Source: Asticcacaulis solisilvae (GTDB lineage: Bacteria; Pseudomonadota; Alphaproteobacteria; Caulobacterales; Caulobacteraceae). From it: 64,000 nucleotides of DNA. The DNA is taken from the NCBI RefSeq assembly GCF_017875235.1, contig NZ_JAGGMI010000004.1, forward strand, positions 1-64,000, written 5' to 3'. Position numbers and translations under genes: made by a program. How positions within the stretch are numbered: the first letter of the stretch is position 1; the number at the start of each line of letters is the position of its first letter. The notes beneath the pieces are model-generated. The model was not told the origin of the DNA and searched no databases. It saw only the letters and a program-made list of their open reading frames with translations. Of the stretch, positions 1-64,000 are shown in pieces.

Positions 1-36
1 AAGGCCAAAGTTGGCACTTGTGACGATCGCTACCAT
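1..36 (-). CDS. possible 5' end of an unidentified protein, cut by the window edge
   Basis: Reading the minus strand from an ATG at 36 gives 12 open codons (MVAIVTSANFGL) before the window ends. An AGGGGA stretch lies about 7-12 bases upstream of this ATG and could serve as a ribosome binding site. The gene would run in the same direction as the sulfur operon, beyond that operon's likely terminator. Twelve residues are too few to identify a family, so this is only a probable gene start. Confidence 0.35.
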   Translation of the reverse strand, partial: MVAIVTSANFGL

Positions 37-336
37 GATGAATCCCCTGTCGCACGGCCCCAAGCCGCACCCTTCAGAGAACTAATCGAACAATCAAAGG
101 TTGCGTTTAGACCAAATCTGTGGATAAGTCGAAAAGGGAGCAATTATTTCGCTGTGCGCCATCACGAAGGGCGGTCTTTCTGCAACGGCATAGTCCAATT
201 CCTCGAAACGTTTACGTTCGAGGCAGACACACACAAAGAGCGGCCTAATGACGGCCGCCCTCTCTACCCGTGCGCGCGAGGCCTGTGAAAAGTGTGCGTT
301 TGGTTTGTGCTGCTTCCAAGAGCGAAATCCGTTAAC
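37..336. other. intergenic region after the sulfur operon
   Basis: About 300 bases without a supported gene. The right part holds the terminator of the sulfur operon (see 236-262). The left part should hold the promoter of the minus-strand gene whose first codons are at 1-36. I see no convincing promoter boxes. Confidence 0.5.
236..262 (-). terminator. Rho-independent terminator of the sulfur operon
   Basis: On the minus strand, GCGGCC-gtcatta-GGCCGC forms a perfect 6-bp stem (240-245 with 253-258). It is extended by flanking G-C, A-T and G-U pairs and followed by TCTTTGTG. It lies about 75 bases downstream of the last gene of the operon, as expected for its terminator. Confidence 0.6.
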
Positions 337-1041
337 TTACTGCGCGGCGATATTGACCTCGTCTTCGGCAGTCCACAGACCGCTCATCTTCCACTGCTGT
401 TCCAGCACGCCTGGACCGTAGGTCTTGGAGCCGCCCAGCGTCTCGGCGATGGCTTGCAGGCGCGCGCCTTCTTCCAGGTTCACGATGGTGTTGGCCAAAG
501 CCAGGATGCCCTTGCGGCCCCAGACGGTCGAGCCGCCATTGGCTTCCAGGATGGCGAAGTGGCTCTTATCCTCTTCCAGGCGCTCCAGAATGTAGTTGGC
601 CTCGCCCTGGCGGCGGTCGATATAGACCGGCAGTTCGCGGATGCGCGTCCAGCGCTGGACAGGAACATAAGAGATTTTCAGCGCGCGGTGGGCCTGCGAC
701 CAGGCGCCGAGATAGACAGAATGGACGTGGCTGACGGTCGTTATGTCGTCGTGCTTGCGAAAGATCGGCAGGTAGCGGCCGCCACCGCCGGCATTCTTCG
801 CTTCGCCGTAGACGAGGTTGTTGTCGAAGTCATAGACAGCCGGCTTCAACTCGGCGTCGGGGGCGAACGGACCGGGATAGCCGATCGAGACGATCAGCTG
901 TTCGCCGGGGACACGCTCGACGAAATTGACCGTGCCGGCCGGCGAGATGGTGTGGGTATCGCGTAAGGCCCGGAACGCAGTTGCGGCGTCGTTCTTGACC
1001 TGTTCGACGAAGGCGAGGACGGTTTCAGACAGTTGGGTCAT
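337..1041 (-). CDS. class II aldolase/adducin-like protein
   Basis: A 234-residue protein with the overall pattern of the class II aldolase/adducin family (fuculose-phosphate aldolase type). The His-x-His metal-binding pair is visible in VSHVHSVYLG near residue 105. The usual third zinc ligand, the His of an NHG motif, is not visible: the corresponding stretch reads EANGGSTVWG. It is the last gene of the 12-gene operon, 16 bases after the SsuD-like gene. Its role could be cleavage of the carbon skeleton left after desulfurisation, but the altered metal site makes a classical aldolase reaction uncertain. Family assignment is fairly firm; substrate is unknown. Confidence 0.75.
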   Translation of the reverse strand: MTQLSETVLAFVEQVKNDAATAFRALRDTHTISPAGTVNFVERVPGEQLIVSIGYPGPFAPDAELKPAVYDFDNNLVYGEAKNAGGGGRYLPIFRKHDDITTVSHVHSVYLGAWSQAHRALKISYVPVQRWTRIRELPVYIDRRQGEANYILERLEEDKSHFAILEANGGSTVWGRKGILALANTIVNLEEGARLQAIAETLGGSKTYGPGVLEQQWKMSGLWTAEDEVNIAAQ

Positions 1042-1057
1042 GGGAGACTCCTTTCAA

Positions 1058-2215
1058 TTATTCGGCTGCAATGGACAGGCTGGCCTGACGGCCACGGACG
1101 AGCGGCAGGACTTCTTCGCCGACGCGGTAGGCTTCTTCGAGGTGCGGCGTACCGGCCAGGATGAAGCCATCGGCGCCGAGGGCGATCAGTTCATCGAGGC
1201 GTTCGGCGCACTGTTCGTACGACCCGACAATGCCGAGCGCCGGCCCGCCGCGCAGCAGCGAGAAGCCGGTCCACAGGTTGGGCCCGATGATCAGGTCGTC
1301 ATAGTGTTTGGCATCGGACGCCTTGAACGCGGCCTGGCGCGCGGCGCCGACCGAGTCCGAAGCCTGACGGAAACTGTCCGACCGTTTATGCGCCGTGGCT
1401 TCGAAGCCGGCTTTGGCGTCGGCCCAGGCCTCCTCTTCGGTAGGCCGCGCGATCAGGTCGACGCGGATCGAGCATTTGATGCGGCGGCCCAACGCGTCGG
1501 TCTTTTCCTTGACGGCAGCGAACTTGGCTTTGAGCTGTTCGAACGGTTCGAGCCAGGTGAGATAGAAGTCGGCGTGCTTCGAAGCCGAAGCCAGCGCGGC
1601 ATCCGACGATCCCGAGAAGTAGATTTCCGGCAGATCGGTGGCGGCCAATGCGGGCGGAAGCGTGCCGCCTTCGACGGAATAAAAACGGCCATCGTAGCTG
1701 AACGGGCCGTCTTTCCAGACGCCTTTCAGGATATCGAGAAATTCGGTCGTGCGGCCATAGCGGTCGTCATGGGCAAAGCTGTCGCCCCACCACAGCTGCG
1801 ACGGCCCGCCACCACCGGTGATGATGTTGAACAGCGCCCTGCCGCCCGTCGCGCGTTGCAGAGACGCGGTCAGACGCGCCGTTTCGACCGGATTGATAAA
1901 GCCCGGCTGGAAGGCGATCATGAAGCGGAAGGTCTTGGTCTCGCGCGCCAGATGCGAAGAGATCACCCACGGATCGTCGGTCATCGGGAAGCTGGGGATC
2001 AACCCTCCATGAAAACCGGAAATTTCCGCGGCCTTGGCGATCTGGGCGACGTGGTCGATATAGGTCGTGCCGTCGGACACCCCCTCATAGAGGCCGGGCG
2101 CTTGATTGCCTTCTTTCAGGGGAACCCAATCGCCGCGCGACAGGTCGGGATTGCGGACGGATGACGAGCAGCCGTGGGTCGGCAGACGCCAGAAGAAGTC
2201 GATTTGGGAAGACAT
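1058..2215 (-). CDS. SsuD-like FMNH2-dependent (alkane)sulfonate monooxygenase
   Basis: A 385-residue luciferase-like flavin monooxygenase, close in length to E. coli SsuD (381). It aligns with SsuD throughout, including FWRLPTHG at the N terminus, the YFSGSSDAA segment, YLTWLEP, NLWTGFSLLRGG and the C-terminal HLEEAYRVGEEVLPLV. SsuD uses FMNH2 and O2 to release sulfite from sulfonates. Two residues important in E. coli SsuD differ here: Cys54 is replaced by Thr (IPSFPMTDDPW) and His228 by Asp (IRVDLIAR). A different substrate or product than SsuD is therefore likely. It lies 14 bases downstream of a second, shorter paralogue. Reduced flavin could come from the nitroreductase-type protein encoded at 4255-4863. 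Confidence 0.88.
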   Translation of the reverse strand: MSSQIDFFWRLPTHGCSSSVRNPDLSRGDWVPLKEGNQAPGLYEGVSDGTTYIDHVAQIAKAAEISGFHGGLIPSFPMTDDPWVISSHLARETKTFRFMIAFQPGFINPVETARLTASLQRATGGRALFNIITGGGGPSQLWWGDSFAHDDRYGRTTEFLDILKGVWKDGPFSYDGRFYSVEGGTLPPALAATDLPEIYFSGSSDAALASASKHADFYLTWLEPFEQLKAKFAAVKEKTDALGRRIKCSIRVDLIARPTEEEAWADAKAGFEATAHKRSDSFRQASDSVGAARQAAFKASDAKHYDDLIIGPNLWTGFSLLRGGPALGIVGSYEQCAERLDELIALGADGFILAGTPHLEEAYRVGEEVLPLVRGRQASLSIAAE

Positions 2216-2229
2216 ATTGTGTTCCTTCC

Positions 2230-3189
2230 TTAAGCCGCTTGGCGTTGAGATTGACGCACCAACGGCAGGACGTGCTCGCCGATGCGGTAGGCGGTTTCAA
2301 GGCTATTGGGAGCAAAGAGGATGAAGCGGTCGGCGCCAAGACGCGCCAGTTCGGATGCAACGCCGGCAAAGTCGCCGGCCAGGGTATCGGCGTCCTCGCT
2401 GAAACTCGCGCGTTCGGCATCGAGACGCGCGCGGGCGGCATCGTCGTGGGTGAAGACTCGCGCCTTGACGGCGATTCGGACCGTGCGGCTGTGTTCGGCG
2501 GCCTGGGCCTTCAAGGTCGCGACGCGGTCTTCGAGATCGTAGGTGCCGAGCGCGAAGACATGGACATCGGCGTGTTTGGCGGAGAGTATGAGTGCTTCGT
2601 CGCTGTCGCCCGACAGGGTGATTTCCGGCAGGTCGAGGCCGCTCAACGGGCCGCCGAAACCGCCATTGAGCACTTCGAAGAAGCGCCCCTTGAAGGTGAA
2701 ATCGGCTTGACTGGCAACGCCTTTCGAGACTGTCAGGAATTCTTCGAGACGGGCGGCCAGGTCCGCGTCATTAACGAAATCGCCTAGCGCGCGGCGGGCG
2801 GCGCCGTCGGCATTGCTCGCCAGCGCCCAGCCAAGGCGATTGCCGCTGTAACGCTGGAAGGTCACGGCCTGCTTGGCGGCATAGACGGCCGAGCCCAGGC
2901 CGGGGCTGAAGTCGATGACCAGTTTCGGGCGGCGAACTTCGCGGGCGATAGCGCCGGCGACGATCCACGCCGATTCGCCTTCGGCATCGTAGGGGATGCT
3001 CAGGCCATCGAAACCAGCCATTTCGGCGGCGCGGGCAATCTGGCTCAGATAGTCGAAATTGTTGAACTGGTTACGACGCAGGTCGCGGATGGTGGCATTC
3101 GGCGTCGGACGTGTATTGCGGCTAAGTTGGTCAAACGCGCCCGAGCGATTGTCGCCGCCAGTCGGTAATTGCCAATAGAATTCGGTCAT
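2230..3189 (-). CDS. luciferase-like flavin monooxygenase, divergent SsuD paralogue
   Basis: A 319-residue LLM-class oxidoreductase starting MTEFYWQLPTGGDN. It shares with its downstream neighbour the N-terminal LPTxG segment, the LPEITLSGDSDEAL segment and the C-terminal LETAYRIGEHVLPLVR, but is about 65 residues shorter. The SsuD active-site Arg226 and His228 positions read Lys and Arg (VKARVF). I chose the ATG at 3189 over an in-frame ATG at 3237 because GAGG precedes it and because the longer form would overlap the upstream gene. It may carry out a second oxidation in the same pathway or form a complex with the other monooxygenase; this is inference. Confidence 0.82.
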   Translation of the reverse strand: MTEFYWQLPTGGDNRSGAFDQLSRNTRPTPNATIRDLRRNQFNNFDYLSQIARAAEMAGFDGLSIPYDAEGESAWIVAGAIAREVRRPKLVIDFSPGLGSAVYAAKQAVTFQRYSGNRLGWALASNADGAARRALGDFVNDADLAARLEEFLTVSKGVASQADFTFKGRFFEVLNGGFGGPLSGLDLPEITLSGDSDEALILSAKHADVHVFALGTYDLEDRVATLKAQAAEHSRTVRIAVKARVFTHDDAARARLDAERASFSEDADTLAGDFAGVASELARLGADRFILFAPNSLETAYRIGEHVLPLVRQSQRQAA

Positions 3190-3196
3190 AGGAACC

Positions 3197-4258
3197 TCAC
3201 GCGATTTCAAGCGATGGCAGGGAAAGGGGTTGAGCAAGGGCTACCTTCAACGGCGCTTCGACAATCCAATCGGCGACGTCGATTGGCGCACTGATCAGGC
3301 TGTGACGGCGCAGGAAGTCGGCCTGGTTCTGGAAGGCGGCAATGCGTTCTGCCGACAGGCTGACATCGAAGCTATGGGCTAGTTTGTCGCCATCGCCCTG
3401 ACGGACAGCGTCGGCCGTGGTGTTGGTCGCGGCCGCGACGATGTCAGCAACCCGGTACGGATTGGCCTTAGCCCAGTCGGAGGCATAGTTCAGCACCTGA
3501 AGGTACAAGGCGACCAGCTCCGGCTTGTCGTCGAGGAAGTGACGGTGGACGGTGATCGGACGCGGCGTGCCATTGTTGATACGCAGCGCCAAATCTTCGA
3601 GCGTGTTGAGATCGAGCACGACCTCAAGGCCATGCTTTTCCTTCAGCGCCACGGCGGGCGCGCCCTTGGCATAGATGACGTCGACCTCGCCGCTCAGTAG
3701 CGCATCCTCGCTGGCCTGTGACCAGGTCCCTCCGCGGCGTTGACCGTTCCAGTTGACCTCAGGCGCGACCAGATCCTTCAGGACCACGTCGCCGAGAGTC
3801 AGCCCGGTCAGTTTCAGCGCCGTGTCGTAACCCCGCAGGGCCATGGCGCGCCAGATATCGACGGCGCCCGGCGCATTGGACAGGCCGAGCACCTTGCCGG
3901 CCAGTTTCTCCGGTGACAGGTTCGCCCCCGGCCGGGCTAACAGCAATTGCACCTCATCAACCCAGGTCAGGCCAACGACCACCGTGTGATCAAAGCCCTT
4001 GTTGGACAGGTTGCGCGCACGATTCCAGAAAGCCGGAACATTTCCACCTTCCCGGAATAACGTCTTCAGTTCGTGATGGAAATGCTGGGCGCGCAGGTTC
4101 GGATCATTGGTGTCCTGAAGCGTATGGACCTGGTAGTTGCGTTTGGCGAAGACGTCGGCGAACCAGCGCTGATTGAGGCCGATAGCGGTCGCAGTCGGCA
4201 CCGGGCAACGGGTGATCCACAGGGTATCGGCGGGAACAAGCGGGGGAAACAGGCTCAT
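3197..4258 (-). CDS. DszB-like sulfinate desulfinase homologue (NMT1/SBP fold), copy 1
   Basis: A 353-residue protein with the NMT1/SsuA-like fold that automatic annotation would call a substrate-binding protein. It has no signal peptide and no lipobox. It retains the catalytic pattern of DszB, 2'-hydroxybiphenyl-2-sulfinate desulfinase (Cys27, His60, Arg70 in Rhodococcus): Cys18 in TRCPVPT, His59 in QHFHHE and Arg69 in FREGGN, with the His-to-Arg spacing of ten residues and the following GG conserved. DszB hydrolyses an aryl sulfinate to sulfite. A cytoplasmic desulfinase would fit between the monooxygenases and sulfite assimilation. Its start overlaps the nitroreductase stop (ATGA). A second paralogue is the first gene of the operon. 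Fold assignment is strong; desulfinase activity is inferred from the motif. Confidence 0.75.
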   Translation of the reverse strand: MSLFPPLVPADTLWITRCPVPTATAIGLNQRWFADVFAKRNYQVHTLQDTNDPNLRAQHFHHELKTLFREGGNVPAFWNRARNLSNKGFDHTVVVGLTWVDEVQLLLARPGANLSPEKLAGKVLGLSNAPGAVDIWRAMALRGYDTALKLTGLTLGDVVLKDLVAPEVNWNGQRRGGTWSQASEDALLSGEVDVIYAKGAPAVALKEKHGLEVVLDLNTLEDLALRINNGTPRPITVHRHFLDDKPELVALYLQVLNYASDWAKANPYRVADIVAAATNTTADAVRQGDGDKLAHSFDVSLSAERIAAFQNQADFLRRHSLISAPIDVADWIVEAPLKVALAQPLSLPSLEIA

Positions 4259-4863
4259 TCGGATTCTCCTTGGAACTGGCCTTGATGGATGAAGGTATGC
4301 AGGGGGCGACGGGCCGACGGTGTTTCCTGCGCATGGAAGGTTTCGGGCAGATCGCTTAGGCCTGCGCGCCGGCCGATCGTAACGGCGACGTGGACGGCGT
4401 GGGTGTTCGGCAGGTTCAGGACGATGGGCGCCGCCTTATGGTCAAACCCGCCGATGGCGCGGGTGGCGTAGCCCAGCAGATGCGCCTGATGGGCAAAGGC
4501 CGACCAGGCCGCGCCGGCGTCAAAGGCGTGGCTGTGGACCTGAACGGTCTGGCCGTTGAAGACGAAATCCTTGCGCGACAGGACGAAGATGATCGCCGAC
4601 GCCTTGTGCGCCCAACTGCGGTTCTTTTCATTGAGCAGACCAAGCAGCCTGCCGAAATCCTCGCTGTCGCGGTGGGCATAGACGAAGCGCACCGGCTGGG
4701 CGTTAAAGCCCGACGGCGCCCAGCGCGCGGCTTCGAAACAGGTCAGGAGATCGGTGTCGGGGATCGGCTCGCCCGTCAAGGCGCGCGACGACCAGCGTTC
4801 AACAAAGGACGGATGGACGGGGTGTTCGGAGCGGCGGGCATTATCGGCGGTATCGAAGCTCAT
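4255..4863 (-). CDS. nitroreductase-family flavin reductase candidate
   Basis: A 202-residue nitroreductase-family protein. The N-terminal region has the typical RWSSRAL and EAARWAPSGFNAQPVRF segments that contact FMN. Such proteins are FMN-dependent NAD(P)H oxidoreductases, and some supply reduced flavin to two-component monooxygenases. Its start overlaps the ATPase stop and its stop overlaps the start of the DszB-like gene, both as ATGA, so all three are translationally coupled. The likely role is to provide FMNH2 to the two luciferase-like monooxygenases, replacing SsuE or DszD, neither of which is seen. That role rests on context only. Confidence 0.8.
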   Translation of the reverse strand: MSFDTADNARRSEHPVHPSFVERWSSRALTGEPIPDTDLLTCFEAARWAPSGFNAQPVRFVYAHRDSEDFGRLLGLLNEKNRSWAHKASAIIFVLSRKDFVFNGQTVQVHSHAFDAGAAWSAFAHQAHLLGYATRAIGGFDHKAAPIVLNLPNTHAVHVAVTIGRRAGLSDLPETFHAQETPSARRPLHTFIHQGQFQGESE

Positions 4864-5699
4864 TGGTCCTGGTCCTTGCGCAAGGGTACGACGGAGCTGG
4901 CCTCGACTGGCGGGTTGGTCAGTTCGGCCAGTATCTCGTCCTTAAGGCGGTGCAGGACGGGCGAAGCGCGATCGCGCGGATGGCTGAGACCGACATCAAC
5001 GGTGTGGACGATGCGGCCGGGATTGGCCTGCATGACGACGACGCGATCGCCGAGATAGATGGCCTCTTCGACATCGTGGGTGATCATGATCATGGTCGCG
5101 CCACTGCTGAGCCAGATGCGTTGCAGCTCGGTCTGGAGGTGGACACGCGTCAGGGCATCCAGGGCGCCGAACGGCTCATCCAGCAGCAGAACCTTGGGCT
5201 CATTGACCAGGGCGCGGGCGATGGCCGCGCGTTGCGCCATGCCGCCGGACAGCTGGTGCGGCCAGGCCTTCTCGAAGCCCTTGAGACCGACCAGGGCGAT
5301 ATGTTCGGCGACCAGCTTGGCCTTGGCAGCCTTGGACAGCGGCCGGTTGGTCAGGGCCAGGGCAACGTTCTGTTCCAGCGTCATCCACGGGAACAGGCGG
5401 TGATCCTGAAAGACCAGGCCGCGTTCCAGCGATGTGCCGGCGACGCGCTGGCCATCGAGCGTAATGACGCCCTCATAGCTGTCGTCGAGCCCGGCGATCA
5501 GGCGCAGCAGGGTCGATTTTCCGCAGCCCGACGGGCCGACGATCGAGACGAACTCGCCCGGATTGATGTTGAGGTCGAAACCCGAGAGCACTTTCAGTTC
5601 GCGGTCCTTGAACTGGAACTGCTTGCGGATGCCCTTGAGCGTCAGGGAACCGGTCGGCTTGGTCGAGGCGGTCAGTGTTGCAGGAGATACGTAGTCCAT
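4860..5699 (-). CDS. ssuB: SsuB/TauB-type ABC transporter ATPase
   Basis: A 279-residue ABC ATPase of the nitrate/sulfonate/taurine family. Visible motifs are Walker A GPSGCGKST (about residue 56), the signature LSGGMAQR, Walker B VLLLDEPFGALD and the switch His in MITHDVEEA. It energises the two inner-membrane permeases encoded directly upstream and works with the lipoprotein at 8605-9687. It lies 3 bases after the first permease gene and overlaps the nitroreductase by 4 bases. Confidence 0.9.
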   Translation of the reverse strand: MDYVSPATLTASTKPTGSLTLKGIRKQFQFKDRELKVLSGFDLNINPGEFVSIVGPSGCGKSTLLRLIAGLDDSYEGVITLDGQRVAGTSLERGLVFQDHRLFPWMTLEQNVALALTNRPLSKAAKAKLVAEHIALVGLKGFEKAWPHQLSGGMAQRAAIARALVNEPKVLLLDEPFGALDALTRVHLQTELQRIWLSSGATMIMITHDVEEAIYLGDRVVVMQANPGRIVHTVDVGLSHPRDRASPVLHRLKDEILAELTNPPVEASSVVPLRKDQDQ

Positions 5700-5702
5700 G
5701 GG

Positions 5703-6479
5703 TTAGGTCCTCACGGAGCGCCAGGCCAAGAGGCGCTGGCTGAGTTGGCGGATAAGCGTGTTGAGCAGGATGCCGGTCAGGCCGACGAACAGGACGCAGA
5801 CGACGACGATGTCGAGGCGCGCCTGGAGCTGGGCCGACTGCATCAACGAGCCGAGGCCGAAGCCCGAAGCGAAGAGCAGTTCGACGCCGATGGTCGAAAT
5901 CCAGGTGAAGGCCAGGGCCTGAAACAGGCCCGTAAAGATGGACAGCAGGGCCGCGGGCCAACGCACCTTCCAGAAGGATTGCCAGGGTGTCAGGCGGTAG
6001 ACGCGGCTGACGTCAAGCAAGGACGTGTCCGCCTGCTTCAGGCCTTCGAAGGTGAACAGCACTGTTGGATAAAAGGCCGACAGGGCGACGATGATCAGCT
6101 TGGAGCCGTCGCCCGAACCAAACCACAGGCCGATGAGCGGCAGCCAGCCCAGGATCGGCACCTGGCGGAAGCTGTTATAGATCGGCTGCAGCGCCCATTC
6201 GACCGGCTTGAACAGCCCCATCAGGGCGCCGACTGTGGTGCCCAGAATGCCACCGATAAACAGGCCCGAAAAGGCGCGGGTGATACTGGCGGCATAGGCG
6301 CCGGTCAGTTCACCGGAGCTGAAGGTTTCACGCAGGGCGCCGACGATCTGGGCCAGCGAGACGTAGATATGGGCATTGGTGCCTCCTTGTTTCGCCTGAT
6401 GATCCCACCACAGCAGGAACAGGACCGGCGGGATCAGGCCGAGCAACCAGACGAGATTTTGCGTTTTCAGGATTTTCAT
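5703..6479 (-). CDS. SsuC/TauC-type ABC transporter permease 1
   Basis: A 258-residue membrane protein with about six hydrophobic segments and the typical EAA-loop region near FRQVPILGWLPLIGLWFGSG. I chose the ATG at 6479 (MKILKTQNLVWLLG); a longer reading from 6560 would overlap the upstream permease and is shifted relative to the family. It probably pairs with the second permease encoded 7 bases upstream, giving a heterodimeric channel. SsuBC systems more often use one permease as a homodimer, so two adjacent permeases are slightly unusual. Confidence 0.88.
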   Translation of the reverse strand: MKILKTQNLVWLLGLIPPVLFLLWWDHQAKQGGTNAHIYVSLAQIVGALRETFSSGELTGAYAASITRAFSGLFIGGILGTTVGALMGLFKPVEWALQPIYNSFRQVPILGWLPLIGLWFGSGDGSKLIIVALSAFYPTVLFTFEGLKQADTSLLDVSRVYRLTPWQSFWKVRWPAALLSIFTGLFQALAFTWISTIGVELLFASGFGLGSLMQSAQLQARLDIVVVCVLFVGLTGILLNTLIRQLSQRLLAWRSVRT

Positions 6480-6486
6480 GACGGCC

Positions 6487-7398
6487 TCACGCGGCTTTCC
6501 AGCGCAGGGCGTGCGCTTGGATGAGCTGGAACAGGCGGTCGAGCCCGAAGCCGATGACACCAGCGACGATGACCCCGACCATGACGATATCGAGCCGGAA
6601 CATCTGGCGGCCCATCTCCATCATCTGGCCCAGCCCCGAATCCGCGACGATCAGTTCGGCGGCGACCAGGACCAGCCAGGCCCGCGTCAGGCTGAGGCGC
6701 GCGCCGGCCAGGATGTTCGGCAGGGTCGCCGGGATCAGGATGCGGCCAACCAGCACCCACCACGGCGTCTTGTAGAGCGCCGCGACCTCGAAATGGCTCT
6801 TCGGCAGGCCCTTGATGCTGTCATAGGCGGCCAAAGCGACCGGGAAGAAGGCGGCCTTGGCGATGATGACGACCTTGAAGACCTCATCGATGCCCAGCAG
6901 CAGGATAAGCATGGGAATGAAGGCCAGAACCGGCACCTGACGCAAAGCCTGGAAGGTCGGCCCGAAGATGCGTTCGACCGTCTTGGACAGCGCCAAGGCG
7001 ACGCCGAAGGCCAGGCCAAAGGTGGCGCCGAAGCCGAAGCCCCAGCCCAAGCGTGTCAGGCTTTCCGACAGGTGGCGTTGCAGCTCGCCGCTGGCGATGA
7101 TCTCACCGAAGGCGGCAACGACCGCCGCTGGCGACACCAGCACTTCAGGCGGGAAGAGTTTGAGCGCGGTGACGACCTGCCAGAGCAGCAGCAAGGCCAC
7201 GGGCGAACCGATCGACAGGATCAGGCGCAACCGCCCCCTCTCCCCGCTTTGGCTGCCGCCGAGGCCGGGGAGAGGGCTAGGGTGAGGGGCATTTTTACGT
7301 GTGACCTGCCCCTCACCCGGCCCTGTCGGGCCACCCTCTGCCCGTATTGCCTGCCGGCGAGGCCGGGGAGAGGGAAAGAGCGCATCGAGCTTAATCAT
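6487..7398 (-). CDS. SsuC/TauC-type ABC transporter permease 2 with a repeat-derived N terminus
   Basis: From the ATG at 7398 the product has 303 residues. The first membrane segment begins only near residue 58 (LRLILSIGSPVALLLLW). Most of residues 8-55 are Pro/Gly/Arg-rich and are encoded by a dispersed palindromic repeat (7234-7374). The EAA region (FRALRQVPVL-like: FQALRQVPVLAFIPML) and the remaining segments are normal. A TTG at 7230 directly after the repeat, preceded by a GGGGAGAGGGGG purine tract, would give a 247-residue protein of usual family length. Either the repeat encodes an unusual extension or the true start lies after it. The ATG start overlaps the MFS stop by 8 bases. Confidence 0.8.
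   Translation of the reverse strand: MIKLDALFPSPRPRRQAIRAEGGPTGPGEGQVTRKNAPHPSPLPGLGGSQSGERGRLRLILSIGSPVALLLLWQVVTALKLFPPEVLVSPAAVVAAFGEIIASGELQRHLSESLTRLGWGFGFGATFGLAFGVALALSKTVERIFGPTFQALRQVPVLAFIPMLILLLGIDEVFKVVIIAKAAFFPVALAAYDSIKGLPKSHFEVAALYKTPWWVLVGRILIPATLPNILAGARLSLTRAWLVLVAAELIVADSGLGQMMEMGRQMFRLDIVMVGVIVAGVIGFGLDRLFQLIQAHALRWKAA
7234..7374. repeat. dispersed palindromic repeat, copy A (inside a permease gene)
   Basis: Two GC-rich hairpin-forming halves separated by a short AT-rich spacer. Both contain CGAGGCCGGGGAGAGGG, and the GGGTGAGGGGC / GCCCCTCACCC arms are complementary. The same blocks occur in a different order at 52761-52881. Here the element lies inside the 5' end of the second permease gene and reads through in frame on the minus strand. 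Resemblance to small non-autonomous repetitive elements of proteobacteria is by structure only. Confidence 0.75.
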
Positions 7399-8608
7399 GA
7401 GCAGCTCCCTTGATGACGAAATAGAGGACGGCGGCGGCCAGCCACAGGACAGGCAGCCACAGGAGATAGACGGTCTGGATGGCGACGATCTTGGAGACAA
7501 AGCCACCGGCCAGCGCGCCAAGGCTGGAGCCCGTCATCGAAGACAGGTTGTAGAGGCCGGAAATCTTCGACTTTTCGCCGGGGTAATCGCTGAGCAGGCG
7601 CATATTGACGAGGTGGACCAGGGCCGAGGCGGCGCTGAGCAGGACCGCGCCCAGGGCCAGTTGCCAGAAGCCGGAGGCCGTGCCGAGCAGGACCAGTGCT
7701 GCGGTCGCCAGCACCAGCCCGCCGCCATAGGCCCACCACTTGTTCAACCCCTGCGTCAGACGACCGGCGCCGAACAGGGCCAGGACGGTCGTCGCGCCAT
7801 GGAACAGCATGATGTGCACGCCGTCTTCCTTGGTCAGGCCGTGGACCTGGGCGGCGACGATGATGACAAAGGCGCCGAACAAGGAGCCCGTCGCCGACGA
7901 GATGAACTCGATCAGGCAGGATTCCGACACATTGCGGTTGCGCAGGAGGGTGCGGGCTTCGTCATAGATATGACCGGCGGTCAGGCCCTTTTGCGGGGGC
8001 GCGGCCTCATCGGTGAAGAAGTAGAGCGAGCCGACCGCCATGATGGCAAACAGGGCGGCAATGACGACAAAGGCCCAGACGTAGTTGACGTTAGCGACCA
8101 GGACGGTGGCCAGGGCCGGACCGATCAGGGCCAGACCCGCCGTCAGCGCGCCGCGATACCAGCCGGCCTTGCCGACGCCGATGCGGTGCAGTTGCGCCAG
8201 GAAGGTCGAATTCATCGACACGATGCGGAAGGGAATGCACAGGCCAATCGACAGCCGCGCCGCGGCCAGGGCGATCCAGTGGCCGGCAAACGGCATCAAC
8301 AGGTTGGCGATCAGCGGTCCGGTCGAGGCGACGGCATAGACGCGGCGGGCGCCGAAGCGGGCGATGACGAAACCCGCCGGTACGGTGACCAGCACCATGC
8401 CAATCGATTCCATCGCCATGATCAGGCCAATCTGGAAGGCGTCGGCGCCGATCGACAAGGCGAAGAACTGGGTCACCACCTTGCCAAGGCCGATCGACAC
8501 GCCGCTGATCAGGGCCAGGGTCGTGAAGCCGGCCAGAAAGCTCCATGGCGACGGTTCGGCCCGGGTCGGCGCAACTATAACTTCAGGGGTGGCGGGATCG
8601 GCGCTCAT
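7391..8608 (-). CDS. major facilitator superfamily transporter
   Basis: A 405-residue polytopic membrane protein with about 12 hydrophobic segments and a cytoplasmic loop between the two halves (TDEAAPPQKGLTAGHIYDEARTLLRN). Features include an MFS motif-A-like segment (AGFVIARFGARRVYAV). I chose the ATG at 8608, which overlaps the lipoprotein stop as ATGA; earlier in-frame codons are antisense-like and inside the neighbour. It may export the desulfurised carbon product or import a second form of substrate. The substrate cannot be read from the sequence. Confidence 0.85.
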   Translation of the reverse strand: MSADPATPEVIVAPTRAEPSPWSFLAGFTTLALISGVSIGLGKVVTQFFALSIGADAFQIGLIMAMESIGMVLVTVPAGFVIARFGARRVYAVASTGPLIANLLMPFAGHWIALAAARLSIGLCIPFRIVSMNSTFLAQLHRIGVGKAGWYRGALTAGLALIGPALATVLVANVNYVWAFVVIAALFAIMAVGSLYFFTDEAAPPQKGLTAGHIYDEARTLLRNRNVSESCLIEFISSATGSLFGAFVIIVAAQVHGLTKEDGVHIMLFHGATTVLALFGAGRLTQGLNKWWAYGGGLVLATAALVLLGTASGFWQLALGAVLLSAASALVHLVNMRLLSDYPGEKSKISGLYNLSSMTGSSLGALAGGFVSKIVAIQTVYLLWLPVLWLAAAVLYFVIKGAAHD

Positions 8609-9687
8609 ACCGCTGTCACCGGGGTTTCCTTCCAGAAACCCTTCAGGCCCAGGTGATCGAGGCCGGCATTGATAAAGCGCGGATCGACAAAGTCGCGCGT
8701 CGCCACCTGGTTCTGCACCAGCTTGTTGGCGAAGGTGTATTTCGACACGTCGTCGAAGTGGCTGACAAAGCCCTGGTCGATAATCGGCGAGAAGTTGTCG
8801 CGCCACTCTCCGCCCTTATTGGCCAGGTCGCGTTCGACCACCGAGGTCGGATTGTTGCCGCGCGAGGCCAGCTCCAGATAGGCCTGGCGGTTTTCCGGCA
8901 GGGCCGCCCAATGTGCCGCCTTGATATAGGCGTTGACCACATTCTGGGTCAGCTCGGGCTGTTCATCGGTAAAGGCCGTGCGGGCAAAGATGCCGGTGCG
9001 CATCTTCCAGTCGGGATTGGACGTCGTCGACCAGATGATCTTGCCGGCGCCCTTGTCCTCTTGGAGGATGGCTTCGGACAGGGTAAAGACGGCATCGACC
9101 TTGCCCGCCGCCAGGGCCGAATAGGCCGCCTGAGGGTTCAGGTTATATATCTTGAAGTCTTCGAGCTTGAGCCCTTTGGAATCGAGCAGCTTGGCGAGCG
9201 TCAGTTCCCACGGCCGGCCGCGATGGATGGCCAGCGACTTGCCCTTCAGGTCCTCGATCGAGGTGGCATTCAGGCCATTGCGCACGATGAGATAGGCATT
9301 GTTGCCCGGCCCTGATGAGGTAATGGCGCGGATATCGACGCCGCCCGACTTGGCGATCAGCGCCGGGAAGTCGCCATAGCCAGCGAAGTCGATGCGCTTG
9401 GCAGCGAAGCTTTCGTTGATCAAGGGCCCGCCGACCGCCGTCGACACCGGGAAGAAGGCCAGCTTCACGCCCTTGTCGGCCAGGGTCTTTTCCAGCCAGC
9501 CCTGTTCGATGACGACCTGGGTCAGGCCGTTATAGGTCTGCTTGCCCTGATAGGGATAGGAGATGGAGGCGATGGTCACGGTCTGCGGCAGGGTGGACGC
9601 TGGCTTGCCAGCGCCCCCCTTCTTTTCGCAGGCAGTCAGCGCCGCCGCAGTGCCCATCAGGCCCGTGATAAAGGTACGTCTGAGCAT
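8605..9687 (-). CDS. ssuA: SsuA-type substrate-binding lipoprotein of the ABC transporter
   Basis: A 360-residue binding protein of the NMT1/SsuA family with a lipoprotein signal peptide: an RR-containing N terminus, a hydrophobic stretch and lipobox LTAC with Cys20. Binding-protein segments include SYPYQGKQTYNGL, FAGYGDFPALIAKSGGVD, LKGKSLAIHRGRPWE and GKVDAVFTLSEA. Unlike the two DszB-like proteins in the same operon, this one is clearly exported and lacks the Cys/His/Arg set. It is therefore the true substrate receptor for the permeases and ATPase encoded downstream. Confidence 0.9.
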   Translation of the reverse strand: MLRRTFITGLMGTAAALTACEKKGGAGKPASTLPQTVTIASISYPYQGKQTYNGLTQVVIEQGWLEKTLADKGVKLAFFPVSTAVGGPLINESFAAKRIDFAGYGDFPALIAKSGGVDIRAITSSGPGNNAYLIVRNGLNATSIEDLKGKSLAIHRGRPWELTLAKLLDSKGLKLEDFKIYNLNPQAAYSALAAGKVDAVFTLSEAILQEDKGAGKIIWSTTSNPDWKMRTGIFARTAFTDEQPELTQNVVNAYIKAAHWAALPENRQAYLELASRGNNPTSVVERDLANKGGEWRDNFSPIIDQGFVSHFDDVSKYTFANKLVQNQVATRDFVDPRFINAGLDHLGLKGFWKETPVTAV

Positions 9688-9699
9688 GGGATATTCTCC

Positions 9700-12177
9700 T
9701 TAGAACTTGGCCGACAGAGTCAGGCCGTAGGTCAGCGGCTCGCCATAGGTGGTCAGGCGGGCGCCCTGCTGGGTGCCGAAGGTCAGGATCTTGTAGGTTT
9801 CGTCGGTCAGGTTGCGGACATAGGCCGAGACCTCGTAGCGCTCACCGAAGGCGGCCGTGACGCGGGCATTGCCGAGCGCATAACCCTTTTGCTTCTGGTA
9901 CTGGCTGACCAGGTAGTCGAGCTTGGATGGATCGCTTTCCTGGGCGTTGACCGTGAACCACTGATCGGTGCGGTAGCTCCAGTCGGTTTGCAGCGTCACG
10001 TCGCCGAAGCTTGTCGGGATGCGGTATTCCAGCGCCACCGTCCCTGAGAAGTCCGGCGCGCGGGTGAACTCATTGCCCTTGCCAAACAAAAGGCCGGTGT
10101 TCGGATTGTTGGGGATAAAGTCTTCGGTATATTCGGTCTTGAGCGTGCCCAGCGCCGCATCGATGCGGAAATTGGGCGTCGGCCGCGCCGAGATGTCGAG
10201 CTCAAGCCCCTTCGACCAGCCCTTTGCGTTGATCAGGCGGGCGGCGAACGAGGTGGTGCCTGCCGTGACGACGGGCACGCCCTGCACCAGGACCTGAGCC
10301 TTCTTGTAGTCATAGTAGAAGGCCGACAGGTTGACGCGCAGCTTCTTGTCCCACCATTGCGACTTGAAGCCGCCTTCGTAGGAGAAGAGGTCCTCGGGCT
10401 CGATGCCGTTGGCGTCGAACTGGTTGGCCTGCGTGGCGCTGGCCTGGAAAGTGCCTGAACGGAAGCCGCGCGCGTGCTTGGCGTAGACCAGGAAGTCTTC
10501 GGAGACCTTGTATTGCGGGGTGATGTCCCAGGTCCAGCGGTTCCAGGTCTTGGACGGTTCCGCCACGAACGGCGTGTACGGCGTCGAGGACGTCACCGAA
10601 GAGCGGAGCCACCATTGGCCGGTATTGATGAAGGTGATCAGCGGGCGCGCGGTGGTCGGCGCCGTGGCCGGATCAACCGTGTTGAGGCGACGGTTGGCCG
10701 CCTCCCCTACCCCGTTCAGGATGTCGATCTTCGCGTCGCGCTGTTCCGACGTGTAGCGCAGGCCGCCGGTCAGCGAGAACTTGTCCGTCGCGTTCCAGGT
10801 CCCCGAACCAAACAAAGCGTAGGATTTGGCGACCTGTTCGTACTGGACGTTCTGGAAATAGGTGTGGCGCCAACGTTGCGCGCCCGTGCCACGGTCGAGA
10901 TAGGCCGTCGTCTGGATGGTCGCGGTTGACGCGTCAGAGGAGAAGTCTTCGTAGAAGTAGTGGAAGCCGGCGATCCAGTCGAAGACGCCTTCCTTGGGCG
11001 ATGTGACGCGGAATTCCTGAGTGAACTGGCGGCTTTCGATATCGCTGTAGGATCGCGAGCCTTCAAATGCGGTGAAGTCACCGTCGGACTTCGACACCTG
11101 GCGGCCATTGTCGGCAGCGGTGATCGAGGTAAAGGTATAGCCCGCGCGATCCCAGTTGAGTGTCAGGGTCGCGCCCGTCTGGTCGGTCTTGGATGAGCCA
11201 TCGACATTGGACGACCCGATGCTTGGGGCATCCGTCGCGGCATTGCCGTAGTCGTCAGACGGCGCCGAAGCCCCCTTTGTCGTCACGTTGTCCGGATAGG
11301 CCGGCTCGATGTAGCGGGCGATCGGCGTGCCATCCGAACTGCGGGCGCGGAAAGAGAGTAGCGCTTCGAAGTCGTCATTGGGACGATAGAGCAGTTGGAA
11401 GCGCCCGGCATTGTCGCTGATCTTGCCGAAATCGTCTTCGCCAGTGATTTTGTTCGTGGCGATACCGCCGCGCTTTTCGGTCGAGAACGACAGACGCGCC
11501 GCCAGCTTGTCCGACAGCGGGCCGGTTACCGCACCCTGGGCATTATAGCTCTCGAAATTGCCGATGCCGGCGCGGGCAAAGCCGCCGGTCTGAAACTGGG
11601 GTTTCCGAGAAATATAGTGGATCGCGCCGCCGACCGTATTCTTGCCCCACAGCGTGCCTTGCGGGCCGCGCAGGACTTCGACGCGGTCGAGGTCGAAGGC
11701 CGGGAAGGCCTGGAACCACGGCGCGTTGAGATAGACTTCGTCGATATAGACGCCGACCGGGTTGACGACATTGGCGCCGGGGTCATTCGAGCCGATGCCG
11801 CGGATGAACCAGCGCGGACGGTTGCGCGATTCGGTCTGGGCGGCCGAGGCGTTCGGGATGAAACGGACGACATCGCCGGCCGAGCGGATTTCCTGGCGTT
11901 CCAGGGCGGCACCCGACACGACGCTGAGGGCCGTGGGGACCTTTTGCGCGCTTTCGGAGCGCTTGTTGGCCGTGACGATGACGGTCTCGACGGAACCAGC
12001 CTTGTCGTTGCGGCGCAGTTCCGCCTCTTCGGCGGCCTGGCGGGTGATCGACTGATCGTCGGCCGCGGCACTGGCGGCTGCCGCGACGACATCCGCCGCA
12101 AAGGCAGGCGACGTGAGGGTAAGCAGGGTCGTCGAGGCAAGCAGGAGCGCTCGCCGTCCGGGGAGGAAGGAGGTCAT
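9700..12177 (-). CDS. TonB-dependent outer-membrane receptor of the sulfur operon
   Basis: An 825-residue TonB-dependent receptor. It has a signal peptide cleaved after SPAFA, a TonB-box-like VETVIVTANKR near residue 65, a plug domain with RGIGSNDPG and VEVLRGPQGTLWGKNTVGGAI, then a long beta-barrel ending in Phe (LTLSAKF). Such receptors import scarce or bulky substrates across the outer membrane. Its place as the second gene of the operon suggests the sulfur compound is too large or too dilute for porins. The stop lies 12 bases before the SsuA lipoprotein start. Confidence 0.93.
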   Translation of the reverse strand: MTSFLPGRRALLLASTTLLTLTSPAFAADVVAAAASAAADDQSITRQAAEEAELRRNDKAGSVETVIVTANKRSESAQKVPTALSVVSGAALERQEIRSAGDVVRFIPNASAAQTESRNRPRWFIRGIGSNDPGANVVNPVGVYIDEVYLNAPWFQAFPAFDLDRVEVLRGPQGTLWGKNTVGGAIHYISRKPQFQTGGFARAGIGNFESYNAQGAVTGPLSDKLAARLSFSTEKRGGIATNKITGEDDFGKISDNAGRFQLLYRPNDDFEALLSFRARSSDGTPIARYIEPAYPDNVTTKGASAPSDDYGNAATDAPSIGSSNVDGSSKTDQTGATLTLNWDRAGYTFTSITAADNGRQVSKSDGDFTAFEGSRSYSDIESRQFTQEFRVTSPKEGVFDWIAGFHYFYEDFSSDASTATIQTTAYLDRGTGAQRWRHTYFQNVQYEQVAKSYALFGSGTWNATDKFSLTGGLRYTSEQRDAKIDILNGVGEAANRRLNTVDPATAPTTARPLITFINTGQWWLRSSVTSSTPYTPFVAEPSKTWNRWTWDITPQYKVSEDFLVYAKHARGFRSGTFQASATQANQFDANGIEPEDLFSYEGGFKSQWWDKKLRVNLSAFYYDYKKAQVLVQGVPVVTAGTTSFAARLINAKGWSKGLELDISARPTPNFRIDAALGTLKTEYTEDFIPNNPNTGLLFGKGNEFTRAPDFSGTVALEYRIPTSFGDVTLQTDWSYRTDQWFTVNAQESDPSKLDYLVSQYQKQKGYALGNARVTAAFGERYEVSAYVRNLTDETYKILTFGTQQGARLTTYGEPLTYGLTLSAKF

Positions 12178-12202
12178 TTTGTCTTTTTCTTGGGTAAGGG
12201 TT

Positions 12203-13246
12203 TTACTGCGCGGCGATCGCCGGCTCGAGCTGCTCTATCGCCTTGTACGACACCCATTCGCGGGCATCGAAGTCGGACCTCAGGAAGCCGTGGCGGAACA
12301 GGAAGTCCTTGAAATCGCTCAGGGCGTCAATCGATTCCACATTGAGGAAGGTGTCGAGGTTCTGGTGGACGTTTTCGCCGTAGGCGGCGCGGACGAGGTC
12401 TGGGAAGCTCGACGTCTCACGGGCGATGAAGCTATGGGTTTCGGCCGGATGCTTACGCGCCCATTCGCCCGCTTCGACGATGCGCTTGAGGAAGCGGGCA
12501 ACGATGTCCGGGCGGGCGTCGAGCAGGTCCTGATCGACCGTCAGGGTACGCGGCGCGCCATTATTGATGCGCACCTTCGGATCCGGATGGAAGCCGATGT
12601 CGGTGACGATATGGGCCGCCAGGGCGCGAGCGACTTCGACGCCGTAGACGCCCTTGACGAAGATGGCATCGACTTCACCGTTCAGCAGGGCGCGGATCTC
12701 GGCCTGATAGCCCGAGCGGCGGCGAATGCGCTGACCCGAGGCGTCAACATCGCTGCCACCCTGGTTTTGCGGGGCCGCGATAACATCGACCAGTTCGACG
12801 TCCTTGAGCGCCAGGCCTTCCAGTTCGAGCACCTTGTCATAGGCGCGAAGAGCGGTAGCGCGGTTGAAATCGATCGAGCCGGGATTGACCGGCAGGGCCA
12901 GGCGGCGATCCTTCAGGTCCTTCGGCGTTTCGATGCCCGAGCCCGGCAGGGTGATGACCAGGAGAGACTCATCGGTCCAGTTCAGGCCGATGACGCGCGT
13001 CTGGCGGCCATTGGCCCGCGCCCAGATCGCTGGGATATTACCACCTTGACGGAAGGAATTACTCAGCGTGTGATCGAAGTGCGATTCCTTGATCGCCGGG
13101 TCGAGGCTTTCCTGCAGGGATTTCAGTTCCAGCCCTTCGGCAGCGAACTCATCACGGAAATAGCCGAGCTGGACAGCGAGACCCAGCGGCGTCGGCACCG
13201 GGCAACGGGTATACCAGAGATTGGGCAGGTTATGGGGCGTGCTCAT
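12203..13246 (-). CDS. DszB-like sulfinate desulfinase homologue, copy 2
   Basis: A 347-residue paralogue of the protein at 3197-4258 and the first gene of the operon. It too lacks a signal peptide. The DszB catalytic positions are present: Cys15 in TRCPVPT, His56 in SHFDH and Arg66 in FRQGGN, with the same spacing as copy 1. Both copies also share NNGxPRxxTV in the second half. I chose the ATG at 13246, preceded by AAAGG, over an in-frame ATG at 13282. Two copies in one operon could form a heterodimer or act on two intermediates. Without biochemistry it could still be a cytoplasmic binding or sensor protein. Confidence 0.75.
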   Translation of the reverse strand: MSTPHNLPNLWYTRCPVPTPLGLAVQLGYFRDEFAAEGLELKSLQESLDPAIKESHFDHTLSNSFRQGGNIPAIWARANGRQTRVIGLNWTDESLLVITLPGSGIETPKDLKDRRLALPVNPGSIDFNRATALRAYDKVLELEGLALKDVELVDVIAAPQNQGGSDVDASGQRIRRRSGYQAEIRALLNGEVDAIFVKGVYGVEVARALAAHIVTDIGFHPDPKVRINNGAPRTLTVDQDLLDARPDIVARFLKRIVEAGEWARKHPAETHSFIARETSSFPDLVRAAYGENVHQNLDTFLNVESIDALSDFKDFLFRHGFLRSDFDAREWVSYKAIEQLEPAIAAQ

Positions 13247-13606
13247 GGCGGGGCCTTTCGAAGCATGAGGGGGAGCTTTCACGCGTCTCGAATGGAGACT
13301 ACGCAGCTTCGGGAAATGGGTGAGACTGTGACGGCGACCCCGTGGTCCAGCCTGTCAATAGCTGCGCTTCGTATGTGCGTTAGCGCGACATCAAAACTCT
13401 ATAAACTTGGTGGTGATTTTACAATGTAGAAATTCTTACCTATCGAGTAGGAGTTAGCTATTTTCTGCCACGCGACATGGATCCAGTCGTTTGTTCTCAC
13501 CGGGCACCGTCCAGGGTAGCGCGCCCCTTGGCGTTCTTCCGCCAACCTCGGCCGTCACTTTTAAAAGGCCGATCGTACTGGTTTTGGAATCGCGCCGGCG
13601 CGGCGG
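13247..13606. other. promoter region of the sulfur operon and end of the GH92 unit
   Basis: A 360-base gap without a gene. It must hold the promoter of the 12-gene operon on the minus strand. A TTGACA reads on the minus strand at 13353-13358, but no matching -10 box follows. A dyad, TTTTACAATGTAGAA (13417-13431; TACA-a-TGTA core), is a possible operator. A hairpin at 13528-13545 (TTGGCG/CGCCAA) has no T-run, so no clear terminator for the GH92 gene is seen. Confidence 0.5.
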
Positions 13607-15799
13607 CTATTGGCGCGCCCATTTGACGGGCTTGCGCCCCATCACGACTTCCAGGCGTCCGCCTTTCATAATGTCGGCCTGACGGATGAAGGCGCGGTCA
13701 AGCGGCGCGCCGTTCAGGGTCGCCTTCTGGATATAGATCGCGTCCGGGCCGCTGTTACGCGCCAGGATCTCGAAGGTCTTGCCGTTCTCAAGGTGGATGT
13801 CGGTGCGTGGCTGGCGCGGTCCGTGGATGTAGAACAGGTCGCTGCCCAGCTTCGGGAAAAGCCCGATGCGGTTGAAGACATAGTGCGAGCTCATGGCGCC
13901 ATTGTCCTCGTCGCCCGGATAGGCGTTTGCCGTGAAGCGGCGGAAAATCTGGTCCGCCCAGTAGGCGGACAGGTCCGGCCGGCCGACCTCATGGAACAGC
14001 CAGGGCGTCGAGAAGGAGGGCTCGTTGGTAATGTCGATGAGGTTGGCCGACAGGGCGTGCTCCAGCCGCTTGCGGAACATGTCCGGGCCGCCCATGGCCG
14101 CGATCATGCCCGGAATATCGTGCAGGATCTGGTAGGAATAGACCCAGGCCGTGCCTTCGTAAAAACCGACATTGTCGTAGGTGACCCCGTCCCAGCCAAT
14201 CTTCGGGTCGAGGTCCTGGAACGCACCGTCGGCGTATTTGGGAATGATGAAGCCGCTGAAGCCGTCACTGGCGGCGTCAGGGTTCCACACCTTGCGCCAG
14301 TTTTTCGAACGCTCCATCAGGAACGCCTGGGCGTCCGCCTGACCGACCTTGCCAGCGACCTGGGCGGCGAAGTAGTCGTTCAGCGCGAAACCGATCGTCG
14401 ACGAGCCCGATTTGGCCCGTTGGTTGTTCGGTTCCGGGCTGCGATCCCCGACCGCGAAATAACCGTCGACCAGATAGCGCGGACGGCGGCGTTCAAGCGC
14501 GTTGAACTGCACGACCTTCCATGCCGCCTGCCAGTCCACGCCCTCGACGCCGCGCAGCAGGCCCTCACCGATGACATTGTCCACCTCGTCGCCGCCCTGG
14601 CCGACATGATAGTTGCGGCCGGCGATGATGGCGGTATCGGCTGCGCCGAACTTGTCGAAGGTGTGGACGATCGAAGCGATGTTGGCAGCATATGCCTTCG
14701 GCTTGATCAGGGACAGCAGCGGGAATTCCGTCCGGTAGGTGTCCCAGAGCGTATAGTAGTCATCCCAGTTCGGTGCATGCAGTTCGGAATCCGGCTGGTC
14801 GACGCTGCGGTCGCGCGGCTGGATCGCCGTGTGGTAGAGAGCGGTATAGAAACGGCGCTGATCGCCTTCCGGCACGCCAGCAATCTCGATCCGGCCGAGT
14901 TCCGCATTCCACTTCGATCGCGCCGACTGTTGGACCGCATTGAAATCCCAGTCTGGAATGTCGCGGTCGAGCAGCGCCTGGGCGCGCTCGGCGCTGGTAA
15001 AGGAGACCGCGACCTTCATCAGTACGGGCTTGTCAGGCGCCGCCGCGAACGACCACCAGGCGCCGAGACGCTCGTCCGGACCGCTCTTTCCAGTCGTTGC
15101 CCCCTCCAGGACCTCGCCGTTCTTGAACACGCCCCACGCCTGAGGCTTGGTATCGATCTGGCCGACGAACCAGATATCGACCTTGGCCGGGTTCCAGTAG
15201 CCCTTGGCCTTGACCCTACCGACGATCCGGCCTTCGGCGGGATAGAGGGTGACCTCGGCATTGTCGCTGGCCGTGACGCCCAGGATCTTACGCGTGATAT
15301 CGAAGACGACGTTGGCTTGGTCGGTCTTCGGGTAGGTCAGGCGATAGAGGGCGGCATGGTGCGCCGGCGTCACCTCCACGCGGGTATCGTAACGCGTCAA
15401 TCTAACGGAATAGAGGTCGGCGGCCGCGCGCTCCTCGGCCTTCGGCGACAGGTGCGACGCTTCGTCGAACTCGGGCCGGCCGACCTGCGGCGAAACGAGG
15501 AATGTGCCATAGGTGGTGACACCGCCCGACCCTTGCGTATGCAGCTGCGCGAATCCGCTGATGTCCGCCTGCGGGTCGTAACCGGCATTGCTGCCCTTCA
15601 CGGTCTGCGGGCTGGGGTGGATCGAGCCGTGCGGCAGTGCCGGACCGGGCACTGTATCGCCTTCGTTATTGTTGCCTACGCCGACCATCGGATCGACATA
15701 GGTGTAGAGCGGACCTTGCGCCGCGCCGGCGGGCGTGACGGCCAGGGCGAACAGGCCAGAAACAAACAGGGCTGAAGCGAACATCACGGCGGATTTCAT
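13607..15799 (-). CDS. GH92 family exo-alpha-mannosidase
   Basis: A 730-residue exported glycosidase with a signal peptide cleaved after AGA. The N-terminal stretch YVDPMVGVGNNNEGDTVPGP and later segments GGDEVDNVIGEG and NRIGLFPKLGSDLFYIHGP are typical of GH92, calcium-dependent exo-acting alpha-mannosidases. It is the fourth gene of the minus-strand unit ibpA-iatA-iatP-GH92, 76 bases after the permease, so it is probably co-expressed with the inositol transporter. This linkage of an alpha-mannosidase with inositol uptake is one basis for the inositol-glycan proposal. Linkage specificity cannot be told from the sequence. Confidence 0.9.
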   Translation of the reverse strand: MKSAVMFASALFVSGLFALAVTPAGAAQGPLYTYVDPMVGVGNNNEGDTVPGPALPHGSIHPSPQTVKGSNAGYDPQADISGFAQLHTQGSGGVTTYGTFLVSPQVGRPEFDEASHLSPKAEERAAADLYSVRLTRYDTRVEVTPAHHAALYRLTYPKTDQANVVFDITRKILGVTASDNAEVTLYPAEGRIVGRVKAKGYWNPAKVDIWFVGQIDTKPQAWGVFKNGEVLEGATTGKSGPDERLGAWWSFAAAPDKPVLMKVAVSFTSAERAQALLDRDIPDWDFNAVQQSARSKWNAELGRIEIAGVPEGDQRRFYTALYHTAIQPRDRSVDQPDSELHAPNWDDYYTLWDTYRTEFPLLSLIKPKAYAANIASIVHTFDKFGAADTAIIAGRNYHVGQGGDEVDNVIGEGLLRGVEGVDWQAAWKVVQFNALERRRPRYLVDGYFAVGDRSPEPNNQRAKSGSSTIGFALNDYFAAQVAGKVGQADAQAFLMERSKNWRKVWNPDAASDGFSGFIIPKYADGAFQDLDPKIGWDGVTYDNVGFYEGTAWVYSYQILHDIPGMIAAMGGPDMFRKRLEHALSANLIDITNEPSFSTPWLFHEVGRPDLSAYWADQIFRRFTANAYPGDEDNGAMSSHYVFNRIGLFPKLGSDLFYIHGPRQPRTDIHLENGKTFEILARNSGPDAIYIQKATLNGAPLDRAFIRQADIMKGGRLEVVMGRKPVKWARQ

Positions 15800-15875
15800 G
15801 GTCTTGTTCCTGAGACGCGGCCGGTGCGAACGGCCCGCGGAAATTCGGATGGCAACGCCGGGCAGCGTTACCGGC

Positions 15876-16856
15876 TTATGCCTTGCCCCGGTGGGACTTG
15901 GCGTAGACGTCGAAGGCGACAGCGGCGACGATGATCAGGCCGATCACCACCTGCTGGAAGTAGGACGAGACGTGCATGATCACGAGGCCGTTCGACAGCA
16001 CGCCGATCAGGAGCGCGCCGATCAGGGTGCCGCGGATGCTGCCGGAGCCGCCGGACAGGCTGGCGCCGCCGATGACGACGGAGGCGATGACGCGCAGCTC
16101 GTAATTTACCCCGGCGACGGCTTCGGCGGAGCCCAGCCGCGCCGCCAGCAGAAACCCGGACAGGCCGGCCAGGACACCGACGATGACATAGACACTGACG
16201 ATGACGGCCTTGACGTCCACGCCGGACAGGCGGGCGGCCTCGGCATTGCCGCCGACAGCGTAGACCTGACGGCCATATCGCGTATGACGCAGGACGATGT
16301 GCCCTAAAAGCGCGACCACGGCGAAGATGATGACCGGCACCGGTACGCCCAGCACATTGCCGGTCCCCCACCAGCGAAAGCCGTCATCGAAGCCCGATAT
16401 GGGCCCGCCGTCGTTGAGGATCAGCGTGGCTCCACGCCAGACGGTCATTCCGCCCAGGGTGACGATAAAGGCGGGCACCTTGAGCCAGGTCACGCATTTG
16501 CCGTGCAGAAACCCCGCCGCCAGGCCGATCAGCGACGCAACGCCGAGCCCGGTCAGCCATTCGGGAACGGCGCCTCCCAGGTGCTGGATGATCCAGGCCG
16601 CGGCAATGGCGGCAAAGGCCAGGAGCGAGCCCACGGCAAGGTCGACGCCCGCCGTCAGGATGACGAAGGTCATGCCGACCGCGATCACGCCGTAGATCGA
16701 CACCTCGGTCAGGATGTTCACGGCGTTACGGACCGAGAGAAACCGCGGGTTCCAGGCGGCGAAGACGGCGATCAGCAGCAGCAGGAACAGCGTGGTGCCC
16801 CAGGTGCGCAGAAAACCCACCGTGTCAAAAGGCGGTCGGTCGGTCGATGCGGTCAT
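15876..16856 (-). CDS. iatP: inositol ABC transporter permease
   Basis: A 326-residue permease of the ribose/inositol (RbsC-like) family with about ten hydrophobic segments. The family segment GVDLAVGSLLAFAA is near residue 75 and NAEAARLSGVDVK is in the second half. I chose the ATG at 16856 (MTASTDRPPF), preceded by AGGAAAG; the longer reading overlaps iatA. Together with the dual ATPase and the lipoprotein encoded upstream it forms a carbohydrate-uptake type ABC importer. Assignment to inositol follows the iol genes nearby and the known Caulobacter ibpA-iatA-iatP system. Confidence 0.87.
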   Translation of the reverse strand: MTASTDRPPFDTVGFLRTWGTTLFLLLLIAVFAAWNPRFLSVRNAVNILTEVSIYGVIAVGMTFVILTAGVDLAVGSLLAFAAIAAAWIIQHLGGAVPEWLTGLGVASLIGLAAGFLHGKCVTWLKVPAFIVTLGGMTVWRGATLILNDGGPISGFDDGFRWWGTGNVLGVPVPVIIFAVVALLGHIVLRHTRYGRQVYAVGGNAEAARLSGVDVKAVIVSVYVIVGVLAGLSGFLLAARLGSAEAVAGVNYELRVIASVVIGGASLSGGSGSIRGTLIGALLIGVLSNGLVIMHVSSYFQQVVIGLIIVAAVAFDVYAKSHRGKA

Positions 16857-16872
16857 AATTGTCTTTCCTGTT

Positions 16873-18390
16873 TCATGCGGCCCGGCCGGTCGCCATGAGG
16901 CCCATGAGTGTTTCTTCGTCGGCGGCGCTGCCTTTGACGGTCCCCGCGACCCGTCCCTCGCGGAAGACAACGATGCGGTCGCTCACCGCCATGACCTCGG
17001 GCAATTCCGAGGAGACGACGATCACGCCGACGCCGGTCGCCGCCATGTCGAACAGGACCTGGTGAACATCGGCCTTGGCGCCGACGTCGATGCCGCGCGT
17101 CGGCTCGTCGACGATCAGTATCTTCGGGGATAGCGCCATGCAGCGCGCCAGCAGCACCTTCTGCTGGTTGCCTCCGGACAGGGTGGAAATCGCCACGCCG
17201 TCGTGCGCCATCCGGATATTCAGTCGCTTGCGATAGTCCTCGACCAGCCGCCGTTCCGCTCCCTCGTCCACGAATATGCCCCAGCGTGACAGCCGCCTGA
17301 GGCTGGGCAGGGACAGGTTGTGGCGGATGGAGTGATCGAGGAAGCAGCCCTGCTGCTTGCGGTCTTCGGGCACCAGCGCGATGCCCTCCCTCAGGCCGTC
17401 GCAGGGCGAAACCAGCTGAAGCTTGCGGCCGTCCATCCGTACGGCGCCCGTGTCCATGCGATCGGCGCCGAACAGTATCCTGACCAGGTCGGTACGCCCG
17501 GCCCCGACCAGCCCGGCAAGGCCGACGATTTCACCGGCGCGCACCTCGAACCCGATATCGTGCAGCGAAGTCCCCCTCGCCTCATGCCGGCCGCGCCGGC
17601 GGCTGACGCCTTCGACGCTGAGCAGCACCTCGCCGGCAAGGGTGTGGGCCGGCCGCTTCAGGAACTCGACGTCGCGGCCCACCATCAGGCGGATCATGCC
17701 GTCTATGCCGATGTCCGCGACCCGGCCCGTGGCGACGAACCGGCCGTCGCGCAGGACGGTGTAGGCGTCGCAAATGCTCTTCACCTCTTTCAGGCGGTGC
17801 GTGACATAGATGACCGACACCCCCCGGCCCTTCAGTTCGCGGATGATCCGATGCAGGATGTCGACCTCGCGCGGGCTGAGCGCGGCCGTCGGCTCGTCCA
17901 TCACGATCAGCCTGGCCTGGATCGTCATGGCGCGGGCGATTTCGACCATCTGCTGGTCGGCGACATTCAGCCGGCTGACCTCGATATCAGGGTCGAGGTC
18001 CAGCCCCAGGTCGGTCAGGATGGCCTGAGCATCGGCGCGCATCCGCTTCTGGTCGATCAGTCCAAAGCGTAACGGCTCGCGGCCGAGATACATGTTCTCA
18101 GCGACGGTCAGAAAGGGCTGGAGATTGAACTCCTGGTAGATGGTGACTATGCCGGCCGCCTGGCGCTGGAACGGCGTATCGCCCGGCCGCAATACCTTGT
18201 CCTGGAAGGTCAGCGTGCCAGCGTCGCAGGCCTGCGCTCCCGCCAGGATCTTCAGGAGGGTCGACTTGCCGGCGCCGTTTTCCCCGAGCAACGCGTGCAC
18301 CTCGCCGGCTTCGACGGACAGGCGCGCACCATCCAGCGCCAGCACGCCGGGGAAGCGCTTGGACACATCCTGTATCGCCAGCAAAGCCAT
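16873..18390 (-). CDS. iatA: inositol ABC transporter ATPase, two ABC domains
   Basis: A 505-residue protein with two ABC cassettes, typical of the ribose/xylose/inositol importers. The first has Walker A GENGAGKST (about residue 36), Walker B-like VMDEPTAALS and the degenerate signature LNVADQQMVEIARA. The second has the usual degenerate P-loop GLVGAGRTD, signature LSGGNQQKVLLARC and IVDEPTRGIDVGAKAD. It sits between the binding-protein and permease genes, 26 and 16 bases from them. It energises uptake of the sugar or cyclitol. Confidence 0.92.
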   Translation of the reverse strand: MALLAIQDVSKRFPGVLALDGARLSVEAGEVHALLGENGAGKSTLLKILAGAQACDAGTLTFQDKVLRPGDTPFQRQAAGIVTIYQEFNLQPFLTVAENMYLGREPLRFGLIDQKRMRADAQAILTDLGLDLDPDIEVSRLNVADQQMVEIARAMTIQARLIVMDEPTAALSPREVDILHRIIRELKGRGVSVIYVTHRLKEVKSICDAYTVLRDGRFVATGRVADIGIDGMIRLMVGRDVEFLKRPAHTLAGEVLLSVEGVSRRRGRHEARGTSLHDIGFEVRAGEIVGLAGLVGAGRTDLVRILFGADRMDTGAVRMDGRKLQLVSPCDGLREGIALVPEDRKQQGCFLDHSIRHNLSLPSLRRLSRWGIFVDEGAERRLVEDYRKRLNIRMAHDGVAISTLSGGNQQKVLLARCMALSPKILIVDEPTRGIDVGAKADVHQVLFDMAATGVGVIVVSSELPEVMAVSDRIVVFREGRVAGTVKGSAADEETLMGLMATGRAA

Positions 18391-18416
18391 GACCGTCGCC
18401 TCTCCCGATCCGCGCG

Positions 18417-19379
18417 CTATTTGACTTCGGAAATGCGCGAGGCCGCGGCCAGGTTATCCTTGGTGATCAGGACGGGCGTCAGGCTCCTGGACTGTATTGC
18501 TTCCTGGCGTTTCAGATGGCCGACGACGGCGCGCAGGGCGGTGCGAACCTGCTCACCCGGATTTTGTTCGACGGTCGCGGCCATTTCACCGGCCTTGATA
18601 CGCGCCAGGGCTTCGGGGATGGCGTCGAAGCCCAGAACCTGGACGCGCTTGCCGGAAATGCCGGCGCTGTGAATGGCTTCGAGCGCGCCCATGGCCATGT
18701 CGTCGTTGAGACAGAGGATCACGTCCGGCTGGGTCTGCCCCATGGAGGTCAGGATGTTCTGCGTGACGCTGAGGGCCTGGTCGCGCTTCGAATTGCCGGT
18801 CTGCTCGGCGACGATGCGGAAGGCCGCGCCGCCGGCTTTCAGTCCCTCATGCACGCCCTTGACACGCTCGATCGACGACGAACTGCCGGGGTCATTGGTG
18901 ATGATGGCCACCCTGGCCCCTTGCGGGTAGGTCCTGACGACCCAGTCCGCCATGGCGCGGCCGCCGGCGACATTATCGGCCCCGAAATGCGGGACCGGCG
19001 TCCTGGCGCCGGAAATCTGCCGGTCGACCGACACGACGGTCACACCGTCCTGGACAAGCGCATCGGCGGCGGAGGCCAGCGCGCGCGAGTCGGTCGGCGC
19101 GACGATCACGGCCCTGATGCCCTGGATCCGCGCCGCTTCGAGGTCCGATACCTGCTTGGAGGAATTGTTCTGGCCGTCCAGAACCTGGACCTTCACGCCC
19201 AACTGCTTCGCCTCGTCCTCCAGCTCGCGGCGCATGGCCACGAAGAAGGGCTGCGACAGGTCGCTGAAGCTGACCACAACCGTATTGGCATCCGGCGCCG
19301 GGGCCGCGGAACAGCCCGAAAGCAGATGAACTCCCAGCATGGCGCTGGCCCACAGCAGCGTGCGGCGGTTGAATGGCAT
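18417..19379 (-). CDS. ibpA: periplasmic inositol-binding protein (lipoprotein)
   Basis: A 320-residue periplasmic binding protein of the RbsB-like family. The N terminus is a lipoprotein signal, with lipobox LLSGC at residues 19-23. Ligand-binding stretches of the family are visible: SFSDLSQPFFVAM near residue 37, VIVAPTDSRALA and VSVDRQI around residues 90-120, and CLNDDMAMGALEAI. It is the first gene of ibpA-iatA-iatP-GH92. The 95-base region upstream has both a GGAAT-N4-ATTCC site and an AATTG-N6-CAATT-type site, so two regulators probably control it. Whether it binds free inositol or an inositol glycoside is open. Confidence 0.85.
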   Translation of the reverse strand: MPFNRRTLLWASAMLGVHLLSGCSAAPAPDANTVVVSFSDLSQPFFVAMRRELEDEAKQLGVKVQVLDGQNNSSKQVSDLEAARIQGIRAVIVAPTDSRALASAADALVQDGVTVVSVDRQISGARTPVPHFGADNVAGGRAMADWVVRTYPQGARVAIITNDPGSSSSIERVKGVHEGLKAGGAAFRIVAEQTGNSKRDQALSVTQNILTSMGQTQPDVILCLNDDMAMGALEAIHSAGISGKRVQVLGFDAIPEALARIKAGEMAATVEQNPGEQVRTALRAVVGHLKRQEAIQSRSLTPVLITKDNLAAASRISEVK

Positions 19380-19407
19380 TTTATTCTCTCCCGGTGGACA
19401 AACTTAA

Positions 19408-19423
19408 AATTGTTCGACCAATT
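19408..19423. promoter_or_regulatory. UxuR/ExuR-like operator upstream of ibpA
   Basis: AATTGTTCGACCAATT, a near-perfect inverted repeat 29 bases upstream of the ibpA start. It matches sites before the TonB receptor (24462), GH89 (40303) and the GntR regulator (40480), with consensus AATTGKNNNRCCAATT. The family resembles the published UxuR/ExuR operator AATTGGTATACCAATT. Confidence 0.65.
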
Positions 19424-19441
19424 GTTAGATTTCTTATAATT

Positions 19442-19455
19442 GGAATTTTTATTCC
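19442..19455. promoter_or_regulatory. candidate IolR operator upstream of ibpA
   Basis: GGAATTTTTATTCC, perfect arms within the longer TTGGAAT-TTTT-ATTCCAA (19440-19457). It is the best copy of a GGAAT-N4-ATTYC motif found at every inositol promoter in the window. The RpiR-family regulator at 33753-34634 is the likely ligand. Confidence 0.65.
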
Positions 19456-19474
19456 AAGTCAATCTTGCCGATGA

Positions 19475-20986
19475 TCAGCTCATGGTCGGAATAACGAAGC
19501 TTTGATCGGTGACGACATCGCCCCGGGGCCATTTCTGCGTGACAGTCTTGACCCGGGTATAGAAGCGCACGCCGTCCATGCCGTATTGGTTCAGGTCACC
19601 GAAACCCGAGCGCTTCCATCCACCGAAACTGTGATAAGCGACCGGCACCGGGATGGGCACATTGATGCCGACCATCCCCACCTCGACCCGGCTGGCGAAG
19701 TCGCGCGCCGCCTCGCCATTGCGCGTGAAGATGGCGACGCCATTGCCGTAGGCGTGGCGGCTCGGCAGTTGAATGGCCTCGTCCAAAGTCCGCGCCCGAA
19801 CCATCTGCAGCACGGGACCGAATATCTCGTCCTGATAGGACTTCATGTGCGGCTTGACGTAATCGAAGAGCGTTGGCCCCAGGAAATAGCCGCCTTCGGA
19901 CCCTTGCAGGCTGAAGCCCCGGCCATCCAGCACCAACTCGGCGCCTTCATCGACCCCCATCTGGATATAGTCCTCGATACGCGCCTTGTGCGCCGCCGAG
20001 ACGACCGGGCCGAAGTGCGCTTCCGCGTCGGTGGATACGCCGACGCGCAGCGCCTCAGCGGCGGCGACCAGCCGTGGACGCAGGGCTTCGGCGGTCTTGT
20101 CCCCCACCGGAACGACGACGGGCAGGGCCATGCAGCGCTCGCCCGCCGATCCGTAGGCCGCGCCCATGATATCCGCCACGGCCTGATCGAGATCCGCGTC
20201 CGGCAAGACAATGCCGTGGTTCTTTGCGCCGCCCATGCATTGCATGCGCTTACCCGAGGCCGCGCCCTTCTGGTATACGTACTGTGCGATATCCGACGAG
20301 CCGACGAAGCTGACGGCCCGGATGTCCGGATGGTCGAGGATGGCGTCGACCGCCACCTTGTCGCCCTGGACCACATTCAAAACACCCTCCGGCAGACCGG
20401 CCTCGATCAGCAGCTCGGCCAGGCGCACCGGCACGCTGGGATCACGCTCCGAAGGTTTCAGGATGAAGGCGTTGCCGCACGCCAGCGCCGGGGCCAGCAT
20501 CCATAGCGGGATCATGGCGGGGAAGTTGAACGGCGTGATGCCGGCCACCACGCCCAGGGGCTGGCGCATGGAATAGACGTCTATGCCCGGGCCCGCGCCT
20601 TCGGTGTATTCCCCCTTGAGGAGGTGCGGGATGCCGCAGGCGAATTCGACGACGTCGAGGCCGCGCTGGATGTCCCCCTTCGCATCGGAAATCACCTTGC
20701 CGTGCTCGGACGCCAGCAGGTGCGCCAACGGCTCCATGTCCCGTTCCAGCAGGCGCTTGAATTCAAACAGGACCCGCGCGCGCCGCTGCGGATTGATCGC
20801 CGCCCATGCCGGCTGGGCCTTACGCGCCGAGGCAACCGCGGCCGCCACGACAGAGGCTTCGCCGAGCTCGACCTGGGCCTGCGTCAGACCGGTATTGGGA
20901 TCGAAGACTTTTCCGAGCCGTGAACCGTCCACAGACTGCCGTCGACCGTCGATGAAATGTGCAACCTGGCGCATCGGAATCCCCAT
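19475..20986 (-). CDS. iolA: methylmalonate-semialdehyde dehydrogenase (CoA-acylating)
   Basis: A 503-residue aldehyde dehydrogenase of the MmsA/IolA family. It has the cofactor region ITPFNFPAMIPLW, the catalytic Cys in GSAGERCMAL and the characteristic C-terminal INVPIPVPVAYHSFGGWK. In inositol catabolism it converts malonate semialdehyde to acetyl-CoA. The start is ambiguous: the ATG at 20986 has no clear ribosome binding site, while the ATG at 20974 follows GGGGA. It is transcribed divergently from the GH115 gene. Two GGAAT-N4-ATTYC-type sites lie at its 5' end, and the ibpA unit follows after a 95-base promoter region. Confidence 0.9.
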   Translation of the reverse strand: MGIPMRQVAHFIDGRRQSVDGSRLGKVFDPNTGLTQAQVELGEASVVAAAVASARKAQPAWAAINPQRRARVLFEFKRLLERDMEPLAHLLASEHGKVISDAKGDIQRGLDVVEFACGIPHLLKGEYTEGAGPGIDVYSMRQPLGVVAGITPFNFPAMIPLWMLAPALACGNAFILKPSERDPSVPVRLAELLIEAGLPEGVLNVVQGDKVAVDAILDHPDIRAVSFVGSSDIAQYVYQKGAASGKRMQCMGGAKNHGIVLPDADLDQAVADIMGAAYGSAGERCMALPVVVPVGDKTAEALRPRLVAAAEALRVGVSTDAEAHFGPVVSAAHKARIEDYIQMGVDEGAELVLDGRGFSLQGSEGGYFLGPTLFDYVKPHMKSYQDEIFGPVLQMVRARTLDEAIQLPSRHAYGNGVAIFTRNGEAARDFASRVEVGMVGINVPIPVPVAYHSFGGWKRSGFGDLNQYGMDGVRFYTRVKTVTQKWPRGDVVTDQSFVIPTMS

Positions 20987-21009
20987 TCTATTTTCGGAAT
21001 GATTATTTC
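20976..21009. promoter_or_regulatory. two tandem candidate IolR operators between iolA and GH115
   Basis: GGAATCCCCATTCT (20976-20989, one arm imperfect) and GGAATGATTATTTC (20996-21009) are spaced exactly 20 bases apart. The first overlaps the iolA start region. A third dyad, ATTGC-catt-t-GCAAT (21014-21028), follows. These could control iolA and the divergent GH115 gene together. Confidence 0.5.
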
Positions 21010-21116
21010 ATAATATTGCCATTTGCAATAATTGTTTTATATCTGGCCTGCCCATTGAGGCGGCGAGACTGCGCGTCAGAATGACCGGAAACCGGGACAG
21101 TACAGGGACAAATCAG

Positions 21117-23942
21117 ATGAAAAGACGCACCACGACGGCGCTCGCCGGCCTGATTGGCGCCGGCCTCCTTCTTGCACCGGCAGGGGCGCAGGCGGCCGAC
21201 GCCGTACTGTTCGACGGCGCGAACGTGGCCAATGTCATCTATGATTCCCACGGGGCCGGGCGCACCGTCAGGCTCGCAGCCGAGTTGCTGGCGAAGGACC
21301 TGACGACCCTAAGCGGCCAGGCATCGACCGCGTCAGGCCGCACCGCCGACTGCCGGAACACCTGCGTCGTCATCGGGCTGCACACAGCGCCGCTGGTCCA
21401 AAAGCTGGCGCGGTCGAACAATGAAGATCTTTCAGGCCTGGCCGGCCAATGGGAGATCTATCGCCGCTTCGTCGTGCGCGACAAGGACAAGACCTATGTC
21501 GTCATCGCAGGTTCCGACCGGCGCGGCGCGGTTTATGGCGCCGTCGACCTGTCACGGCAGCTGGGCGTATCGCCCTGGGAATGGTGGGCCGACGTGACGA
21601 CCGCGCGTCACGACCGCCTGGCGCTGAACGATACCCCGCTAACCTCAAAGGCGCCGTCGGTGCAGTATCGCGGGATATTCCTGAATGATGAGGACTGGGG
21701 GCTTACGCCCTGGGCCGCCAAGACCTACGACCCGAAAACCGGCAATATCGGCCCCAAAACCTATGCAAAGATCTACGAGCTGATGTGGCGCCTCAAGGCC
21801 AACACGGTCTGGCCGGCCATGCACACCATTTCCACGCCCTTCTATGGCATCAAGGAAAACCCTGTCGTCGCCGACGACTACGCCATCGTGGTGGGCACCT
21901 CGCACGCCGAACCCATGATGCGCAACAATCTGCGGGAATGGGACGAGCACAGCCGGGGCGCCTTCGATTTTACGAAGAACCGGACGGCGATCCTGGACTA
22001 CTGGCGGCAGCGGGTCGGCCAGGGCAAGGCGTTCGAAAACATCTATACCGTCGGCCTGAGGGGCATCCACGACGGGCCGATGCAGGGCGCCGGCACCATG
22101 GCCGAGCGCCAGGCCATCCTGCAGAACGTCATCGGGCTGCAACGCGAAATTCTGGGCACCACCTATATGAGGCCCGCGAAGACAATCCCGCAGGTCTATG
22201 TCGCCTATCACGAGCTTCAGGAAGCCTACGACGCCGGCCTGCGCATTCCCGAAGACGTCACCCTCATGTGGGCTGACGACAACTATGGCTATATCCGCCG
22301 CTTCAGCACGCCGGACGAGATGAAGCGATCCGGCGGATCGGGCGTCTATTATCACCTGTCCTACTGGGGCCGGCCGCACGACTATCTGTGGCTCGGCACC
22401 ACCCACCCCTATCTCATTCACGAACAAATGGGCCGCGCCTGGGACCTGAACGCGCGCCGGATGTGGATCGCCAATGCCGGCGACATCAAGCCGATCGAAT
22501 ACCTGACGCAGTACTTCCTCGACCTGGCGTTCGACGCCGACCGCTTCAAGGAAGCCCCCAGGGCGCACCTCACCGCCTTCATGGCGGACATTTTCGGTCC
22601 CTCCCAGGCCGGGGATATCGCCGACGTCATGATGGACTATTACGACCTGGCGTTTGAACGGAAGCCGGAGTTCATGGGCTTCGGACAGACCGAATGGGTG
22701 ACCCAGAACCGGCACAGCGACTTTGTCCGCGGCGACGGCGAGGAAGCCCAGGCGCGCATCGCCGCCTACGAACGGCTTACGGCGCGCGCCGAAGCCCTGG
22801 CGGCGCGGATGCCCGAGGCGCGCAAGGATGCCTTTTTCGAACTGGTCCTGTATCCCGTTCGCGCGAGCTCGGCCCTCAACCAGCGGATCCTGAAACTTGA
22901 CCTGGCCGATCTTTATGCCGGACAGGACCGCGCCAGTGCGAACCTGTATGTCGACGAGGCGAAAAGCGCGCATCAAAGTCTTGTCCAGGATACCGCCACC
23001 TATAATACCCTGGCGGGCGGCAAGTGGCGCGAAATGATGGACATGGCGCCGCGCCGCCTGCCGGTCTTTGACCAGCCCCTCTGGCCGCAATGGTCGCAAT
23101 CCGCAAAGGACGGGTGCGAACTCGCCGTCACCGGGCAATGGTTCAACGACAACAATACGCTGCCCTTCGTCGCCGGACAGCCGCAGAGCCGGCCGGTCAC
23201 CGTCTATACACACCGGCCGAAGTCCCTCACCTGGGAAACGCGCCAGAACGTCCCAGGATTTACGCTGTCGCAAACCTCCGGCCGGCTGGACACCGCCGAC
23301 CGGTATGAAGCCCGGCTGACCCTGAACTACGACGGCACGGCCAAGGCCGGCGATTACACCGTTCCCGTGCAATGCGGCGACACGGTCCTGCCCATCTATA
23401 TCCGCGTGCTGCCGGCCTTGCCCGCGGGCATGCCCACGGAAAACAACCGGATCGTCACCATCCCCGCCACGGCCGGCACCACGGGGAAGGATTGGCAAAC
23501 CATAGCCGGATTGGGGAGCATGGGGGCCGCGCTTCGTGCCCGCCTGGACCTTCCGTCCACGCAGGCTAATGCCAGCGCGCTGCCGGATCCGGCAGTCTAT
23601 GACTTCGCTACGTCGACCGATGTCGGCGCGGTCATGCGGATCATCGCGCTTCCAACCCATGCCCTAAGCCCGGACAAGGGCGTGCGCATCGCTTTCCAGC
23701 TCGACGACACGCCGCTGCAAATCGTTGACCTTGCAACCCTGGGGCGGAGCGATGTGTGGCGGAACAATGTCCTGACCAATACGGCGATCGCGACCATATC
23801 GCTGAAGCACCTGTCTTCCGGCAAGCACCAGCTCAAGGTCTACCCGCTGGACCCCGGCGTCATGCTGGACCGGGTCGAGATCGACCTCGATCGCGCTCCG
23901 GCCCATTATGGCCCTTATACTTTGCGAACACCCTCCCCGTAA
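21117..23942 (+). CDS. GH115 family alpha-1,2-glucuronidase
   Basis: A 941-residue exported enzyme of GH115, whose members remove alpha-1,2-linked glucuronic acid or its 4-O-methyl form, best known on glucuronoxylan. I chose the ATG at 21117, preceded by AGGGA; it gives a signal peptide cleaved after GAQA. Family segments include RGAVYGAVDLSRQLGVSPW, QYRGIFLNDEDWGLTPW near residue 180, MWRLKANTVWPAMH, GLRGIHDGPMQG and MWADDNYGYIRR. It is divergent from iolA with shared operator-like sites. No xylanase is present in the window, so the substrate may be an inositol glycan rather than xylan; that is inference. Confidence 0.9.
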   Translation: MKRRTTTALAGLIGAGLLLAPAGAQAADAVLFDGANVANVIYDSHGAGRTVRLAAELLAKDLTTLSGQASTASGRTADCRNTCVVIGLHTAPLVQKLARSNNEDLSGLAGQWEIYRRFVVRDKDKTYVVIAGSDRRGAVYGAVDLSRQLGVSPWEWWADVTTARHDRLALNDTPLTSKAPSVQYRGIFLNDEDWGLTPWAAKTYDPKTGNIGPKTYAKIYELMWRLKANTVWPAMHTISTPFYGIKENPVVADDYAIVVGTSHAEPMMRNNLREWDEHSRGAFDFTKNRTAILDYWRQRVGQGKAFENIYTVGLRGIHDGPMQGAGTMAERQAILQNVIGLQREILGTTYMRPAKTIPQVYVAYHELQEAYDAGLRIPEDVTLMWADDNYGYIRRFSTPDEMKRSGGSGVYYHLSYWGRPHDYLWLGTTHPYLIHEQMGRAWDLNARRMWIANAGDIKPIEYLTQYFLDLAFDADRFKEAPRAHLTAFMADIFGPSQAGDIADVMMDYYDLAFERKPEFMGFGQTEWVTQNRHSDFVRGDGEEAQARIAAYERLTARAEALAARMPEARKDAFFELVLYPVRASSALNQRILKLDLADLYAGQDRASANLYVDEAKSAHQSLVQDTATYNTLAGGKWREMMDMAPRRLPVFDQPLWPQWSQSAKDGCELAVTGQWFNDNNTLPFVAGQPQSRPVTVYTHRPKSLTWETRQNVPGFTLSQTSGRLDTADRYEARLTLNYDGTAKAGDYTVPVQCGDTVLPIYIRVLPALPAGMPTENNRIVTIPATAGTTGKDWQTIAGLGSMGAALRARLDLPSTQANASALPDPAVYDFATSTDVGAVMRIIALPTHALSPDKGVRIAFQLDDTPLQIVDLATLGRSDVWRNNVLTNTAIATISLKHLSSGKHQLKVYPLDPGVMLDRVEIDLDRAPAHYGPYTLRTPSP

Positions 23943-24242
23943 CAGCCTTAGGTAAACCGGAACCGCCAAAGAGGCCTTACCACTTTTGACAGCACCTATT
24001 TATAGTGTGTGCTTGGCGCCGAAAACACGTGCACTTCCGACGAAATTGGCCTGAACTGTTGTGATTTGGTAACATAATTCTCCGAAACACATCCCGGCCA
24101 AGCCTCAAGGCGGCGGGTAAAAAAGGCGATATTTTCACAATATAATCATGCTGTTAACGTTTGCGCGGCGTGAGATTTGCTGCCTAAATAATGTCTTTTT
24201 CAAATATAACATGAAATGAAAATATCATCCCATATATAATGT

Positions 24243-24256
24243 GGAATTGACATTTC
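24243..24256 (+). promoter_or_regulatory. candidate IolR operator over a -35 box, receptor promoter
   Basis: GGAATTGACATTTC, centre of the longer imperfect dyad ATGTGGAAT-TGAC-ATTTCACAT (24239-24260). A TTGACA hexamer (24247-24252) sits exactly in its centre, with TACTCT 17 bases on as a weak -10. The same arrangement occurs at the candidate small RNA promoter (27885). Confidence 0.5.
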
Positions 24257-24461
24257 ACATGCTGGCTTTTACTCTCTTTATGTCGTCAGAGTCCGGACCA
24301 ATCACGGCTCTGCGACCAAAACAACAGGACATCCGTTCTGAAATCAGGGGCCAGTATGTTCTTCCGCAAAGTTTCAGGGAAAGGCCGAAGCGCCTAGTAC
24401 GACATCGGGTCGGGGCTGCCACATGCTCCTGACCCGGACGTTGGGCGTATAGCTGCGAAAA

Positions 24462-24477
24462 AATTGGTCGGCCAATT
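24462..24477. promoter_or_regulatory. UxuR/ExuR-like operator upstream of the TonB receptor
   Basis: AATTGGTCGGCCAATT has perfect outer arms (AATTGG/CCAATT) and lies 81 bases before the receptor start. It is nearly identical to the GH89 site AATTGGCGGGCCAATT. The GntR/FadR-type regulator at 40570-41334 is the likely ligand. Confidence 0.7.
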
Positions 24478-24558
24478 ATTTCGCCTGTGAAACTCGGGTG
24501 GCGCAACGGCTTTCAGTAGGCAAACACATCCTGCCGGGACAAATTACAGGAGAAAACA

Positions 24559-27500
24559 ATGTTACTGGGGTCAAAAATCAGCGGGAGGAGGTTCAGGCTT
24601 GCTCTTCTCGGTGCCACGATCTTGGCCGGCGCGGCGCATGCTGCAGCCGCGCAAGACACAGCTCAAGCGGCGGACAACGATGTCGTTGTGGTTACGGGCT
24701 TCAAGAAAAGCTACGCTGACGCCGTCAAGGCCAAGCGCAACAATATCGAAATCAGCGACGGCATCTCGTCCGACGGCCTGGGCCGTTTTCCCGACCTGAA
24801 CGTCGGTGAAGCCCTGCAGCGCATTCCGGGCATCCAGATCAACCGCGAAGCCGAAGGCCGTAACGCGACCATCGGTCTGCGCGGCATGCCGGGCTATTAT
24901 GCCCGCACAACGTTGAACGGACAGGCCTTTGCCGAGCCTCCGTACGTGACGACCACTGGCGGTGCCGATGGCACTCCGCTGGGCGCTTTCAACTCGGATA
25001 TCTTCACAGCCTTCTCGATTCAAAAGTCGCCCATGGCCAACTCCCAGTCGGGCGGTCTGTCGGGCAATATCGACATGCAGATCTCCCCGGCACTCGGCCG
25101 CCGGGATGGCGGCTTTGCCAAGGTCGCCTACGAGTATAACACCAACGGCAAGCTTGGCGCGCCAGCCTACACCATCGGCTACAACAAGCACATCAACAGC
25201 GATTTCGCAGTGTTCGGCACCTATGCCTATCGCAAGGAAAACTTCCGCCGCGATACGCTGCGCTACAACGGTTATAACCGCCTGACCCTGGCGCAGAGCA
25301 AGCTGACGGCGCAGCAGTTCGCCGACGCCTATGGCGCCTACTACGGCACGACCGCCAGCTCCACGACCTTTACCCTGGCCCAGGCGCTGGGTGCTTCGAG
25401 CACCTCGAATCCCTGGACCGCGCCGTCCAACGTCGGAAGCTTGTCGCAGAACGGTATCTGGGCGCTGGGGCTTATGCGCCAATATACGCGGATGAACGTC
25501 GGTACGCTGCAGTCGGCCTCCGCCGGCGCCGAATGGAAGGTGAACGACAACCTGAAGTTCGGGGTTACGGCCTATCACAGCGATCGTGACCTGCCGGATA
25601 CCGTCCAGTATTTCCTATTGAACGATCCGTTCGGTACGGCAACGGTCGAGCCCCTCTCCACGCCGGTCGTCATGAGCAACGGCTACTCCGTCGTCCAGCG
25701 TACCCGCAATACCAACTTCGACGCCAAGACGTCGACGCGTCTGTTCTCACAAAAGCAATCGGCCGATGGCGTGTTCCTGAACGGCGAATGGAAAGACGAG
25801 AAGTGGCGCTTCAGCGGCGTGATTGCCGCGACCAAGTCTTCGAACTACTCCGAAGAAACGGAAATGGATCTCCGCACGGTGACCTTGGGCGGCACGGCCA
25901 GCAACGGCCTGGTGGAAATCATGGACACGGGGCTTGGCGAACTGGACGACTACTTCCAGTCGGTCACTCCGGGCCCTCAGAACGTCATGCCCATCATGCC
26001 ATTCCGCGCCGCCGCGAACGCCGCCGGCTTCCAGGCAGGCTACTGGAACTGGGCGCCGAACCAGCCGGACAATCTGTTCACCTCGGATGGCAGGTATCTG
26101 CTGCACGTTGGCGGCACGCACCAATACGCTGAAAAGGCTGTCAATTCGGTACAGTTCGACGTCGAACGCCAGGTCGATTTCGGCCCAATCACCAGCATTC
26201 AGGCCGGCATCAGGTCGGAAAGCAACGAATACGAGAAGCACGGCGTCCGTAACATGGCCTACGGCATCCAGACGCAGAACATCACATCTGCCATGCTGAT
26301 CCGTGCGCCTTCGGTCGATGACTTCATGGAAGGCAAGGCGCCGATCAACAAGGATTGGCTCACGATTGATCCCATTCCATTCATGAACGCCATTCGCCCT
26401 GTTACGCAATACGACAATGGCGGGCTTTCGGACCTGGGCTTCAACATCTTCTACGCCGACGGTGGCTTTGCGAACAATAATTACAAGGTGACGAACACGC
26501 TTGCGGAAGCCTATGTCCAGGCCAAGTACGACACCAATATATTCGGGCATCGGGTCCGCGGTAACTTCGGCGTTCGCTCGGAATCGACGGATTACGAGGT
26601 CACCACGCTCGACCGCACCGCAAGGACGACCAGCAATGGCGGCGTCGGCGCGCTTTCCGATTATACGTGGCACACGTTCAGCAAGAAATACAGCCACATC
26701 CTGCCCTCCGCCATCGCGGTTGTCGATGTGATCGATAATCTGGTGTTCCGCACCGCCTACTATAAAACCTATGTCAGGCCCGATCCGCAATCCAGTAGCC
26801 CGATCCGCAGCTACGGGTTCTCGAACAACAGCGCGGAATCGACGCTCACCCAGACCGTCACGAACGTAAACATCAACCTGGCGAATGGTCAGTTGAAGCC
26901 TTACACGGCCGATAACTTTGACCTGTCGCTGGAATGGTACAACCGCCCCAACGGTCTGGTCTCGTTTGCCTACTTCAAGAAGAAGCTGTCCAACCGCGTT
27001 GCCGGCATTGCCGATCCAGCCATTCTTTGCCCTGCCGACGGCAGTGACTGGGGCTTTGGCCCTCTGACCTGGAACGGTACCTACTGTAGCGCGCCAACGG
27101 CTAACGACGTCGTGAACGGCGTTCCCAACTCCTACCGGATCTTCGCGTCGGGTAATCAGAACATCGACGCGCCGACCTATGTCAGCGGCATCGAATTCAA
27201 TATCCAGCAGAACCTCGACTTCCTGCCTGGCTTCTGGAAAAACTTTGGTGGATCGTTCAACTACGCGTTCACCCAGGCAAAGCAGACAGGTGGCGCGGCA
27301 GCTCCATTCCCTGGGATTTCCAAGCACGCCTATAACGCGATCGTCTTCTATGAAACGACCAAGTTCGGCATCCGCGGCGTCTATAACTGGCGCTCCGAAT
27401 ACAACCTCGATGGCTCCGGCACCTCCTACGGCCTTGCGCGTAATGCCGCCGCCCGTGGTCAGCTGGATCTCTCGGCGTCGTACAACATCAACGACCGGGT

Positions 27501-27630
27501 GACCGTCTCACTCGATGCCTATAACCTCACCAACTCCTTCCGTAAGGAGTATCAAGGGGATGAGCGGATGATCCGTCAGATCGACTATGACGGTCAGACC
27601 TTCACCGCCAGCGTCAAGGCCACCTTCTAA
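24559..27630 (+). CDS. TonB-dependent receptor, Xanthomonas/Caulobacter type
   Basis: A 1023-residue outer-membrane receptor. It has a signal peptide ending near AHAAAAQD, a TonB box-like VVVVTGFKKSY, and KRNNIEISDGISSDGLGRFPDLNVGEALQRIPGI split over residues 57-93, typical of the large Caulobacter/Xanthomonas carbohydrate receptor subfamily. The C terminus ends in Phe (TASVKATF). It has two operator-like sites upstream, one shared with inositol genes and one with GH89. It is therefore the best candidate for import of the oligosaccharide or inositol glycoside processed by the glycosidases. A strong terminator follows at 27747. Confidence 0.93.
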   Translation: MLLGSKISGRRFRLALLGATILAGAAHAAAAQDTAQAADNDVVVVTGFKKSYADAVKAKRNNIEISDGISSDGLGRFPDLNVGEALQRIPGIQINREAEGRNATIGLRGMPGYYARTTLNGQAFAEPPYVTTTGGADGTPLGAFNSDIFTAFSIQKSPMANSQSGGLSGNIDMQISPALGRRDGGFAKVAYEYNTNGKLGAPAYTIGYNKHINSDFAVFGTYAYRKENFRRDTLRYNGYNRLTLAQSKLTAQQFADAYGAYYGTTASSTTFTLAQALGASSTSNPWTAPSNVGSLSQNGIWALGLMRQYTRMNVGTLQSASAGAEWKVNDNLKFGVTAYHSDRDLPDTVQYFLLNDPFGTATVEPLSTPVVMSNGYSVVQRTRNTNFDAKTSTRLFSQKQSADGVFLNGEWKDEKWRFSGVIAATKSSNYSEETEMDLRTVTLGGTASNGLVEIMDTGLGELDDYFQSVTPGPQNVMPIMPFRAAANAAGFQAGYWNWAPNQPDNLFTSDGRYLLHVGGTHQYAEKAVNSVQFDVERQVDFGPITSIQAGIRSESNEYEKHGVRNMAYGIQTQNITSAMLIRAPSVDDFMEGKAPINKDWLTIDPIPFMNAIRPVTQYDNGGLSDLGFNIFYADGGFANNNYKVTNTLAEAYVQAKYDTNIFGHRVRGNFGVRSESTDYEVTTLDRTARTTSNGGVGALSDYTWHTFSKKYSHILPSAIAVVDVIDNLVFRTAYYKTYVRPDPQSSSPIRSYGFSNNSAESTLTQTVTNVNINLANGQLKPYTADNFDLSLEWYNRPNGLVSFAYFKKKLSNRVAGIADPAILCPADGSDWGFGPLTWNGTYCSAPTANDVVNGVPNSYRIFASGNQNIDAPTYVSGIEFNIQQNLDFLPGFWKNFGGSFNYAFTQAKQTGGAAAPFPGISKHAYNAIVFYETTKFGIRGVYNWRSEYNLDGSGTSYGLARNAAARGQLDLSASYNINDRVTVSLDAYNLTNSFRKEYQGDERMIRQIDYDGQTFTASVKATF

Positions 27631-27746
27631 TGGTCCAACGGCCGGGATGATCTCCGTCCCGGCCGTTACTCCACGGTCCGGACGCGTCTCCCTTGTTCCG
27701 GATCGAAAGCGTTTGACATTTTCCGGAGTGCCAGACGACCTTCCCT

Positions 27747-27778
27747 ACAGCCTGACCTTCGGTCAGGCTGTTTTTTTA
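27747..27778 (+). terminator. Rho-independent terminator of the TonB receptor gene
   Basis: ACAGCCTGACC and GGTCAGGCTGT form a perfect stem closed by a C-TTCG-G tetraloop (27747-27771), followed by a run of eight T that starts within the stem end. It is about 115 bases after the receptor stop. Confidence 0.92.
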
Positions 27779-27884
27779 TAAGGCGCGCCGGTACCTGCTC
27801 GCGGCCGGTGACCAGCTTGGATTAAGGCCGGCCTGACGATTGCGCGCCTCACAATGGAACAATATTATCATTTTTATAAAAAAT

Positions 27885-27916
27885 GAAATTGACGTTTCCC
27901 AAGACCTGACCTAGAT
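27885..27916 (+). promoter_or_regulatory. promoter with overlapping IolR-like operator for the candidate small RNA
   Basis: GAAATTGACGTTTC (27885-27898) is a GGAAT-N4-ATTYC-type dyad. Inside it TTGACG (27889-27894) matches the Caulobacter housekeeping -35. CTAGAT (27911-27916) follows after 16 bases, within CCTAGATTC, close to the GCTANAWC -10 pattern. Predicted transcription start is about 27922. Confidence 0.55.
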
Positions 27917-27921
27917 TCGAC

Positions 27922-28107
27922 GAACAGCCAAGACGCTCGATCCCGCAAATTGGCCGCGAATTTCTGGAAGTTTTCCCAATCCGTCCGCTCACTCAACGCA
28001 GCGACCTGCCGGTGAGCGACGCCCTCGAACCCGTCAGCACGACCTTTCCAACTCCCTAATTCGTGCTGAACCTGCAAGCCCGGCATCGCGTATGCCGGGC
28101 TTTTTTT
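27922..28107 (+). ncRNA. candidate small regulatory RNA in the inositol locus
   Basis: A unit of about 185 nt bounded by the promoter-like element at 27885-27916 and a perfect intrinsic terminator at 28078-28107. It contains no ATG, and no GTG frame in it longer than about 18 codons is preceded by a ribosome binding site. It is separated from the upstream receptor gene by that gene's own strong terminator, and runs opposite to iolB, stopping 30 bases short of the iolB stop codon. A pyrimidine-rich stretch (CTTTCCAACTCCCTAA, about 28044-28059) could pair with ribosome binding sites. I know of no named RNA family that matches. The promoter's operator-like dyad suggests it responds to inositol. 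Confidence 0.55.
28078..28107 (+). terminator. Rho-independent terminator of the candidate small RNA
   Basis: GCCCGGCAT-cgcgt-ATGCCGGGC forms a perfect 9-bp stem followed by seven T. On the minus strand the hairpin is not followed by T, so it does not serve the iolCDEB operon. Confidence 0.9.
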
Positions 28108-28137
28108 GCGGGCTAAGCACACTTTTGGCATGTCGCC

Positions 28138-28941
28138 TTAGCCGGCGACGATCCATTCGTGCGCCGGATCGTTGCGGAAAATCCACCGGCGCTCGGGCCC
28201 GGCCATGACATTGAGATAGTAGAGATCATAGCCATGCGCGGTGCCGACCGGATGGTAGCCGCGCGGCACCATGACGACGTCGCCGTCCTCGATCAGGACC
28301 GCTTCGTCCAGTGAGCGGTCGTCGGTATAGACGCGCTGGAAGGCAAAGCCCTGCGACGGGTTAAGCCGGTGATAATAGGTCTCTTCCAGCGCCGTCTCCA
28401 TCCCCGCCTCTGCTGTGTCATGCTTGTGCGGCGGATAGCTCGACCAGTGCCCGGACGGCGTCACGACCTCGACGACCAGCAGGCTGTGCGCCGGCCTGTC
28501 CTGAGGCAGAATATTGCGGATGTAACGCGTATTGGTGCCGCCTCCGCGCACCTCCCGGCTCATTTCCGGGCCGGGAATGGCGCGCGCCTCAAAGCCCGGC
28601 GCGCCAGGCGCGGTGCACACGGCCAGCTCGACATCGGACAGGGCGCGAACCGTGTAGTCTTTGCCTGGCGGCACAAACACGGCGCCTGGCGGCGCATCGT
28701 CAAAAGGTGACGCCCGGCCGCCAATTGCCGAGAACAGTTTATCCGCCACTGTGATATCGGCGGTTCCAGCAACCAGTACCAGACAGGTTTCGCGCGTCCC
28801 TTCTTGCCCTGTAAAGGTCTGGCCCCGTGACAGCCTCACGACGGAAAAACCGACATGCCCCCAGCCGGCGCTCTCCGGCGTGACGGTCAGCACCCGGCCC
28901 GCTTCGTCCGGCGCGTGCGGCCGGACCCTGAGGGTGCTCAT
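28138..28941 (-). CDS. iolB: 5-deoxy-glucuronate isomerase
   Basis: A 267-residue cupin-fold protein of the IolB/KduI family. The metal-binding region is visible as SSYPPHKHD near residue 165, and EETYYHRLNPSQGFAFQRVYTDD is typical of IolB. It converts 5-deoxy-glucuronate to 5-dehydro-2-deoxy-gluconate. It is the last gene of the minus-strand iolCDEB operon, and its start overlaps the iolE stop as ATGA. Confidence 0.93.
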   Translation of the reverse strand: MSTLRVRPHAPDEAGRVLTVTPESAGWGHVGFSVVRLSRGQTFTGQEGTRETCLVLVAGTADITVADKLFSAIGGRASPFDDAPPGAVFVPPGKDYTVRALSDVELAVCTAPGAPGFEARAIPGPEMSREVRGGGTNTRYIRNILPQDRPAHSLLVVEVVTPSGHWSSYPPHKHDTAEAGMETALEETYYHRLNPSQGFAFQRVYTDDRSLDEAVLIEDGDVVMVPRGYHPVGTAHGYDLYYLNVMAGPERRWIFRNDPAHEWIVAG

Positions 28942-29843
28942 GCCGCGACCGCTTCGACCAGGCCGGCCCTGCGCGCGGCGTCCTTCAGGGTCTTCAGCCC
29001 CATCTCGGCATAGGTGCGCGGATCGGCCTTGGCCGGGTCCTGTTCGGCCTCGATAATGATCCAGCCGCTATATTGAATGGCCTTCAGGCCCTGCATGACG
29101 CGGTCGAAGTCGATCGAGCCGTCGCCGGGAACGGTGAACATCCCGGCCAGCACGCCGTTCAGGAAGCTGTCGTCCTTGCCGGCCGTGGCGTCGAAGACGG
29201 GCTGACGCACATCCTTGCAATGGACGTGGACGATCCGTTCCGGACGGCTGGCGATCACCTGATGCGGATCGATGCCGCCCAGGACGGCATGGCCGGTGTC
29301 GAGCGTGACGCCGACATTGCCGCCGGTGTGGCGGAAGAAGGCCTCAAGGTCCGCGGCGTCCTGGACGACCGTGCCGAGATGGTAGTGATAGGCCAGCTTC
29401 AGTCCGCGCGCGCCGACATAGTCGGCCACGGCGCTCAGGCGGGCGCCAAACCGCGCCCAGCCGGCTTCGTCGAGATGCGGCCGGTCTTTCAGCGGCGTCT
29501 GCATCTGGCCGTGGATGGCGTTGCTGGTCTCAGCGATGACAAAGACCCGGCTGCCCATGGCCAGCAGCAGGGCGAGATGGTCCTGAAGCGCGGCGATTTC
29601 CGCCTCGGCGTCGCGCGTCAGAAGCTCACAGCTGTACCAGCCGCCGACGAGATCGAGGTTGAAGCGGCCGAGAAGCGCCTTCAGCACGGCGGGATCCTTC
29701 GGGAAGGCGCCGCCCAGTTCCGAGCCGGCGAAGCCGATCTCGGCAATGTCCTTCAGCACGTTCTCGAGCGGCGTATCCCCGCCCAGCTCAGGCATGTCGT
29801 CATTGATCCAGGCAATAGGGCTGACGCCAAATTGGATGCTCAT
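28938..29843 (-). CDS. iolE: inosose dehydratase
   Basis: A 301-residue TIM-barrel protein of the xylose isomerase-like/AP endonuclease 2 superfamily. It starts MSIQFGVSPIAWINDDMPELGG, the typical IolE N terminus. Metal-binding positions are suggested by YHYHLGTVV, LDTGHAVLGG and IVHVHCKDVR. It dehydrates 2-keto-myo-inositol to the trihydroxy dione used by IolD. I chose the ATG at 29843, which overlaps the iolD stop as ATGA, over a longer in-frame reading from 29969. Confidence 0.92.
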   Translation of the reverse strand: MSIQFGVSPIAWINDDMPELGGDTPLENVLKDIAEIGFAGSELGGAFPKDPAVLKALLGRFNLDLVGGWYSCELLTRDAEAEIAALQDHLALLLAMGSRVFVIAETSNAIHGQMQTPLKDRPHLDEAGWARFGARLSAVADYVGARGLKLAYHYHLGTVVQDAADLEAFFRHTGGNVGVTLDTGHAVLGGIDPHQVIASRPERIVHVHCKDVRQPVFDATAGKDDSFLNGVLAGMFTVPGDGSIDFDRVMQGLKAIQYSGWIIIEAEQDPAKADPRTYAEMGLKTLKDAARRAGLVEAVAA

Positions 29844-31699
29844 TGGAGATTTTCCCAACCTTTCCCGAGTTCTATGTCTTTTCCGATTTCCGAGCGCTTT
29901 TGCGCGTAGGCAGCGCGGGCGGAGCGCACCGCCGCAGATGTCGACACTTCCGGAACAGCGACGTCCCACCAGGTCCCGCCGGCGTCGGTGCCGGCCGTCG
30001 CATCAGTCTCGATCACGATCACCTTCACCCCGGGCACAGTTGCGGCGCGGCCGATCGCCTCTTCGAGCGCCGCGATGTCCGCGACCTTTTCAGCCTTGGC
30101 GCCCATCGCGGCTGCATGCGCCACGAAGTCGATGTCCGGCATCACTTTTTGCCAGCTGTCGGTCAGGCGATTGTTAAACGGCTCACCGCCCACCGACCGC
30201 TGGAGCCGGTGAATGCAGCCGAAGGCACGATTGTCGACGACGATAAGGGTAAGATCGACGCCCATCATCACCGCCGTGGCGATCTCGGAATTCATCATCA
30301 GGTAGCTGCCGTCACCGACCAGGACGTAGACCGGGCGGCTGGGCTCAACCAGGGCGACCCCAAGTCCACCGGCAATCTCGTAGCCCATGCAGGAATATCC
30401 GTATTCCATGTGATATCCGCCCGAGACGCGCGTGCGCCAGATCTTGTGCATATCCCCGGGAAGACCACCGGCCGCGGCCACGACGATGGCGTTCGGGTCG
30501 GCCGTGCGCATGAGCGCGCCAAGAACGCGGGCTTCCGTCGCCTGTCCCGTGGGGGCGATCAACGCGTCGATGACAGCGTCCCAACCCTGTCGCGCGCGCC
30601 GCACCTGGTCCGTCCAGGCGGCCGGTGCGGAATAGTCCAGGTCAAGCGCTTCCAGAATGGCACAGACATCGCCGACGACCGGCAAGGCGTCGAACTTATA
30701 GGCATCGAACGCCGCGACATTGACAGCGGCCAGCCTGGCATCCGGCCGGAAAAGCGAGGCCGAGGCGGTCGTGAAGTCCTGGAGACGCGTGCCCAGCGCC
30801 AGGATGAGATCGGCCTCGGCCGCCGCCTGGTTCGCCGCGTCAGTCCCGGTGACGCCAACAGCGCCCAGGTTCAGCGGATGGTCATAAGGGATCGCACCCT
30901 TGCCGGCCTGGGTTTCGCAAAAGGGTATGCCATGACGTTCGGAAAACGCCGCCACCGCTTCTTCGGCGCCTGAATAACGCACGCCACCGCCGACGATCAT
31001 GAGCGGCTTTTTCGCCGCGGCGACGCGGTCTTTCAATGCCGCAAGCGACGTCGCGTCCGCGGGCGGTCTGCGGATCAGCCATATCCGGGGCGTGAAGAAG
31101 CTTTCCGGAAAATCAAAGGCCTCGGCCTGCACGTCCTGGCACAAAGCCAGGGTGACCGGGCCGCAGTCAGCCGGATCGGTCAGGACCGCCATGGCTCTCG
31201 GGAGAGCTTTCAGGATCTGTTCCGGCCGCGTGATCCGGTCGAAATAGCGCGATACCGGCCGGAAGCAGTCGTTGGCCGAGACCGTGCCGTCGCCGAAGTC
31301 TTCGATCTGCTGCAGGACCGGGTCGGGGCGGCGCGAGGCGAAGACATCGCCTGGCAAAAACAGGACGGGCAGGCGGTTGACGTGAGCCAGCGCGGCCGCC
31401 GTCACCATGTTCGTCGCGCCAGGCCCGATGGAGGTCGTGCAGACAAAGGCCCGCTGGCGTTTCCACTGCTTGGCGTAGGCGATGGCGGCATGCGCCATGC
31501 CTTGTTCGTTATGGGCCCGGTAGGTTGGCAGGGCGTCGCGCCATTCATAGAGCGCCTCGCCCAAGCCGGCGACATTGCCATGCCCGAAAATGGCCCATAC
31601 GCCTGGGAAAAACGGCAGCACGCCGTTTTCCGTCTCCACGGATTGCGCCACCAGGTAGCGCGTCAGGGCCTGGGCCATGGTCAGCCGGATGTGGCTCAC
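29840..31699 (-). CDS. iolD: 3D-(3,5/4)-trihydroxycyclohexane-1,2-dione hydrolase
   Basis: A 619-residue thiamine-diphosphate enzyme. It has the acetolactate-synthase-like layout, with conserved Glu in NEQGMAHAAIAYAKQ near residue 50 and the ThDP-binding VGDGSYLMMNSEIATAVMMG motif near residue 470. It opens the cyclitol ring to give 5-deoxy-glucuronate. Start and stop overlap iolC and iolE by 4 bases each, so the operon is translationally coupled throughout. Confidence 0.94.
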   Translation of the reverse strand: MSHIRLTMAQALTRYLVAQSVETENGVLPFFPGVWAIFGHGNVAGLGEALYEWRDALPTYRAHNEQGMAHAAIAYAKQWKRQRAFVCTTSIGPGATNMVTAAALAHVNRLPVLFLPGDVFASRRPDPVLQQIEDFGDGTVSANDCFRPVSRYFDRITRPEQILKALPRAMAVLTDPADCGPVTLALCQDVQAEAFDFPESFFTPRIWLIRRPPADATSLAALKDRVAAAKKPLMIVGGGVRYSGAEEAVAAFSERHGIPFCETQAGKGAIPYDHPLNLGAVGVTGTDAANQAAAEADLILALGTRLQDFTTASASLFRPDARLAAVNVAAFDAYKFDALPVVGDVCAILEALDLDYSAPAAWTDQVRRARQGWDAVIDALIAPTGQATEARVLGALMRTADPNAIVVAAAGGLPGDMHKIWRTRVSGGYHMEYGYSCMGYEIAGGLGVALVEPSRPVYVLVGDGSYLMMNSEIATAVMMGVDLTLIVVDNRAFGCIHRLQRSVGGEPFNNRLTDSWQKVMPDIDFVAHAAAMGAKAEKVADIAALEEAIGRAATVPGVKVIVIETDATAGTDAGGTWWDVAVPEVSTSAAVRSARAAYAQKRSEIGKDIELGKGWENLQ

Positions 31700-33651
31700 G
31701 CCGCCGTTTCCTTTATGCTCGACGGCCTGGAAACGCCGTCAGGGGCCGCCCGCCGCATCTCCTGCCAACCCGAGACCAGCCGGGACAGCTTCTTCGCCAT
31801 TTCACGCACGGCGCTATCGTCATCGATCGTCCCGGTCAACCATTGGGCAGCCACATCATGGAAGATGGTGCGGCCGATGGCAAAGCCTTTCACGCATGAG
31901 AAGCCAGCCGAGGTCTCAAAGGCGCGCAACAGTTCGTCCTCCGGCGCCGACTGGCCCAGGACGACGATGCCGCGGCACAGCGGATCATTGGCCGACACGA
32001 CCGCGTCGATGTTTGTCCATACGGCCGTATCGGCGACAGGCTCCAGCTTCCACCAGTCCGGCTTGATGCCCAGGTCGTACATGCGCTGGATCGCACGGCT
32101 GCGGGTCTGGGCGTCGGCGGGCATGTCCGGCGGCAGGATGAGTTCGAGAAGCAACTCATGGCCCGACTTGCGGCAGGCGTCGAACAGGATGACGAGCTGG
32201 CTTTCCTGCTCGGCCCGCAGGCCCGCCTCATCATCGGGATGATAGAAGACCAGGCATTTCACGACGTGATTGGCAGGCCAGGAGTTGAGTTCCAGGCCGA
32301 CGTCCGGCCCGGTTTCAAAGCGCAGCGGACGGGATTTCGGCACCTCTACGGGCCGGCCGATCCAGTAGGTCGTGTGCGCGGCCTCGCTCAGGGCCTCCGC
32401 GCCGTACTTGCCGTCCAGCAGCACACCGAAGGTTTCATTGCCGTTGGCGAGATCGTCGACGGCGCGCAGGGCCAGCCGCTTGAAGGCGGACACCCGGCTC
32501 AGGTCCGCGCCGAATTCGGCCGCGAGTTCCTCGAACTGAAAACGATGATCCATGGCCAGCACGGTCAGCGACTCGTAATCGCGGTGGCGCGTCGTCGCCC
32601 AGTGAATATGATCGAGGGCCTCGATGGCGTCCGCCGCCATCGGATGGCGCGCCTGAAGGAAGGCTTCGAGCTCACGGAAGGTTGGCATGGCCGGCGCACA
32701 GCCATGCCGGGTGACCACGATGGCGCCGCAGGCATTGCCCCATAGGCCGCATGTATAAAGGTCTTCGCCCCGCAGCCAGCCCCGCAGGAATCCGGCGCTG
32801 AACGCATCCCCGGCGCCGAGGACATTCATGACCTCGATCGGGAAACCCGGAACGGTGAGCGCTTCATTAACCTGATCCGGTATCTCGCCGTCGAAGATGG
32901 CGCAGCCTTCCGCGCCCAGCTTGCAGACCAGGATGGCATTCGAGACCTTGCGGATGGCCTTCAGGGCGTCGATGACGTTTTCCTGCCCACCGAGAATGCG
33001 GATTTCCTCTTCGGTCCCGATAATGAGATCGCAGAGCGGCGCGACGGTGGCGAGGCGCTGCGTAACCTCCGTATTGGACACGTAGCGCTGTTCGCCCATG
33101 TCCCGGGATGTTAGGCCCCACAGCACCGGACGATAGTCGATGTCGAAAATAACCTTGCCGCCCGCTGCCTTTACGGTCCGGACCGCCTGGAGACTGGCGT
33201 CAAAGACGTTCGGCCGCGAAAGGTGCGTACCATCGATGACCAGCGACCGGGCGGAAGCCAGCCAGCTGGGGTCGATATCGGCGATGTCGATCGCCATGTC
33301 CGCGCAGTTCTCACGGTAGAAGATGAGCGGGAAAGTCTCCTTGTCGACAATCCCGAGGATAACCAGGGCGGTAAGGCGCTCCGCGTCGGAAACCACACCT
33401 GTGGTATCAACGCCTTCCTTTGCAAGGGTTTCCAGGATGAAGCGCCCCATATGGTCGGCGCCGACCCGGGTTACCAGCCCGGCGCTCAGCCCCAGCCGGG
33501 CGGCGCCGATCGCGGTATTGGTCGGACTTCCACCGACATATTTGGCGAAGGACGCCATGTCCTCGAGGCGGCCGCCAATCTGCCCGCCATACAAATCGAC
33601 GCTGGAACGGCCGAGCGTAATAACGTCTGGTCCCGTCTGCCTGGCATCCAT
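31696..33651 (-). CDS. iolC: bifunctional 5-dehydro-2-deoxygluconokinase / 5-dehydro-2-deoxyphosphogluconate aldolase
   Basis: A 651-residue fusion. The N-terminal half (about 1-330) is a PfkB-family kinase starting VITLGRSSVDLYGGQIGGRLEDM, with the ATP/anion-hole motif NVLGAGDAFSAGFLRGW near residue 270. The C-terminal half (about 340-640) is the DUF2090-type aldolase domain, with VLAMDHRFQFEELA and GLRAEQESQLVILFDAC. The fusion is common in proteobacteria and supplies the last two inositol-specific steps, to dihydroxyacetone phosphate and malonate semialdehyde. No separate iolJ is therefore needed. First gene of iolCDEB; two operator-like sites lie upstream. Confidence 0.93.
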   Translation of the reverse strand: MDARQTGPDVITLGRSSVDLYGGQIGGRLEDMASFAKYVGGSPTNTAIGAARLGLSAGLVTRVGADHMGRFILETLAKEGVDTTGVVSDAERLTALVILGIVDKETFPLIFYRENCADMAIDIADIDPSWLASARSLVIDGTHLSRPNVFDASLQAVRTVKAAGGKVIFDIDYRPVLWGLTSRDMGEQRYVSNTEVTQRLATVAPLCDLIIGTEEEIRILGGQENVIDALKAIRKVSNAILVCKLGAEGCAIFDGEIPDQVNEALTVPGFPIEVMNVLGAGDAFSAGFLRGWLRGEDLYTCGLWGNACGAIVVTRHGCAPAMPTFRELEAFLQARHPMAADAIEALDHIHWATTRHRDYESLTVLAMDHRFQFEELAAEFGADLSRVSAFKRLALRAVDDLANGNETFGVLLDGKYGAEALSEAAHTTYWIGRPVEVPKSRPLRFETGPDVGLELNSWPANHVVKCLVFYHPDDEAGLRAEQESQLVILFDACRKSGHELLLELILPPDMPADAQTRSRAIQRMYDLGIKPDWWKLEPVADTAVWTNIDAVVSANDPLCRGIVVLGQSAPEDELLRAFETSAGFSCVKGFAIGRTIFHDVAAQWLTGTIDDDSAVREMAKKLSRLVSGWQEMRRAAPDGVSRPSSIKETAA

Positions 33652-33695
33652 TTGTCGGTTCCCTTCCCCACGGCTAAGCCACCATTTATCGATAT

Positions 33696-33738
33696 GGAAT
33701 ATTTATTCCTTCTTATTAGAAAATGCAATTGTCATTTC
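33696..33738. promoter_or_regulatory. two candidate IolR operators upstream of iolC
   Basis: GGAATATTTATTCC (33696-33709, perfect arms) and GCAATTGTCATTTC (33725-33738, imperfect) lie in the 100 bases between the regulator stop and the iolC start. Both fit GGAAT-N4-ATTYC. They should control the iolCDEB operon independently of the upstream regulator gene. Confidence 0.6.
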
Positions 33739-33752
33739 ACCAACACGCACAA

Positions 33753-34634
33753 CTAGTTGTCGTGTTCCTGGCTGGCAAACGCATAAGAGATCACAAGACT
33801 CTGGACGAGACAGAGGGTCGCGGTGAGCGACCGGAAGGAGCGCACCTCGGCATCCCGGACAAGCAGGACCTGCCCGGACCCCTTGACCAGTGGGGAGACG
33901 TTCGAATCCGTAATGGACAGGATCGGCGCCCCACGTTCCAGCGCGATGGCGTGGCACTTGACCGTCTCCTCGGCATAGGGCCGGAAGCTGATGGCGATGA
34001 GAAGGTCGTCGGGCTGGATGCCGCGAATCTGATTCGCCCATAATCCGCCGGTGCCGTCGATAAAGCATGTGCGCTTGCCGGCGCGTTGCAGCGCGTAGGC
34101 CAGGTATGACGCGGGCGGGAAGGCGCGCCGGAAACCGGCGATATAGACCGTGCTGGCCTGGGCGATCGCCGCATTGGCTTCGCGTATCTGGGCGGCGCTG
34201 ATCGACTGGCGCAAATGATTGAGCGACACCAGGTCCGCTTCGACATATTCCCCCAGGATATTGTCCGTCGCGCCGTCCGCCTCGCCGCTGGCCGCCGTGA
34301 ACTGCCGCGCACGCTCGCCATAGGCCAGCGTCATATGGTTGGCGAGAAGCTCGTCCCGGATCACCTTCTGCATCTGCGAGGCGCCGGGATAGCCCAGGAT
34401 CTTGGCGAACCGGACGATGGCCGAAGGCTGGACATCCGCACGTTCCGCGATCACGGCCAGCGTTTCGAAGGCGACGTCCTCCGGCTTGTCCAGGACAAAG
34501 GTCGCCACCTGCTTCATACGCCTGGACAGGTCTTCATATACCTGGACGATCGTCGACCTCAGGGTCTCAAGGGTGTCCGGCGCCTCAACCGTGGTATCAG
34601 GATCGCCATCCTCGCCTAACATATCTGCGCTCAT
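33753..34634 (-). CDS. iolR: RpiR-family transcriptional regulator of inositol catabolism
   Basis: A 293-residue RpiR-type regulator. It has an N-terminal helix-turn-helix domain (about residues 25-100; FETLAVIAERADVQPSAIVRF) and a C-terminal SIS sugar-phosphate-binding domain (VYIAGFRRAFPPASYLAYAL; LLIAISFRPYAEETV). RpiR-family IolR proteins repress inositol genes in Sinorhizobium and Caulobacter. It lies directly upstream of iolCDEB and is divergent from iolG. A GGAAT-N4-ATTCC-type site 21 bases before its start suggests autoregulation. Confidence 0.88.
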   Translation of the reverse strand: MSADMLGEDGDPDTTVEAPDTLETLRSTIVQVYEDLSRRMKQVATFVLDKPEDVAFETLAVIAERADVQPSAIVRFAKILGYPGASQMQKVIRDELLANHMTLAYGERARQFTAASGEADGATDNILGEYVEADLVSLNHLRQSISAAQIREANAAIAQASTVYIAGFRRAFPPASYLAYALQRAGKRTCFIDGTGGLWANQIRGIQPDDLLIAISFRPYAEETVKCHAIALERGAPILSITDSNVSPLVKGSGQVLLVRDAEVRSFRSLTATLCLVQSLVISYAFASQEHDN

Positions 34635-34654
34635 ATTCTCAATCGTCTCATTTT

Positions 34655-34740
34655 AGAATTCTTATTCCAAGCTTGCGGCTTGACTTTAGTATGATAACCG
34701 TAACATCATAAAATCATTCCAACAATGGAATAAAAATTTC
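34655..34740. promoter_or_regulatory. two candidate IolR operators in the iolR-iolG divergent region
   Basis: AGAATTCTTATTCC (34655-34668), within TTAGAAT-TCTT-ATTCCAA, and GGAATAAAAATTTC (34727-34740). A further dyad ATTCCA-acaa-TGGAAT (34716-34731) overlaps the second. A TTGACT (34680-34685) between them is a possible iolG -35 box, with no clear -10. Confidence 0.6.
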
Positions 34741-34774
34741 GGGCGTCCGCAAAGGACGCCATACACAGGAGCAC

Positions 34775-35758
34775 ATGATGGACATCGCGGTTATCGGCGC
34801 CGGGCGTATCGGCCGTATCCACGCCAGGAACGTTTTCGATCATCCGCTGCTGCGCCTGCATTCCATCGTCGATCCGGTCGGCGACAACGCCCAGACCCTC
34901 GCGCAGGAGTTGGGGGCGAGCGTGAGCACGTTCGACAGCGTGCTGAGCGACCCGTCGGTCAAGGGGATCGTCATCGCCTCACCGACCGACCAGCACCTCG
35001 ACCAGACGCTGAAGGCCGTCGCCGCGGGCAAGGCCGTCCTGTGCGAAAAGCCCATCGACCAGAGCCTGGCCACGGCCAGGAGCGCCGCCGGCGCGCTGGG
35101 CGGCGACAAGCCCTTGCTGCTCGGCTTCAACCGCCGCTTCGACAGACACTTCGGCGCATTGAAGGCGCAGCTTGCCGATGGACGGATCGGGGTATTGGAA
35201 AGCGTTTCGATCATAAGCCACGACCCGGCACCGCCACCGATCGCCTATGTCAAGGTCTCGGGCGGCCTGTTCAAGGACATGGCGATCCACGACTTTGACA
35301 TGGCGCGGTTTCTGCTTGGCGAGGAACCCTCGGAAGTTTTCGCCAGCGCGTCCTGCCTGGTCGATCCGGGCATCGGCGCCGCCGGTGACGTCGATACGGC
35401 AAAGACCGTGCTGAAGACGCCGTCGGGCAGGATCTGCGTCATCAGCAATTCGCGCCGGTCCGGTTACGGCTACGACCAGCGGATCGAGGCCTATGGCTCG
35501 AAGGGCCTTTTGAAGGCCGACAACGTCCTGGAATCCACGGTTTCGCACTGGGGCGAAAGCGGCCCGGCGCTCGATTCGCTCCAGAACTTCTTTCTCGACC
35601 GCTATGCCGAAGCCTACCGCACGGAAATGAACCATTTCGCCGACATTCTTGCCGGCAAGGCCAAGCCCCTTGTCGGCTATGACGATGCCGTCCGCGCCCT
35701 GGCCCTGGCCGAAGCCGCCGCGGAATCGGTCGCCTCAGGCCAGGTCGTCAAACTGTAG
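34775..35758 (+). CDS. iolG: myo-inositol 2-dehydrogenase
   Basis: A 327-residue Gfo/Idh/MocA-family oxidoreductase. The Rossmann motif GAGRIGRIHARN is at residues 8-19, the catalytic Lys is in CEKPID (near residue 94), and the Asp/His pair is in AIHDFDMARFLLG near residue 173. It oxidises myo-inositol to 2-keto-myo-inositol with NAD+, the first step of the pathway. It is divergent from iolR. AGGAG precedes the double ATG; the second ATG is an equally possible start. Confidence 0.9.
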   Translation: MMDIAVIGAGRIGRIHARNVFDHPLLRLHSIVDPVGDNAQTLAQELGASVSTFDSVLSDPSVKGIVIASPTDQHLDQTLKAVAAGKAVLCEKPIDQSLATARSAAGALGGDKPLLLGFNRRFDRHFGALKAQLADGRIGVLESVSIISHDPAPPPIAYVKVSGGLFKDMAIHDFDMARFLLGEEPSEVFASASCLVDPGIGAAGDVDTAKTVLKTPSGRICVISNSRRSGYGYDQRIEAYGSKGLLKADNVLESTVSHWGESGPALDSLQNFFLDRYAEAYRTEMNHFADILAGKAKPLVGYDDAVRALALAEAAAESVASGQVVKL

Positions 35759-35777
35759 GGCCGGCGAGAGGACGGCG

Positions 35778-36746
35778 TTACTTTACCGGTCCGACGCCTT
35801 CTTTTGTTGGCGTCACCAGGTTGATGGTGCCGTCCGGATTGTAGGTCATCTCCTCGATGGCGATCGACCGCTTGTGATCGCCGCCGCCCGGCAGCAGCTT
35901 GTTGTGGTAGAACAGGAAGGACCGCCCCTTCCGCTCCAGGATAGCCTGGTGATTGGTGCTGATCGGCAGGTAGTCGAGGATGACACCGCGATAGGTATAA
36001 GGCCCGATGGGGGAGGTCGAAGTCGCATAGACGATCTGCCCCGGCCATCCGGTCGAGAAGCTGAAATAATAAAGTCCGTTGCGCTTATGCAGGAAGGGCG
36101 CCTCGCCATATTTCTTCTTGGGGTCCTCCGCCGGGAAGCCTGTAATCTTCAGATCTTCGATCGGCCCGTCCAGGTGGATCATGTCGCGTTTCAGCTTGAC
36201 GATCTTGGGGACGCGGGTGCCGAAAAGCATGTAGGCCTGGCCGTCGTCATCGACAAAAACAGCGGGATCGATCGGTTCGGCGCCGACATTGGTATCGCGG
36301 GCCTTGTCGACCAGGGCGTCGGACCGCGCGTCCACGTACGGCCCTTCCGGTCTCTTGCTGACGGCCACGCCTATCTTGTCCTGTCCAACCGGGGCATAGA
36401 AATAGTATTTGCCGTTACGATAGGCGGCTTCCGGCGCCCAGGCCTTGGCGGTCGGCTTTGCCCATTTGAACACCGTGACCGACAGGAAGGAGCCGTCGTC
36501 CGTCCAGTGCGCCATGTCATCCGAACTGAAGAGGCGCCAGTCCGTCGAATCCCAGTCTTTGCCGGAATTGTCCTGGTCATTCGTCGCGTAGACATAGTAC
36601 CGCCCCTTGAAATAGTGCGGCGACGGATCGGCGTTGAAGCGCGTCGAAATGGGGTTTTCGGCCTGCGCGCCCGGCGCGGACGCCAGCGCAAGGAATGCGG
36701 CGGCTGCCGCTGGCAGGCAAAAACCGCTGAAAATGCGAAGCGTCAT
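35778..36746 (-). CDS. GH43 family glycosidase (arabinofuranosidase/xylosidase type)
   Basis: A 322-residue exported protein with a signal peptide cleaved after GAQA, followed by a five-bladed beta-propeller domain of GH43. The catalytic base is likely the Asp of FNADPSPHYF, the second Asp that of IDPAVFVDDDG, and the catalytic acid the Glu of KYGEAPFLHKRN. Members remove arabinofuranose, xylose or galactose side residues; specificity cannot be told. It is the third gene of the GH89-acetyltransferase-GH43 unit, 88 bases after the acetyltransferase. A degenerate ATTGTCTGACTAAA (36763-36776) lies in that gap. Confidence 0.85.
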   Translation of the reverse strand: MTLRIFSGFCLPAAAAAFLALASAPGAQAENPISTRFNADPSPHYFKGRYYVYATNDQDNSGKDWDSTDWRLFSSDDMAHWTDDGSFLSVTVFKWAKPTAKAWAPEAAYRNGKYYFYAPVGQDKIGVAVSKRPEGPYVDARSDALVDKARDTNVGAEPIDPAVFVDDDGQAYMLFGTRVPKIVKLKRDMIHLDGPIEDLKITGFPAEDPKKKYGEAPFLHKRNGLYYFSFSTGWPGQIVYATSTSPIGPYTYRGVILDYLPISTNHQAILERKGRSFLFYHNKLLPGGGDHKRSIAIEEMTYNPDGTINLVTPTKEGVGPVK

Positions 36747-36834
36747 GGCGAATTCCTCCGTAATTGTCTGACTAAACTACAGGTCACATTTTGATAGGCA
36801 AACGAATAAATACCTGAGCACGGGCCTCGAAACC

Positions 36835-37953
36835 CTACAGCTTGATGATGATGTTGCGCCGATCCATGACGAGACCCAGCAGCCAGCACACCAGCATGTA
36901 GGCAATGGCGCAGACCAGAGACCCGAGCGCGCCGGGCAGGACGGCCTGGAACAGGTGAATACCGATCCAGTCGTAAAGGCCAAGACCATCGACCGGAATG
37001 AGCTGCAAGGTGGTTACCAGCAGTTCGGAAAACAGGTAGATGACCAGGGGGTTCTTGCCGAAGATTTCGAAGAACCGCGTCCCATCGCTCCGGTTCGCCA
37101 GGTCGACATAGCTGATCAGCGCCCCCAGCAGCACCAGGTCGATACCTATGGTCAGCAGGGCGAAGGAACTGGTCCACAGGCGCTTGGCAAGCGGAAAACC
37201 GAGGCTCCAGACCAGACTCAGCACGATCGCGGCCGCCCCCCCGATCAGCAGGTTGCGCACCAGCCGGGCCTTGTCCGCGCTGCGCGTGATGTAAAGACCG
37301 GCCAGGTAACCGGCGATGACGTTCACAATCGCCGGCAGCGTGCTCAGCAAGCCCTCTGGATCGTAGCCATGCCCCTTCTTGTACATGTGCGGCAGGCCCA
37401 GGACGGCCTGGTCCACCAGGGCGCCGGCATTGCCGAGCGGGGTGAGTTCCCGGCCGGGAACGCCAAACGCGAGCAGAATGCCCCAATAGCCAAGCAGAAG
37501 GGCGACGCAAAGCGTCACAAGGTATCTGACCGACAGGTAGCGGCAGGCGATGGCGGCTGCGCCATAACACAGGGCGATCCGTTGCAGGACGCCCATGATG
37601 CGCGTTTCTCCGATGGGATTGAACGCCCAGCCGCCGCCGGGCAGCGGATGCACGAAGGGATACCAGTACATGAGGTAGCCCAAAAGGAAGATCAGCGCGG
37701 TCCGTCTGGCCACCTTGAGCAGATAGTCCCTGTTGGATACGCCCGGGCGCATGGCGAAGCACATGGCGTTGCCCACCGCGAACAGGAAGGACGGAAAGAC
37801 GGCGTCCGCCAGGGTGAAGCCGAACCATTTGGCGTGCTGCAGGGTCGCGAACGGCTCCGCGCCGGCCCCGGCGGTATTGACGACGATCATGACGCAGACC
37901 GTCAGGCCGCGAAACACGTCCAGGGCTTTATTGCGGGCCGGCTTCATCCGCAC
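36835..37953 (-). CDS. transmembrane heparan-alpha-glucosaminide N-acetyltransferase-like protein
   Basis: A 372-residue membrane protein with about ten hydrophobic segments. It matches the HGSNAT/YeiB-like (DUF5009) family: RNKALDVFRGLTVCVMIVVN at the N terminus, then LQHAKWFGFTLADAVFPSF, which carries the His corresponding to the active-site His269 of human HGSNAT (KHASWNGLTVADLVFPWF). A YDPEGLLSTLPAIVN segment is also shared. Human HGSNAT passes acetyl groups from cytoplasmic acetyl-CoA to terminal alpha-glucosamine on the other side of the membrane, so that NAGLU (GH89) can cleave. Here the gene overlaps the GH89 gene by 10 bases. The same two-step job in the periplasm is a strong inference from pairing. 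Confidence 0.82.
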   Translation of the reverse strand: MRMKPARNKALDVFRGLTVCVMIVVNTAGAGAEPFATLQHAKWFGFTLADAVFPSFLFAVGNAMCFAMRPGVSNRDYLLKVARRTALIFLLGYLMYWYPFVHPLPGGGWAFNPIGETRIMGVLQRIALCYGAAAIACRYLSVRYLVTLCVALLLGYWGILLAFGVPGRELTPLGNAGALVDQAVLGLPHMYKKGHGYDPEGLLSTLPAIVNVIAGYLAGLYITRSADKARLVRNLLIGGAAAIVLSLVWSLGFPLAKRLWTSSFALLTIGIDLVLLGALISYVDLANRSDGTRFFEIFGKNPLVIYLFSELLVTTLQLIPVDGLGLYDWIGIHLFQAVLPGALGSLVCAIAYMLVCWLLGLVMDRRNIIIKL

Positions 37954-40247
37954 ACCTTCAGAAGCGCCGCCGCATCGGCCAGAGGATCCGAGGGGACATA
38001 GCGACTGTAGGCCGTGTCGGCCGTGACCCAGTCATGCTCCCACGCGGTGATCCTGGCCGTGAACGCCGCCTGATCGAAGGGCGTTTTCGCCTCAACCGAC
38101 CGGCGCAGCTCCGCCAGGAATTGCGTCCAGCGCGGCAGGTAGAAGCCGGCGTACATACCCTGCCAGGCCTTGGACGCATAGTCGTTGAGATTGCCCTTTC
38201 CACCCCACACCGACACCTGCGCCTTGGCGTTCGCGACGTAATAGGCGCGCTCCGCCGGCGTGTCCCCGTAGGCGCGCGCGTCGGCGATCCACGTCGCCAG
38301 GGTTTCCTGCTGCCCGCCGATCAGCGCATCCACGCCAAGCGCAAGGACCTTGATACGCGAGGCGAGATCGTCTCCACGGGCCAGATCGCCCGCGGCATAG
38401 GCCGACACCGCCGCCTGTAGGCAGGCGTCCAGTTCTCCGCTGACGAAGTGGCAGGTCGCGGCGACGACATCGTTCTGGAACAGCGTGGATGCGCCAAACG
38501 CCGGCCCCAGGTTCAGCAGCCCTTTGATCGCCTTGCGCAACAGGGCGCGATCGCCGGGCGCGCCCTCAAACTCGGTAACATCAACGGTCGGCCGCTTGAA
38601 GAACAGATAGGCTCCCGCCCGGCTTCTCCACCATCGCGGGGTCCAGTAGCGTGTCTTGTAAACGGCCGATGCCAGGTCGCTCCACGCCGCCGTCAGCGCC
38701 GGCGAAGACTTTCCGTAGCGCGCCCGCGTATAGCCTGCCAGCCATTGGTGGACCGAGGCTTTTCCTTCATCCCAGGCCAGGTCGTAAAGATATTCATACA
38801 CGACCGAATTGTTGTGCAGGCCCTCCGGAAAGACGCCGAACCCCTTCAAATTACGGGTTTGCGCATTCTGCTCAAGCGCCGTCACGTCGCGGCGGTAGAA
38901 GTCGAGGTCGCCATAGACCGGGTTCGACCCGCCGTAATTGTGGACGTAGCCATAGATCCACGACTTGCCCTTGAAGGCCTCGGCGCGCGTCCAGACGTCC
39001 GGATAACGATCGTTGCCGATATCCAGGACCATGAGCCTGTCGTCGGGAACGCGGCTCAGGAAGGCATCGATGGCCTCGCTGGTCCAGAAGGCCTTGTCGG
39101 CGCCGAACAGCCAGCCCTGCATCACCCAGACGGCGTCCGGTTGCGCCTGGCGGATCGAATCATAGAGGGCCAAGCCGTAGTCGGCGAGGCGCGCGGCCTT
39201 TAGGGCAGGATCGACCTCGGCGGCCGCCTCGGCATTGGCGGTCGCATCGCCGTAGCTGGCCTTGGCGGCATCCGAGCCGTCGGCGGCGACCGGCGGCAGC
39301 ATCTCGTTGAACGAGTCCGCCAGATAGTATTGCCCGGGCCCGTAGGTCCGGGTGTACAGCGCGATGAAGCGTCCCGCCAGCTTGGCGAACAAGGGATCGG
39401 CCGGGTCAAGCCAGTAGGTTTCGTGAAATCCCTCCCAGGCCCGCATCCGATAGATCCGCGCGTCCGGATGCTTCTCGGCGAATGCCTTGGGGACATAGCC
39501 CCCGAAGGCCGGCAGGATCGGTGTCATGCCCAGGGCGCGCATCTGCCCGAGAATACGGACCTGCAGGGCGCGTTTCTTTTCGATCCAGGCCTGCGGCAAC
39601 GGGGCGTCATAACCTTCGATGTTGCCCATGCGCTGCCAGGGCGTGAAGGCCGGCCCCGAGAAGTAGCCTGACAACTCCTCTTCGCTTAAGCCCTGTTCGC
39701 GCCAAAGGGCCTGCCAGACGAACTCCTGGCCCTCCATGGCGAGCGGCATGTCGATGCCGTGCAGCGCCATCCAGTCGATTTCACGCTGCCAACGCGCCCA
39801 TCCCCACCAGGGCGTCGTATAGCCGAAGGTGCAGGTGTTCATATAGACGCGGTGCCCGAAACGGGCCTCGACGCGGCCGCCCGCAGTCTCCGGCCATCGG
39901 GCAGGCATCCCCGCGCGGCTTCCTTCCCAACTGACCTGCGCCAGTCCGTTTGATTTGAGGTAGCTGTAGACACCCCGCGTCACGGCAACGGCGCTCGATC
40001 CTTCAACCTCCAGCTGCCCGTCCCGCACCGCGACCTTGTACCAGGGCGTCCGGGTTTGTCCCGAAACGACGCGCAAGGAAATGTCCGCCGCACGTTTACC
40101 GACCAGCCGCCGCACGACGGCGCCGGCCTCTTGCCCTGCGGCTCTTGCCCAGCCCGGCAGCGTCATCGCACCGGCCAGGCCCGCGAATCCCATGCCCTGG
40201 ATAATGGCCTGACGCCGCGAGACGGTCTTGGACATGAGCGTTTCCAT
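37944..40247 (-). CDS. GH89 family alpha-N-acetylglucosaminidase
   Basis: A 767-residue enzyme of GH89 (NAGLU family). The N terminus has a Tat-type signal (SRRQAIIQGMGFAGLAGA). Family hallmarks are YMNTCTFGYTTPWWGWARW split around residue 140, REIDWMALHGIDMPLAMEGQEFVWQ, and the catalytic Glu in DSFNEMLPP. GH89 enzymes remove terminal alpha-linked N-acetylglucosamine, as in heparan sulfate breakdown. It is the first gene of a unit with the HGSNAT-like acetyltransferase and GH43. An UxuR/ExuR-like operator lies 56 bases upstream. An ATG at 40235 is an alternative start. Confidence 0.92.
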   Translation of the reverse strand: METLMSKTVSRRQAIIQGMGFAGLAGAMTLPGWARAAGQEAGAVVRRLVGKRAADISLRVVSGQTRTPWYKVAVRDGQLEVEGSSAVAVTRGVYSYLKSNGLAQVSWEGSRAGMPARWPETAGGRVEARFGHRVYMNTCTFGYTTPWWGWARWQREIDWMALHGIDMPLAMEGQEFVWQALWREQGLSEEELSGYFSGPAFTPWQRMGNIEGYDAPLPQAWIEKKRALQVRILGQMRALGMTPILPAFGGYVPKAFAEKHPDARIYRMRAWEGFHETYWLDPADPLFAKLAGRFIALYTRTYGPGQYYLADSFNEMLPPVAADGSDAAKASYGDATANAEAAAEVDPALKAARLADYGLALYDSIRQAQPDAVWVMQGWLFGADKAFWTSEAIDAFLSRVPDDRLMVLDIGNDRYPDVWTRAEAFKGKSWIYGYVHNYGGSNPVYGDLDFYRRDVTALEQNAQTRNLKGFGVFPEGLHNNSVVYEYLYDLAWDEGKASVHQWLAGYTRARYGKSSPALTAAWSDLASAVYKTRYWTPRWWRSRAGAYLFFKRPTVDVTEFEGAPGDRALLRKAIKGLLNLGPAFGASTLFQNDVVAATCHFVSGELDACLQAAVSAYAAGDLARGDDLASRIKVLALGVDALIGGQQETLATWIADARAYGDTPAERAYYVANAKAQVSVWGGKGNLNDYASKAWQGMYAGFYLPRWTQFLAELRRSVEAKTPFDQAAFTARITAWEHDWVTADTAYSRYVPSDPLADAAALLKVCG

Positions 40248-40302
40248 TTCAAATGTAACCCCTGGAGACCTTGACGCGGGTCACGCAGGTCGGCTTGGGC
40301 CA

Positions 40303-40318
40303 AATTGGCGGGCCAATT
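40303..40318. promoter_or_regulatory. UxuR/ExuR-like operator upstream of GH89
   Basis: AATTGGCGGGCCAATT, with arms extending to AAATTGG/CCAATTT. It is 56 bases upstream of the GH89 start and matches the receptor site at 24462 in 14 of 16 bases. Confidence 0.7.
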
Positions 40319-40479
40319 TGGCATACGGTATGTCATTGTCACGTTTAGCATGAAAATTCAAAACTATTTTTTTATAGAAAAATTGTGCCAAATCGGCGAA
40401 GGTCATATTCAGCATTACGGAACCGGCGGATGCACGGCGGACTGTGACTGTGCCCTGTTACCGGATATCCACCTTGAAA

Positions 40480-40493
40480 ATTGTGGAACCAAT
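40480..40493. promoter_or_regulatory. UxuR/ExuR-like operator upstream of the GntR regulator
   Basis: ATTGTGGAACCAAT, inside AATTGTGGAACCAATT (40479-40494), 77 bases before the regulator start. It fits the AATTGKNNNRCCAATT consensus and suggests autoregulation. Confidence 0.55.
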
Positions 40494-40569
40494 TAAATAT
40501 AGTCGGAATTGATCGTTAAGTCCGCTGCCCGCGGCTACCGGGCTTTCAATCGAGGCAGGACAGAGGCTG

Positions 40570-41334
40570 ATGCCAATCTTGGGAAATAAACTTCTGAACC
40601 TCATCGATGCCGACAAGGATGCCCGTCCGTACCAGATCGTCGGCAATGCCTTGCTGGAGCGTATCCGCGCCGGCGAATTCCGCGCCAGCGGAAAACTGCC
40701 CCCCGAGCGCGAACTGGCGGAAGCCTATGACGTCGGACGCGCGGTCATTCGTGACGCACTGGTCATGCTCGAGGTCAAGGGACTGATCCAAAGCCGCCAG
40801 GGTTCTGGAATCTATATCACTCTGAAAGCCTATGACAGCCAGCCCGCTGTTTCGTCAGGCAAGATGGCCCCGGCGGGCGGACCGCTCGAATTGCTGTCCG
40901 CCCGGCAACTGATCGAAAGCCAGATTGCGCGCCAGGCCGCGATCCATGCCACTGAAACGGATATTCAGCGTATCGAGGACGCGTTCGCGCTGCATAATAC
41001 GGCGCCCGACACACAGCCACGCGACGAGTTGGACCGGGCCTTCCACATCGCCATAGCGCTGGCCACCCAGAATCCGGAACTCGCGGTCGTCGTGGCGCAG
41101 CTTTGGGAGCGCCGGCAACATCACACCTTCTGGACCGGTCACAACATACGTCTCAATACGTTTCAGCATTGCGAGCGCTGGGCGGAAGACCACCATCGGA
41201 TCGTGGAAGGGATACGGCGACACGACGGCGATGCCGCCTATGTCGCCATGTGGCAGCACATTGAAAATGTGAAGCAGTTCTTCATGGGTAACGCGACCCC
41301 TCAGGCCGACAGGCGCGGCATGAAGCGTAAATAG
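40570..41334 (+). CDS. GntR/FadR-family transcriptional regulator, UxuR/ExuR-like
   Basis: A 254-residue regulator with an N-terminal winged helix (about 20-85; GKLPPERELAEAYDVGRAVIRDALVMLEVKGLIQSRQGSG in pieces) and a C-terminal FCD ligand domain (His in RAFHIAIA and AEDHHRIVEGI). FCD-type regulators of the UxuR/ExuR group sense hexuronates or their products. The AATTGG-N4-CCAATT-like sites near this gene and at GH89, the TonB receptor and ibpA fit that group. The likely role is to induce the glycan genes when a uronate is released. Ligand assignment is inference. Confidence 0.82.
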   Translation: MPILGNKLLNLIDADKDARPYQIVGNALLERIRAGEFRASGKLPPERELAEAYDVGRAVIRDALVMLEVKGLIQSRQGSGIYITLKAYDSQPAVSSGKMAPAGGPLELLSARQLIESQIARQAAIHATETDIQRIEDAFALHNTAPDTQPRDELDRAFHIAIALATQNPELAVVVAQLWERRQHHTFWTGHNIRLNTFQHCERWAEDHHRIVEGIRRHDGDAAYVAMWQHIENVKQFFMGNATPQADRRGMKRK

Positions 41335-41360
41335 CGGTCGCGTTCCAGCTTGCCCTCGGC

Positions 41361-41816
41361 TTAAACCGGCAGTTCCATGGTGTTCTTGACCTCTTCGAGC
41401 ACGGCGTAGGTCCGGGTTTCGCGCACGCCGGGCAGGCTGACCAGCACGTCGCCGAGGAACTGGCGGTAGGCGGCCATGTCCTTGACGCGCGCCTTGATCA
41501 GGTAGTCGAAGCCGCCAGCGACCATGTGGCATTCGAGGATTTCCGGCTGGCGCTGGACAGAGCGGCCAAACGCTTCGAAGACATCGTCGGTCGTGCGATC
41601 GAGCAGGACCTCGACGAAGATCAGCAACGCCCGGTCCAGCTTTTCCGGGTCGAGCACCGCCATGGTGCCGAGGATATAACCATTGGATTTCAGCCGCTTG
41701 ACGCGATCGAAACAGGCAGCCGGCGAGACGTGCACCGCCTCGGCCAGGGCCTGGTTGGTCATGCGTCCGTCGCGCTGAAGATTACGCAGAATCTTCCGGT
41801 CGATCTCGTCTAGCAT
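41361..41816 (-). CDS. putR: Lrp/AsnC-family regulator of proline use
   Basis: A 151-residue Lrp-type protein with an N-terminal helix-turn-helix (DRKILRNLQRDGRMTNQALAEAVHVSPAACFDRVKRL in pieces, residues 5-41) and a C-terminal RAM ligand domain (ECHMVAGGFDYLIKARV). It is divergent from putA with a 119-base gap, the usual putR-putA arrangement in alphaproteobacteria, where PutR activates putA with proline. Confidence 0.88.
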   Translation of the reverse strand: MLDEIDRKILRNLQRDGRMTNQALAEAVHVSPAACFDRVKRLKSNGYILGTMAVLDPEKLDRALLIFVEVLLDRTTDDVFEAFGRSVQRQPEILECHMVAGGFDYLIKARVKDMAAYRQFLGDVLVSLPGVRETRTYAVLEEVKNTMELPV

Positions 41817-41935
41817 ATGAATATTTTTCCAATTTTACGCATCATAGGCAAATTATCTTCGGGCATCACGCGCAAATTACCAAGGACATTTTCAAAATCG
41901 GGCGCATAATCATATAAGTTTCAGGAGATACTTAT

Positions 41936-44900
41936 ATGCCCGCATCCGACGCCATCGCGCAGATGAACGCCCTTTATCGTGCGCCCGAAGCCGACGTGCT
42001 GGCCGGGCTTTTGCCATCCGCCACGCTGACGGCTGCCGAACGCAATCAGGCGATGGCCCAGGCACGCCTGATCCTGACGGATCTCAAGGCGGCGCAGTCG
42101 ACCGGCTGGGTCAACCGCTTCCTGCAGGAATACCGCCTGAACACGCAGGAAGGCGTGGCGCTGCTGTCGCTGGCCGAAGCTTACTTACGCGTGCCCGATC
42201 CGGAAACCGCCAATCTCCTCATCCGCGACAAGATCACCGATGCCGACTGGCTGGCGCACAAGGCGAAGTCGGAGTCGAAACTGGTCAACACCGCGACCTT
42301 CGGCCTGATCCTGACGCGCGCCCTGGTCGGCGAACCCGAACAGGCCGGCACCCTGAAAAAGCTGGTGGCGCGGGTCGGCGAACCTGTCATCCGCCAGGGC
42401 GTCGCGGTCGCCATGCGGTTGATGGGCGAGGTTTTCGTCATGGGCCGGACCATCGAAGAAGCGCTCGATGTCGCCGCCAAACCCGAAAACAAGGGCTTTA
42501 CCGCCTCCTTCGACATGCTGGGCGAATCGGCGCGCACATTTGCAGACGCCGACCGCTATTTTGCCTCCTACGAAGCCGCCATCGATGCGGTGGGCAAGGC
42601 CGGCAATACCGGCCATTCGGTCTCGGTCAAGCTGTCGGCCCTGCATCCGCGTTACGAAGTCGCCAATGCCGCCGCCTGCGTGCCTGAGCTGACGGCGCGC
42701 ATCCGTCACCTGGCCCTGCGCGCGGCGGCGTCGGGCATCGACCTGACCATTGACGCCGAAGAAAGCGAGCGCCTGATCATGTCGCTCAACATCATCGAAG
42801 GCGTTCTGCGCGATCCGCTGCTCAAGGCCTGGGACGGGTTTGGCATGGCGGCACAAGCCTACGGAAAAAGGGCCCGTCCGCTGATCGCGTGGGCGCAGGA
42901 TGTCGGCAAAGCCACCAATCATCGTCTCAAGGTCCGGCTGGTCAAGGGCGCCTATTGGGACGCCGAAATCAAGAAGACCCAGGTCGAAGGCTTGAGCGAC
43001 TATCCTTTGTTCACGCGCAAGGCGGCGACCGACGTGTCGTACCTGGCCTGTGCGCGCGACATGCTCGACGCCTCGCACATCTATCCGGCCTTTGCCGGCC
43101 ATAACGCCCTGACGGTCGCCACGTTGATGACCTGGGCCGGCACCCGCCGCGACTTCGAGTTCCAGCGCCTGCATGGCATGGGCGAAGGCCTGCACGAACG
43201 GCTGGTGCGCGATCTGGGCTATAACTGCCGCACCTATGCCCCGGTCGGTGGCCATAAGGACCTGCTGGCCTATCTGGTCCGCCGCCTGCTGGAAAACGGC
43301 GCCAATTCGTCCTTCGTCCATCAGTTGGCCGACCCGACGGTTGATGAAGCCACCCTGCTGGCCGATCCGGCCGAACACATCGCCAAGGTCGGTGGCCGCC
43401 CGCACCCGGCAATCCCCCTGCCCGCCGATATCTTCCCGAGCCGCAAAAACTCCAAAGGCCTCGATCTCAGCGACCGGGCGACGCTCGACAAGACCCTGGC
43501 GGCAGTCACCCAGTCCAAGACCTACGCAGCCTCGGCCCTTGTTTCCGGCAAGCCAGTGCACGGCACGGCGCGCACCGTCACCCGCCCGGCCGATCGCGAG
43601 ACGTCGATCGGCACCATCATCGAAGCGACACCCGACGACGTCCGTCGCGCTGGCGTGGCCGCGCATGACGCTGCACCCCGCTGGGATGCCACGCCGGTTG
43701 AGGACCGCGCTGCCTGCCTGGAACGCCTGGCCGACGCCTTGGAGGCCAACCGGCAGGAACTGATCAACCTCTGTGTCCACGAAGCCGGCAAGACCCTGGG
43801 CGATGCTGTCGCCGAAATCCGCGAAGCCGTCGATTTCTGCCGCTACTACGCCGTCAATGCCCGCACACAATTCGCGCCCGAAATCCTGCCCGGGCCGACG
43901 GGCGAATATAACGAGACGCGCCTGACCGGTCGCGGCGTCTTTGCCTGCATCGCGCCGTGGAACTTTCCGCTGGCCATCTTCCTGGGCCAGGTCGCGGCAG
44001 CGCTCGTCAGCGGCAATGCCGTCCTGGCCAAGCCGGCGCCGCAGACGCCTTTGATCGCCTACCGCGCCGTGCAAATGGCGCACGAGGCCGGCATTCCGGC
44101 TGATGTGCTGCACTTCCTGCCCGGCGGCCCCGATGTCGGCGCGGCACTCACCCGCGCCAAGGAAGTCTCAGGCGTCGCCTTTACCGGCTCGACCGCGACG
44201 GCGCGCACCATTGCGCGCTCCCTGCTGGAAGACGACAGCCGCCCCATCGTGCCGCTGATTGCCGAAACCGGCGGGCTCAATGCCATGATCGTCGATTCGA
44301 CTGCCCTGCCCGAACAGGTCGTCAATGATGTCATCACCTCGGCCTTCCGCTCGGCCGGTCAGCGCTGTTCGGCCCTGCGCCTCCTGATCGTCCAGGAAGA
44401 CGTCGCCGACACCATATTGCACATGCTGAAAGGTGGCATGGATACCCTGATCCTGGGCGATCCGGCCGACGCCCGCACCGATGTCGGCCCGGTCATCGAC
44501 GAAGCCGCCCGTGATAAGCTCATGGCCTATCGCGACAGCATAAAATCGCAATGGGTGCACACGGTCGCGGCGCCCGCCACCGGCCTGTTCGTGCCGCCGA
44601 CCCTGATTCGTCTTAAGCGCATCGAGGACCTCAAACAGGAATGGTTCGGGCCAGTACTGCATGTGGTCACCTGGAAGGCCGGCGAACTGGAGGACGTCGT
44701 CTCCCGTATCAATGCCAGCGGCTACGGCCTGACCATGGGCCTGCATTCGCGCGTGGCGGAAACGGCCGACCGCGTCAAGGCCATGGCAAAAGTGGGCAAT
44801 CTCTACGTCAACCGCTCGATGATCGGCGCGGTCGTCGGCTCCCAACCCTTCGGCGGCGAAGGCCTGTCGGGCACAGGGCCCAAGGCCGGCGGCGCGCATT

Positions 44901-44998
44901 ATCTGCTGCGCTATGCCGGCGAGCGGACCGTGTCGATCGACACGACCTCGGCTGGCGGCAATGCCAGCCTGCTGTCGTTGGGCGAAGCGGACGTATAG
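41936..44998 (+). CDS. putA: bifunctional proline dehydrogenase / L-glutamate gamma-semialdehyde dehydrogenase
   Basis: A 1020-residue PutA. The N-terminal part holds the FAD-dependent proline dehydrogenase barrel (VSVKLSALHPRYE, TIDAEESERL, VRLVKGAYWDAEI). The C-terminal part is the aldehyde dehydrogenase (IAPWNFPLAIFLGQ, FTGSTATAR, catalytic Cys in SAGQRCSALR near residue 800). At about 1000 residues it is the short type, without the ribbon-helix-helix DNA-binding domain of E. coli PutA, so control is by the divergent putR. It oxidises proline to glutamate. An AGGAG lies upstream of the ATG. Confidence 0.95.
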   Translation: MPASDAIAQMNALYRAPEADVLAGLLPSATLTAAERNQAMAQARLILTDLKAAQSTGWVNRFLQEYRLNTQEGVALLSLAEAYLRVPDPETANLLIRDKITDADWLAHKAKSESKLVNTATFGLILTRALVGEPEQAGTLKKLVARVGEPVIRQGVAVAMRLMGEVFVMGRTIEEALDVAAKPENKGFTASFDMLGESARTFADADRYFASYEAAIDAVGKAGNTGHSVSVKLSALHPRYEVANAAACVPELTARIRHLALRAAASGIDLTIDAEESERLIMSLNIIEGVLRDPLLKAWDGFGMAAQAYGKRARPLIAWAQDVGKATNHRLKVRLVKGAYWDAEIKKTQVEGLSDYPLFTRKAATDVSYLACARDMLDASHIYPAFAGHNALTVATLMTWAGTRRDFEFQRLHGMGEGLHERLVRDLGYNCRTYAPVGGHKDLLAYLVRRLLENGANSSFVHQLADPTVDEATLLADPAEHIAKVGGRPHPAIPLPADIFPSRKNSKGLDLSDRATLDKTLAAVTQSKTYAASALVSGKPVHGTARTVTRPADRETSIGTIIEATPDDVRRAGVAAHDAAPRWDATPVEDRAACLERLADALEANRQELINLCVHEAGKTLGDAVAEIREAVDFCRYYAVNARTQFAPEILPGPTGEYNETRLTGRGVFACIAPWNFPLAIFLGQVAAALVSGNAVLAKPAPQTPLIAYRAVQMAHEAGIPADVLHFLPGGPDVGAALTRAKEVSGVAFTGSTATARTIARSLLEDDSRPIVPLIAETGGLNAMIVDSTALPEQVVNDVITSAFRSAGQRCSALRLLIVQEDVADTILHMLKGGMDTLILGDPADARTDVGPVIDEAARDKLMAYRDSIKSQWVHTVAAPATGLFVPPTLIRLKRIEDLKQEWFGPVLHVVTWKAGELEDVVSRINASGYGLTMGLHSRVAETADRVKAMAKVGNLYVNRSMIGAVVGSQPFGGEGLSGTGPKAGGAHYLLRYAGERTVSIDTTSAGGNASLLSLGEADV

Positions 44999-45123
44999 AG
45001 TTGACGGACGTGTTTCATAAGGAGGCGCACATCGTCAGCATGGACGCCGTCGCGCGCCATCAACAGGATGATCGCATCCTCATTGAGGATGTCATCCAGG
45101 GTGGGCTCCTTGAAAAACATCAT
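44911..45123 (-). CDS. small protein of unknown function
   Basis: A 70-residue protein starting MMFFKEPTLDDILNED. The first of two ATG codons (45123) is preceded by CAGGAG at good spacing, which supports translation. The longer in-frame reading upstream of it has no such support. The C-terminal 29 codons overlap the 3' end of putA on the other strand. The N-terminal half looks amphipathic and helical (ILNEDAIILLMARDGVHADDVRLLMKHVRQLY). I do not recognise a family. Confidence 0.5.
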   Translation of the reverse strand: MMFFKEPTLDDILNEDAIILLMARDGVHADDVRLLMKHVRQLYTSASPNDSRLALPPAEVVSIDTVRSPA

Positions 45124-45229
45124 TGTCGTCTCCTGCGGATGTCTCCGGCAAACCCATACATATCGCAATTGAGAATTATTCGCAAATATAAATGAATTTG
45201 TCGGGTGATTAATCGTTTGCACGCGCCAC

Positions 45230-45247
45230 ACGTCACAAAACCGACAT
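45230..45247 (+). promoter_or_regulatory. possible PHO box upstream of phoX
   Basis: ACGTCAC-AAAA-CCGACAT has the 7-4-7 architecture of a PHO box (two CTGTCAT-like repeats, 11-base period), with four and five matches per repeat. It lies about 70 bases before the phoX start. PhoX genes are often under PhoB, but the match is partial. Confidence 0.35.
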
Positions 45248-45316
45248 CCGGATCGCAAAAGACCTACACACAACAGGGTCATTTAGACGCCTTTCCAAGA
45301 TTCAAGGAGGGGCTCG

Positions 45317-47764
45317 GTGTCCGATATCCATCTCACGGGCCGTCACGATGACGGCAATGTCCAGCTCAACACATCGGCCAATCCGAGCCTGAGCGACATC
45401 ATCGAACAACGCGCATCACGCCGCCAGATCCTGGGCGGCATGGCGTCGGTTGCCGCCCTGTTCGGCCTGAGCGCCTGCGGCAACGGCGATGATGACACCT
45501 CTTCGGCGCTGATCTCGGCCGGCTCCTCGGGCGCCACGACCTCGGGCCGCGTCGTCACCCTGAACGGCAATGCGACGGCCGGCGCCACCGGAATGATGTG
45601 GACCCAGGTGTCCGGCCCGGCCGTGACCTTGACGGGTACCGGTGCGACGGCGACCTTCATCGCCCCGTCGGTCGATACGGCCTCGGACGTCGTCTTTGCC
45701 TTTTCCGCGACCTCGCGCAACCTGCCGCTGGTCCAGAACACCACCGTCAAGGTCAGCCCGGCCGAGCTCGGCTTCACTGCCGTCGCCAAGCACAAGAACG
45801 ACGTCGTTACCGTACCCGCCGGCTATACGGTCTCGGTGCTTTACCGCATGGGCGACCCAATCCTGTCCGGCGTCGCCGCCTACACTAATGACGGCAGCGA
45901 CACCAACTTCGCCGGCCGCGCCGGCGACCACCACGACGGCATGGCCTATTTCGGCCTGGCCGCCGCCGGCAGCGATCGCGACGACAACAGCTCGACGCGC
46001 GGCCTGCTGGCCATGAACCACGAAAACATCACCGCCCCCTACCTGCATGTCAGCGGCGTCACGGCCGGCGCCGCCCGCGTCGAGGCCGAGGCGCTCAAGG
46101 AAATCGAAGCCCACGGCGTCAGCGTCGTCGAAATAACGCGCGGAACCTCCGCCTGGTCCTACGTCCAGGGCTCCAGCTTCAACCGCCGTGTCACGCCATT
46201 TACACCCACGGCCATCAATGGCCCGGCGCGCGGCGACGCCCAGCTCAAAACCGCTTATTCGACCGATGGCACGGCCGGCCGCGGCACGATCAACAACTGC
46301 GCCAACGGCTATGCGCCGTGGGGCACCTACCTGACCTGCGAAGAAAACTGGGCCGGCTATTTCCGCCGCGGCGCCGGCGACAATGCCAACCGCTCCACCA
46401 AGGCCATCACGGCGCTGAACCGTTATGGCGTTTCTCAGGGCGCCGGCGGCGCCAACAACTGGGCCAGCGTGACCGCCGCAAATCCGGCTGACCAGTGGAA
46501 GTTTTCCAAGTGGAACACCACGGTCAATACGGCTGCCGCCGCCGATGGGTCGGGCGATTACCGCAACGAAGCCAATCAGTACGGCTGGGTCGTCGAAATC
46601 GATCCGTATAATCCGGCCTCGACACCGCGCAAGCGCACGGCTTTGGGCCGCATGGGCCATGAAGGCGCCTGGCCGTCGAACTTCGTTTCGGGCCGCAAGC
46701 CGGTCTTCTACATGGGCGACGATTCGCGCGGCGAATATTTCTACAAGTTCGTTTCGGCCACAGCCTGGAACCCGGCCGACGCCAACACGGCCGACCGCCT
46801 GGCGATCGGCGACAAATATCTCGACGCGGGCACGCTTTACGTCGCGCGCTTCGACGCCACGGGTCAGGGCGTGTGGCTGCCGCTGGTCTTTGGCACCGCG
46901 CCGCTGACCGCCGGCAATGCGACCTATCCGTTCGCCAACCAGGCGGACGTGCTGATCAACACCCGTCTGGCCGCCGACGCGGTGGGCGCCACCAAGATGG
47001 ACCGTCCCGAATGGGCGGCGGTCAACCCGGCCAATGGCGAGGTCTACCTGACCCTGACCAACAACAATGCCTCCAACCGCCCGCTCAATGGCACCAATGC
47101 CGCCAATCCGCGCCACTACAATGATCCGGTGGGGGCGACCAATAACTTCGGCAATCCGAACGGCCACATCATCCGCCTGAAGGAAACCGGCGACAACCCG
47201 GAAGCCACCACCTTCCAGTGGGACATCTACCTGTTCGGCGCCGGTTCGGACCTGGATGCGGCCAATATCAACATCTCGGGCCTCACCGCCGACAACGACT
47301 TCTCGAGCCCCGACGGCCTGTGGTTCTCGCGCGCCAGCAACCCCGCGGGCAAGGTCAATCCGCTGCTGTGGATCCAGACCGACGACGGCGCCTATACCGA
47401 CACCACTAACTGCATGATGCTGGCCGCCATGCCGGGCACGGTAGGCGACGGCGCGGCGCGCACCATCACCAATACCGGCACGGGCGGCGCCACGGCGACA
47501 CAATCGACCTTCATCGGCAAGGCGCCCGGCTTGCAACTCCGCCGCTTCCTGGTTGGCCCGAAAGAGTGCGAAATCACCGGCATCGATTCGACGCCGGACG
47601 GCCGCACCCTGTTCGTCAATATCCAGCATCCGGGCGAACTCGGCTCGCCGGCCACACCATCGTCCAACTGGCCGGCCAACCAGTCGGGCGCGGCCTCAAC
47701 CGCCCGGCCACGTTCGGCGACCATCGTCATCACCAAGGATGATGGCGGGGTCGTCGCGCTTTAA
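45317..47764 (+). CDS. phoX: PhoX-family alkaline phosphatase (DUF839), Tat-exported
   Basis: An 815-residue protein of the PhoX/DUF839 family. A twin-arginine signal is present (ASRRQILGGMASVAALFGLSAC, residues 34-55). Family segments include DGMAYFGL, LLAMNHENI, GTYLTCEENWAGYF, MGHEGAWPSNFVSGRKPVFYMGDDSRGEYFYKF in pieces, and C-terminal DGRTLFVNIQHPGE. PhoX enzymes are calcium/iron-dependent periplasmic or surface phosphatases for organic phosphate. The start is GTG at 45317 behind AAGGAGGGG. It is followed by its own terminator. Confidence 0.92.
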   Translation: MSDIHLTGRHDDGNVQLNTSANPSLSDIIEQRASRRQILGGMASVAALFGLSACGNGDDDTSSALISAGSSGATTSGRVVTLNGNATAGATGMMWTQVSGPAVTLTGTGATATFIAPSVDTASDVVFAFSATSRNLPLVQNTTVKVSPAELGFTAVAKHKNDVVTVPAGYTVSVLYRMGDPILSGVAAYTNDGSDTNFAGRAGDHHDGMAYFGLAAAGSDRDDNSSTRGLLAMNHENITAPYLHVSGVTAGAARVEAEALKEIEAHGVSVVEITRGTSAWSYVQGSSFNRRVTPFTPTAINGPARGDAQLKTAYSTDGTAGRGTINNCANGYAPWGTYLTCEENWAGYFRRGAGDNANRSTKAITALNRYGVSQGAGGANNWASVTAANPADQWKFSKWNTTVNTAAAADGSGDYRNEANQYGWVVEIDPYNPASTPRKRTALGRMGHEGAWPSNFVSGRKPVFYMGDDSRGEYFYKFVSATAWNPADANTADRLAIGDKYLDAGTLYVARFDATGQGVWLPLVFGTAPLTAGNATYPFANQADVLINTRLAADAVGATKMDRPEWAAVNPANGEVYLTLTNNNASNRPLNGTNAANPRHYNDPVGATNNFGNPNGHIIRLKETGDNPEATTFQWDIYLFGAGSDLDAANINISGLTADNDFSSPDGLWFSRASNPAGKVNPLLWIQTDDGAYTDTTNCMMLAAMPGTVGDGAARTITNTGTGGATATQSTFIGKAPGLQLRRFLVGPKECEITGIDSTPDGRTLFVNIQHPGELGSPATPSSNWPANQSGAASTARPRSATIVITKDDGGVVAL

Positions 47765-47791
47765 CACCACAAAGCCTTTTGAAGCTTAGGA

Positions 47792-47820
47792 AGAGCGGGT
47801 CCATCGAGCCCGCTCTTTTT
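47792..47820 (+). terminator. Rho-independent terminator of phoX
   Basis: AGAGCGGG and CCCGCTCT form an 8-bp stem (47792-47799 with 47809-47816), followed by TTTTT. It lies 28 bases after the phoX stop. Confidence 0.9.
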
Positions 47821-47861
47821 CATTGGAAAATTCCGTTTACTTCGGTGCGAAAAATTTCTGC

Positions 47862-47911
47862 TTGACAGATATGCATCACCGGGATCATAACAACGCATGT
47901 TAGCGCTACCA
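47862..47911 (+). promoter_or_regulatory. xylBA promoter with XylR-type operator
   Basis: TTGACA (47862-47867) and TCATAA (47885-47890) are spaced by 17 bases. Just downstream, TGTTAGCGCTACCA (47898-47911) is a near-perfect palindrome around GCGC. It resembles the LacI-family XylR operator of Caulobacter xylose promoters (TGGTAGCGCTACCA type). The operator would overlap the transcription start and block it without xylose. The leader to xylB is about 150 bases. Confidence 0.7.
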
Positions 47912-48052
47912 AACGACGCTGACGGGTAAGAAACGCCACACACCGACCTTTTGTGCCAGTAATCACATTACGATATAAAATAATTCGGATCTCATAAATC
48001 CGGACTGCGATGTACTGCGCCCAAAAGACAAAAATAAAAAGGGCCACGAACC

Positions 48053-49498
48053 ATGTATATGGGGATCGATGTCGGAACATCCGGCATCAAGGTTGTTATC
48101 ATTGATGACGCCGGCACTGTCATAAGTGAAGCCCGCGCAGACCTGAGCGTTTCGCGCCCTAAGCCGCTGTGGTCGGAACAGGACCCATCCGACTGGTGGG
48201 CCGCGACCAACAAGGCCGTCAGCCTCCTCGATTCAGGCGCGCGCGCCAAGGTCCGCGCCGTCGGACTGTCGGGCCAGATGCACGGCGCCGTCCTGCTGAA
48301 CAAGGCCCGCAAGGTTATCCGCCCCGCCATCCTGTGGAACGACGGCCGCTCGGGTGCCGAATGCGAGGAACTGCTGCGCCGCGAATCGCGCGCCCACGAA
48401 CTGACCGGCAACCTGATCATGCCGGGCTTTACGGCGCCCAAGCTTTTGTGGGTCAAGGGCAATGAGCCTGCCGTCTGGGATGAGGTCGACCTCGTCCTGC
48501 TGCCCAAGGACTATATCCGCCTGCGCATGACCGGCGAGGCCGCCACCGATCTGTCGGACGCGTCGGGGACGCTGTGGGTCGACGTCGCCAAGCGCAAATG
48601 GTCGGACGAGATGCTGGCCGCGTGCGACCTCGAAACTGACCACATGCCGTGGCTCTACGAAGGCAATGCCGCGACCGGGATCCTGCGCGACGAACTGGCC
48701 GAGGCCTGGGGCATGGCGCGCGTGCCGGTCTGCGCGGGCGGCGGTGACAATGCCGCGGGCGCCGTCGGTGTCGGCGTCATCGACGACGGCGACGCCTTGC
48801 TGTCGCTCGGCACGTCGGGGGTTCTGTTTGCCGCGACGCGCGAATTCCGCCCCAATGTCGCCGGCACGGTCCATGCTTTCTGCCATGCCGTGCCCGAACG
48901 CTGGCACCAGATGTCGGTCATGCTCAATGCCGCTTCGTGCATCGACTGGGTTGTAGCCGCGACCAATGCGGCATCGGTCGGCGGTGTGCTGGCTGACCTG
49001 GAAGCCTCTGGCCGCACCGATACGACCGAACTCTTCCTGCCATACCTGACGGGCGAGCGGACGCCGCACAACAACCCGCACGCCAAGGGCGTCTTCTTTG
49101 GCATGACGGCCGCAACCGACAGCCTGGCCCTGACGCTGTCGACGCTGCAAGGCGTGGCACTGGCCCTGGCGGACGGCATGGACGTCCTGACCGACGCCGG
49201 CACGCACTTCGACAGCATCACCGTCATCGGCGGCGGGGCGCGCTCGGGCTACTGGGGCAAGATCCTGGCCTCGACGCTCAACAAGCCGCTGATCTACCGC
49301 ACCGGCGCCGACCTTGGCCCGTCCTACGGCGCCGCCCGCCTGGCGCGTCTCAGCATCGGCGACGGCGACGTCGCCTCGGTCTGCACCGCTCCGCCGATCG
49401 AGCACGTGGTCGAACCCGACCGCCGCCTGTCGGACGTCATGGCCGCCAAGCGCCCGACTTTCAAAGCCCTGTACCAAGCCCTCAAGCCTCTCTTCTGA
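48053..49498 (+). CDS. xylB: xylulokinase
   Basis: A 481-residue FGGY-family kinase. The phosphate-binding motif [16 protein letters not shown] is at the N terminus, [13 protein letters not shown] near residue 70, and [15 protein letters not shown] in the C-terminal ATP domain near residue 390. It phosphorylates D-xylulose. It lies 23 bases upstream of xylA and downstream of the xylose-type operator. Isomerase-type xylose use contrasts with the oxidative Weimberg pathway known in Caulobacter crescentus. Confidence 0.94.
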
Positions 49499-49521
49499 AA
49501 TTCCAAAAACGGGAAACGACC

Positions 49522-50838
49522 ATGCCGACCTATTTTGACGCCATTCCGAAAATCGCCTTTGAAGGCCCCGCCTCCAAGAACCCGCTGGCTTTCAAATACT
49601 ACGACCCGAAGAAGGTCGTGCTGGGCAAGACGATGGCCGAGCACCTGCGCATCGCCGTTTGCTACTGGCACTCCTTTGCGTGGCCCGGCAATGACATCTT
49701 CGGCGCCGGCACCTTCGATCGCCCATGGAAGCCGGGTGTCCCGATGACCAAGGCCGCGGCCGAACAACGCGCCGAAAACGCCTTTGCCTTCTTCGAGCGC
49801 CTTGGCGCGCCCTTCTACTGCTTCCACGATGTCGATGCCATGGCCGACGGACCGACCCCAGCCGAATATAAGTCGAACCTGGCGCACATCACTGACATTC
49901 TGGCCGAACACCAGGAACGCTCGGGCGTGAAGCTTCTGTGGGGCACCGCCAACCTGTTCTCGCACCCGCGTTACATGGCCGGTGGCGCTACCAATCCCGA
50001 TCCGGACGTGGTTGCCTGGGCCTCGCTGCAGGTCCGCGAAATGCTGGAAACGACGCACAAGCTGGGCGGCGTCAACTACGTCCTTTGGGGCGGCCGCGAA
50101 GGCTACGACACCATCCTCAACACCAACCTCAAGCAGGAGCTGGACCAGCTCGGCCGCTTCGTCAGCATGGTCGTCGAACACAAGCACAAGATCGGCTTCA
50201 ATGGCACCATCCTGATCGAGCCGAAGCCGCATGAGCCGACCAAGCACCAGTACGACCGCGACACCGCGACCGTCTTCGGCTTCCTGAAGAACTACGGCCT
50301 GGAAAACGAAGTGAAGGTCAATATCGAAGCCAACCACGCCACCTTGGCCGGCAACAGCTTCGAACACGAAATCGCTACCGCCGTGGCGCTCGGCATCATG
50401 GGCTCGATCGACATCAATCGCGGCGACGCCCAGAACGGCTGGGATACCGACCAGTTCCCGAACAACGTCATGGAAATCACCCAGGCCATCTATGAGTTGC
50501 TGCAAGGTGGCGGCTTCACGACGGGCGGCTTCAACTTCGACTCCAAGGTCCGCCGTCAGTCCGTCGATGCCGAAGACATGTTCTACGCACACATCGGCGG
50601 CATGGACGTTCTGGCGCGCGGCCTGCTGGGCGCCGCCAAGCTGATCGAAGACGGTGAACTGAAGAGCTTCACCGAGCAGCGCTATGCTGGCTGGAAACAG
50701 GGCATGGGCCAGAAGATGCTGGCGGGTACCGCCTCGCTGGCCGACATGGCCGACCACGCGGTTGCCGCCAACCTGTCGCCGGTCGGCAAGTCCGGTCGTC
50801 AGGAGTACCTCGAGAATATCGTCAACAACGCCTGCTGA
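49522..50838 (+). CDS. xylA: xylose isomerase
   Basis: A 438-residue class II xylose isomerase. The catalytic His region is YCFHDVDAM near residue 100, and the metal site residues lie in [18 protein letters not shown] near residue 270 and [19 protein letters not shown] near residue 300. It interconverts D-xylose and D-xylulose. It is the second gene of the xylBA unit and is followed by a strong terminator. Confidence 0.96.
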
Positions 50839-50895
50839 TACAGGCGTGAACACGTCCTCCTGGGAGGCAACCCGTTCCTGCCCTTCCAGATCCTT

Positions 50896-50928
50896 GCCCC
50901 TTGCCATCCCTTGGCAAGGGGCTTTTTT
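50896..50928 (+). terminator. Rho-independent terminator of xylBA
   Basis: GCCCCTTGCCA-tccct-TGGCAAGGGGC is a perfect 11-bp stem followed by six T. It lies 58 bases after the xylA stop. Confidence 0.93.
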
Positions 50929-51003
50929 ATGATCGAAACCTTATGGCGCAAGGGTCAGAATGAAATTCACCATTCCGATTTTCTGGAAATCAGGAGTTTC
51001 GTC

Positions 51004-51162
51004 ATGACCGATACACCCGTCAAGCAAGACCCAAAGCCGCTCGATATCGAGGATAATCAACCGAACGATCCGGCTGAAGGTCCGCGCGACGATGACAAGA
51101 ACAAGACCGGCAACAAGGTCCCGAGCACACACGTGCCTGACACGCGCGCTTTTGATCTATAA
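51004..51162 (+). CDS. small hydrophilic protein of unknown function
   Basis: A 52-residue, very polar protein rich in Asp, Pro, Asn and Lys, starting MTDTPVKQDPKPL. AGGAG lies 7 bases before the ATG at 51004. Longer in-frame readings begin at the xylA terminator and have no support. The last 6 bases overlap the 3' end of the convergent ligase gene. It is likely disordered; I recognise no family. Confidence 0.55.
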   Translation: MTDTPVKQDPKPLDIEDNQPNDPAEGPRDDDKNKTGNKVPSTHVPDTRAFDL

Positions 51163-52734
51163 GCCCGGCGGCAGCAGGGTTTCCAGCACGGGCAATTGAT
51201 CGGCCTCTTGCGCCGGCTTGTCCCAGCGGATGCGATTAATGCGTGGAAAGCGTAGGGCATAGCCCGACTTGTGCCGCGACGAGCGTTGGACGGCATCGAA
51301 AGCGACCTCAAAGACCAGTTCCTTTCGCACCTCACGTACGGGCCCGAAAGCTTGCAGCGTATTGTGGCGTACCCATTTGTCGAGTTCCTTCAGCTCGGCA
51401 TCGGTAAAGCCGAAATAGGCCTTGCCGATCGGCAGCAGCTGGTTGCCGCTCCAAAGGCCGAAAGTGAAGTCGGAATAGAAACTCGACCGCTTGCCCGATC
51501 CGCGTTGGGCGTACATCAGGACGGCATCGACCAGTTTCGGATTGATCTTCCACTTGTACCATGGTCCCGTCGGGCGTCCGGCGACGTAAGCGCTGTCGCG
51601 GCGCTTCAGCATCAGGCCTTCGATGACCGAGGCATTGTCGACGCTGCCGCGCAAATCCTCCAGTTCGGAAAAGGCCGTGTAGGGCAATTCAGGAGACAGG
51701 CGGATGCCGGCCGGCTGATAGTGATCTAGCGCATTGGCCAGCAGCGTGCGCCGTTCGGTGTAGGTTTGCGGCCGGACATCCTCGCCCTCCAGCATCAGCA
51801 CGTCGTAGGCGATGATGCCGGCGGGATAGTCAGCCATATGTTTCGCCGAGGGGCTCTTGCGGCCAAGGCGTTGCTGCAGGTCGTTGAAGCTGCCGACCTC
51901 ATCGCCGCGCTGGACCAGCAGTTCGCCATCGAGCACGGCATGGAAGTTCAGATGCTCGAGCACATCAGGAAAAGAGCCAGAAATGTCGTCGCCGGTGCGG
52001 GTGAACAGCGCCCGGCCGATACCGGAATGGACGACCTGGACGCGGATACCGTCATACTTCCATTCGGCGGCATAGCGATCGGGCGTGATCAGGCCATAGT
52101 CCTTTTCCTCAAGCGCATGGGCCAGCATGACGGGGGTAAAGGTCAGTTTCTCGATGACCACCGGCGCTTCTGCGCGGCCTTCCAGCCAGGCGAACAAAGG
52201 CTCATAGGGCGGATCGACGCCGTGCCACAGGGTCTCGACCGTTTCGACCGGCTGGTTGCCATACCTGGCCAGGACCTGTTTCAGCAGCCGCGCCGAGACG
52301 CCGATGCGCAAACTGCCGGTGCCGATCTTAAGCAGTGCCCAACGTTCGGGCGAGGTCATGCGGTCGAGCAGTCCTGCGACATAGTCGGGCAGTTGGGCCT
52401 TGGGGGTATGGCGCAGGGCATCAACGACATCTGAGAGCGACGGCAGGTCCTCTTCGGATGGCACACCGGGCCATAGATGGGCGACGGTTTCGGATAGCTC
52501 GCCGACATAGTCGTGGCTCATGGCCCACAGGTTCGGGTCGGTGCGCGCCCGGATCAGCTCCAGCACCATGCCGCGTTTGAAATTCGGCAACGACAGGGAG
52601 TCACCGATGATCGCCACGGCATAACCGCGATCCGGGTCGGGCGTCTCGCGAAAATAGTCGAGCAGCAGGCGTTCCTTGCCGAGCGTCGAATGTTCGTAAT
52701 AGAGGCGTTCCAAGAGGCGCGAAAAGGCTTTCAT
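51157..52734 (-). CDS. ATP-dependent DNA ligase of the ligase-associated repair cluster
   Basis: A 525-residue ATP-dependent DNA ligase. The nucleotidyltransferase motif I is EWKYDGIRVQ, with the adenylated Lys near residue 236. Later motifs include LDGELLV, IEGLMLKRRDSAYVAGR and WYKWKINPK. The N-terminal 200 residues are the DNA-binding domain and the C-terminal OB fold ends with RFPRINRIRWDK. Ligases of this group occur next to an MBL-fold exonuclease, an Lhr-like helicase and a PdeM-type phosphoesterase, exactly as here. The cluster has been linked to repair of DNA damage such as crosslinks. It is in addition to the essential NAD-dependent ligase expected elsewhere. Confidence 0.93.
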   Translation of the reverse strand: MKAFSRLLERLYYEHSTLGKERLLLDYFRETPDPDRGYAVAIIGDSLSLPNFKRGMVLELIRARTDPNLWAMSHDYVGELSETVAHLWPGVPSEEDLPSLSDVVDALRHTPKAQLPDYVAGLLDRMTSPERWALLKIGTGSLRIGVSARLLKQVLARYGNQPVETVETLWHGVDPPYEPLFAWLEGRAEAPVVIEKLTFTPVMLAHALEEKDYGLITPDRYAAEWKYDGIRVQVVHSGIGRALFTRTGDDISGSFPDVLEHLNFHAVLDGELLVQRGDEVGSFNDLQQRLGRKSPSAKHMADYPAGIIAYDVLMLEGEDVRPQTYTERRTLLANALDHYQPAGIRLSPELPYTAFSELEDLRGSVDNASVIEGLMLKRRDSAYVAGRPTGPWYKWKINPKLVDAVLMYAQRGSGKRSSFYSDFTFGLWSGNQLLPIGKAYFGFTDAELKELDKWVRHNTLQAFGPVREVRKELVFEVAFDAVQRSSRHKSGYALRFPRINRIRWDKPAQEADQLPVLETLLPPGL

Positions 52735-52760
52735 GCAGTGCCTCCGGCATCGGTCATTAG

Positions 52761-52881
52761 CCCCTCACCCAGCCTGGCAAGCCAGGCCACCCTCTCCCCG
52801 TAAACGGGGAGAGGAAAAGTTAAGTCCCCTCTCCCTGCTTTGCCTGCCGGCGAGGCCGGGGAGAGGGCTGGGGTGAGGGGC
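52761..52881. repeat. dispersed palindromic repeat, copy B
   Basis: The outer arms CCCCTCACCCAGCC (52761) and GGCTGGGGTGAGGGGC (ending 52881) are complementary. Inside, CCTCTCCCCG-taaa-CGGGGAGAGG is a perfect 10-bp hairpin, and a second half contains CGAGGCCGGGGAGAGGG. It fills the gap between the ligase and exonuclease genes. The same blocks, rearranged, form copy A at 7234-7374. Confidence 0.75.
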
Positions 52882-52900
52882 AAGCCGTCAGCGTCACGAG

Positions 52901-53911
52901 TCATTCACTATCATCCTCATACCCCAGCAGATGAAGCGCCTGCGCCTTCAACCCCATTTCGTGCGCCGCATAGACCAGGGCGTCGTCGCGGCCGTGCGTC
53001 ACCCAAACCTCAGGCGCACCGACATCCTTTAAGGTTTCCAGAAGTTCGTCCCAGTCGGCATGGTCTGAAATCACCAAGGGCAACTCGACACCCTTCTGCT
53101 TGGCGCGCGCCCGGATGCGCATCCAGCCGGAAGCCGCCGCCGTCAGCACCTCCGGCAGTTTTCGCGACCAGCGATCCTTCAAGGCCGACGGCGGGCACAG
53201 GACCACCCTGCCCGCCAGCGTCTTCGCGTTCTCAGGCGTCACCACGTCCCAAGGCCCAAGCGCCACGCCCAACTGCTCATAGAGCTCGCACAGCCTGACC
53301 ATGGCGCCATGCAGATAGATGGTCTCCGCATAGCCCGCCTGGCGCAGCGCCACCATCAGCCGCTGGCATTTGCCGAGCGCATAGACGCCGATCAGATGGC
53401 AACGGTCGGGAAACTGCTCCAGCGAGACCAGCAGGCGCGCGATCTCGTCCTCCAGGGGCGGATGACGAAATACCGGCAGAGCAAAGGTTGCCTCGGTGAC
53501 AAAGACATCGCACGGCACTGGCTCGAACGGCTCACAGGTCGGATCGAAGCGGCGCTTATAATCCCCCGAAAAGACGATGCTGGCGCCGTCATAGTCCAGC
53601 TTGGCCTGCGCGCTGCCCAATATGTGCCCGGCCGGATGCAAACTGACCTTCACGCCGTTGATCTCCAGCGCCTGCCCGTAGGGCATGGGGTGTTCGGCGC
53701 CGTTGAAATGGTCATCGCCATAGCGGCTGCGCATGATGGCCAGGGTTTTCGGCGTGGCAAAGACATGGCCGTGGCCTGAGCGGGCGTGGTCGGCGTGGCC
53801 ATGGGTGACGACGGCCACCTCGACCGGATGCATCGGGTCGATATAAAAGTCGCCGGCGCGGCAATAGACGCCTTCTTTGCGGACCTCGATCCATTCGCGG
53901 GGATGGCTCAT
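52901..53911 (-). CDS. MBL-fold DNA exonuclease, ligase-associated
   Basis: A 336-residue metallo-beta-lactamase/beta-CASP-type protein. The metal motif HxHxDH is present as VTHGHADHARSG near residue 38, with further ligands at LHPAGHILGSAQ and VFSGDYKRRFD. The C terminus includes VISDHADWDELL. I chose the ATG at 53911, behind AAGGG; another in-frame ATG at 53935 is possible. It is divergent from the helicase gene with about 35 bases between starts, and its gene runs towards the ligase gene across the palindromic repeat. Confidence 0.9.
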   Translation of the reverse strand: MSHPREWIEVRKEGVYCRAGDFYIDPMHPVEVAVVTHGHADHARSGHGHVFATPKTLAIMRSRYGDDHFNGAEHPMPYGQALEINGVKVSLHPAGHILGSAQAKLDYDGASIVFSGDYKRRFDPTCEPFEPVPCDVFVTEATFALPVFRHPPLEDEIARLLVSLEQFPDRCHLIGVYALGKCQRLMVALRQAGYAETIYLHGAMVRLCELYEQLGVALGPWDVVTPENAKTLAGRVVLCPPSALKDRWSRKLPEVLTAAASGWMRIRARAKQKGVELPLVISDHADWDELLETLKDVGAPEVWVTHGRDDALVYAAHEMGLKAQALHLLGYEDDSE

Positions 53912-53946
53912 TGTACCCTTATATTCCGACGCCATATACTTTTGGC

Positions 53947-56391
53947 ATGGCCAGGATTCCGTCAGCTTTTCAGCAGTGGTTCGATCAACAGGGCTGGACC
54001 ATCCTGCCGCACCAGACGGAGATGGCGGCGCGCTACCAGGCCGGGCGCTCGACGCTTCTGACGGCGCCGACCGGCACCGGCAAGACGCTGGCGGGATTCC
54101 TGGGTTCGCTGATCGACATTACCGAAAGCGGCGGCAGCAAGGGCCTGCACACCCTCTACATATCCCCGCTCAAGGCGTTAAATTACGATATCGAACGCAA
54201 TGTGCTGGCGATCATCGAGGCGTTAAGCCTGCCTGTCCGGGTCGAGAGCCGCACCGGCGACACGACGCAATATCGCCGCCAGCGCCAGCGCGCCAAGCCG
54301 CCCGACATCCTGCTGACGACGCCGGAATCGCTGATGCTGCTGCTGACCTATCCGGACGCGGCTGAGATGTTCGGCAAGATCAAGGCCGTCGTCATCGATG
54401 AGATCCACCAGGTGGCGGCGTCCAAGCGCGGCGACCTGATCGCGCTCGCCCTGGCGCAACTCGAGGTCTACAGCCCTAAATATCGCCGCATCGGCCTGTC
54501 GGCGACGGTGGCCGATCCTGAGGTCTTCTGCAAATGGCTCGGGCCAACAGGTGCGCCCACAGAGCATCTCGACAGCCCTGCTGGCAAACCACCCAAGGTC
54601 GCCATCCTCAAGACCAAGGCCGTGGTCCCCTACAGCGGCTTCATAGCGCAATATGCCGTGCCTGAAATCGTGGCGGAAATCGCGAAAGCCAGGACCACAA
54701 TCGTCTTCGTCAATACCCGCCACCAGGCTGAACTGCTGTTTCAATTCCTGTGGGAGGCCAATACCGACAGCCTGCCCATCGCCATCTATCACGCCTCGCT
54801 GACGCGTGAGATGCGGCTGAAGACCTTGGGTATGATGGCCGATGGCAAGATCCGGGCGCTGGTCGCTACGTCCGCCATCGAACTGGGTATCGACTGGGGC
54901 GATGTCGACGTCGTCATCCAGGTCGGCGCACCCAAGGGCGTGTCGCGGCTGCTGCAACGGATCGGCCGGTCAAACCACAAGGTCAATGTGCCGTCGAAGG
55001 CCTTTCTGGTCCCCGCCAACCGCTTCGAGGTTCTGGAATGCGAAGCGGCGATCACCGCCATAGCCGAGCGCCACTTGGACGGCGACCTGCCTCTGCCAGG
55101 CAGCCAGGACGTCGCCATTCAGTTCATCATGACGGCGGCGTGCAGCGCGCCCGTCACGCCCGATGACCTGTATAATATCATTCGGACGTCGTGGTCGTAC
55201 CGCCATGTGACGCGCGAAGCCTTCCAGGCCCTGTTCCAGTTCGTCATCGATGGTGGCTATGTGCTGCGCAACTACGACCGGTGGCACCGCCTGGTCCAGA
55301 ACGACGACGGCGCCTGGGTCGCGGCGTCAAAAGCCGTCATCCAGCGCCACCGCCAGAATATCGGCGTCATCATCGAAGCCGGCAAGCTGAAGGTCCGCAA
55401 GCGTCACGGCCGCGGCGGCAAGGTCCTGGGCACGATCGAAGAACAGTTCGGCCAGTCCATGCGGCCCGGCGACACCTTCTACTTTGCCGGCGAGGTCCTT
55501 GCCTTTGAACGCATCTACGACATGACACTGGAAGCCCGGGCCAGCGCCGCCAGCGAGCCGCTTGTACCGACCTATTCCGGCGGTCAGATGCCGCTGTCGA
55601 CCTTCCTGGCCGATGGCGTCCGGCGCCTGCTTCAGGACGACCGTGCGCTCGACGCCCTGCCGAAACAGGTGCGCGCCTGGCTGGCCCTGCAGGCGCGCTT
55701 CTCGGTCCTGCCCGACCGCAAACACCTGCTGGTCGAGGCCTTTCCGCGCGGCAAACTGCATGCCTTCGTCGTCTATACCTTCGAGGGCCGCCGCGCCAAC
55801 CAGACGCTCGGCATGCTGATCAGCCGGCGGATGGAACGGCGCGGCCTGCATCCTTTGAGCTTCACCTTGACCGACTACGGCCTCGCGATCAACAGCGTCG
55901 AGCCAGTCACGGCCGATATCGTCCATGACCTCCTTTCGGCTGACATTCTTTCGGATGAACTGGAAGAATGGCTGGCGGAATCGCCGATGCTGAAGCGATC
56001 CTTCCGTAGGGTTGCCACCATTGCCGGCATTGTCGAGCAGAACAGCAATTCCGCGCGCAAGACGTTAAAGCAGGTGACATTTTCGACCGATCTGATCTAC
56101 GACGTCCTGCGTAAATATGATCCTGACCACGTGCTGTTAAGCCTCGCCCGCGCCGATGCCATGCGCGAACTGCTCGACCTCGACCGTCTGACCGAAATGA
56201 TTCTTAATTTCCAGAACCATATCATCTTCCAGGACCTGCCGCGCCCGTCCCCCCTGTCGCTGCCGGTCATCCTGGACGTGCGCACCGAGCGGCTGCCCGG
56301 CGGGGGCATGGAGGCGCTGCTGGCGCTGGAAGACGTGGAGGCGACGGCCGACCGCATGATCGAGGAGGTCGAGCATGGCCTCATGGTCTGA
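53947..56391 (+). CDS. Lhr-like DEXH-box DNA helicase, ligase-associated
   Basis: An 814-residue superfamily 2 helicase of the Lhr-core type. Motif I is TAPTGTGKTLAGF near residue 36, motif II VVIDEIHQVAA, motif III LSATVADP and motif VI QRIGRSNHK near residue 335. The C-terminal part contains the winged-helix and Lhr-specific domains, with the Lhr-type segment LVEAFPRGKLHAF. I chose the ATG at 53947 (MARIPSAF), which fits the family; the frame is open from 53911. It overlaps the PdeM gene by 17 bases. Confidence 0.93.
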   Translation: MARIPSAFQQWFDQQGWTILPHQTEMAARYQAGRSTLLTAPTGTGKTLAGFLGSLIDITESGGSKGLHTLYISPLKALNYDIERNVLAIIEALSLPVRVESRTGDTTQYRRQRQRAKPPDILLTTPESLMLLLTYPDAAEMFGKIKAVVIDEIHQVAASKRGDLIALALAQLEVYSPKYRRIGLSATVADPEVFCKWLGPTGAPTEHLDSPAGKPPKVAILKTKAVVPYSGFIAQYAVPEIVAEIAKARTTIVFVNTRHQAELLFQFLWEANTDSLPIAIYHASLTREMRLKTLGMMADGKIRALVATSAIELGIDWGDVDVVIQVGAPKGVSRLLQRIGRSNHKVNVPSKAFLVPANRFEVLECEAAITAIAERHLDGDLPLPGSQDVAIQFIMTAACSAPVTPDDLYNIIRTSWSYRHVTREAFQALFQFVIDGGYVLRNYDRWHRLVQNDDGAWVAASKAVIQRHRQNIGVIIEAGKLKVRKRHGRGGKVLGTIEEQFGQSMRPGDTFYFAGEVLAFERIYDMTLEARASAASEPLVPTYSGGQMPLSTFLADGVRRLLQDDRALDALPKQVRAWLALQARFSVLPDRKHLLVEAFPRGKLHAFVVYTFEGRRANQTLGMLISRRMERRGLHPLSFTLTDYGLAINSVEPVTADIVHDLLSADILSDELEEWLAESPMLKRSFRRVATIAGIVEQNSNSARKTLKQVTFSTDLIYDVLRKYDPDHVLLSLARADAMRELLDLDRLTEMILNFQNHIIFQDLPRPSPLSLPVILDVRTERLPGGGMEALLALEDVEATADRMIEEVEHGLMV

Positions 56392-57070
56392 CATTGTCTT
56401 TGCCGGCCATGAGATGGTGCTCGATGCGGGCCTGGCGCTCTATTGGCCCGCCAAGGATGCCCTTGTCGTATCGGACCTGCACCTGGAAAAGTCGACCTAC
56501 CTTGCGCAATTCGGCTCGGCGGTGGCGCCTTACGACACGCACGACACTTTGCTGCGGCTCCAAGCGCTGGTGACGCGCTATCGGCCGAAAACGCTGATTC
56601 TGCTCGGCGACAGCTTTCACGACCATAAGGCCTGGCAGAGACTGGAGCACGGCGCCCGGTCGCAACTGCTCGATATCTGCGGCTCGGTCGAGGCCTGCCA
56701 CCTGGTCGAAGGCAATCACGATGTCGGCCTGGTGAAGGATGGGAGATTAAGCTTCTGCGACGATGTGATGATCGACGGCGTGACATTCCGCCACGAGCCC
56801 GAAGGCTCCGATCGGCAGGTTATTGGTCCGCAGATCATCGGCCATTTCCACCCCAAGCTGGTCACCCACCTGCGTGGTCATCGCGTTGCCGGCAAATGCT
56901 TTGCCGTCAACCGCGACATGCTGATCATGCCGGCGTTTGGCAGCTTCACCGGCGGGCTCGACCTGACGCACGTTGCGTTCACAGCGCTCGCGGGCAATGA
57001 TCCTTTCCAGCCGTATCTGGTCGTCGGCAATACCGTCGCCGCCCGGCCGAAAACCATATATTCCGCATAG
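56375..57070 (+). CDS. pdeM: calcineurin-like phosphoesterase, ligase-associated (PdeM type)
   Basis: A 231-residue metallophosphoesterase. The metal-binding motifs appear in order: SDLHLEK near residue 34, GDSFHD, GNHD and GHFHPK. Proteins of this kind are the fourth member of the ligase/exonuclease/helicase cluster and are thought to be endonucleases acting on damaged DNA. It overlaps the helicase gene by 17 bases, implying coupled translation. Confidence 0.92.
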   Translation: MASWSDIVFAGHEMVLDAGLALYWPAKDALVVSDLHLEKSTYLAQFGSAVAPYDTHDTLLRLQALVTRYRPKTLILLGDSFHDHKAWQRLEHGARSQLLDICGSVEACHLVEGNHDVGLVKDGRLSFCDDVMIDGVTFRHEPEGSDRQVIGPQIIGHFHPKLVTHLRGHRVAGKCFAVNRDMLIMPAFGSFTGGLDLTHVAFTALAGNDPFQPYLVVGNTVAARPKTIYSA

Positions 57071-57157
57071 ACGGTTTATCCGGCAACGCCCGATTGCTCA
57101 TATCGAATTTATCGGAAGCGATCGATTTTAAGGCATGCATGATACCGGGGTGCTGCC

Positions 57158-58192
57158 GTGTCCGAGAAAAAAACACCGTTCCGCGTAACGCAACTGGTCG
57201 TCGGCATGGCGCTTCTGTGTGGTGTCGCCGCGCTGCGCCACCACCGCGATGCGCTGGATGAAGCGGCGACGCCCGCTCACCGGCCGGTAACGATCAGCGC
57301 GCTGATCGACATTATCAAACAGACCTGGCAGGAATGGAACGACGACGAAGCCCCGCGCCTGGGCGCCGCACTCGCCTTCTACAGCGTCCTGTCGATCGGG
57401 CCGCTCCTGCTGGTGTCGATCTGGGGCGCGGGCCTTATTTTTGGCGAAGACAATGCCAGCCGCTATATTCTCGATGAGATGCGCGGCATGTTGGGCGCCG
57501 ACGGCGCCAAGGCTATCGAAGATATCCTGCTGCACACCCACAATGAAGCGGGCGGCGTACTGACTGCCATTATCGGTCTTGGCACGCTGATATTCTCGGC
57601 GACGGGCTTCTTCGATCAGTTGCAAAGCACGCTCAACCTGATCTGGAACGTCCCGAAGCAGAAGACCGACCTCAAGGACTATATCTTCAAGCGCCTCCTG
57701 TCGTTCAGCATGGTCATCGGCATCGGCGTCCTGCTGCTGTTCTCGCTGATCGTCTCCGCGGCCCTGACCGCCCTGACGAACATGCTGGGCGACGCGACGC
57801 CCGCCATCCTGCTGCAGGGCGTCAACATCGTCCTGTCCTTCGCGATCACGACCTTCCTGTTCGCCATCGCCTTTAACGTCCTGCCGGACATCCACATCAA
57901 ATGGCGCGATGTCTGGGTGGGCGCCGCGCTTACGGCGCTGCTGTTTACGGTCGGCAAGTCCCTGATCGGGCTCTATCTCGGCCACAGCAATATCGGCACG
58001 TCCTATGGTACGGCCGGGTCGATGATCATTCTTCTGGTATGGATCTACTATTCCGCTCAGATCATCTTCTTCGGCGCCGAGTTCACCCAGGTCTATACAC
58101 GCTATCGCAATCCCGGCTGGCAGCCGGTCTCAGACATCGGCGGCCTGAAGCGCGGCCGCGTCACTGCCGCCGACAACCGCCTGTTCGCCTGA
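57158..58192 (+). CDS. YihY/BrkB-family inner-membrane protein
   Basis: A 344-residue membrane protein with about six hydrophobic segments. Family segments are DEAPRLGAALAFYSVLSIGPLLLV near residue 65, FSATGFFDQLQSTLNLIWNVP and YGTAGSMIILLVWIYYSAQIIFFGAEFTQVY split near residue 285. The family was once called ribonuclease BN by mistake; its function is unknown. The start is GTG at 57158 without a strong ribosome binding site. The 3' end overlaps the convergent fusion gene by 63 bases. Confidence 0.87.
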   Translation: MSEKKTPFRVTQLVVGMALLCGVAALRHHRDALDEAATPAHRPVTISALIDIIKQTWQEWNDDEAPRLGAALAFYSVLSIGPLLLVSIWGAGLIFGEDNASRYILDEMRGMLGADGAKAIEDILLHTHNEAGGVLTAIIGLGTLIFSATGFFDQLQSTLNLIWNVPKQKTDLKDYIFKRLLSFSMVIGIGVLLLFSLIVSAALTALTNMLGDATPAILLQGVNIVLSFAITTFLFAIAFNVLPDIHIKWRDVWVGAALTALLFTVGKSLIGLYLGHSNIGTSYGTAGSMIILLVWIYYSAQIIFFGAEFTQVYTRYRNPGWQPVSDIGGLKRGRVTAADNRLFA

Positions 58193-60301
58193 AGCCGCTT
58201 CGAGATGCGCGGCGCGTTCAGTGGCGCGTTCCGCCGCCCGGGCGCGCGCGGCCTCGACCAGGGCCTTGAACAGGTCGCGGAAGGCTTTTCGGTAGATCAT
58301 CAGTTCGGGATGGAATTGCACGCCGATCCAGAAGCGACGCGTCGGATCCTCGACCGCCTGGACGATGCCGTTAGGCTCACGTGCGACGACGCGCAGGCCA
58401 GCGCCGACGCGCTCGATGGCCTGCTTGTGGATGGCGTTAACGCAGACCCGCCCCGCCCCGATGATTTCGGCCAGGTGAGAGCCTTTGCGCACATCGATCG
58501 GCTTGCGCAGAAACAGCGGATCGATCAGGCCGTCGGACGACACGACCTTGTCATAGCCGGTCAGGTCGTTATGCAGCGTGCCGCCGGCGAAGACGTTCAG
58601 CATCTGCGCGCCGCGGCAAACGCCCAGCGCCGGCAGGTCGTGCCGCCGCGCCGTGGCCGCCCACGACGCCTCCATGTCGCCGCGCGCCAGGTCGTAGCGA
58701 TAGCCGGGCTTAGGCGTGCCTTCATAGTGTTTGGGATAGACGTCGGAGCCGCCGCCGAAGATCAGGCCGTCGATGGTCTGCGGATCGCGTGGCGCCTTGG
58801 CCGTCACCTTGACCGGATAGCCGCCGGCCAGCCAGACCGCCAGCTTCATCGCCCACCAGGCCCACAGGTCGCCGCGCACCGGTTTGGTGATGCCGATAAA
58901 CGGCCGCTTGCGCGGCTGAACGGCAGGCACGAGTTCGACCGGCGCTTCATCCGCCTTATACGTGATTTCCGGCGGCAGTTTGCGGTGGCGAACCAGATGG
59001 CTGAGGATGAACAGGGCGCCTAGTCCCACCAGCGGGTCCTTGTCGCTGAGCTCGGACGGGGCGTCGCGATTGCGCGACACGGCCTGGTTTATAGCGTCAA
59101 GCGCATCCTTGGCGGAAGCCGTCGCCCCCAGGGCGGAAACGGCCGCTTCCATGGCGCGCGCCACCTTACCCGTGGCAAGGTTTTCTTTCGCCCGCCGCCA
59201 GGCATCGGCGGCCGCGCCCAGGTGCGGGTCGGACGCTGCGACCTCTTCCAGCGTCGCCAGCAGCCACACCGCTGGCGTTTTGGTGACGACGCCGACCTGC
59301 GGTTCAGGTTCCTCAAAGCGCTTACCGATGGTCTGCAGATAGAGCAGCCACGGGAAGTCGACACCGGTTTCGATCGAATGAAAGATGCCGGCCCAGAAAC
59401 GGGCATTGACCTCGATCACCTGCGGGACGTGATCGGCCTCACCATCCCAGCGGAAGTCAATCTCGCATACTCCGTTCCACCTGGTCTCAAGCATCAGGCG
59501 CGCCACGGCGTCGCGGAATGGCTCCGCATCGACCGACTCGCGGATGGCGCCGGCGCCCGCCTTGCGGGGATAGGTGGCGATGTTCTTGTACGCCATCATG
59601 GCTTCGATGACGCCATCGCGCGCCAGGACGCCGACGCAATAATCCTCGCCGCCGGCATAGGTCTGGATCAGAGGCGGCGGCTCGAAGCCGAGCGCTTCGG
59701 TCTGTTCGCGCAGGTCTTCCGGCGTGTGGGCGATGGAGACCCCTCGCCCGCCAACGCCCGTCACCGGCTTGACGACCAGGGGCAGATGGCTTTCCAGCGC
59801 CGAGACCTCTTCAAGATTGCGCGGTGAAAAGCCGCGCGGCGCCGGCAGGTCGATGCGCGCCGCCAGGTCCGACAGCCGGTCCTTGGGGTTGACCATGTCG
59901 AGGCTGGCCACCGACGGCGCCGAGACCTTGATCAACGGCTCGAAGCGTTCGCGATGGCGCGCGATTAGTTCGATATCGCGGAAGGCCGGCATAAGGACAT
60001 AGGGGATGCCGTCGCCCGGCGCGTAGGTTCTAACCGCCGCTTCCAGGTCGTCGAGAAACTCCGCCGGGCGCGTTTCCCAGGGTGCGACGACAAAGGTTTC
60101 GCGCACATGTTTCGAAAACGTGAGAACCGTCATCGACACGTCGTCGCAACCGATGACCTCTATGCCCTGCCGCGCCAGGGACCGGGCGATGACCAGGGCC
60201 ATCAGGCTGCGGCCATAGGTCAGGATAACCCGCCCGGCGGGTTTGACAGTCGCCTGAGCGTTCCCGTCGTTACGCTTCCCCAAAATATTCAACGTCTGCA
60301 C
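58130..60301 (-). CDS. ATP-grasp ligase fused to class I glutamine amidotransferase-like (peptidase C26) domain
   Basis: A 723-residue two-domain protein. The N-terminal part (about 20-330) is an ATP-grasp ligase: KPVTGVGGRGVS near residue 178 contacts nucleotide, and VIEVNARFW (Glu297, Asn299) binds metal. A helical linker spans about 340-460. The C-terminal part (about 465-690) is a C26-type class I amidotransferase-like domain with Cys562 in GVCRGAQ and His664/Glu666 in GVQFHPE. Peptidase C26 includes gamma-glutamyl-GABA hydrolase. The combination suggests making and trimming, or amidating, a gamma-glutamyl-type or peptide amide bond. The start is GTG at 60301. The substrate is unknown. 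Confidence 0.82.
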   Translation of the reverse strand: MQTLNILGKRNDGNAQATVKPAGRVILTYGRSLMALVIARSLARQGIEVIGCDDVSMTVLTFSKHVRETFVVAPWETRPAEFLDDLEAAVRTYAPGDGIPYVLMPAFRDIELIARHRERFEPLIKVSAPSVASLDMVNPKDRLSDLAARIDLPAPRGFSPRNLEEVSALESHLPLVVKPVTGVGGRGVSIAHTPEDLREQTEALGFEPPPLIQTYAGGEDYCVGVLARDGVIEAMMAYKNIATYPRKAGAGAIRESVDAEPFRDAVARLMLETRWNGVCEIDFRWDGEADHVPQVIEVNARFWAGIFHSIETGVDFPWLLYLQTIGKRFEEPEPQVGVVTKTPAVWLLATLEEVAASDPHLGAAADAWRRAKENLATGKVARAMEAAVSALGATASAKDALDAINQAVSRNRDAPSELSDKDPLVGLGALFILSHLVRHRKLPPEITYKADEAPVELVPAVQPRKRPFIGITKPVRGDLWAWWAMKLAVWLAGGYPVKVTAKAPRDPQTIDGLIFGGGSDVYPKHYEGTPKPGYRYDLARGDMEASWAATARRHDLPALGVCRGAQMLNVFAGGTLHNDLTGYDKVVSSDGLIDPLFLRKPIDVRKGSHLAEIIGAGRVCVNAIHKQAIERVGAGLRVVAREPNGIVQAVEDPTRRFWIGVQFHPELMIYRKAFRDLFKALVEAARARAAERATERAAHLEAASGEQAVVGGSDAAALQAADV

Positions 60302-60425
60302 ACCCGGCTGAACAACAGGATATTTACCTTATAATTACTGTATCTTATGCCAATTCTTAAGCGGATAGGTTATAAAATTTCCATGCCGGTCTCTGCGTGC
60401 CGGCGCAGCTTGCAGATAGGTCGCC

Positions 60426-61133
60426 GTGAACAGGCCGCCAATAACCAAAGCCGTTGTGATTGTCCTGCTGGTCCTGGCGGTGCTCGGCGGCGTTGCGCTG
60501 GCATGGAGCACCGATGACGGCTTCGGTATGGTCAAGGGCATCCTGGTGATGCTGGATGACCTCGCCAACCGCCACCCGGTCGTCAGCGCTGTCCTGTTTC
60601 TGGCCGCTCACGTCACGATCGCGGCCTTGTGGCTGCCTATGGAAATCCTGATGATGACGGCGGCCGGCGCCTTGTTCGGTTTTGTCGAGGGCGTGATCCT
60701 GGCCTCCTTTGGCACCAGCATCGGCGCGACCCTGGCGTTCCTGGAAGCGCGCTTCCTGCTGCGCGACACCGTCATGCGGCGCTTCGGCCGCCATCTCGCC
60801 CGCGTCGACGAAGGCATGAAGCGTGACGGCCCCTTTTACCTGTTTTCACTCAGGCTGCTGCCGGTATTTCCGTTTTTCCTGACGAATGTGACCATGGGGC
60901 TGACGGCTCTGCCGGTCAAGACCTTCTATATCGTCAGCCAGGTGGCGCTGCTGCCGGCGGTGATGGTCTATGTCAATGCCGGGACACAGGTCGCGAAACT
61001 CGAGACCCTGTCGGATATCGTGTCGCCGGCGCTGGTCCTGACCCTGGCGGCGATCGCCCTCCTGCCGTGGGCCGGCAAGGCCCTGGTCATATTATTCCGA
61101 AAATCCGGAACACAAAAAAGGGGAGAGCCATAA
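60426..61133 (+). CDS. TVP38/TMEM64-family (DedA-like) membrane protein
   Basis: A 235-residue inner-membrane protein of the SNARE-associated/VTT family. Hydrophobic segments flank the signature MTAAGALFGFVEGVILASFGTSIGATLAFLEARFLLRD in pieces (residues 77-115) and the reentrant-type FSLRLLPVFPFFLTNVTMGLT. Members are linked to lipid scrambling or membrane homeostasis. The start is GTG at 60426. It is divergent from the fusion gene with 124 bases between. Its TAA stop lies in the loop of the terminator hairpin. Confidence 0.87.
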   Translation: MNRPPITKAVVIVLLVLAVLGGVALAWSTDDGFGMVKGILVMLDDLANRHPVVSAVLFLAAHVTIAALWLPMEILMMTAAGALFGFVEGVILASFGTSIGATLAFLEARFLLRDTVMRRFGRHLARVDEGMKRDGPFYLFSLRLLPVFPFFLTNVTMGLTALPVKTFYIVSQVALLPAVMVYVNAGTQVAKLETLSDIVSPALVLTLAAIALLPWAGKALVILFRKSGTQKRGEP

Positions 61134-61143
61134 GGCTCTCCCC
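61113..61143 (-). terminator. terminator hairpin shared by convergent genes
   Basis: GGGGAGAGCC-ataa-GGCTCTCCCC (61120-61143) is a perfect 10-bp stem. On the minus strand it is followed by TTTTTTG, a strong terminator for the gene at 61170. On the plus strand only TGCTTTC follows. The stop codon of the plus-strand gene sits in the loop. Confidence 0.88.
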
Positions 61144-61169
61144 TGCTTTCAGGTCTTGATGACCGGGTC

Positions 61170-61916
61170 TTAGTGACGGCCCGTCGAGGCAAAGCGGCCA
61201 TCTTCGTCGCGTTGGCGGTTGCCGCCGCGCGAACGGCCGCCACGATCGTCGTCATCATCGTCATCGCGCGAACGCGACCGGCTGGAGCCTCGGTCGTTGT
61301 CGTGGCTGTGACGGCCAGCCTCGGCATGACCTTCCGGGTCACCGAACCAGCCACGTCCGCGACCCGAGCTGCCACGGCGATCATCGTCGTCGTCATCGCG
61401 GCTACGGGAGGACGAACCGCCACGGCTGCTGGTGAAACGTCCGTCGTCATCGCGTTCGCGATTACCGCCCTGCGACCGGCCACCGCCACGTCCGCCGCGA
61501 TCGTCGTCTTCATCGTAGCGCGAACGCGAACGGCTGGTGCCGCGGTCATTGTCGTGACTGTGGCGGCCCGCTTCGGCGTGACCTTCCGGATCGCCGAACC
61601 AGCCCCGGCCCTGGCCTGAACCCCCGCGGCCGGACGTGCTGCGGCGGTCGTCGTCATAATCGGATTGGCTGCGCGACGTTCCGCGACCGCTTGTGAACCG
61701 TCCCTCCTCGTCACGCGCCCGATTGTGATAGCCGCGGCTGTGACCATAGCTGTGCCAGTCGGCGTAATCGTCATCGTCGCGTGAGCGCCCTCCGCTGCCT
61801 GAAGCAAAACGGCCCTCTTCGTCGCGTTCACGGCCGCCCGAGGACTGGCCGCGCGAACCGCGATAATCGTCATCATAGTCCTGATCGTTTTGGCGGGAAT
61901 TCGATTGTCTGGGCAT
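61170..61916 (-). CDS. low-complexity Asp/Arg/Gly/Ser-rich protein with KGG-like repeats
   Basis: A 248-residue hydrophilic protein, almost certainly disordered. Two copies of RGWFGDPEGHAEAGRHSHD lie near residues 104 and 188, similar to the F-x-x-x-DPE-x-x-x-E-x-G core of KGG/Con-10 stress proteins. Four RDEEGRFASG-type motifs and long Asp/Arg/Ser tracts separate them. The ATG at 61916 has AAGGAGA upstream. KGG-repeat proteins are often made under general stress or in stationary phase; here the function is unknown. The same two blocks are visible as DNA repeats of about 65 bases near 61285 and 61540. Confidence 0.8.
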   Translation of the reverse strand: MPRQSNSRQNDQDYDDDYRGSRGQSSGGRERDEEGRFASGSGGRSRDDDDYADWHSYGHSRGYHNRARDEEGRFTSGRGTSRSQSDYDDDRRSTSGRGGSGQGRGWFGDPEGHAEAGRHSHDNDRGTSRSRSRYDEDDDRGGRGGGRSQGGNRERDDDGRFTSSRGGSSSRSRDDDDDDRRGSSGRGRGWFGDPEGHAEAGRHSHDNDRGSSRSRSRDDDDDDDRGGRSRGGNRQRDEDGRFASTGRH

Positions 61917-62435
61917 AGTGTCTCCTTTTCCCGCAAGCGGGATGAAATAGACCTTAGTCAAGGAAATGGCTCATCCGGAGTTGAATGAGACAATAAGGAC
62001 CCGGCCGCACGTACGGCCCCGGGTTCTGCTGTGAGGGATCAATGTCCGGCCTTCGCGCCACCGGACGAGGCGCATTCTAGGCATCGGCTTGTAAGATTAT
62101 AGCATTGTTGAAATATATTCGAAATAAATATGGAATAAGCCGCAAATAATAACTGTAATTGTCACGTATAAGTATTTAAGTGCACATAAATATTGGCATC
62201 AAAAATACGTTACCCCGGAACCGTGCGGAGGTACACATTGTAACTTGCGGCTTTTTAACGATCTGCCGAGGCACCGCCGCCGCTATTTTACCGCCGCCGG
62301 TGCTAATCTAAAACGCCGTGAATACCCAGCAAAGGTCACATTATGGACAACGGCAAGTTCCGAAAGCGAACGCGCCCGATGCGGTAATCGCACCTCCGCC
62401 CACTCGCTCAGATCCGAATAGTAAAGGAGCCCCAA
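61917..62435. other. AT-rich intergenic region with divergent promoters
   Basis: About 520 bases without a larger gene, strongly AT-rich between 62090 and 62210. It should hold promoters for the KGG-like gene (minus) and the small acidic protein (plus). A GGAAC at 62217-62221 recalls an EcfG-type -35 box, but no CGTT lies at the expected distance. A 14-codon frame with an AAAGG upstream lies at 62343-62387. Confidence 0.5.
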
Positions 62436-62615
62436 ATGGCCGCTGATAACACACCGCGTAAACCGTCTGAAGCACCTGTCATCCTGCCGGCTGACCCCAT
62501 GGGCGCCGGCCTGACCGTTATCGATGTCGAAAAGAACAGGCATGCCGACGATGAGGACTCTTTGAGAGGACCTCTTGGTGAAACGACGCGCAAGCCTTAC
62601 GAAAACGAAGGCTGA
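62436..62615 (+). CDS. small acidic protein of unknown function
   Basis: A 59-residue protein, MAADNTPRKPSEAP to TTRKPYENEG. The ATG at 62436 follows AAAGGAG at ideal spacing. The frame ends 6 bases before the convergent histidine kinase stop, so it neatly fills the gap. The sequence is polar and Pro-rich with one mildly hydrophobic stretch (VILPADPMGAGLTVIDV). I recognise no family. Confidence 0.65.
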   Translation: MAADNTPRKPSEAPVILPADPMGAGLTVIDVEKNRHADDEDSLRGPLGETTRKPYENEG

Positions 62616-62621
62616 CGGGCG

Positions 62622-64000
62622 TCACATCCGTTCCGTTTCGGCGATCAGGCTGAGCAATCCGTCCAGTTTGCGCTCGAGCTCGCCAGTATCGAAAGGCTTC
62701 GAGATATAGTCGTCCATCCCGGCTTGGAGGCATTTCTCACGGTCGCCCTTCAGAGCATGCGCCGTCATTGCGAGGATCGGCGTCCTGCTCATGTTTAAAG
62801 AGCGTTCATGCTCCCGGATGCGGCGCGTGGTTTCAAAGCCGTCCATGTCGGGCATTTGTACGTCCATCATGATCAGGTCGAAACCGCCCGCTTGCCATTT
62901 AGTGATGGCGTCGCGCCCGCTGGATGCCACTTCAAAGCGGCAACCGAACTCTTCGAGCAGGGTCGTGGCGACGAGCGCGTTGGCGGCATTGTCTTCAGCC
63001 AACAGGATATTTTTGTGCGCTGGATGCGGCACAGTCTGAGCGGCTTTGCCGATGACCGCCATACTACCTGAAAGCAGGTGCAGGCGGACCTGCAATGTAA
63101 AGGTCGCCCCCTTGCCGGCCGCGCTCTTCACGGTCAGATTTCCGCCCATCATTTCCGCCAGCTTCCGGCTGATCGCCAGACCCAGTCCTGAGCCGCCAAA
63201 CTTGCGGCTGATCGAAGAATCAGCCTGGGTGAATTGGCCGAAGACGTGCTCGATCTTGTCGGCGGCAATCCCGATACCGGTATCGCGGACACTCAATGAC
63301 ACCGTCATCGTGTCATCCTGAAGGGGACCGCTCCACACGGTCACGTCTATGCTGCCCTTAGCCGTGAACTTGACCGCATTGGACAGCAGGTTCATCACGA
63401 TCTGCTTGAAGCGTAGTGCATCGGCTTCGAAGATGAGCCCGGGATCGATGCGGTAGTCAAGATTGCATTCCAGGCCCTTTTCCCGCGCCTTGACGGCGCT
63501 GATGTTCAGGCATTCCTCCGTCAGGGTGCGCAGATCGCATGGCGACAGGTCGAGTTCGACACTGTCGGCCTCGATACGCGCCAGGTCGAGCACGTCGCTG
63601 ATGAGCTGCATAAGGGTTTCGGCGCTGTCCTTCATGGTCGACAGGTACTTGGCCTGCATCGCCGGGTCGGACTTGTAGTGCAGCATGATGTGGCTGAGCC
63701 CGACAATGGCGTTCAGCGGCGTCCGGATTTCATGCGACATGTTGGCCAGGAATTCCGACTTGGCGCGGCTGGCGCTTTCGGCCTGCATGCGTGCCTCGAC
63801 CGAATCCTGGATATCGGTGCAGGTCCCGTACCATATACGGATACGCCCGGCGTCGTCGCGCATCGACACGCCGCGCGTCTTGAACCAGCGGTACCCCCCG
63901 TCGAAGCGGCGCAGGCGGTATTCGATGTCATAATCCGCGCGGCCTGCGATCGCCTCCGCCCATGCCAATGCCGTGCGTTCACGGTCATCCGGATGCAGGA
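62622..64000 (-). CDS. hybrid sensor histidine kinase/response regulator, 5' end outside the window
   Basis: The last 459 or so codons of a hybrid kinase; the frame stays open to the window edge, so the N terminus is missing. Domains in order: a PAS domain (LHPDDRERTA...YDIEYRLRRFDGGYRWF), a HisKA domain with the phospho-His in NMSHEIRTPLNAI, a HATPase domain (QIVMNLLSNAVKF; VRDTGIGIA; GSGLGLAIS) and a receiver domain with Asp in MMDVQMPDMDGFE and Lys in YISKPFD. The PAS domain may sense redox or a small ligand. Downstream output is unknown; no response partner is adjacent. Confidence 0.93.
   Translation of the reverse strand, partial: LHPDDRERTALAWAEAIAGRADYDIEYRLRRFDGGYRWFKTRGVSMRDDAGRIRIWYGTCTDIQDSVEARMQAESASRAKSEFLANMSHEIRTPLNAIVGLSHIMLHYKSDPAMQAKYLSTMKDSAETLMQLISDVLDLARIEADSVELDLSPCDLRTLTEECLNISAVKAREKGLECNLDYRIDPGLIFEADALRFKQIVMNLLSNAVKFTAKGSIDVTVWSGPLQDDTMTVSLSVRDTGIGIAADKIEHVFGQFTQADSSISRKFGGSGLGLAISRKLAEMMGGNLTVKSAAGKGATFTLQVRLHLLSGSMAVIGKAAQTVPHPAHKNILLAEDNAANALVATTLLEEFGCRFEVASSGRDAITKWQAGGFDLIMMDVQMPDMDGFETTRRIREHERSLNMSRTPILAMTAHALKGDREKCLQAGMDDYISKPFDTGELERKLDGLLSLIAETERM

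Follow-up and report, generated by a model that had tools for sequence, protein, structure and literature searches.

Inositol catabolism genes intermixed with exported glycosidase genes in a Caulobacteraceae locus: a candidate system for the use of plant glycosyl inositol phosphorylceramide head groups

The myo-inositol module of Caulobacter crescentus comprises the regulator IolR and GGAA-N6-TTCC operators (PMC2597717); a word search of the main text of that paper gave no match for mannosidase or glycosyl. The PUSI locus of Flavobacterium johnsoniae is described as induced by phosphate starvation and free of CAZymes (PMC8115612). Glycosyl inositol phosphorylceramides (GIPCs), the principal sphingolipids of plants, have been called major sphingolipids on Earth (PMC11907402), and contamination is allowed for as a source of the Ara and Gal detected in certain GIPC preparations (PMC8099651). 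Among titles and abstract openings in the open-access literature, we found no bacterial GIPC utilisation system.

We analysed a 64,000-nucleotide stretch of the Asticcacaulis solisilvae genome, referred to here as the window, in which iolABCDE and iolG, an RpiR regulator gene and a sugar ABC transporter are intermixed with genes for exported GH92, GH115, GH43 and GH89 enzymes (Table 1). Genes for an HGSNAT-like acetyltransferase, a TonB receptor and an ExuR-like regulator belong to the same locus. All genes named for 13607-41334 in the initial annotation were recovered in place, with NCBIfam cut-offs passed by IolB, IolC, IolD, IolE, IolG and MMSDH, and Pfam cut-offs by GH92, GH115, GH43 and GH89. 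The iol genes, ABC transporter and RpiR-type regulator match the gene content of an alphaproteobacterial IolR regulon, and the TonB receptor, exported glycosidases (export signals judged by eye) and regulator are clustered as in a glycan utilisation locus. Assignment of GH92 to the transporter operon agrees with the gene order: GH92 closes a one-strand run that leads from iolA through the binding protein, ATPase and permease, with gaps of 95 and 26 bases, an overlap of 98 and a gap of 76 bases. The permease family is present in 6 of 28 mapped regions, the window counted in. XylB and XylA are encoded at 48053-50838 of the same 64-kb window.

Table 1. Genes and operator-like sites of the locus, in order of position
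Feature	Position	Strand	Matches and remarks
GH92 exported alpha-mannosidase	13607..15799	-	PF07971 370 bits, PF17678 176 bits; signal peptide by eye
ABC permease, IatP-like by context, inositol-type transporter	15876..16970	-	PF02653
ABC ATPase, IatA-like by context	16873..18390	-	PF00005
Periplasmic sugar-binding protein, IbpA-like by context	18417..19379	-	PF13407 199 bits
ExuR-like palindrome	19408..19423	.	1 mismatch; before transporter-GH92 run
IolR-type operator GGAATTTTTATTCC	19442..19455	.	~60 bases upstream of sugar-binding protein gene
IolA / CoA-acylating methylmalonate-semialdehyde dehydrogenase (MMSDH)	19475..20986	-	TIGR01722 649 bits, cut-off 448
Two IolR-type sites	20976..21009	.	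1 mismatch each; divergent iolA / GH115 promoter
GH115 exported alpha-glucuronidase, not xylan-type by sequence	21081..23942	+	PF15979 408 bits
IolR-type site	24243..24256	.	1 mismatch; before TonB receptor; GGAATTGACATTCC in relatives
ExuR-like palindrome	24462..24477	.	exact; before TonB receptor
TonB-dependent receptor	24559..27630	+	TIGR01782 559 bits, cut-off 310
IolB	28138..28941	-	TIGR04378 331 bits, cut-off 205
IolE	28938..29969	-	TIGR04379 393 bits, cut-off 290; longest frame, real start may be internal
IolD	29840..31699	-	TIGR04377 905 bits, cut-off 715
IolC kinase fused to DUF2090 (aldolase)	31696..33651	-	NF047869 760 bits, cut-off 600
IolR-type operator GGAATATTTATTCC	33696..33709	.	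before iolC
RpiR/SIS regulator, IolR-like by context	33753..34634	-	PF01380, PF01418
Two IolR-type sites	34655..34740	.	1 mismatch each; between RpiR regulator and iolG
IolG inositol 2-dehydrogenase	34775..35758	+	TIGR04380 419 bits, cut-off 355
GH43, exported	35778..36746	-	PF04616 157 bits
HGSNAT/NagX-like transmembrane glucosamine N-acetyltransferase, 372 aa	36835..37953	-	PF07786 32.1 bits, cut-off 22
GH89 exported alpha-N-acetylglucosaminidase	37944..40247	-	PF05089 415 bits + N and C domains
ExuR-like palindrome	40303..40318	.	exact; before GH89 run
ExuR-like palindrome	40479..40494	.	1 mismatch; before ExuR-like gene
GntR/FCD regulator, ExuR/UxuR-like	40570..41334	+	PF00392, PF07729

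Judging from sequence and gene context, the locus probably (roughly 0.7) takes up and dismantles the glycosylated inositol-phosphate head groups of GIPCs and burns the inositol. The TonB receptor would admit released head groups or trimmed lipids, from which GH43 may take off Ara and GH92 Man. The HGSNAT/NagX-like membrane enzyme is predicted to acetylate GlcN, allowing GH89 to remove the alpha-GlcNAc, and GH115 would then cleave alpha-1,2-linked GlcA from inositol. A phosphatase, which in relatives may be the PhoA-type or phytase-like enzyme encoded near GH115, would free the inositol for import by the ABC transporter and degradation by IolG, IolE, IolD, IolB, IolC and IolA. Sorted by head-group part, the candidates in the window cover Ara, Man, GlcN(Ac), GlcA and inositol, with none for Gal or phosphate.

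The best solved relative of GH92 is 7zgm (226 bits), a match from which linkage specificity is not deducible, and GH43 is arabinosidase-like through weak matches, the arabinosidase models scoring below cut-off. GH89 is closest to 4xwh (385 bits), and the HGSNAT-like protein matches the HGSNAT structure 8vkj (E 1.4e-17) and scores 161 bits against the NagX model, below its cut-off of 480. These closest solved relatives, HGSNAT and alpha-N-acetylglucosaminidase, are presumably the human enzymes, and they fit use of a heparan-like glycosaminoglycan by the pair found in the lysosome, HGSNAT and NAGLU. This reading is nonetheless very improbable: it leaves GH115, iol, MIOX (myo-inositol oxygenase) and PI-PLC unexplained, and neither a sulfatase nor a known GAG lyase occurs among the Pfam-scanned neighbours, a subset of the genes that includes one 597-aa protein with no match. 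The 597-aa protein of the Flavobacterium loci has no Pfam match and gave a predicted model with a mean pLDDT of 50, too low for assignment of a fold.

The window GH115 scores 568 bits against BtGH115A (5by3), compared with 312 and 331 bits against the xylan alpha-1,2-glucuronidases 7pug and 4c90; because of this difference between BtGH115A and 7pug, we do not regard it as xylan-type. A separate copy in the same genome (C16) shows the reverse, with 577 bits against 7pug and 331 against BtGH115A. Xylan as the main reading was accordingly rejected. In a GH115 tree built from hand-picked rows rather than every match, the linked branch also takes in three unlinked copies, among them copy C13 of the window genome itself, which counts against the GIPC reading. 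Membership of GH115 implies an alpha-glucuronosyl residue in the substrate, and GPI contains no glucuronic acid; the earlier ranking of GPI anchors as the weaker alternative therefore stands.

Neighbourhood of these genes was surveyed in 149 Caulobacteraceae genomes; the expected linkage numbers given here and below are rough, using a single genome size, ignoring contig breaks and counting all related genomes. Of the 30 genomes that have GH89 as well as GH115, 21 place the two no more than 30 kb apart (0.83 expected); the corresponding counts are 8/15 for GH89 and IolC (0.20 expected) and 8/17 for GH115 and IolC (0.42 expected), and IolC joins GH89 and GH115 within 30 kb in 8 of 15 genomes with all three. 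The linked sets come from two genera and differ in gene order; in two Caulobacter genomes (G081, G104), GH89 and HGSNAT follow downstream of iolCDEBA on one strand. GH89, HGSNAT, the receptor and iol genes also appear in A. biprosthecium C19 and Asticcacaulis sp. AC460. A linked IolC is absent in 13 of the 21 GH89-GH115 genomes, 7 of which have no IolC at all. Among the 17 of 21 linked genomes whose content was tallied (G094, G096, G103 and G120 left out), a phosphatase was mapped in 10, one by a weak match, and GH2 in 9. The initial annotation had named rarity of glycosidase and iol neighbours as evidence against its proposal; the survey gave the opposite, linkage far above rough expectation. 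Chance clustering was rejected on the linkage counts in Caulobacteraceae and Bacteroidota. Some loci also carry GH28, GH31 and GH51, and GH28 and GH31 match no GIPC sugar that we found described.

The window contains neither a lipid-releasing phospholipase nor glucuronate catabolic genes, as first annotated; UxaC and a ManD-type mannonate dehydratase gene occur elsewhere in the genome, and UxuA was not found there. No phospholipase and no phosphatase lie inside 13607-41334; a head-group-releasing enzyme, a component to be looked for in a GIPC utilisation locus, was not found in the window locus. PhoX is encoded at 45317, behind PutA, and the genome's PI-PLC is unlinked, ~180 kb away. The missing part that had been predicted, a lipid-releasing phospholipase, stands beside GH115 in counterpart loci of Flavobacterium and its family. 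In Caulobacteraceae it is neither in nor near the locus: none of the 25 genomes that encode PI-PLC as well as GH89 has the two within 30 kb, and three genomes with a complete iol-linked locus (G115, G075, G135) have no PF16670 match.

Of the 22 genomes of Flavobacteriaceae (the family of Flavobacterium glycines) that encode PI-PLC as well as GH115, 14 have the two at most 2 kb apart (0.04 expected), and these counterpart loci carry a different inositol-degrading enzyme nearby. Strong-class MIOX, a class defined by splitting MIOX into two score classes after the scores were known, is within 30 kb of PI-PLC in all 14 of those genomes. In 31/32 cases a gene for PI-PLC, GH115 or GH89 is no more than 30 kb from it (at most 1.24 expected), and this MIOX class is absent in all 33 tested, of 34, GH115 genomes with neither PI-PLC nor GH89; the search covered 74 genomes chosen for PI-PLC, GH115 or GH89, with 13 of the 30 genomes that have GH89 and a single genome with GH115 only outside it. 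In Bacteroidota, GH89 and GH115 are within 30 kb in 10/16 (0.54 expected) and GH89 and PI-PLC in 3/10 genomes, and PI-PLC was present in only 3 of the 8 genomes first examined. Since the gene sets of this second phylum combine PI-PLC with a different inositol-burning enzyme, they point to the same kind of substrate. Together with the linkage survey and the GH115 type, these counterparts give genomic support to the original proposal that the locus harvests inositol glycans.

The target could instead be another inositol glycolipid, such as GPI anchors, fungal or algal inositol phosphoceramides or lipid-linked mannans, with land-plant GIPC one of several. PI-PLC, GH92 pairs and GH125 in Flavobacteriaceae loci, some of which have no GH89, would suit alpha-oligomannosyl inositol lipids, and 10 of the 31 linked MIOX loci have no strong GH115 within 30 kb (strong in 21, only a weak GH115-like gene in 4, neither in 6). 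We judge this unlikely, given the joint presence of GH115 and GH89 in the window locus and 20 other linked Caulobacteraceae genomes and the glucuronosyl residue implied by GH115, which GPI lacks. Returning to GIPCs, the loci taken together carry GH43/GH51, GH2, GH92, HGSNAT, GH89, GH115, phosphatase or PI-PLC, and iol or MIOX. We lean towards a cross-phylum guild that feeds on plant, perhaps algal, GIPCs with a core of GH115, GH89, HGSNAT, GH92 and phosphatase or PI-PLC plus Iol or MIOX; if so, one lipid head group would be a source of carbon, nitrogen and phosphorus.

IolR is an RpiR-type regulator. As in an IolR regulon, GGAA-N6-TTCC sites are exact before iolC and the transporter and have one mismatch before iolG (idhA); the first of the two sites at the iolA/GH115 promoter overlaps the opening bases of iolA. 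The window holds three exact IolR-type sites against 1.05 expected, a number reached in 10 of 100 shuffles. ExuR-like palindromes number four against 0.12 expected, with 0/100 shuffles reaching four, though the pattern was derived from the window itself and this count is not an independent test. The GntR/FCD regulator scores 179 bits against the ExuR model, below its cut-off of 396. Before the receptor, an IolR-type site is found in 6 of 14 loci (0.39 expected; 5/13 with the window left out) and an ExuR-type palindrome in 9 of 14 (0.08 expected; 8/13 with the window left out). Eight of the 14 have no IolR-type site there, and six of these carry iol (G131, G123, G089, G072, G081, G104). IolR-type and ExuR-type sites occur before GH115 in 2/13 and 1/13 loci, before GH89 in 0/14 and 6/14, and before GH43 in 0/11 and 3/11; neither type occurs in the 600-base stretches upstream of GH92 (G039, for which 39 kb was taken as an edge artefact, left out). 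Control of receptor, transporter and glycosidases may be shared by two regulators, one for inositol and one of the hexuronate type.

An exact IolR-type site also precedes the receptor in two loci with iol >50 kb away, G039 and G099. Such inositol-type operators where iol is distant argue against the view that at least two separate systems for plant glycans (arabinogalactan or xylan, GlcNAc, inositol) adjoin by chance or shared habitat. That view would accommodate XylB and XylA in the window, the GH51, GH28 and GH31 genes of some loci, and BtGH115A, the nearest solved enzyme, which we take to act on arabinogalactan. It is quite improbable in light of the linkage in two phyla, with two inositol pathways and PI-PLC, and of the separate xylan-type GH115.

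If the GIPC reading is correct, the locus defines which enzymes open up a large pool of carbon and phosphorus that has received little study, would provide tools for dismantling GIPC head groups, and ties the membrane lipids of plants, in a testable way, to bacteria of roots or litter. Compared with BtGH115A and the xylan enzymes, the window GH115 shares the family and differs by its inositol-linked gene context. GlcNAc clusters in Xanthomonas and four Asticcacaulis combine a TonB receptor, GH89, HGSNAT and NagR/A/B-like genes, with no GH115 or inositol genes within ~10 kb; this occurrence of GH89 with HGSNAT away from GH115 counts against the GIPC reading. PUSI of F. johnsoniae, with SusCD, a PF16670 PI-PLC and a calcineurin-like phosphodiesterase, resembles the G426 and G280 loci by description, not sequence (PMC8115612); the loci here add GH115, GH92, GH89 or MIOX. 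With the C. crescentus module, the window locus has the iol genes, ABC transporter, inositol regulator and operator sequence in common (PMC2597717), and to these it adds exported glycosidases and a TonB receptor.

All of the genes named in the initial annotation (the iol genes, the transporter, GH92, GH115, GH43, GH89, the glucosamine N-acetyltransferase-like HGSNAT gene and the TonB receptor) were found in the window of the 5.0-Mb genome. A first one-strand run carries iolA, the binding protein, ATPase and permease of an ABC sugar transporter, and GH92, in agreement with the earlier placement of GH92 in the transporter operon; GH115 diverges from iolA across 94 bases. A second run comprises an RpiR regulator and iolC-D-E-B, with iolG divergent from it, and a third contains GH89, the HGSNAT-like gene and GH43, divergent from an ExuR-like GntR regulator. 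Signals seen by eye in GH92, GH115, GH43 and GH89 predict export of these enzymes.

The arrangement was compared across 149 genomes drawn from the Caulobacteraceae, where GH89 is carried by 31, GH115 by 47 and the DUF2090-type IolC by 25. No more than 30 kb separates GH89 from GH115 in 21 of the 30 genomes that carry both genes, against about 0.8 expected. The neighbourhood of glycosidases and iol genes likewise recurs, with IolC within 30 kb of GH89 in 8/15 genomes carrying both and of GH115 in 8/17, the same eight in each case (five Asticcacaulis, the window genome included, and three Caulobacter). Counting against use of the head group of the plant sphingolipid GIPC (glycosyl inositol phosphorylceramide), linked IolC is absent from 13 of the 21 GH89-GH115 genomes, six having it elsewhere and seven lacking it. 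Gene order varies: iolCDEBA is followed on the same strand by GH89 and HGSNAT in Caulobacter genomes G081 and G104, a second TonB gene intervenes in Caulobacter G072, and in the three IolC-linked Caulobacter, as in Asticcacaulis G039 and G099, the last gene of the transporter run is a GH92 paralogue. Some Caulobacter without linked iol genes have TonB receptor, GH89, HGSNAT, phytase-like phosphatase and GH115 close together in one short run (genomes G067, G034 and G116; loci L085, L114 and L115). The 17 linked genomes that were mapped contain HGSNAT (17), GH92 (13), GH43 (11), GH2 (9), GH29 (6), a PhoA-type or phytase-type phosphatase (10, one weak at 31% identity in G013) and, for the glucuronate route, a ManD-type D-mannonate dehydratase (2). 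Tryptophan-halogenase-like flavoprotein genes occur near glycan-locus TonB receptors in G131, G123, G107, G013, G072, G089 and G099. Outside the 149-genome draw, an alphaproteobacterial MAG record (L088) holds a further iol-GH89 neighbourhood, with iolB/E/D/C, iolG and GH89-HGSNAT in about 12 kb.

The adjoining phospholipase sought on the suggestion of the initial annotation did not appear in this family: the phosphoinositide phospholipase C (PI-PLC, PF16670), is present in 85/149 genomes, but of the 25 with both genes none has it within 30 kb of GH89, and the window genome's own copy is far from the locus. Since the window locus has no GH2, phosphatase or phospholipase, the lipid cut in this strain may fall to the unlinked PI-PLC, to other organisms or to nobody.

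Palindromes in the window suggest shared control. The inositol operator of C. crescentus is GGAA-N6-TTCC (PMC2597717). Three exact matches occur in the window, two of them before the transporter and iolC, a number also reached by 10 of 100 shuffles. With at most one mismatch, GGAATNNNNATTCC has seven matches against 2.15 expected, reached by none of 100 shuffles; all fall in the locus, before the transporter (one), in the iolA/GH115 promoter (two), before the TonB receptor (one), before iolC (one) and in the regulator-iolG gap (two), and all are intergenic except one at the iolA start. A second palindrome, AATTGG-N4-CCAATT, which we take to resemble the ExuR/UxuR operator, has four matches in the window (0.12 expected), none of them outside the locus: one each ahead of the transporter, the receptor, GH89 and the ExuR-like gene. 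When 600 bases upstream of the receptor were examined in 14 loci, the inositol-type motif was found in six (0.39 expected), the ExuR-like palindrome in nine (0.08 expected) and both in four. G039 and G099 have the exact inositol operator there, though iolC is about 235 kb and 59 kb away; the motif is missing before the receptor in G131, G123, G089 and the three IolC-linked Caulobacter, all with iol genes, and in G107 and G013, both without IolC.

The window GH115 scores highest with BtGH115A (5by3, 568 bits), presumably active on arabinogalactans, followed by 4zmh (443), 4c90 (331), which we take to act on xylan, and the xylan alpha-1,2-glucuronidase 7pug (312). BtGH115A is also the best match of the C13 copy in the same genome (632) and of one Flavobacterium and one Caulobacter linked GH115. 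The C16 copy, near GH3 and GH43, scores 331 with 5by3, 710 with 4zmh, 659 with 4c90 and 577 with 7pug. In a tree of 46 rows picked from fetched loci, all 39 linked rows fall in a 42-row branch (support 100/100), with four rows outside, the C16 copy among them. Three unlinked GH115, the C13 copy among them, share the branch, so this GH115 type is not confined to loci with inositol genes.

A counterpart was found in Bacteroidota by a named-genome scan with the GH89 profile (80 of 191 loci taken in), where three Flavobacterium records, Gaoshiqia and Prolixibacter each combine GH92, GH89, HGSNAT and GH115, with proteins 27-51% identical to those of Caulobacteraceae. Here the search for an adjacent phospholipase succeeded: a Ca2+-dependent PI-PLC (PF16670), the sole genome copy, stands between HGSNAT and GH115 in all three Flavobacterium loci; five other Bacteroidota genomes searched, Gaoshiqia and Prolixibacter included, have none. 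A survey of 395 genomes from the F. glycines family, assumed to be Flavobacteriaceae, found PI-PLC in 39 (34 full-length), GH115 in 77 (63 strong) and GH89 in 31 (30 strong). PI-PLC lies within 2 kb of a strong GH115 in 14/22 genomes with both (0.04 expected); within 30 kb, GH89 pairs with GH115 in 10/16 (0.54 expected) and with PI-PLC in 3/10 (0.16 expected). Neighbours of the PI-PLC-type loci are a calcineurin-like phosphoesterase, SusCD and a hybrid two-component regulator, with GH92, GH125, GH28, GH29 or GH3 in some.

Myo-inositol oxygenase (MIOX) was found in three of the regions read, beside a sodium symporter in two. Among 74 of the 395 genomes, picked for PI-PLC, GH115 or GH89, 32 have a high-scoring MIOX. 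In 31 of these 32 it lies no more than 30 kb from one of the three genes, where at most 1.24 are expected, and every one of the 14 PI-PLC-GH115 genomes has it near PI-PLC. Within 30 kb of the linked MIOX, a strong GH115 is present at 21 of the 31 loci, only a weak GH115-like gene at four and neither at six. High-scoring MIOX is absent from the 33 genomes searched of the 34 with strong GH115 but neither PI-PLC nor GH89, five of which have a lower-scoring MIOX elsewhere. The linkage counts in the two families thus tie two unrelated inositol-burning routes, Iol and MIOX, to glycosidase sets that overlap, with the addition in Bacteroidota of PI-PLC, which by family frees inositol-phosphate head groups.

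Bacteroidota loci also encode a conserved protein of about 600 residues, with no Pfam match for the L148 and L139 copies and no NCBIfam match for L148; a low-confidence structure model has helices, then strands. Beside SusD, the Flavobacteriaceae loci L172, L173, L176, L178, L190 and L191 encode a weakly GH115-like protein (about 690 residues), possibly a divergent glucuronidase. GH28-type proteins, nearest to rhamnogalacturonidase models below cut-off, are 28-29% (Bacteroidota) and 68% (Sphingomonas jinjuensis) identical to Asticcacaulis GH28 and match no GIPC sugar found described.

Coordinates of individual features (G000, window genome; C, contig; L, fetched locus; the window is G000:C4:1-64000)
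Feature	Position	Remark
Luciferase-like monooxygenases, NMT1-type binding protein, ABC transporter, MFS, TonB receptor	window 337-12177	one strand; looks like an organosulfur uptake cluster
PhoX-type phosphatase behind PutA	window 45317-47764	downstream of locus; could release phosphate, nothing links it to locus
Xylulokinase and xylose isomerase	window 48053-50838	isomerase route for xylose
ATP-dependent DNA ligase, MBL-fold protein, Lhr-type helicase, phosphoesterase	window 51157-57070	probable DNA repair cluster
Third exact GGAA-N6-TTCC	window 60743	inside gene
PI-PLC	G000:C4:221927-222901	
Partial PI-PLC match	G000:C19:11050-11295	
Short PI-PLC match	L185 (G538:C1:340040-340180)	between GH115 and GH89; probably a remnant, the gene lost from a complete locus
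600-residue protein	L148:1752-3545; L135:2859-4652; L139:5749-7665; L185:17324-19120	
GH28-type, Bacteroidota	L148:4905-6482; L135:5842-7419	
GH28-type, S. jinjuensis	L111:17255-18874	

Enzymes of the HGSNAT type transfer acetyl groups to GlcN across a membrane, and such acetylation would allow GH89 to act on the unacetylated form of the head group; the HGSNAT-like protein also matches the NagX model, below its cut-off. Judged by family, the loci between them carry a candidate enzyme for each head-group unit: GH43/GH51, GH2, GH92, HGSNAT with GH89, GH115, a phosphatase or PI-PLC, and Iol or MIOX. GH29 would serve for fucose, also listed among GIPC sugars (PMC12201980).

No bacterial GIPC utilisation system was found in the open-access literature searched, and we class the locus as a TonB-type glycan utilisation locus with an inositol phospholipid head group as candidate target. 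The nearest described systems found are the C. crescentus inositol module and the F. johnsoniae PUSI, the latter with PI-PLC, a calcineurin-like phosphodiesterase, SusCD and no CAZymes (PMC8115612); unlike the present loci, neither, in the parts of the descriptions available, combines glycosidases with inositol use.
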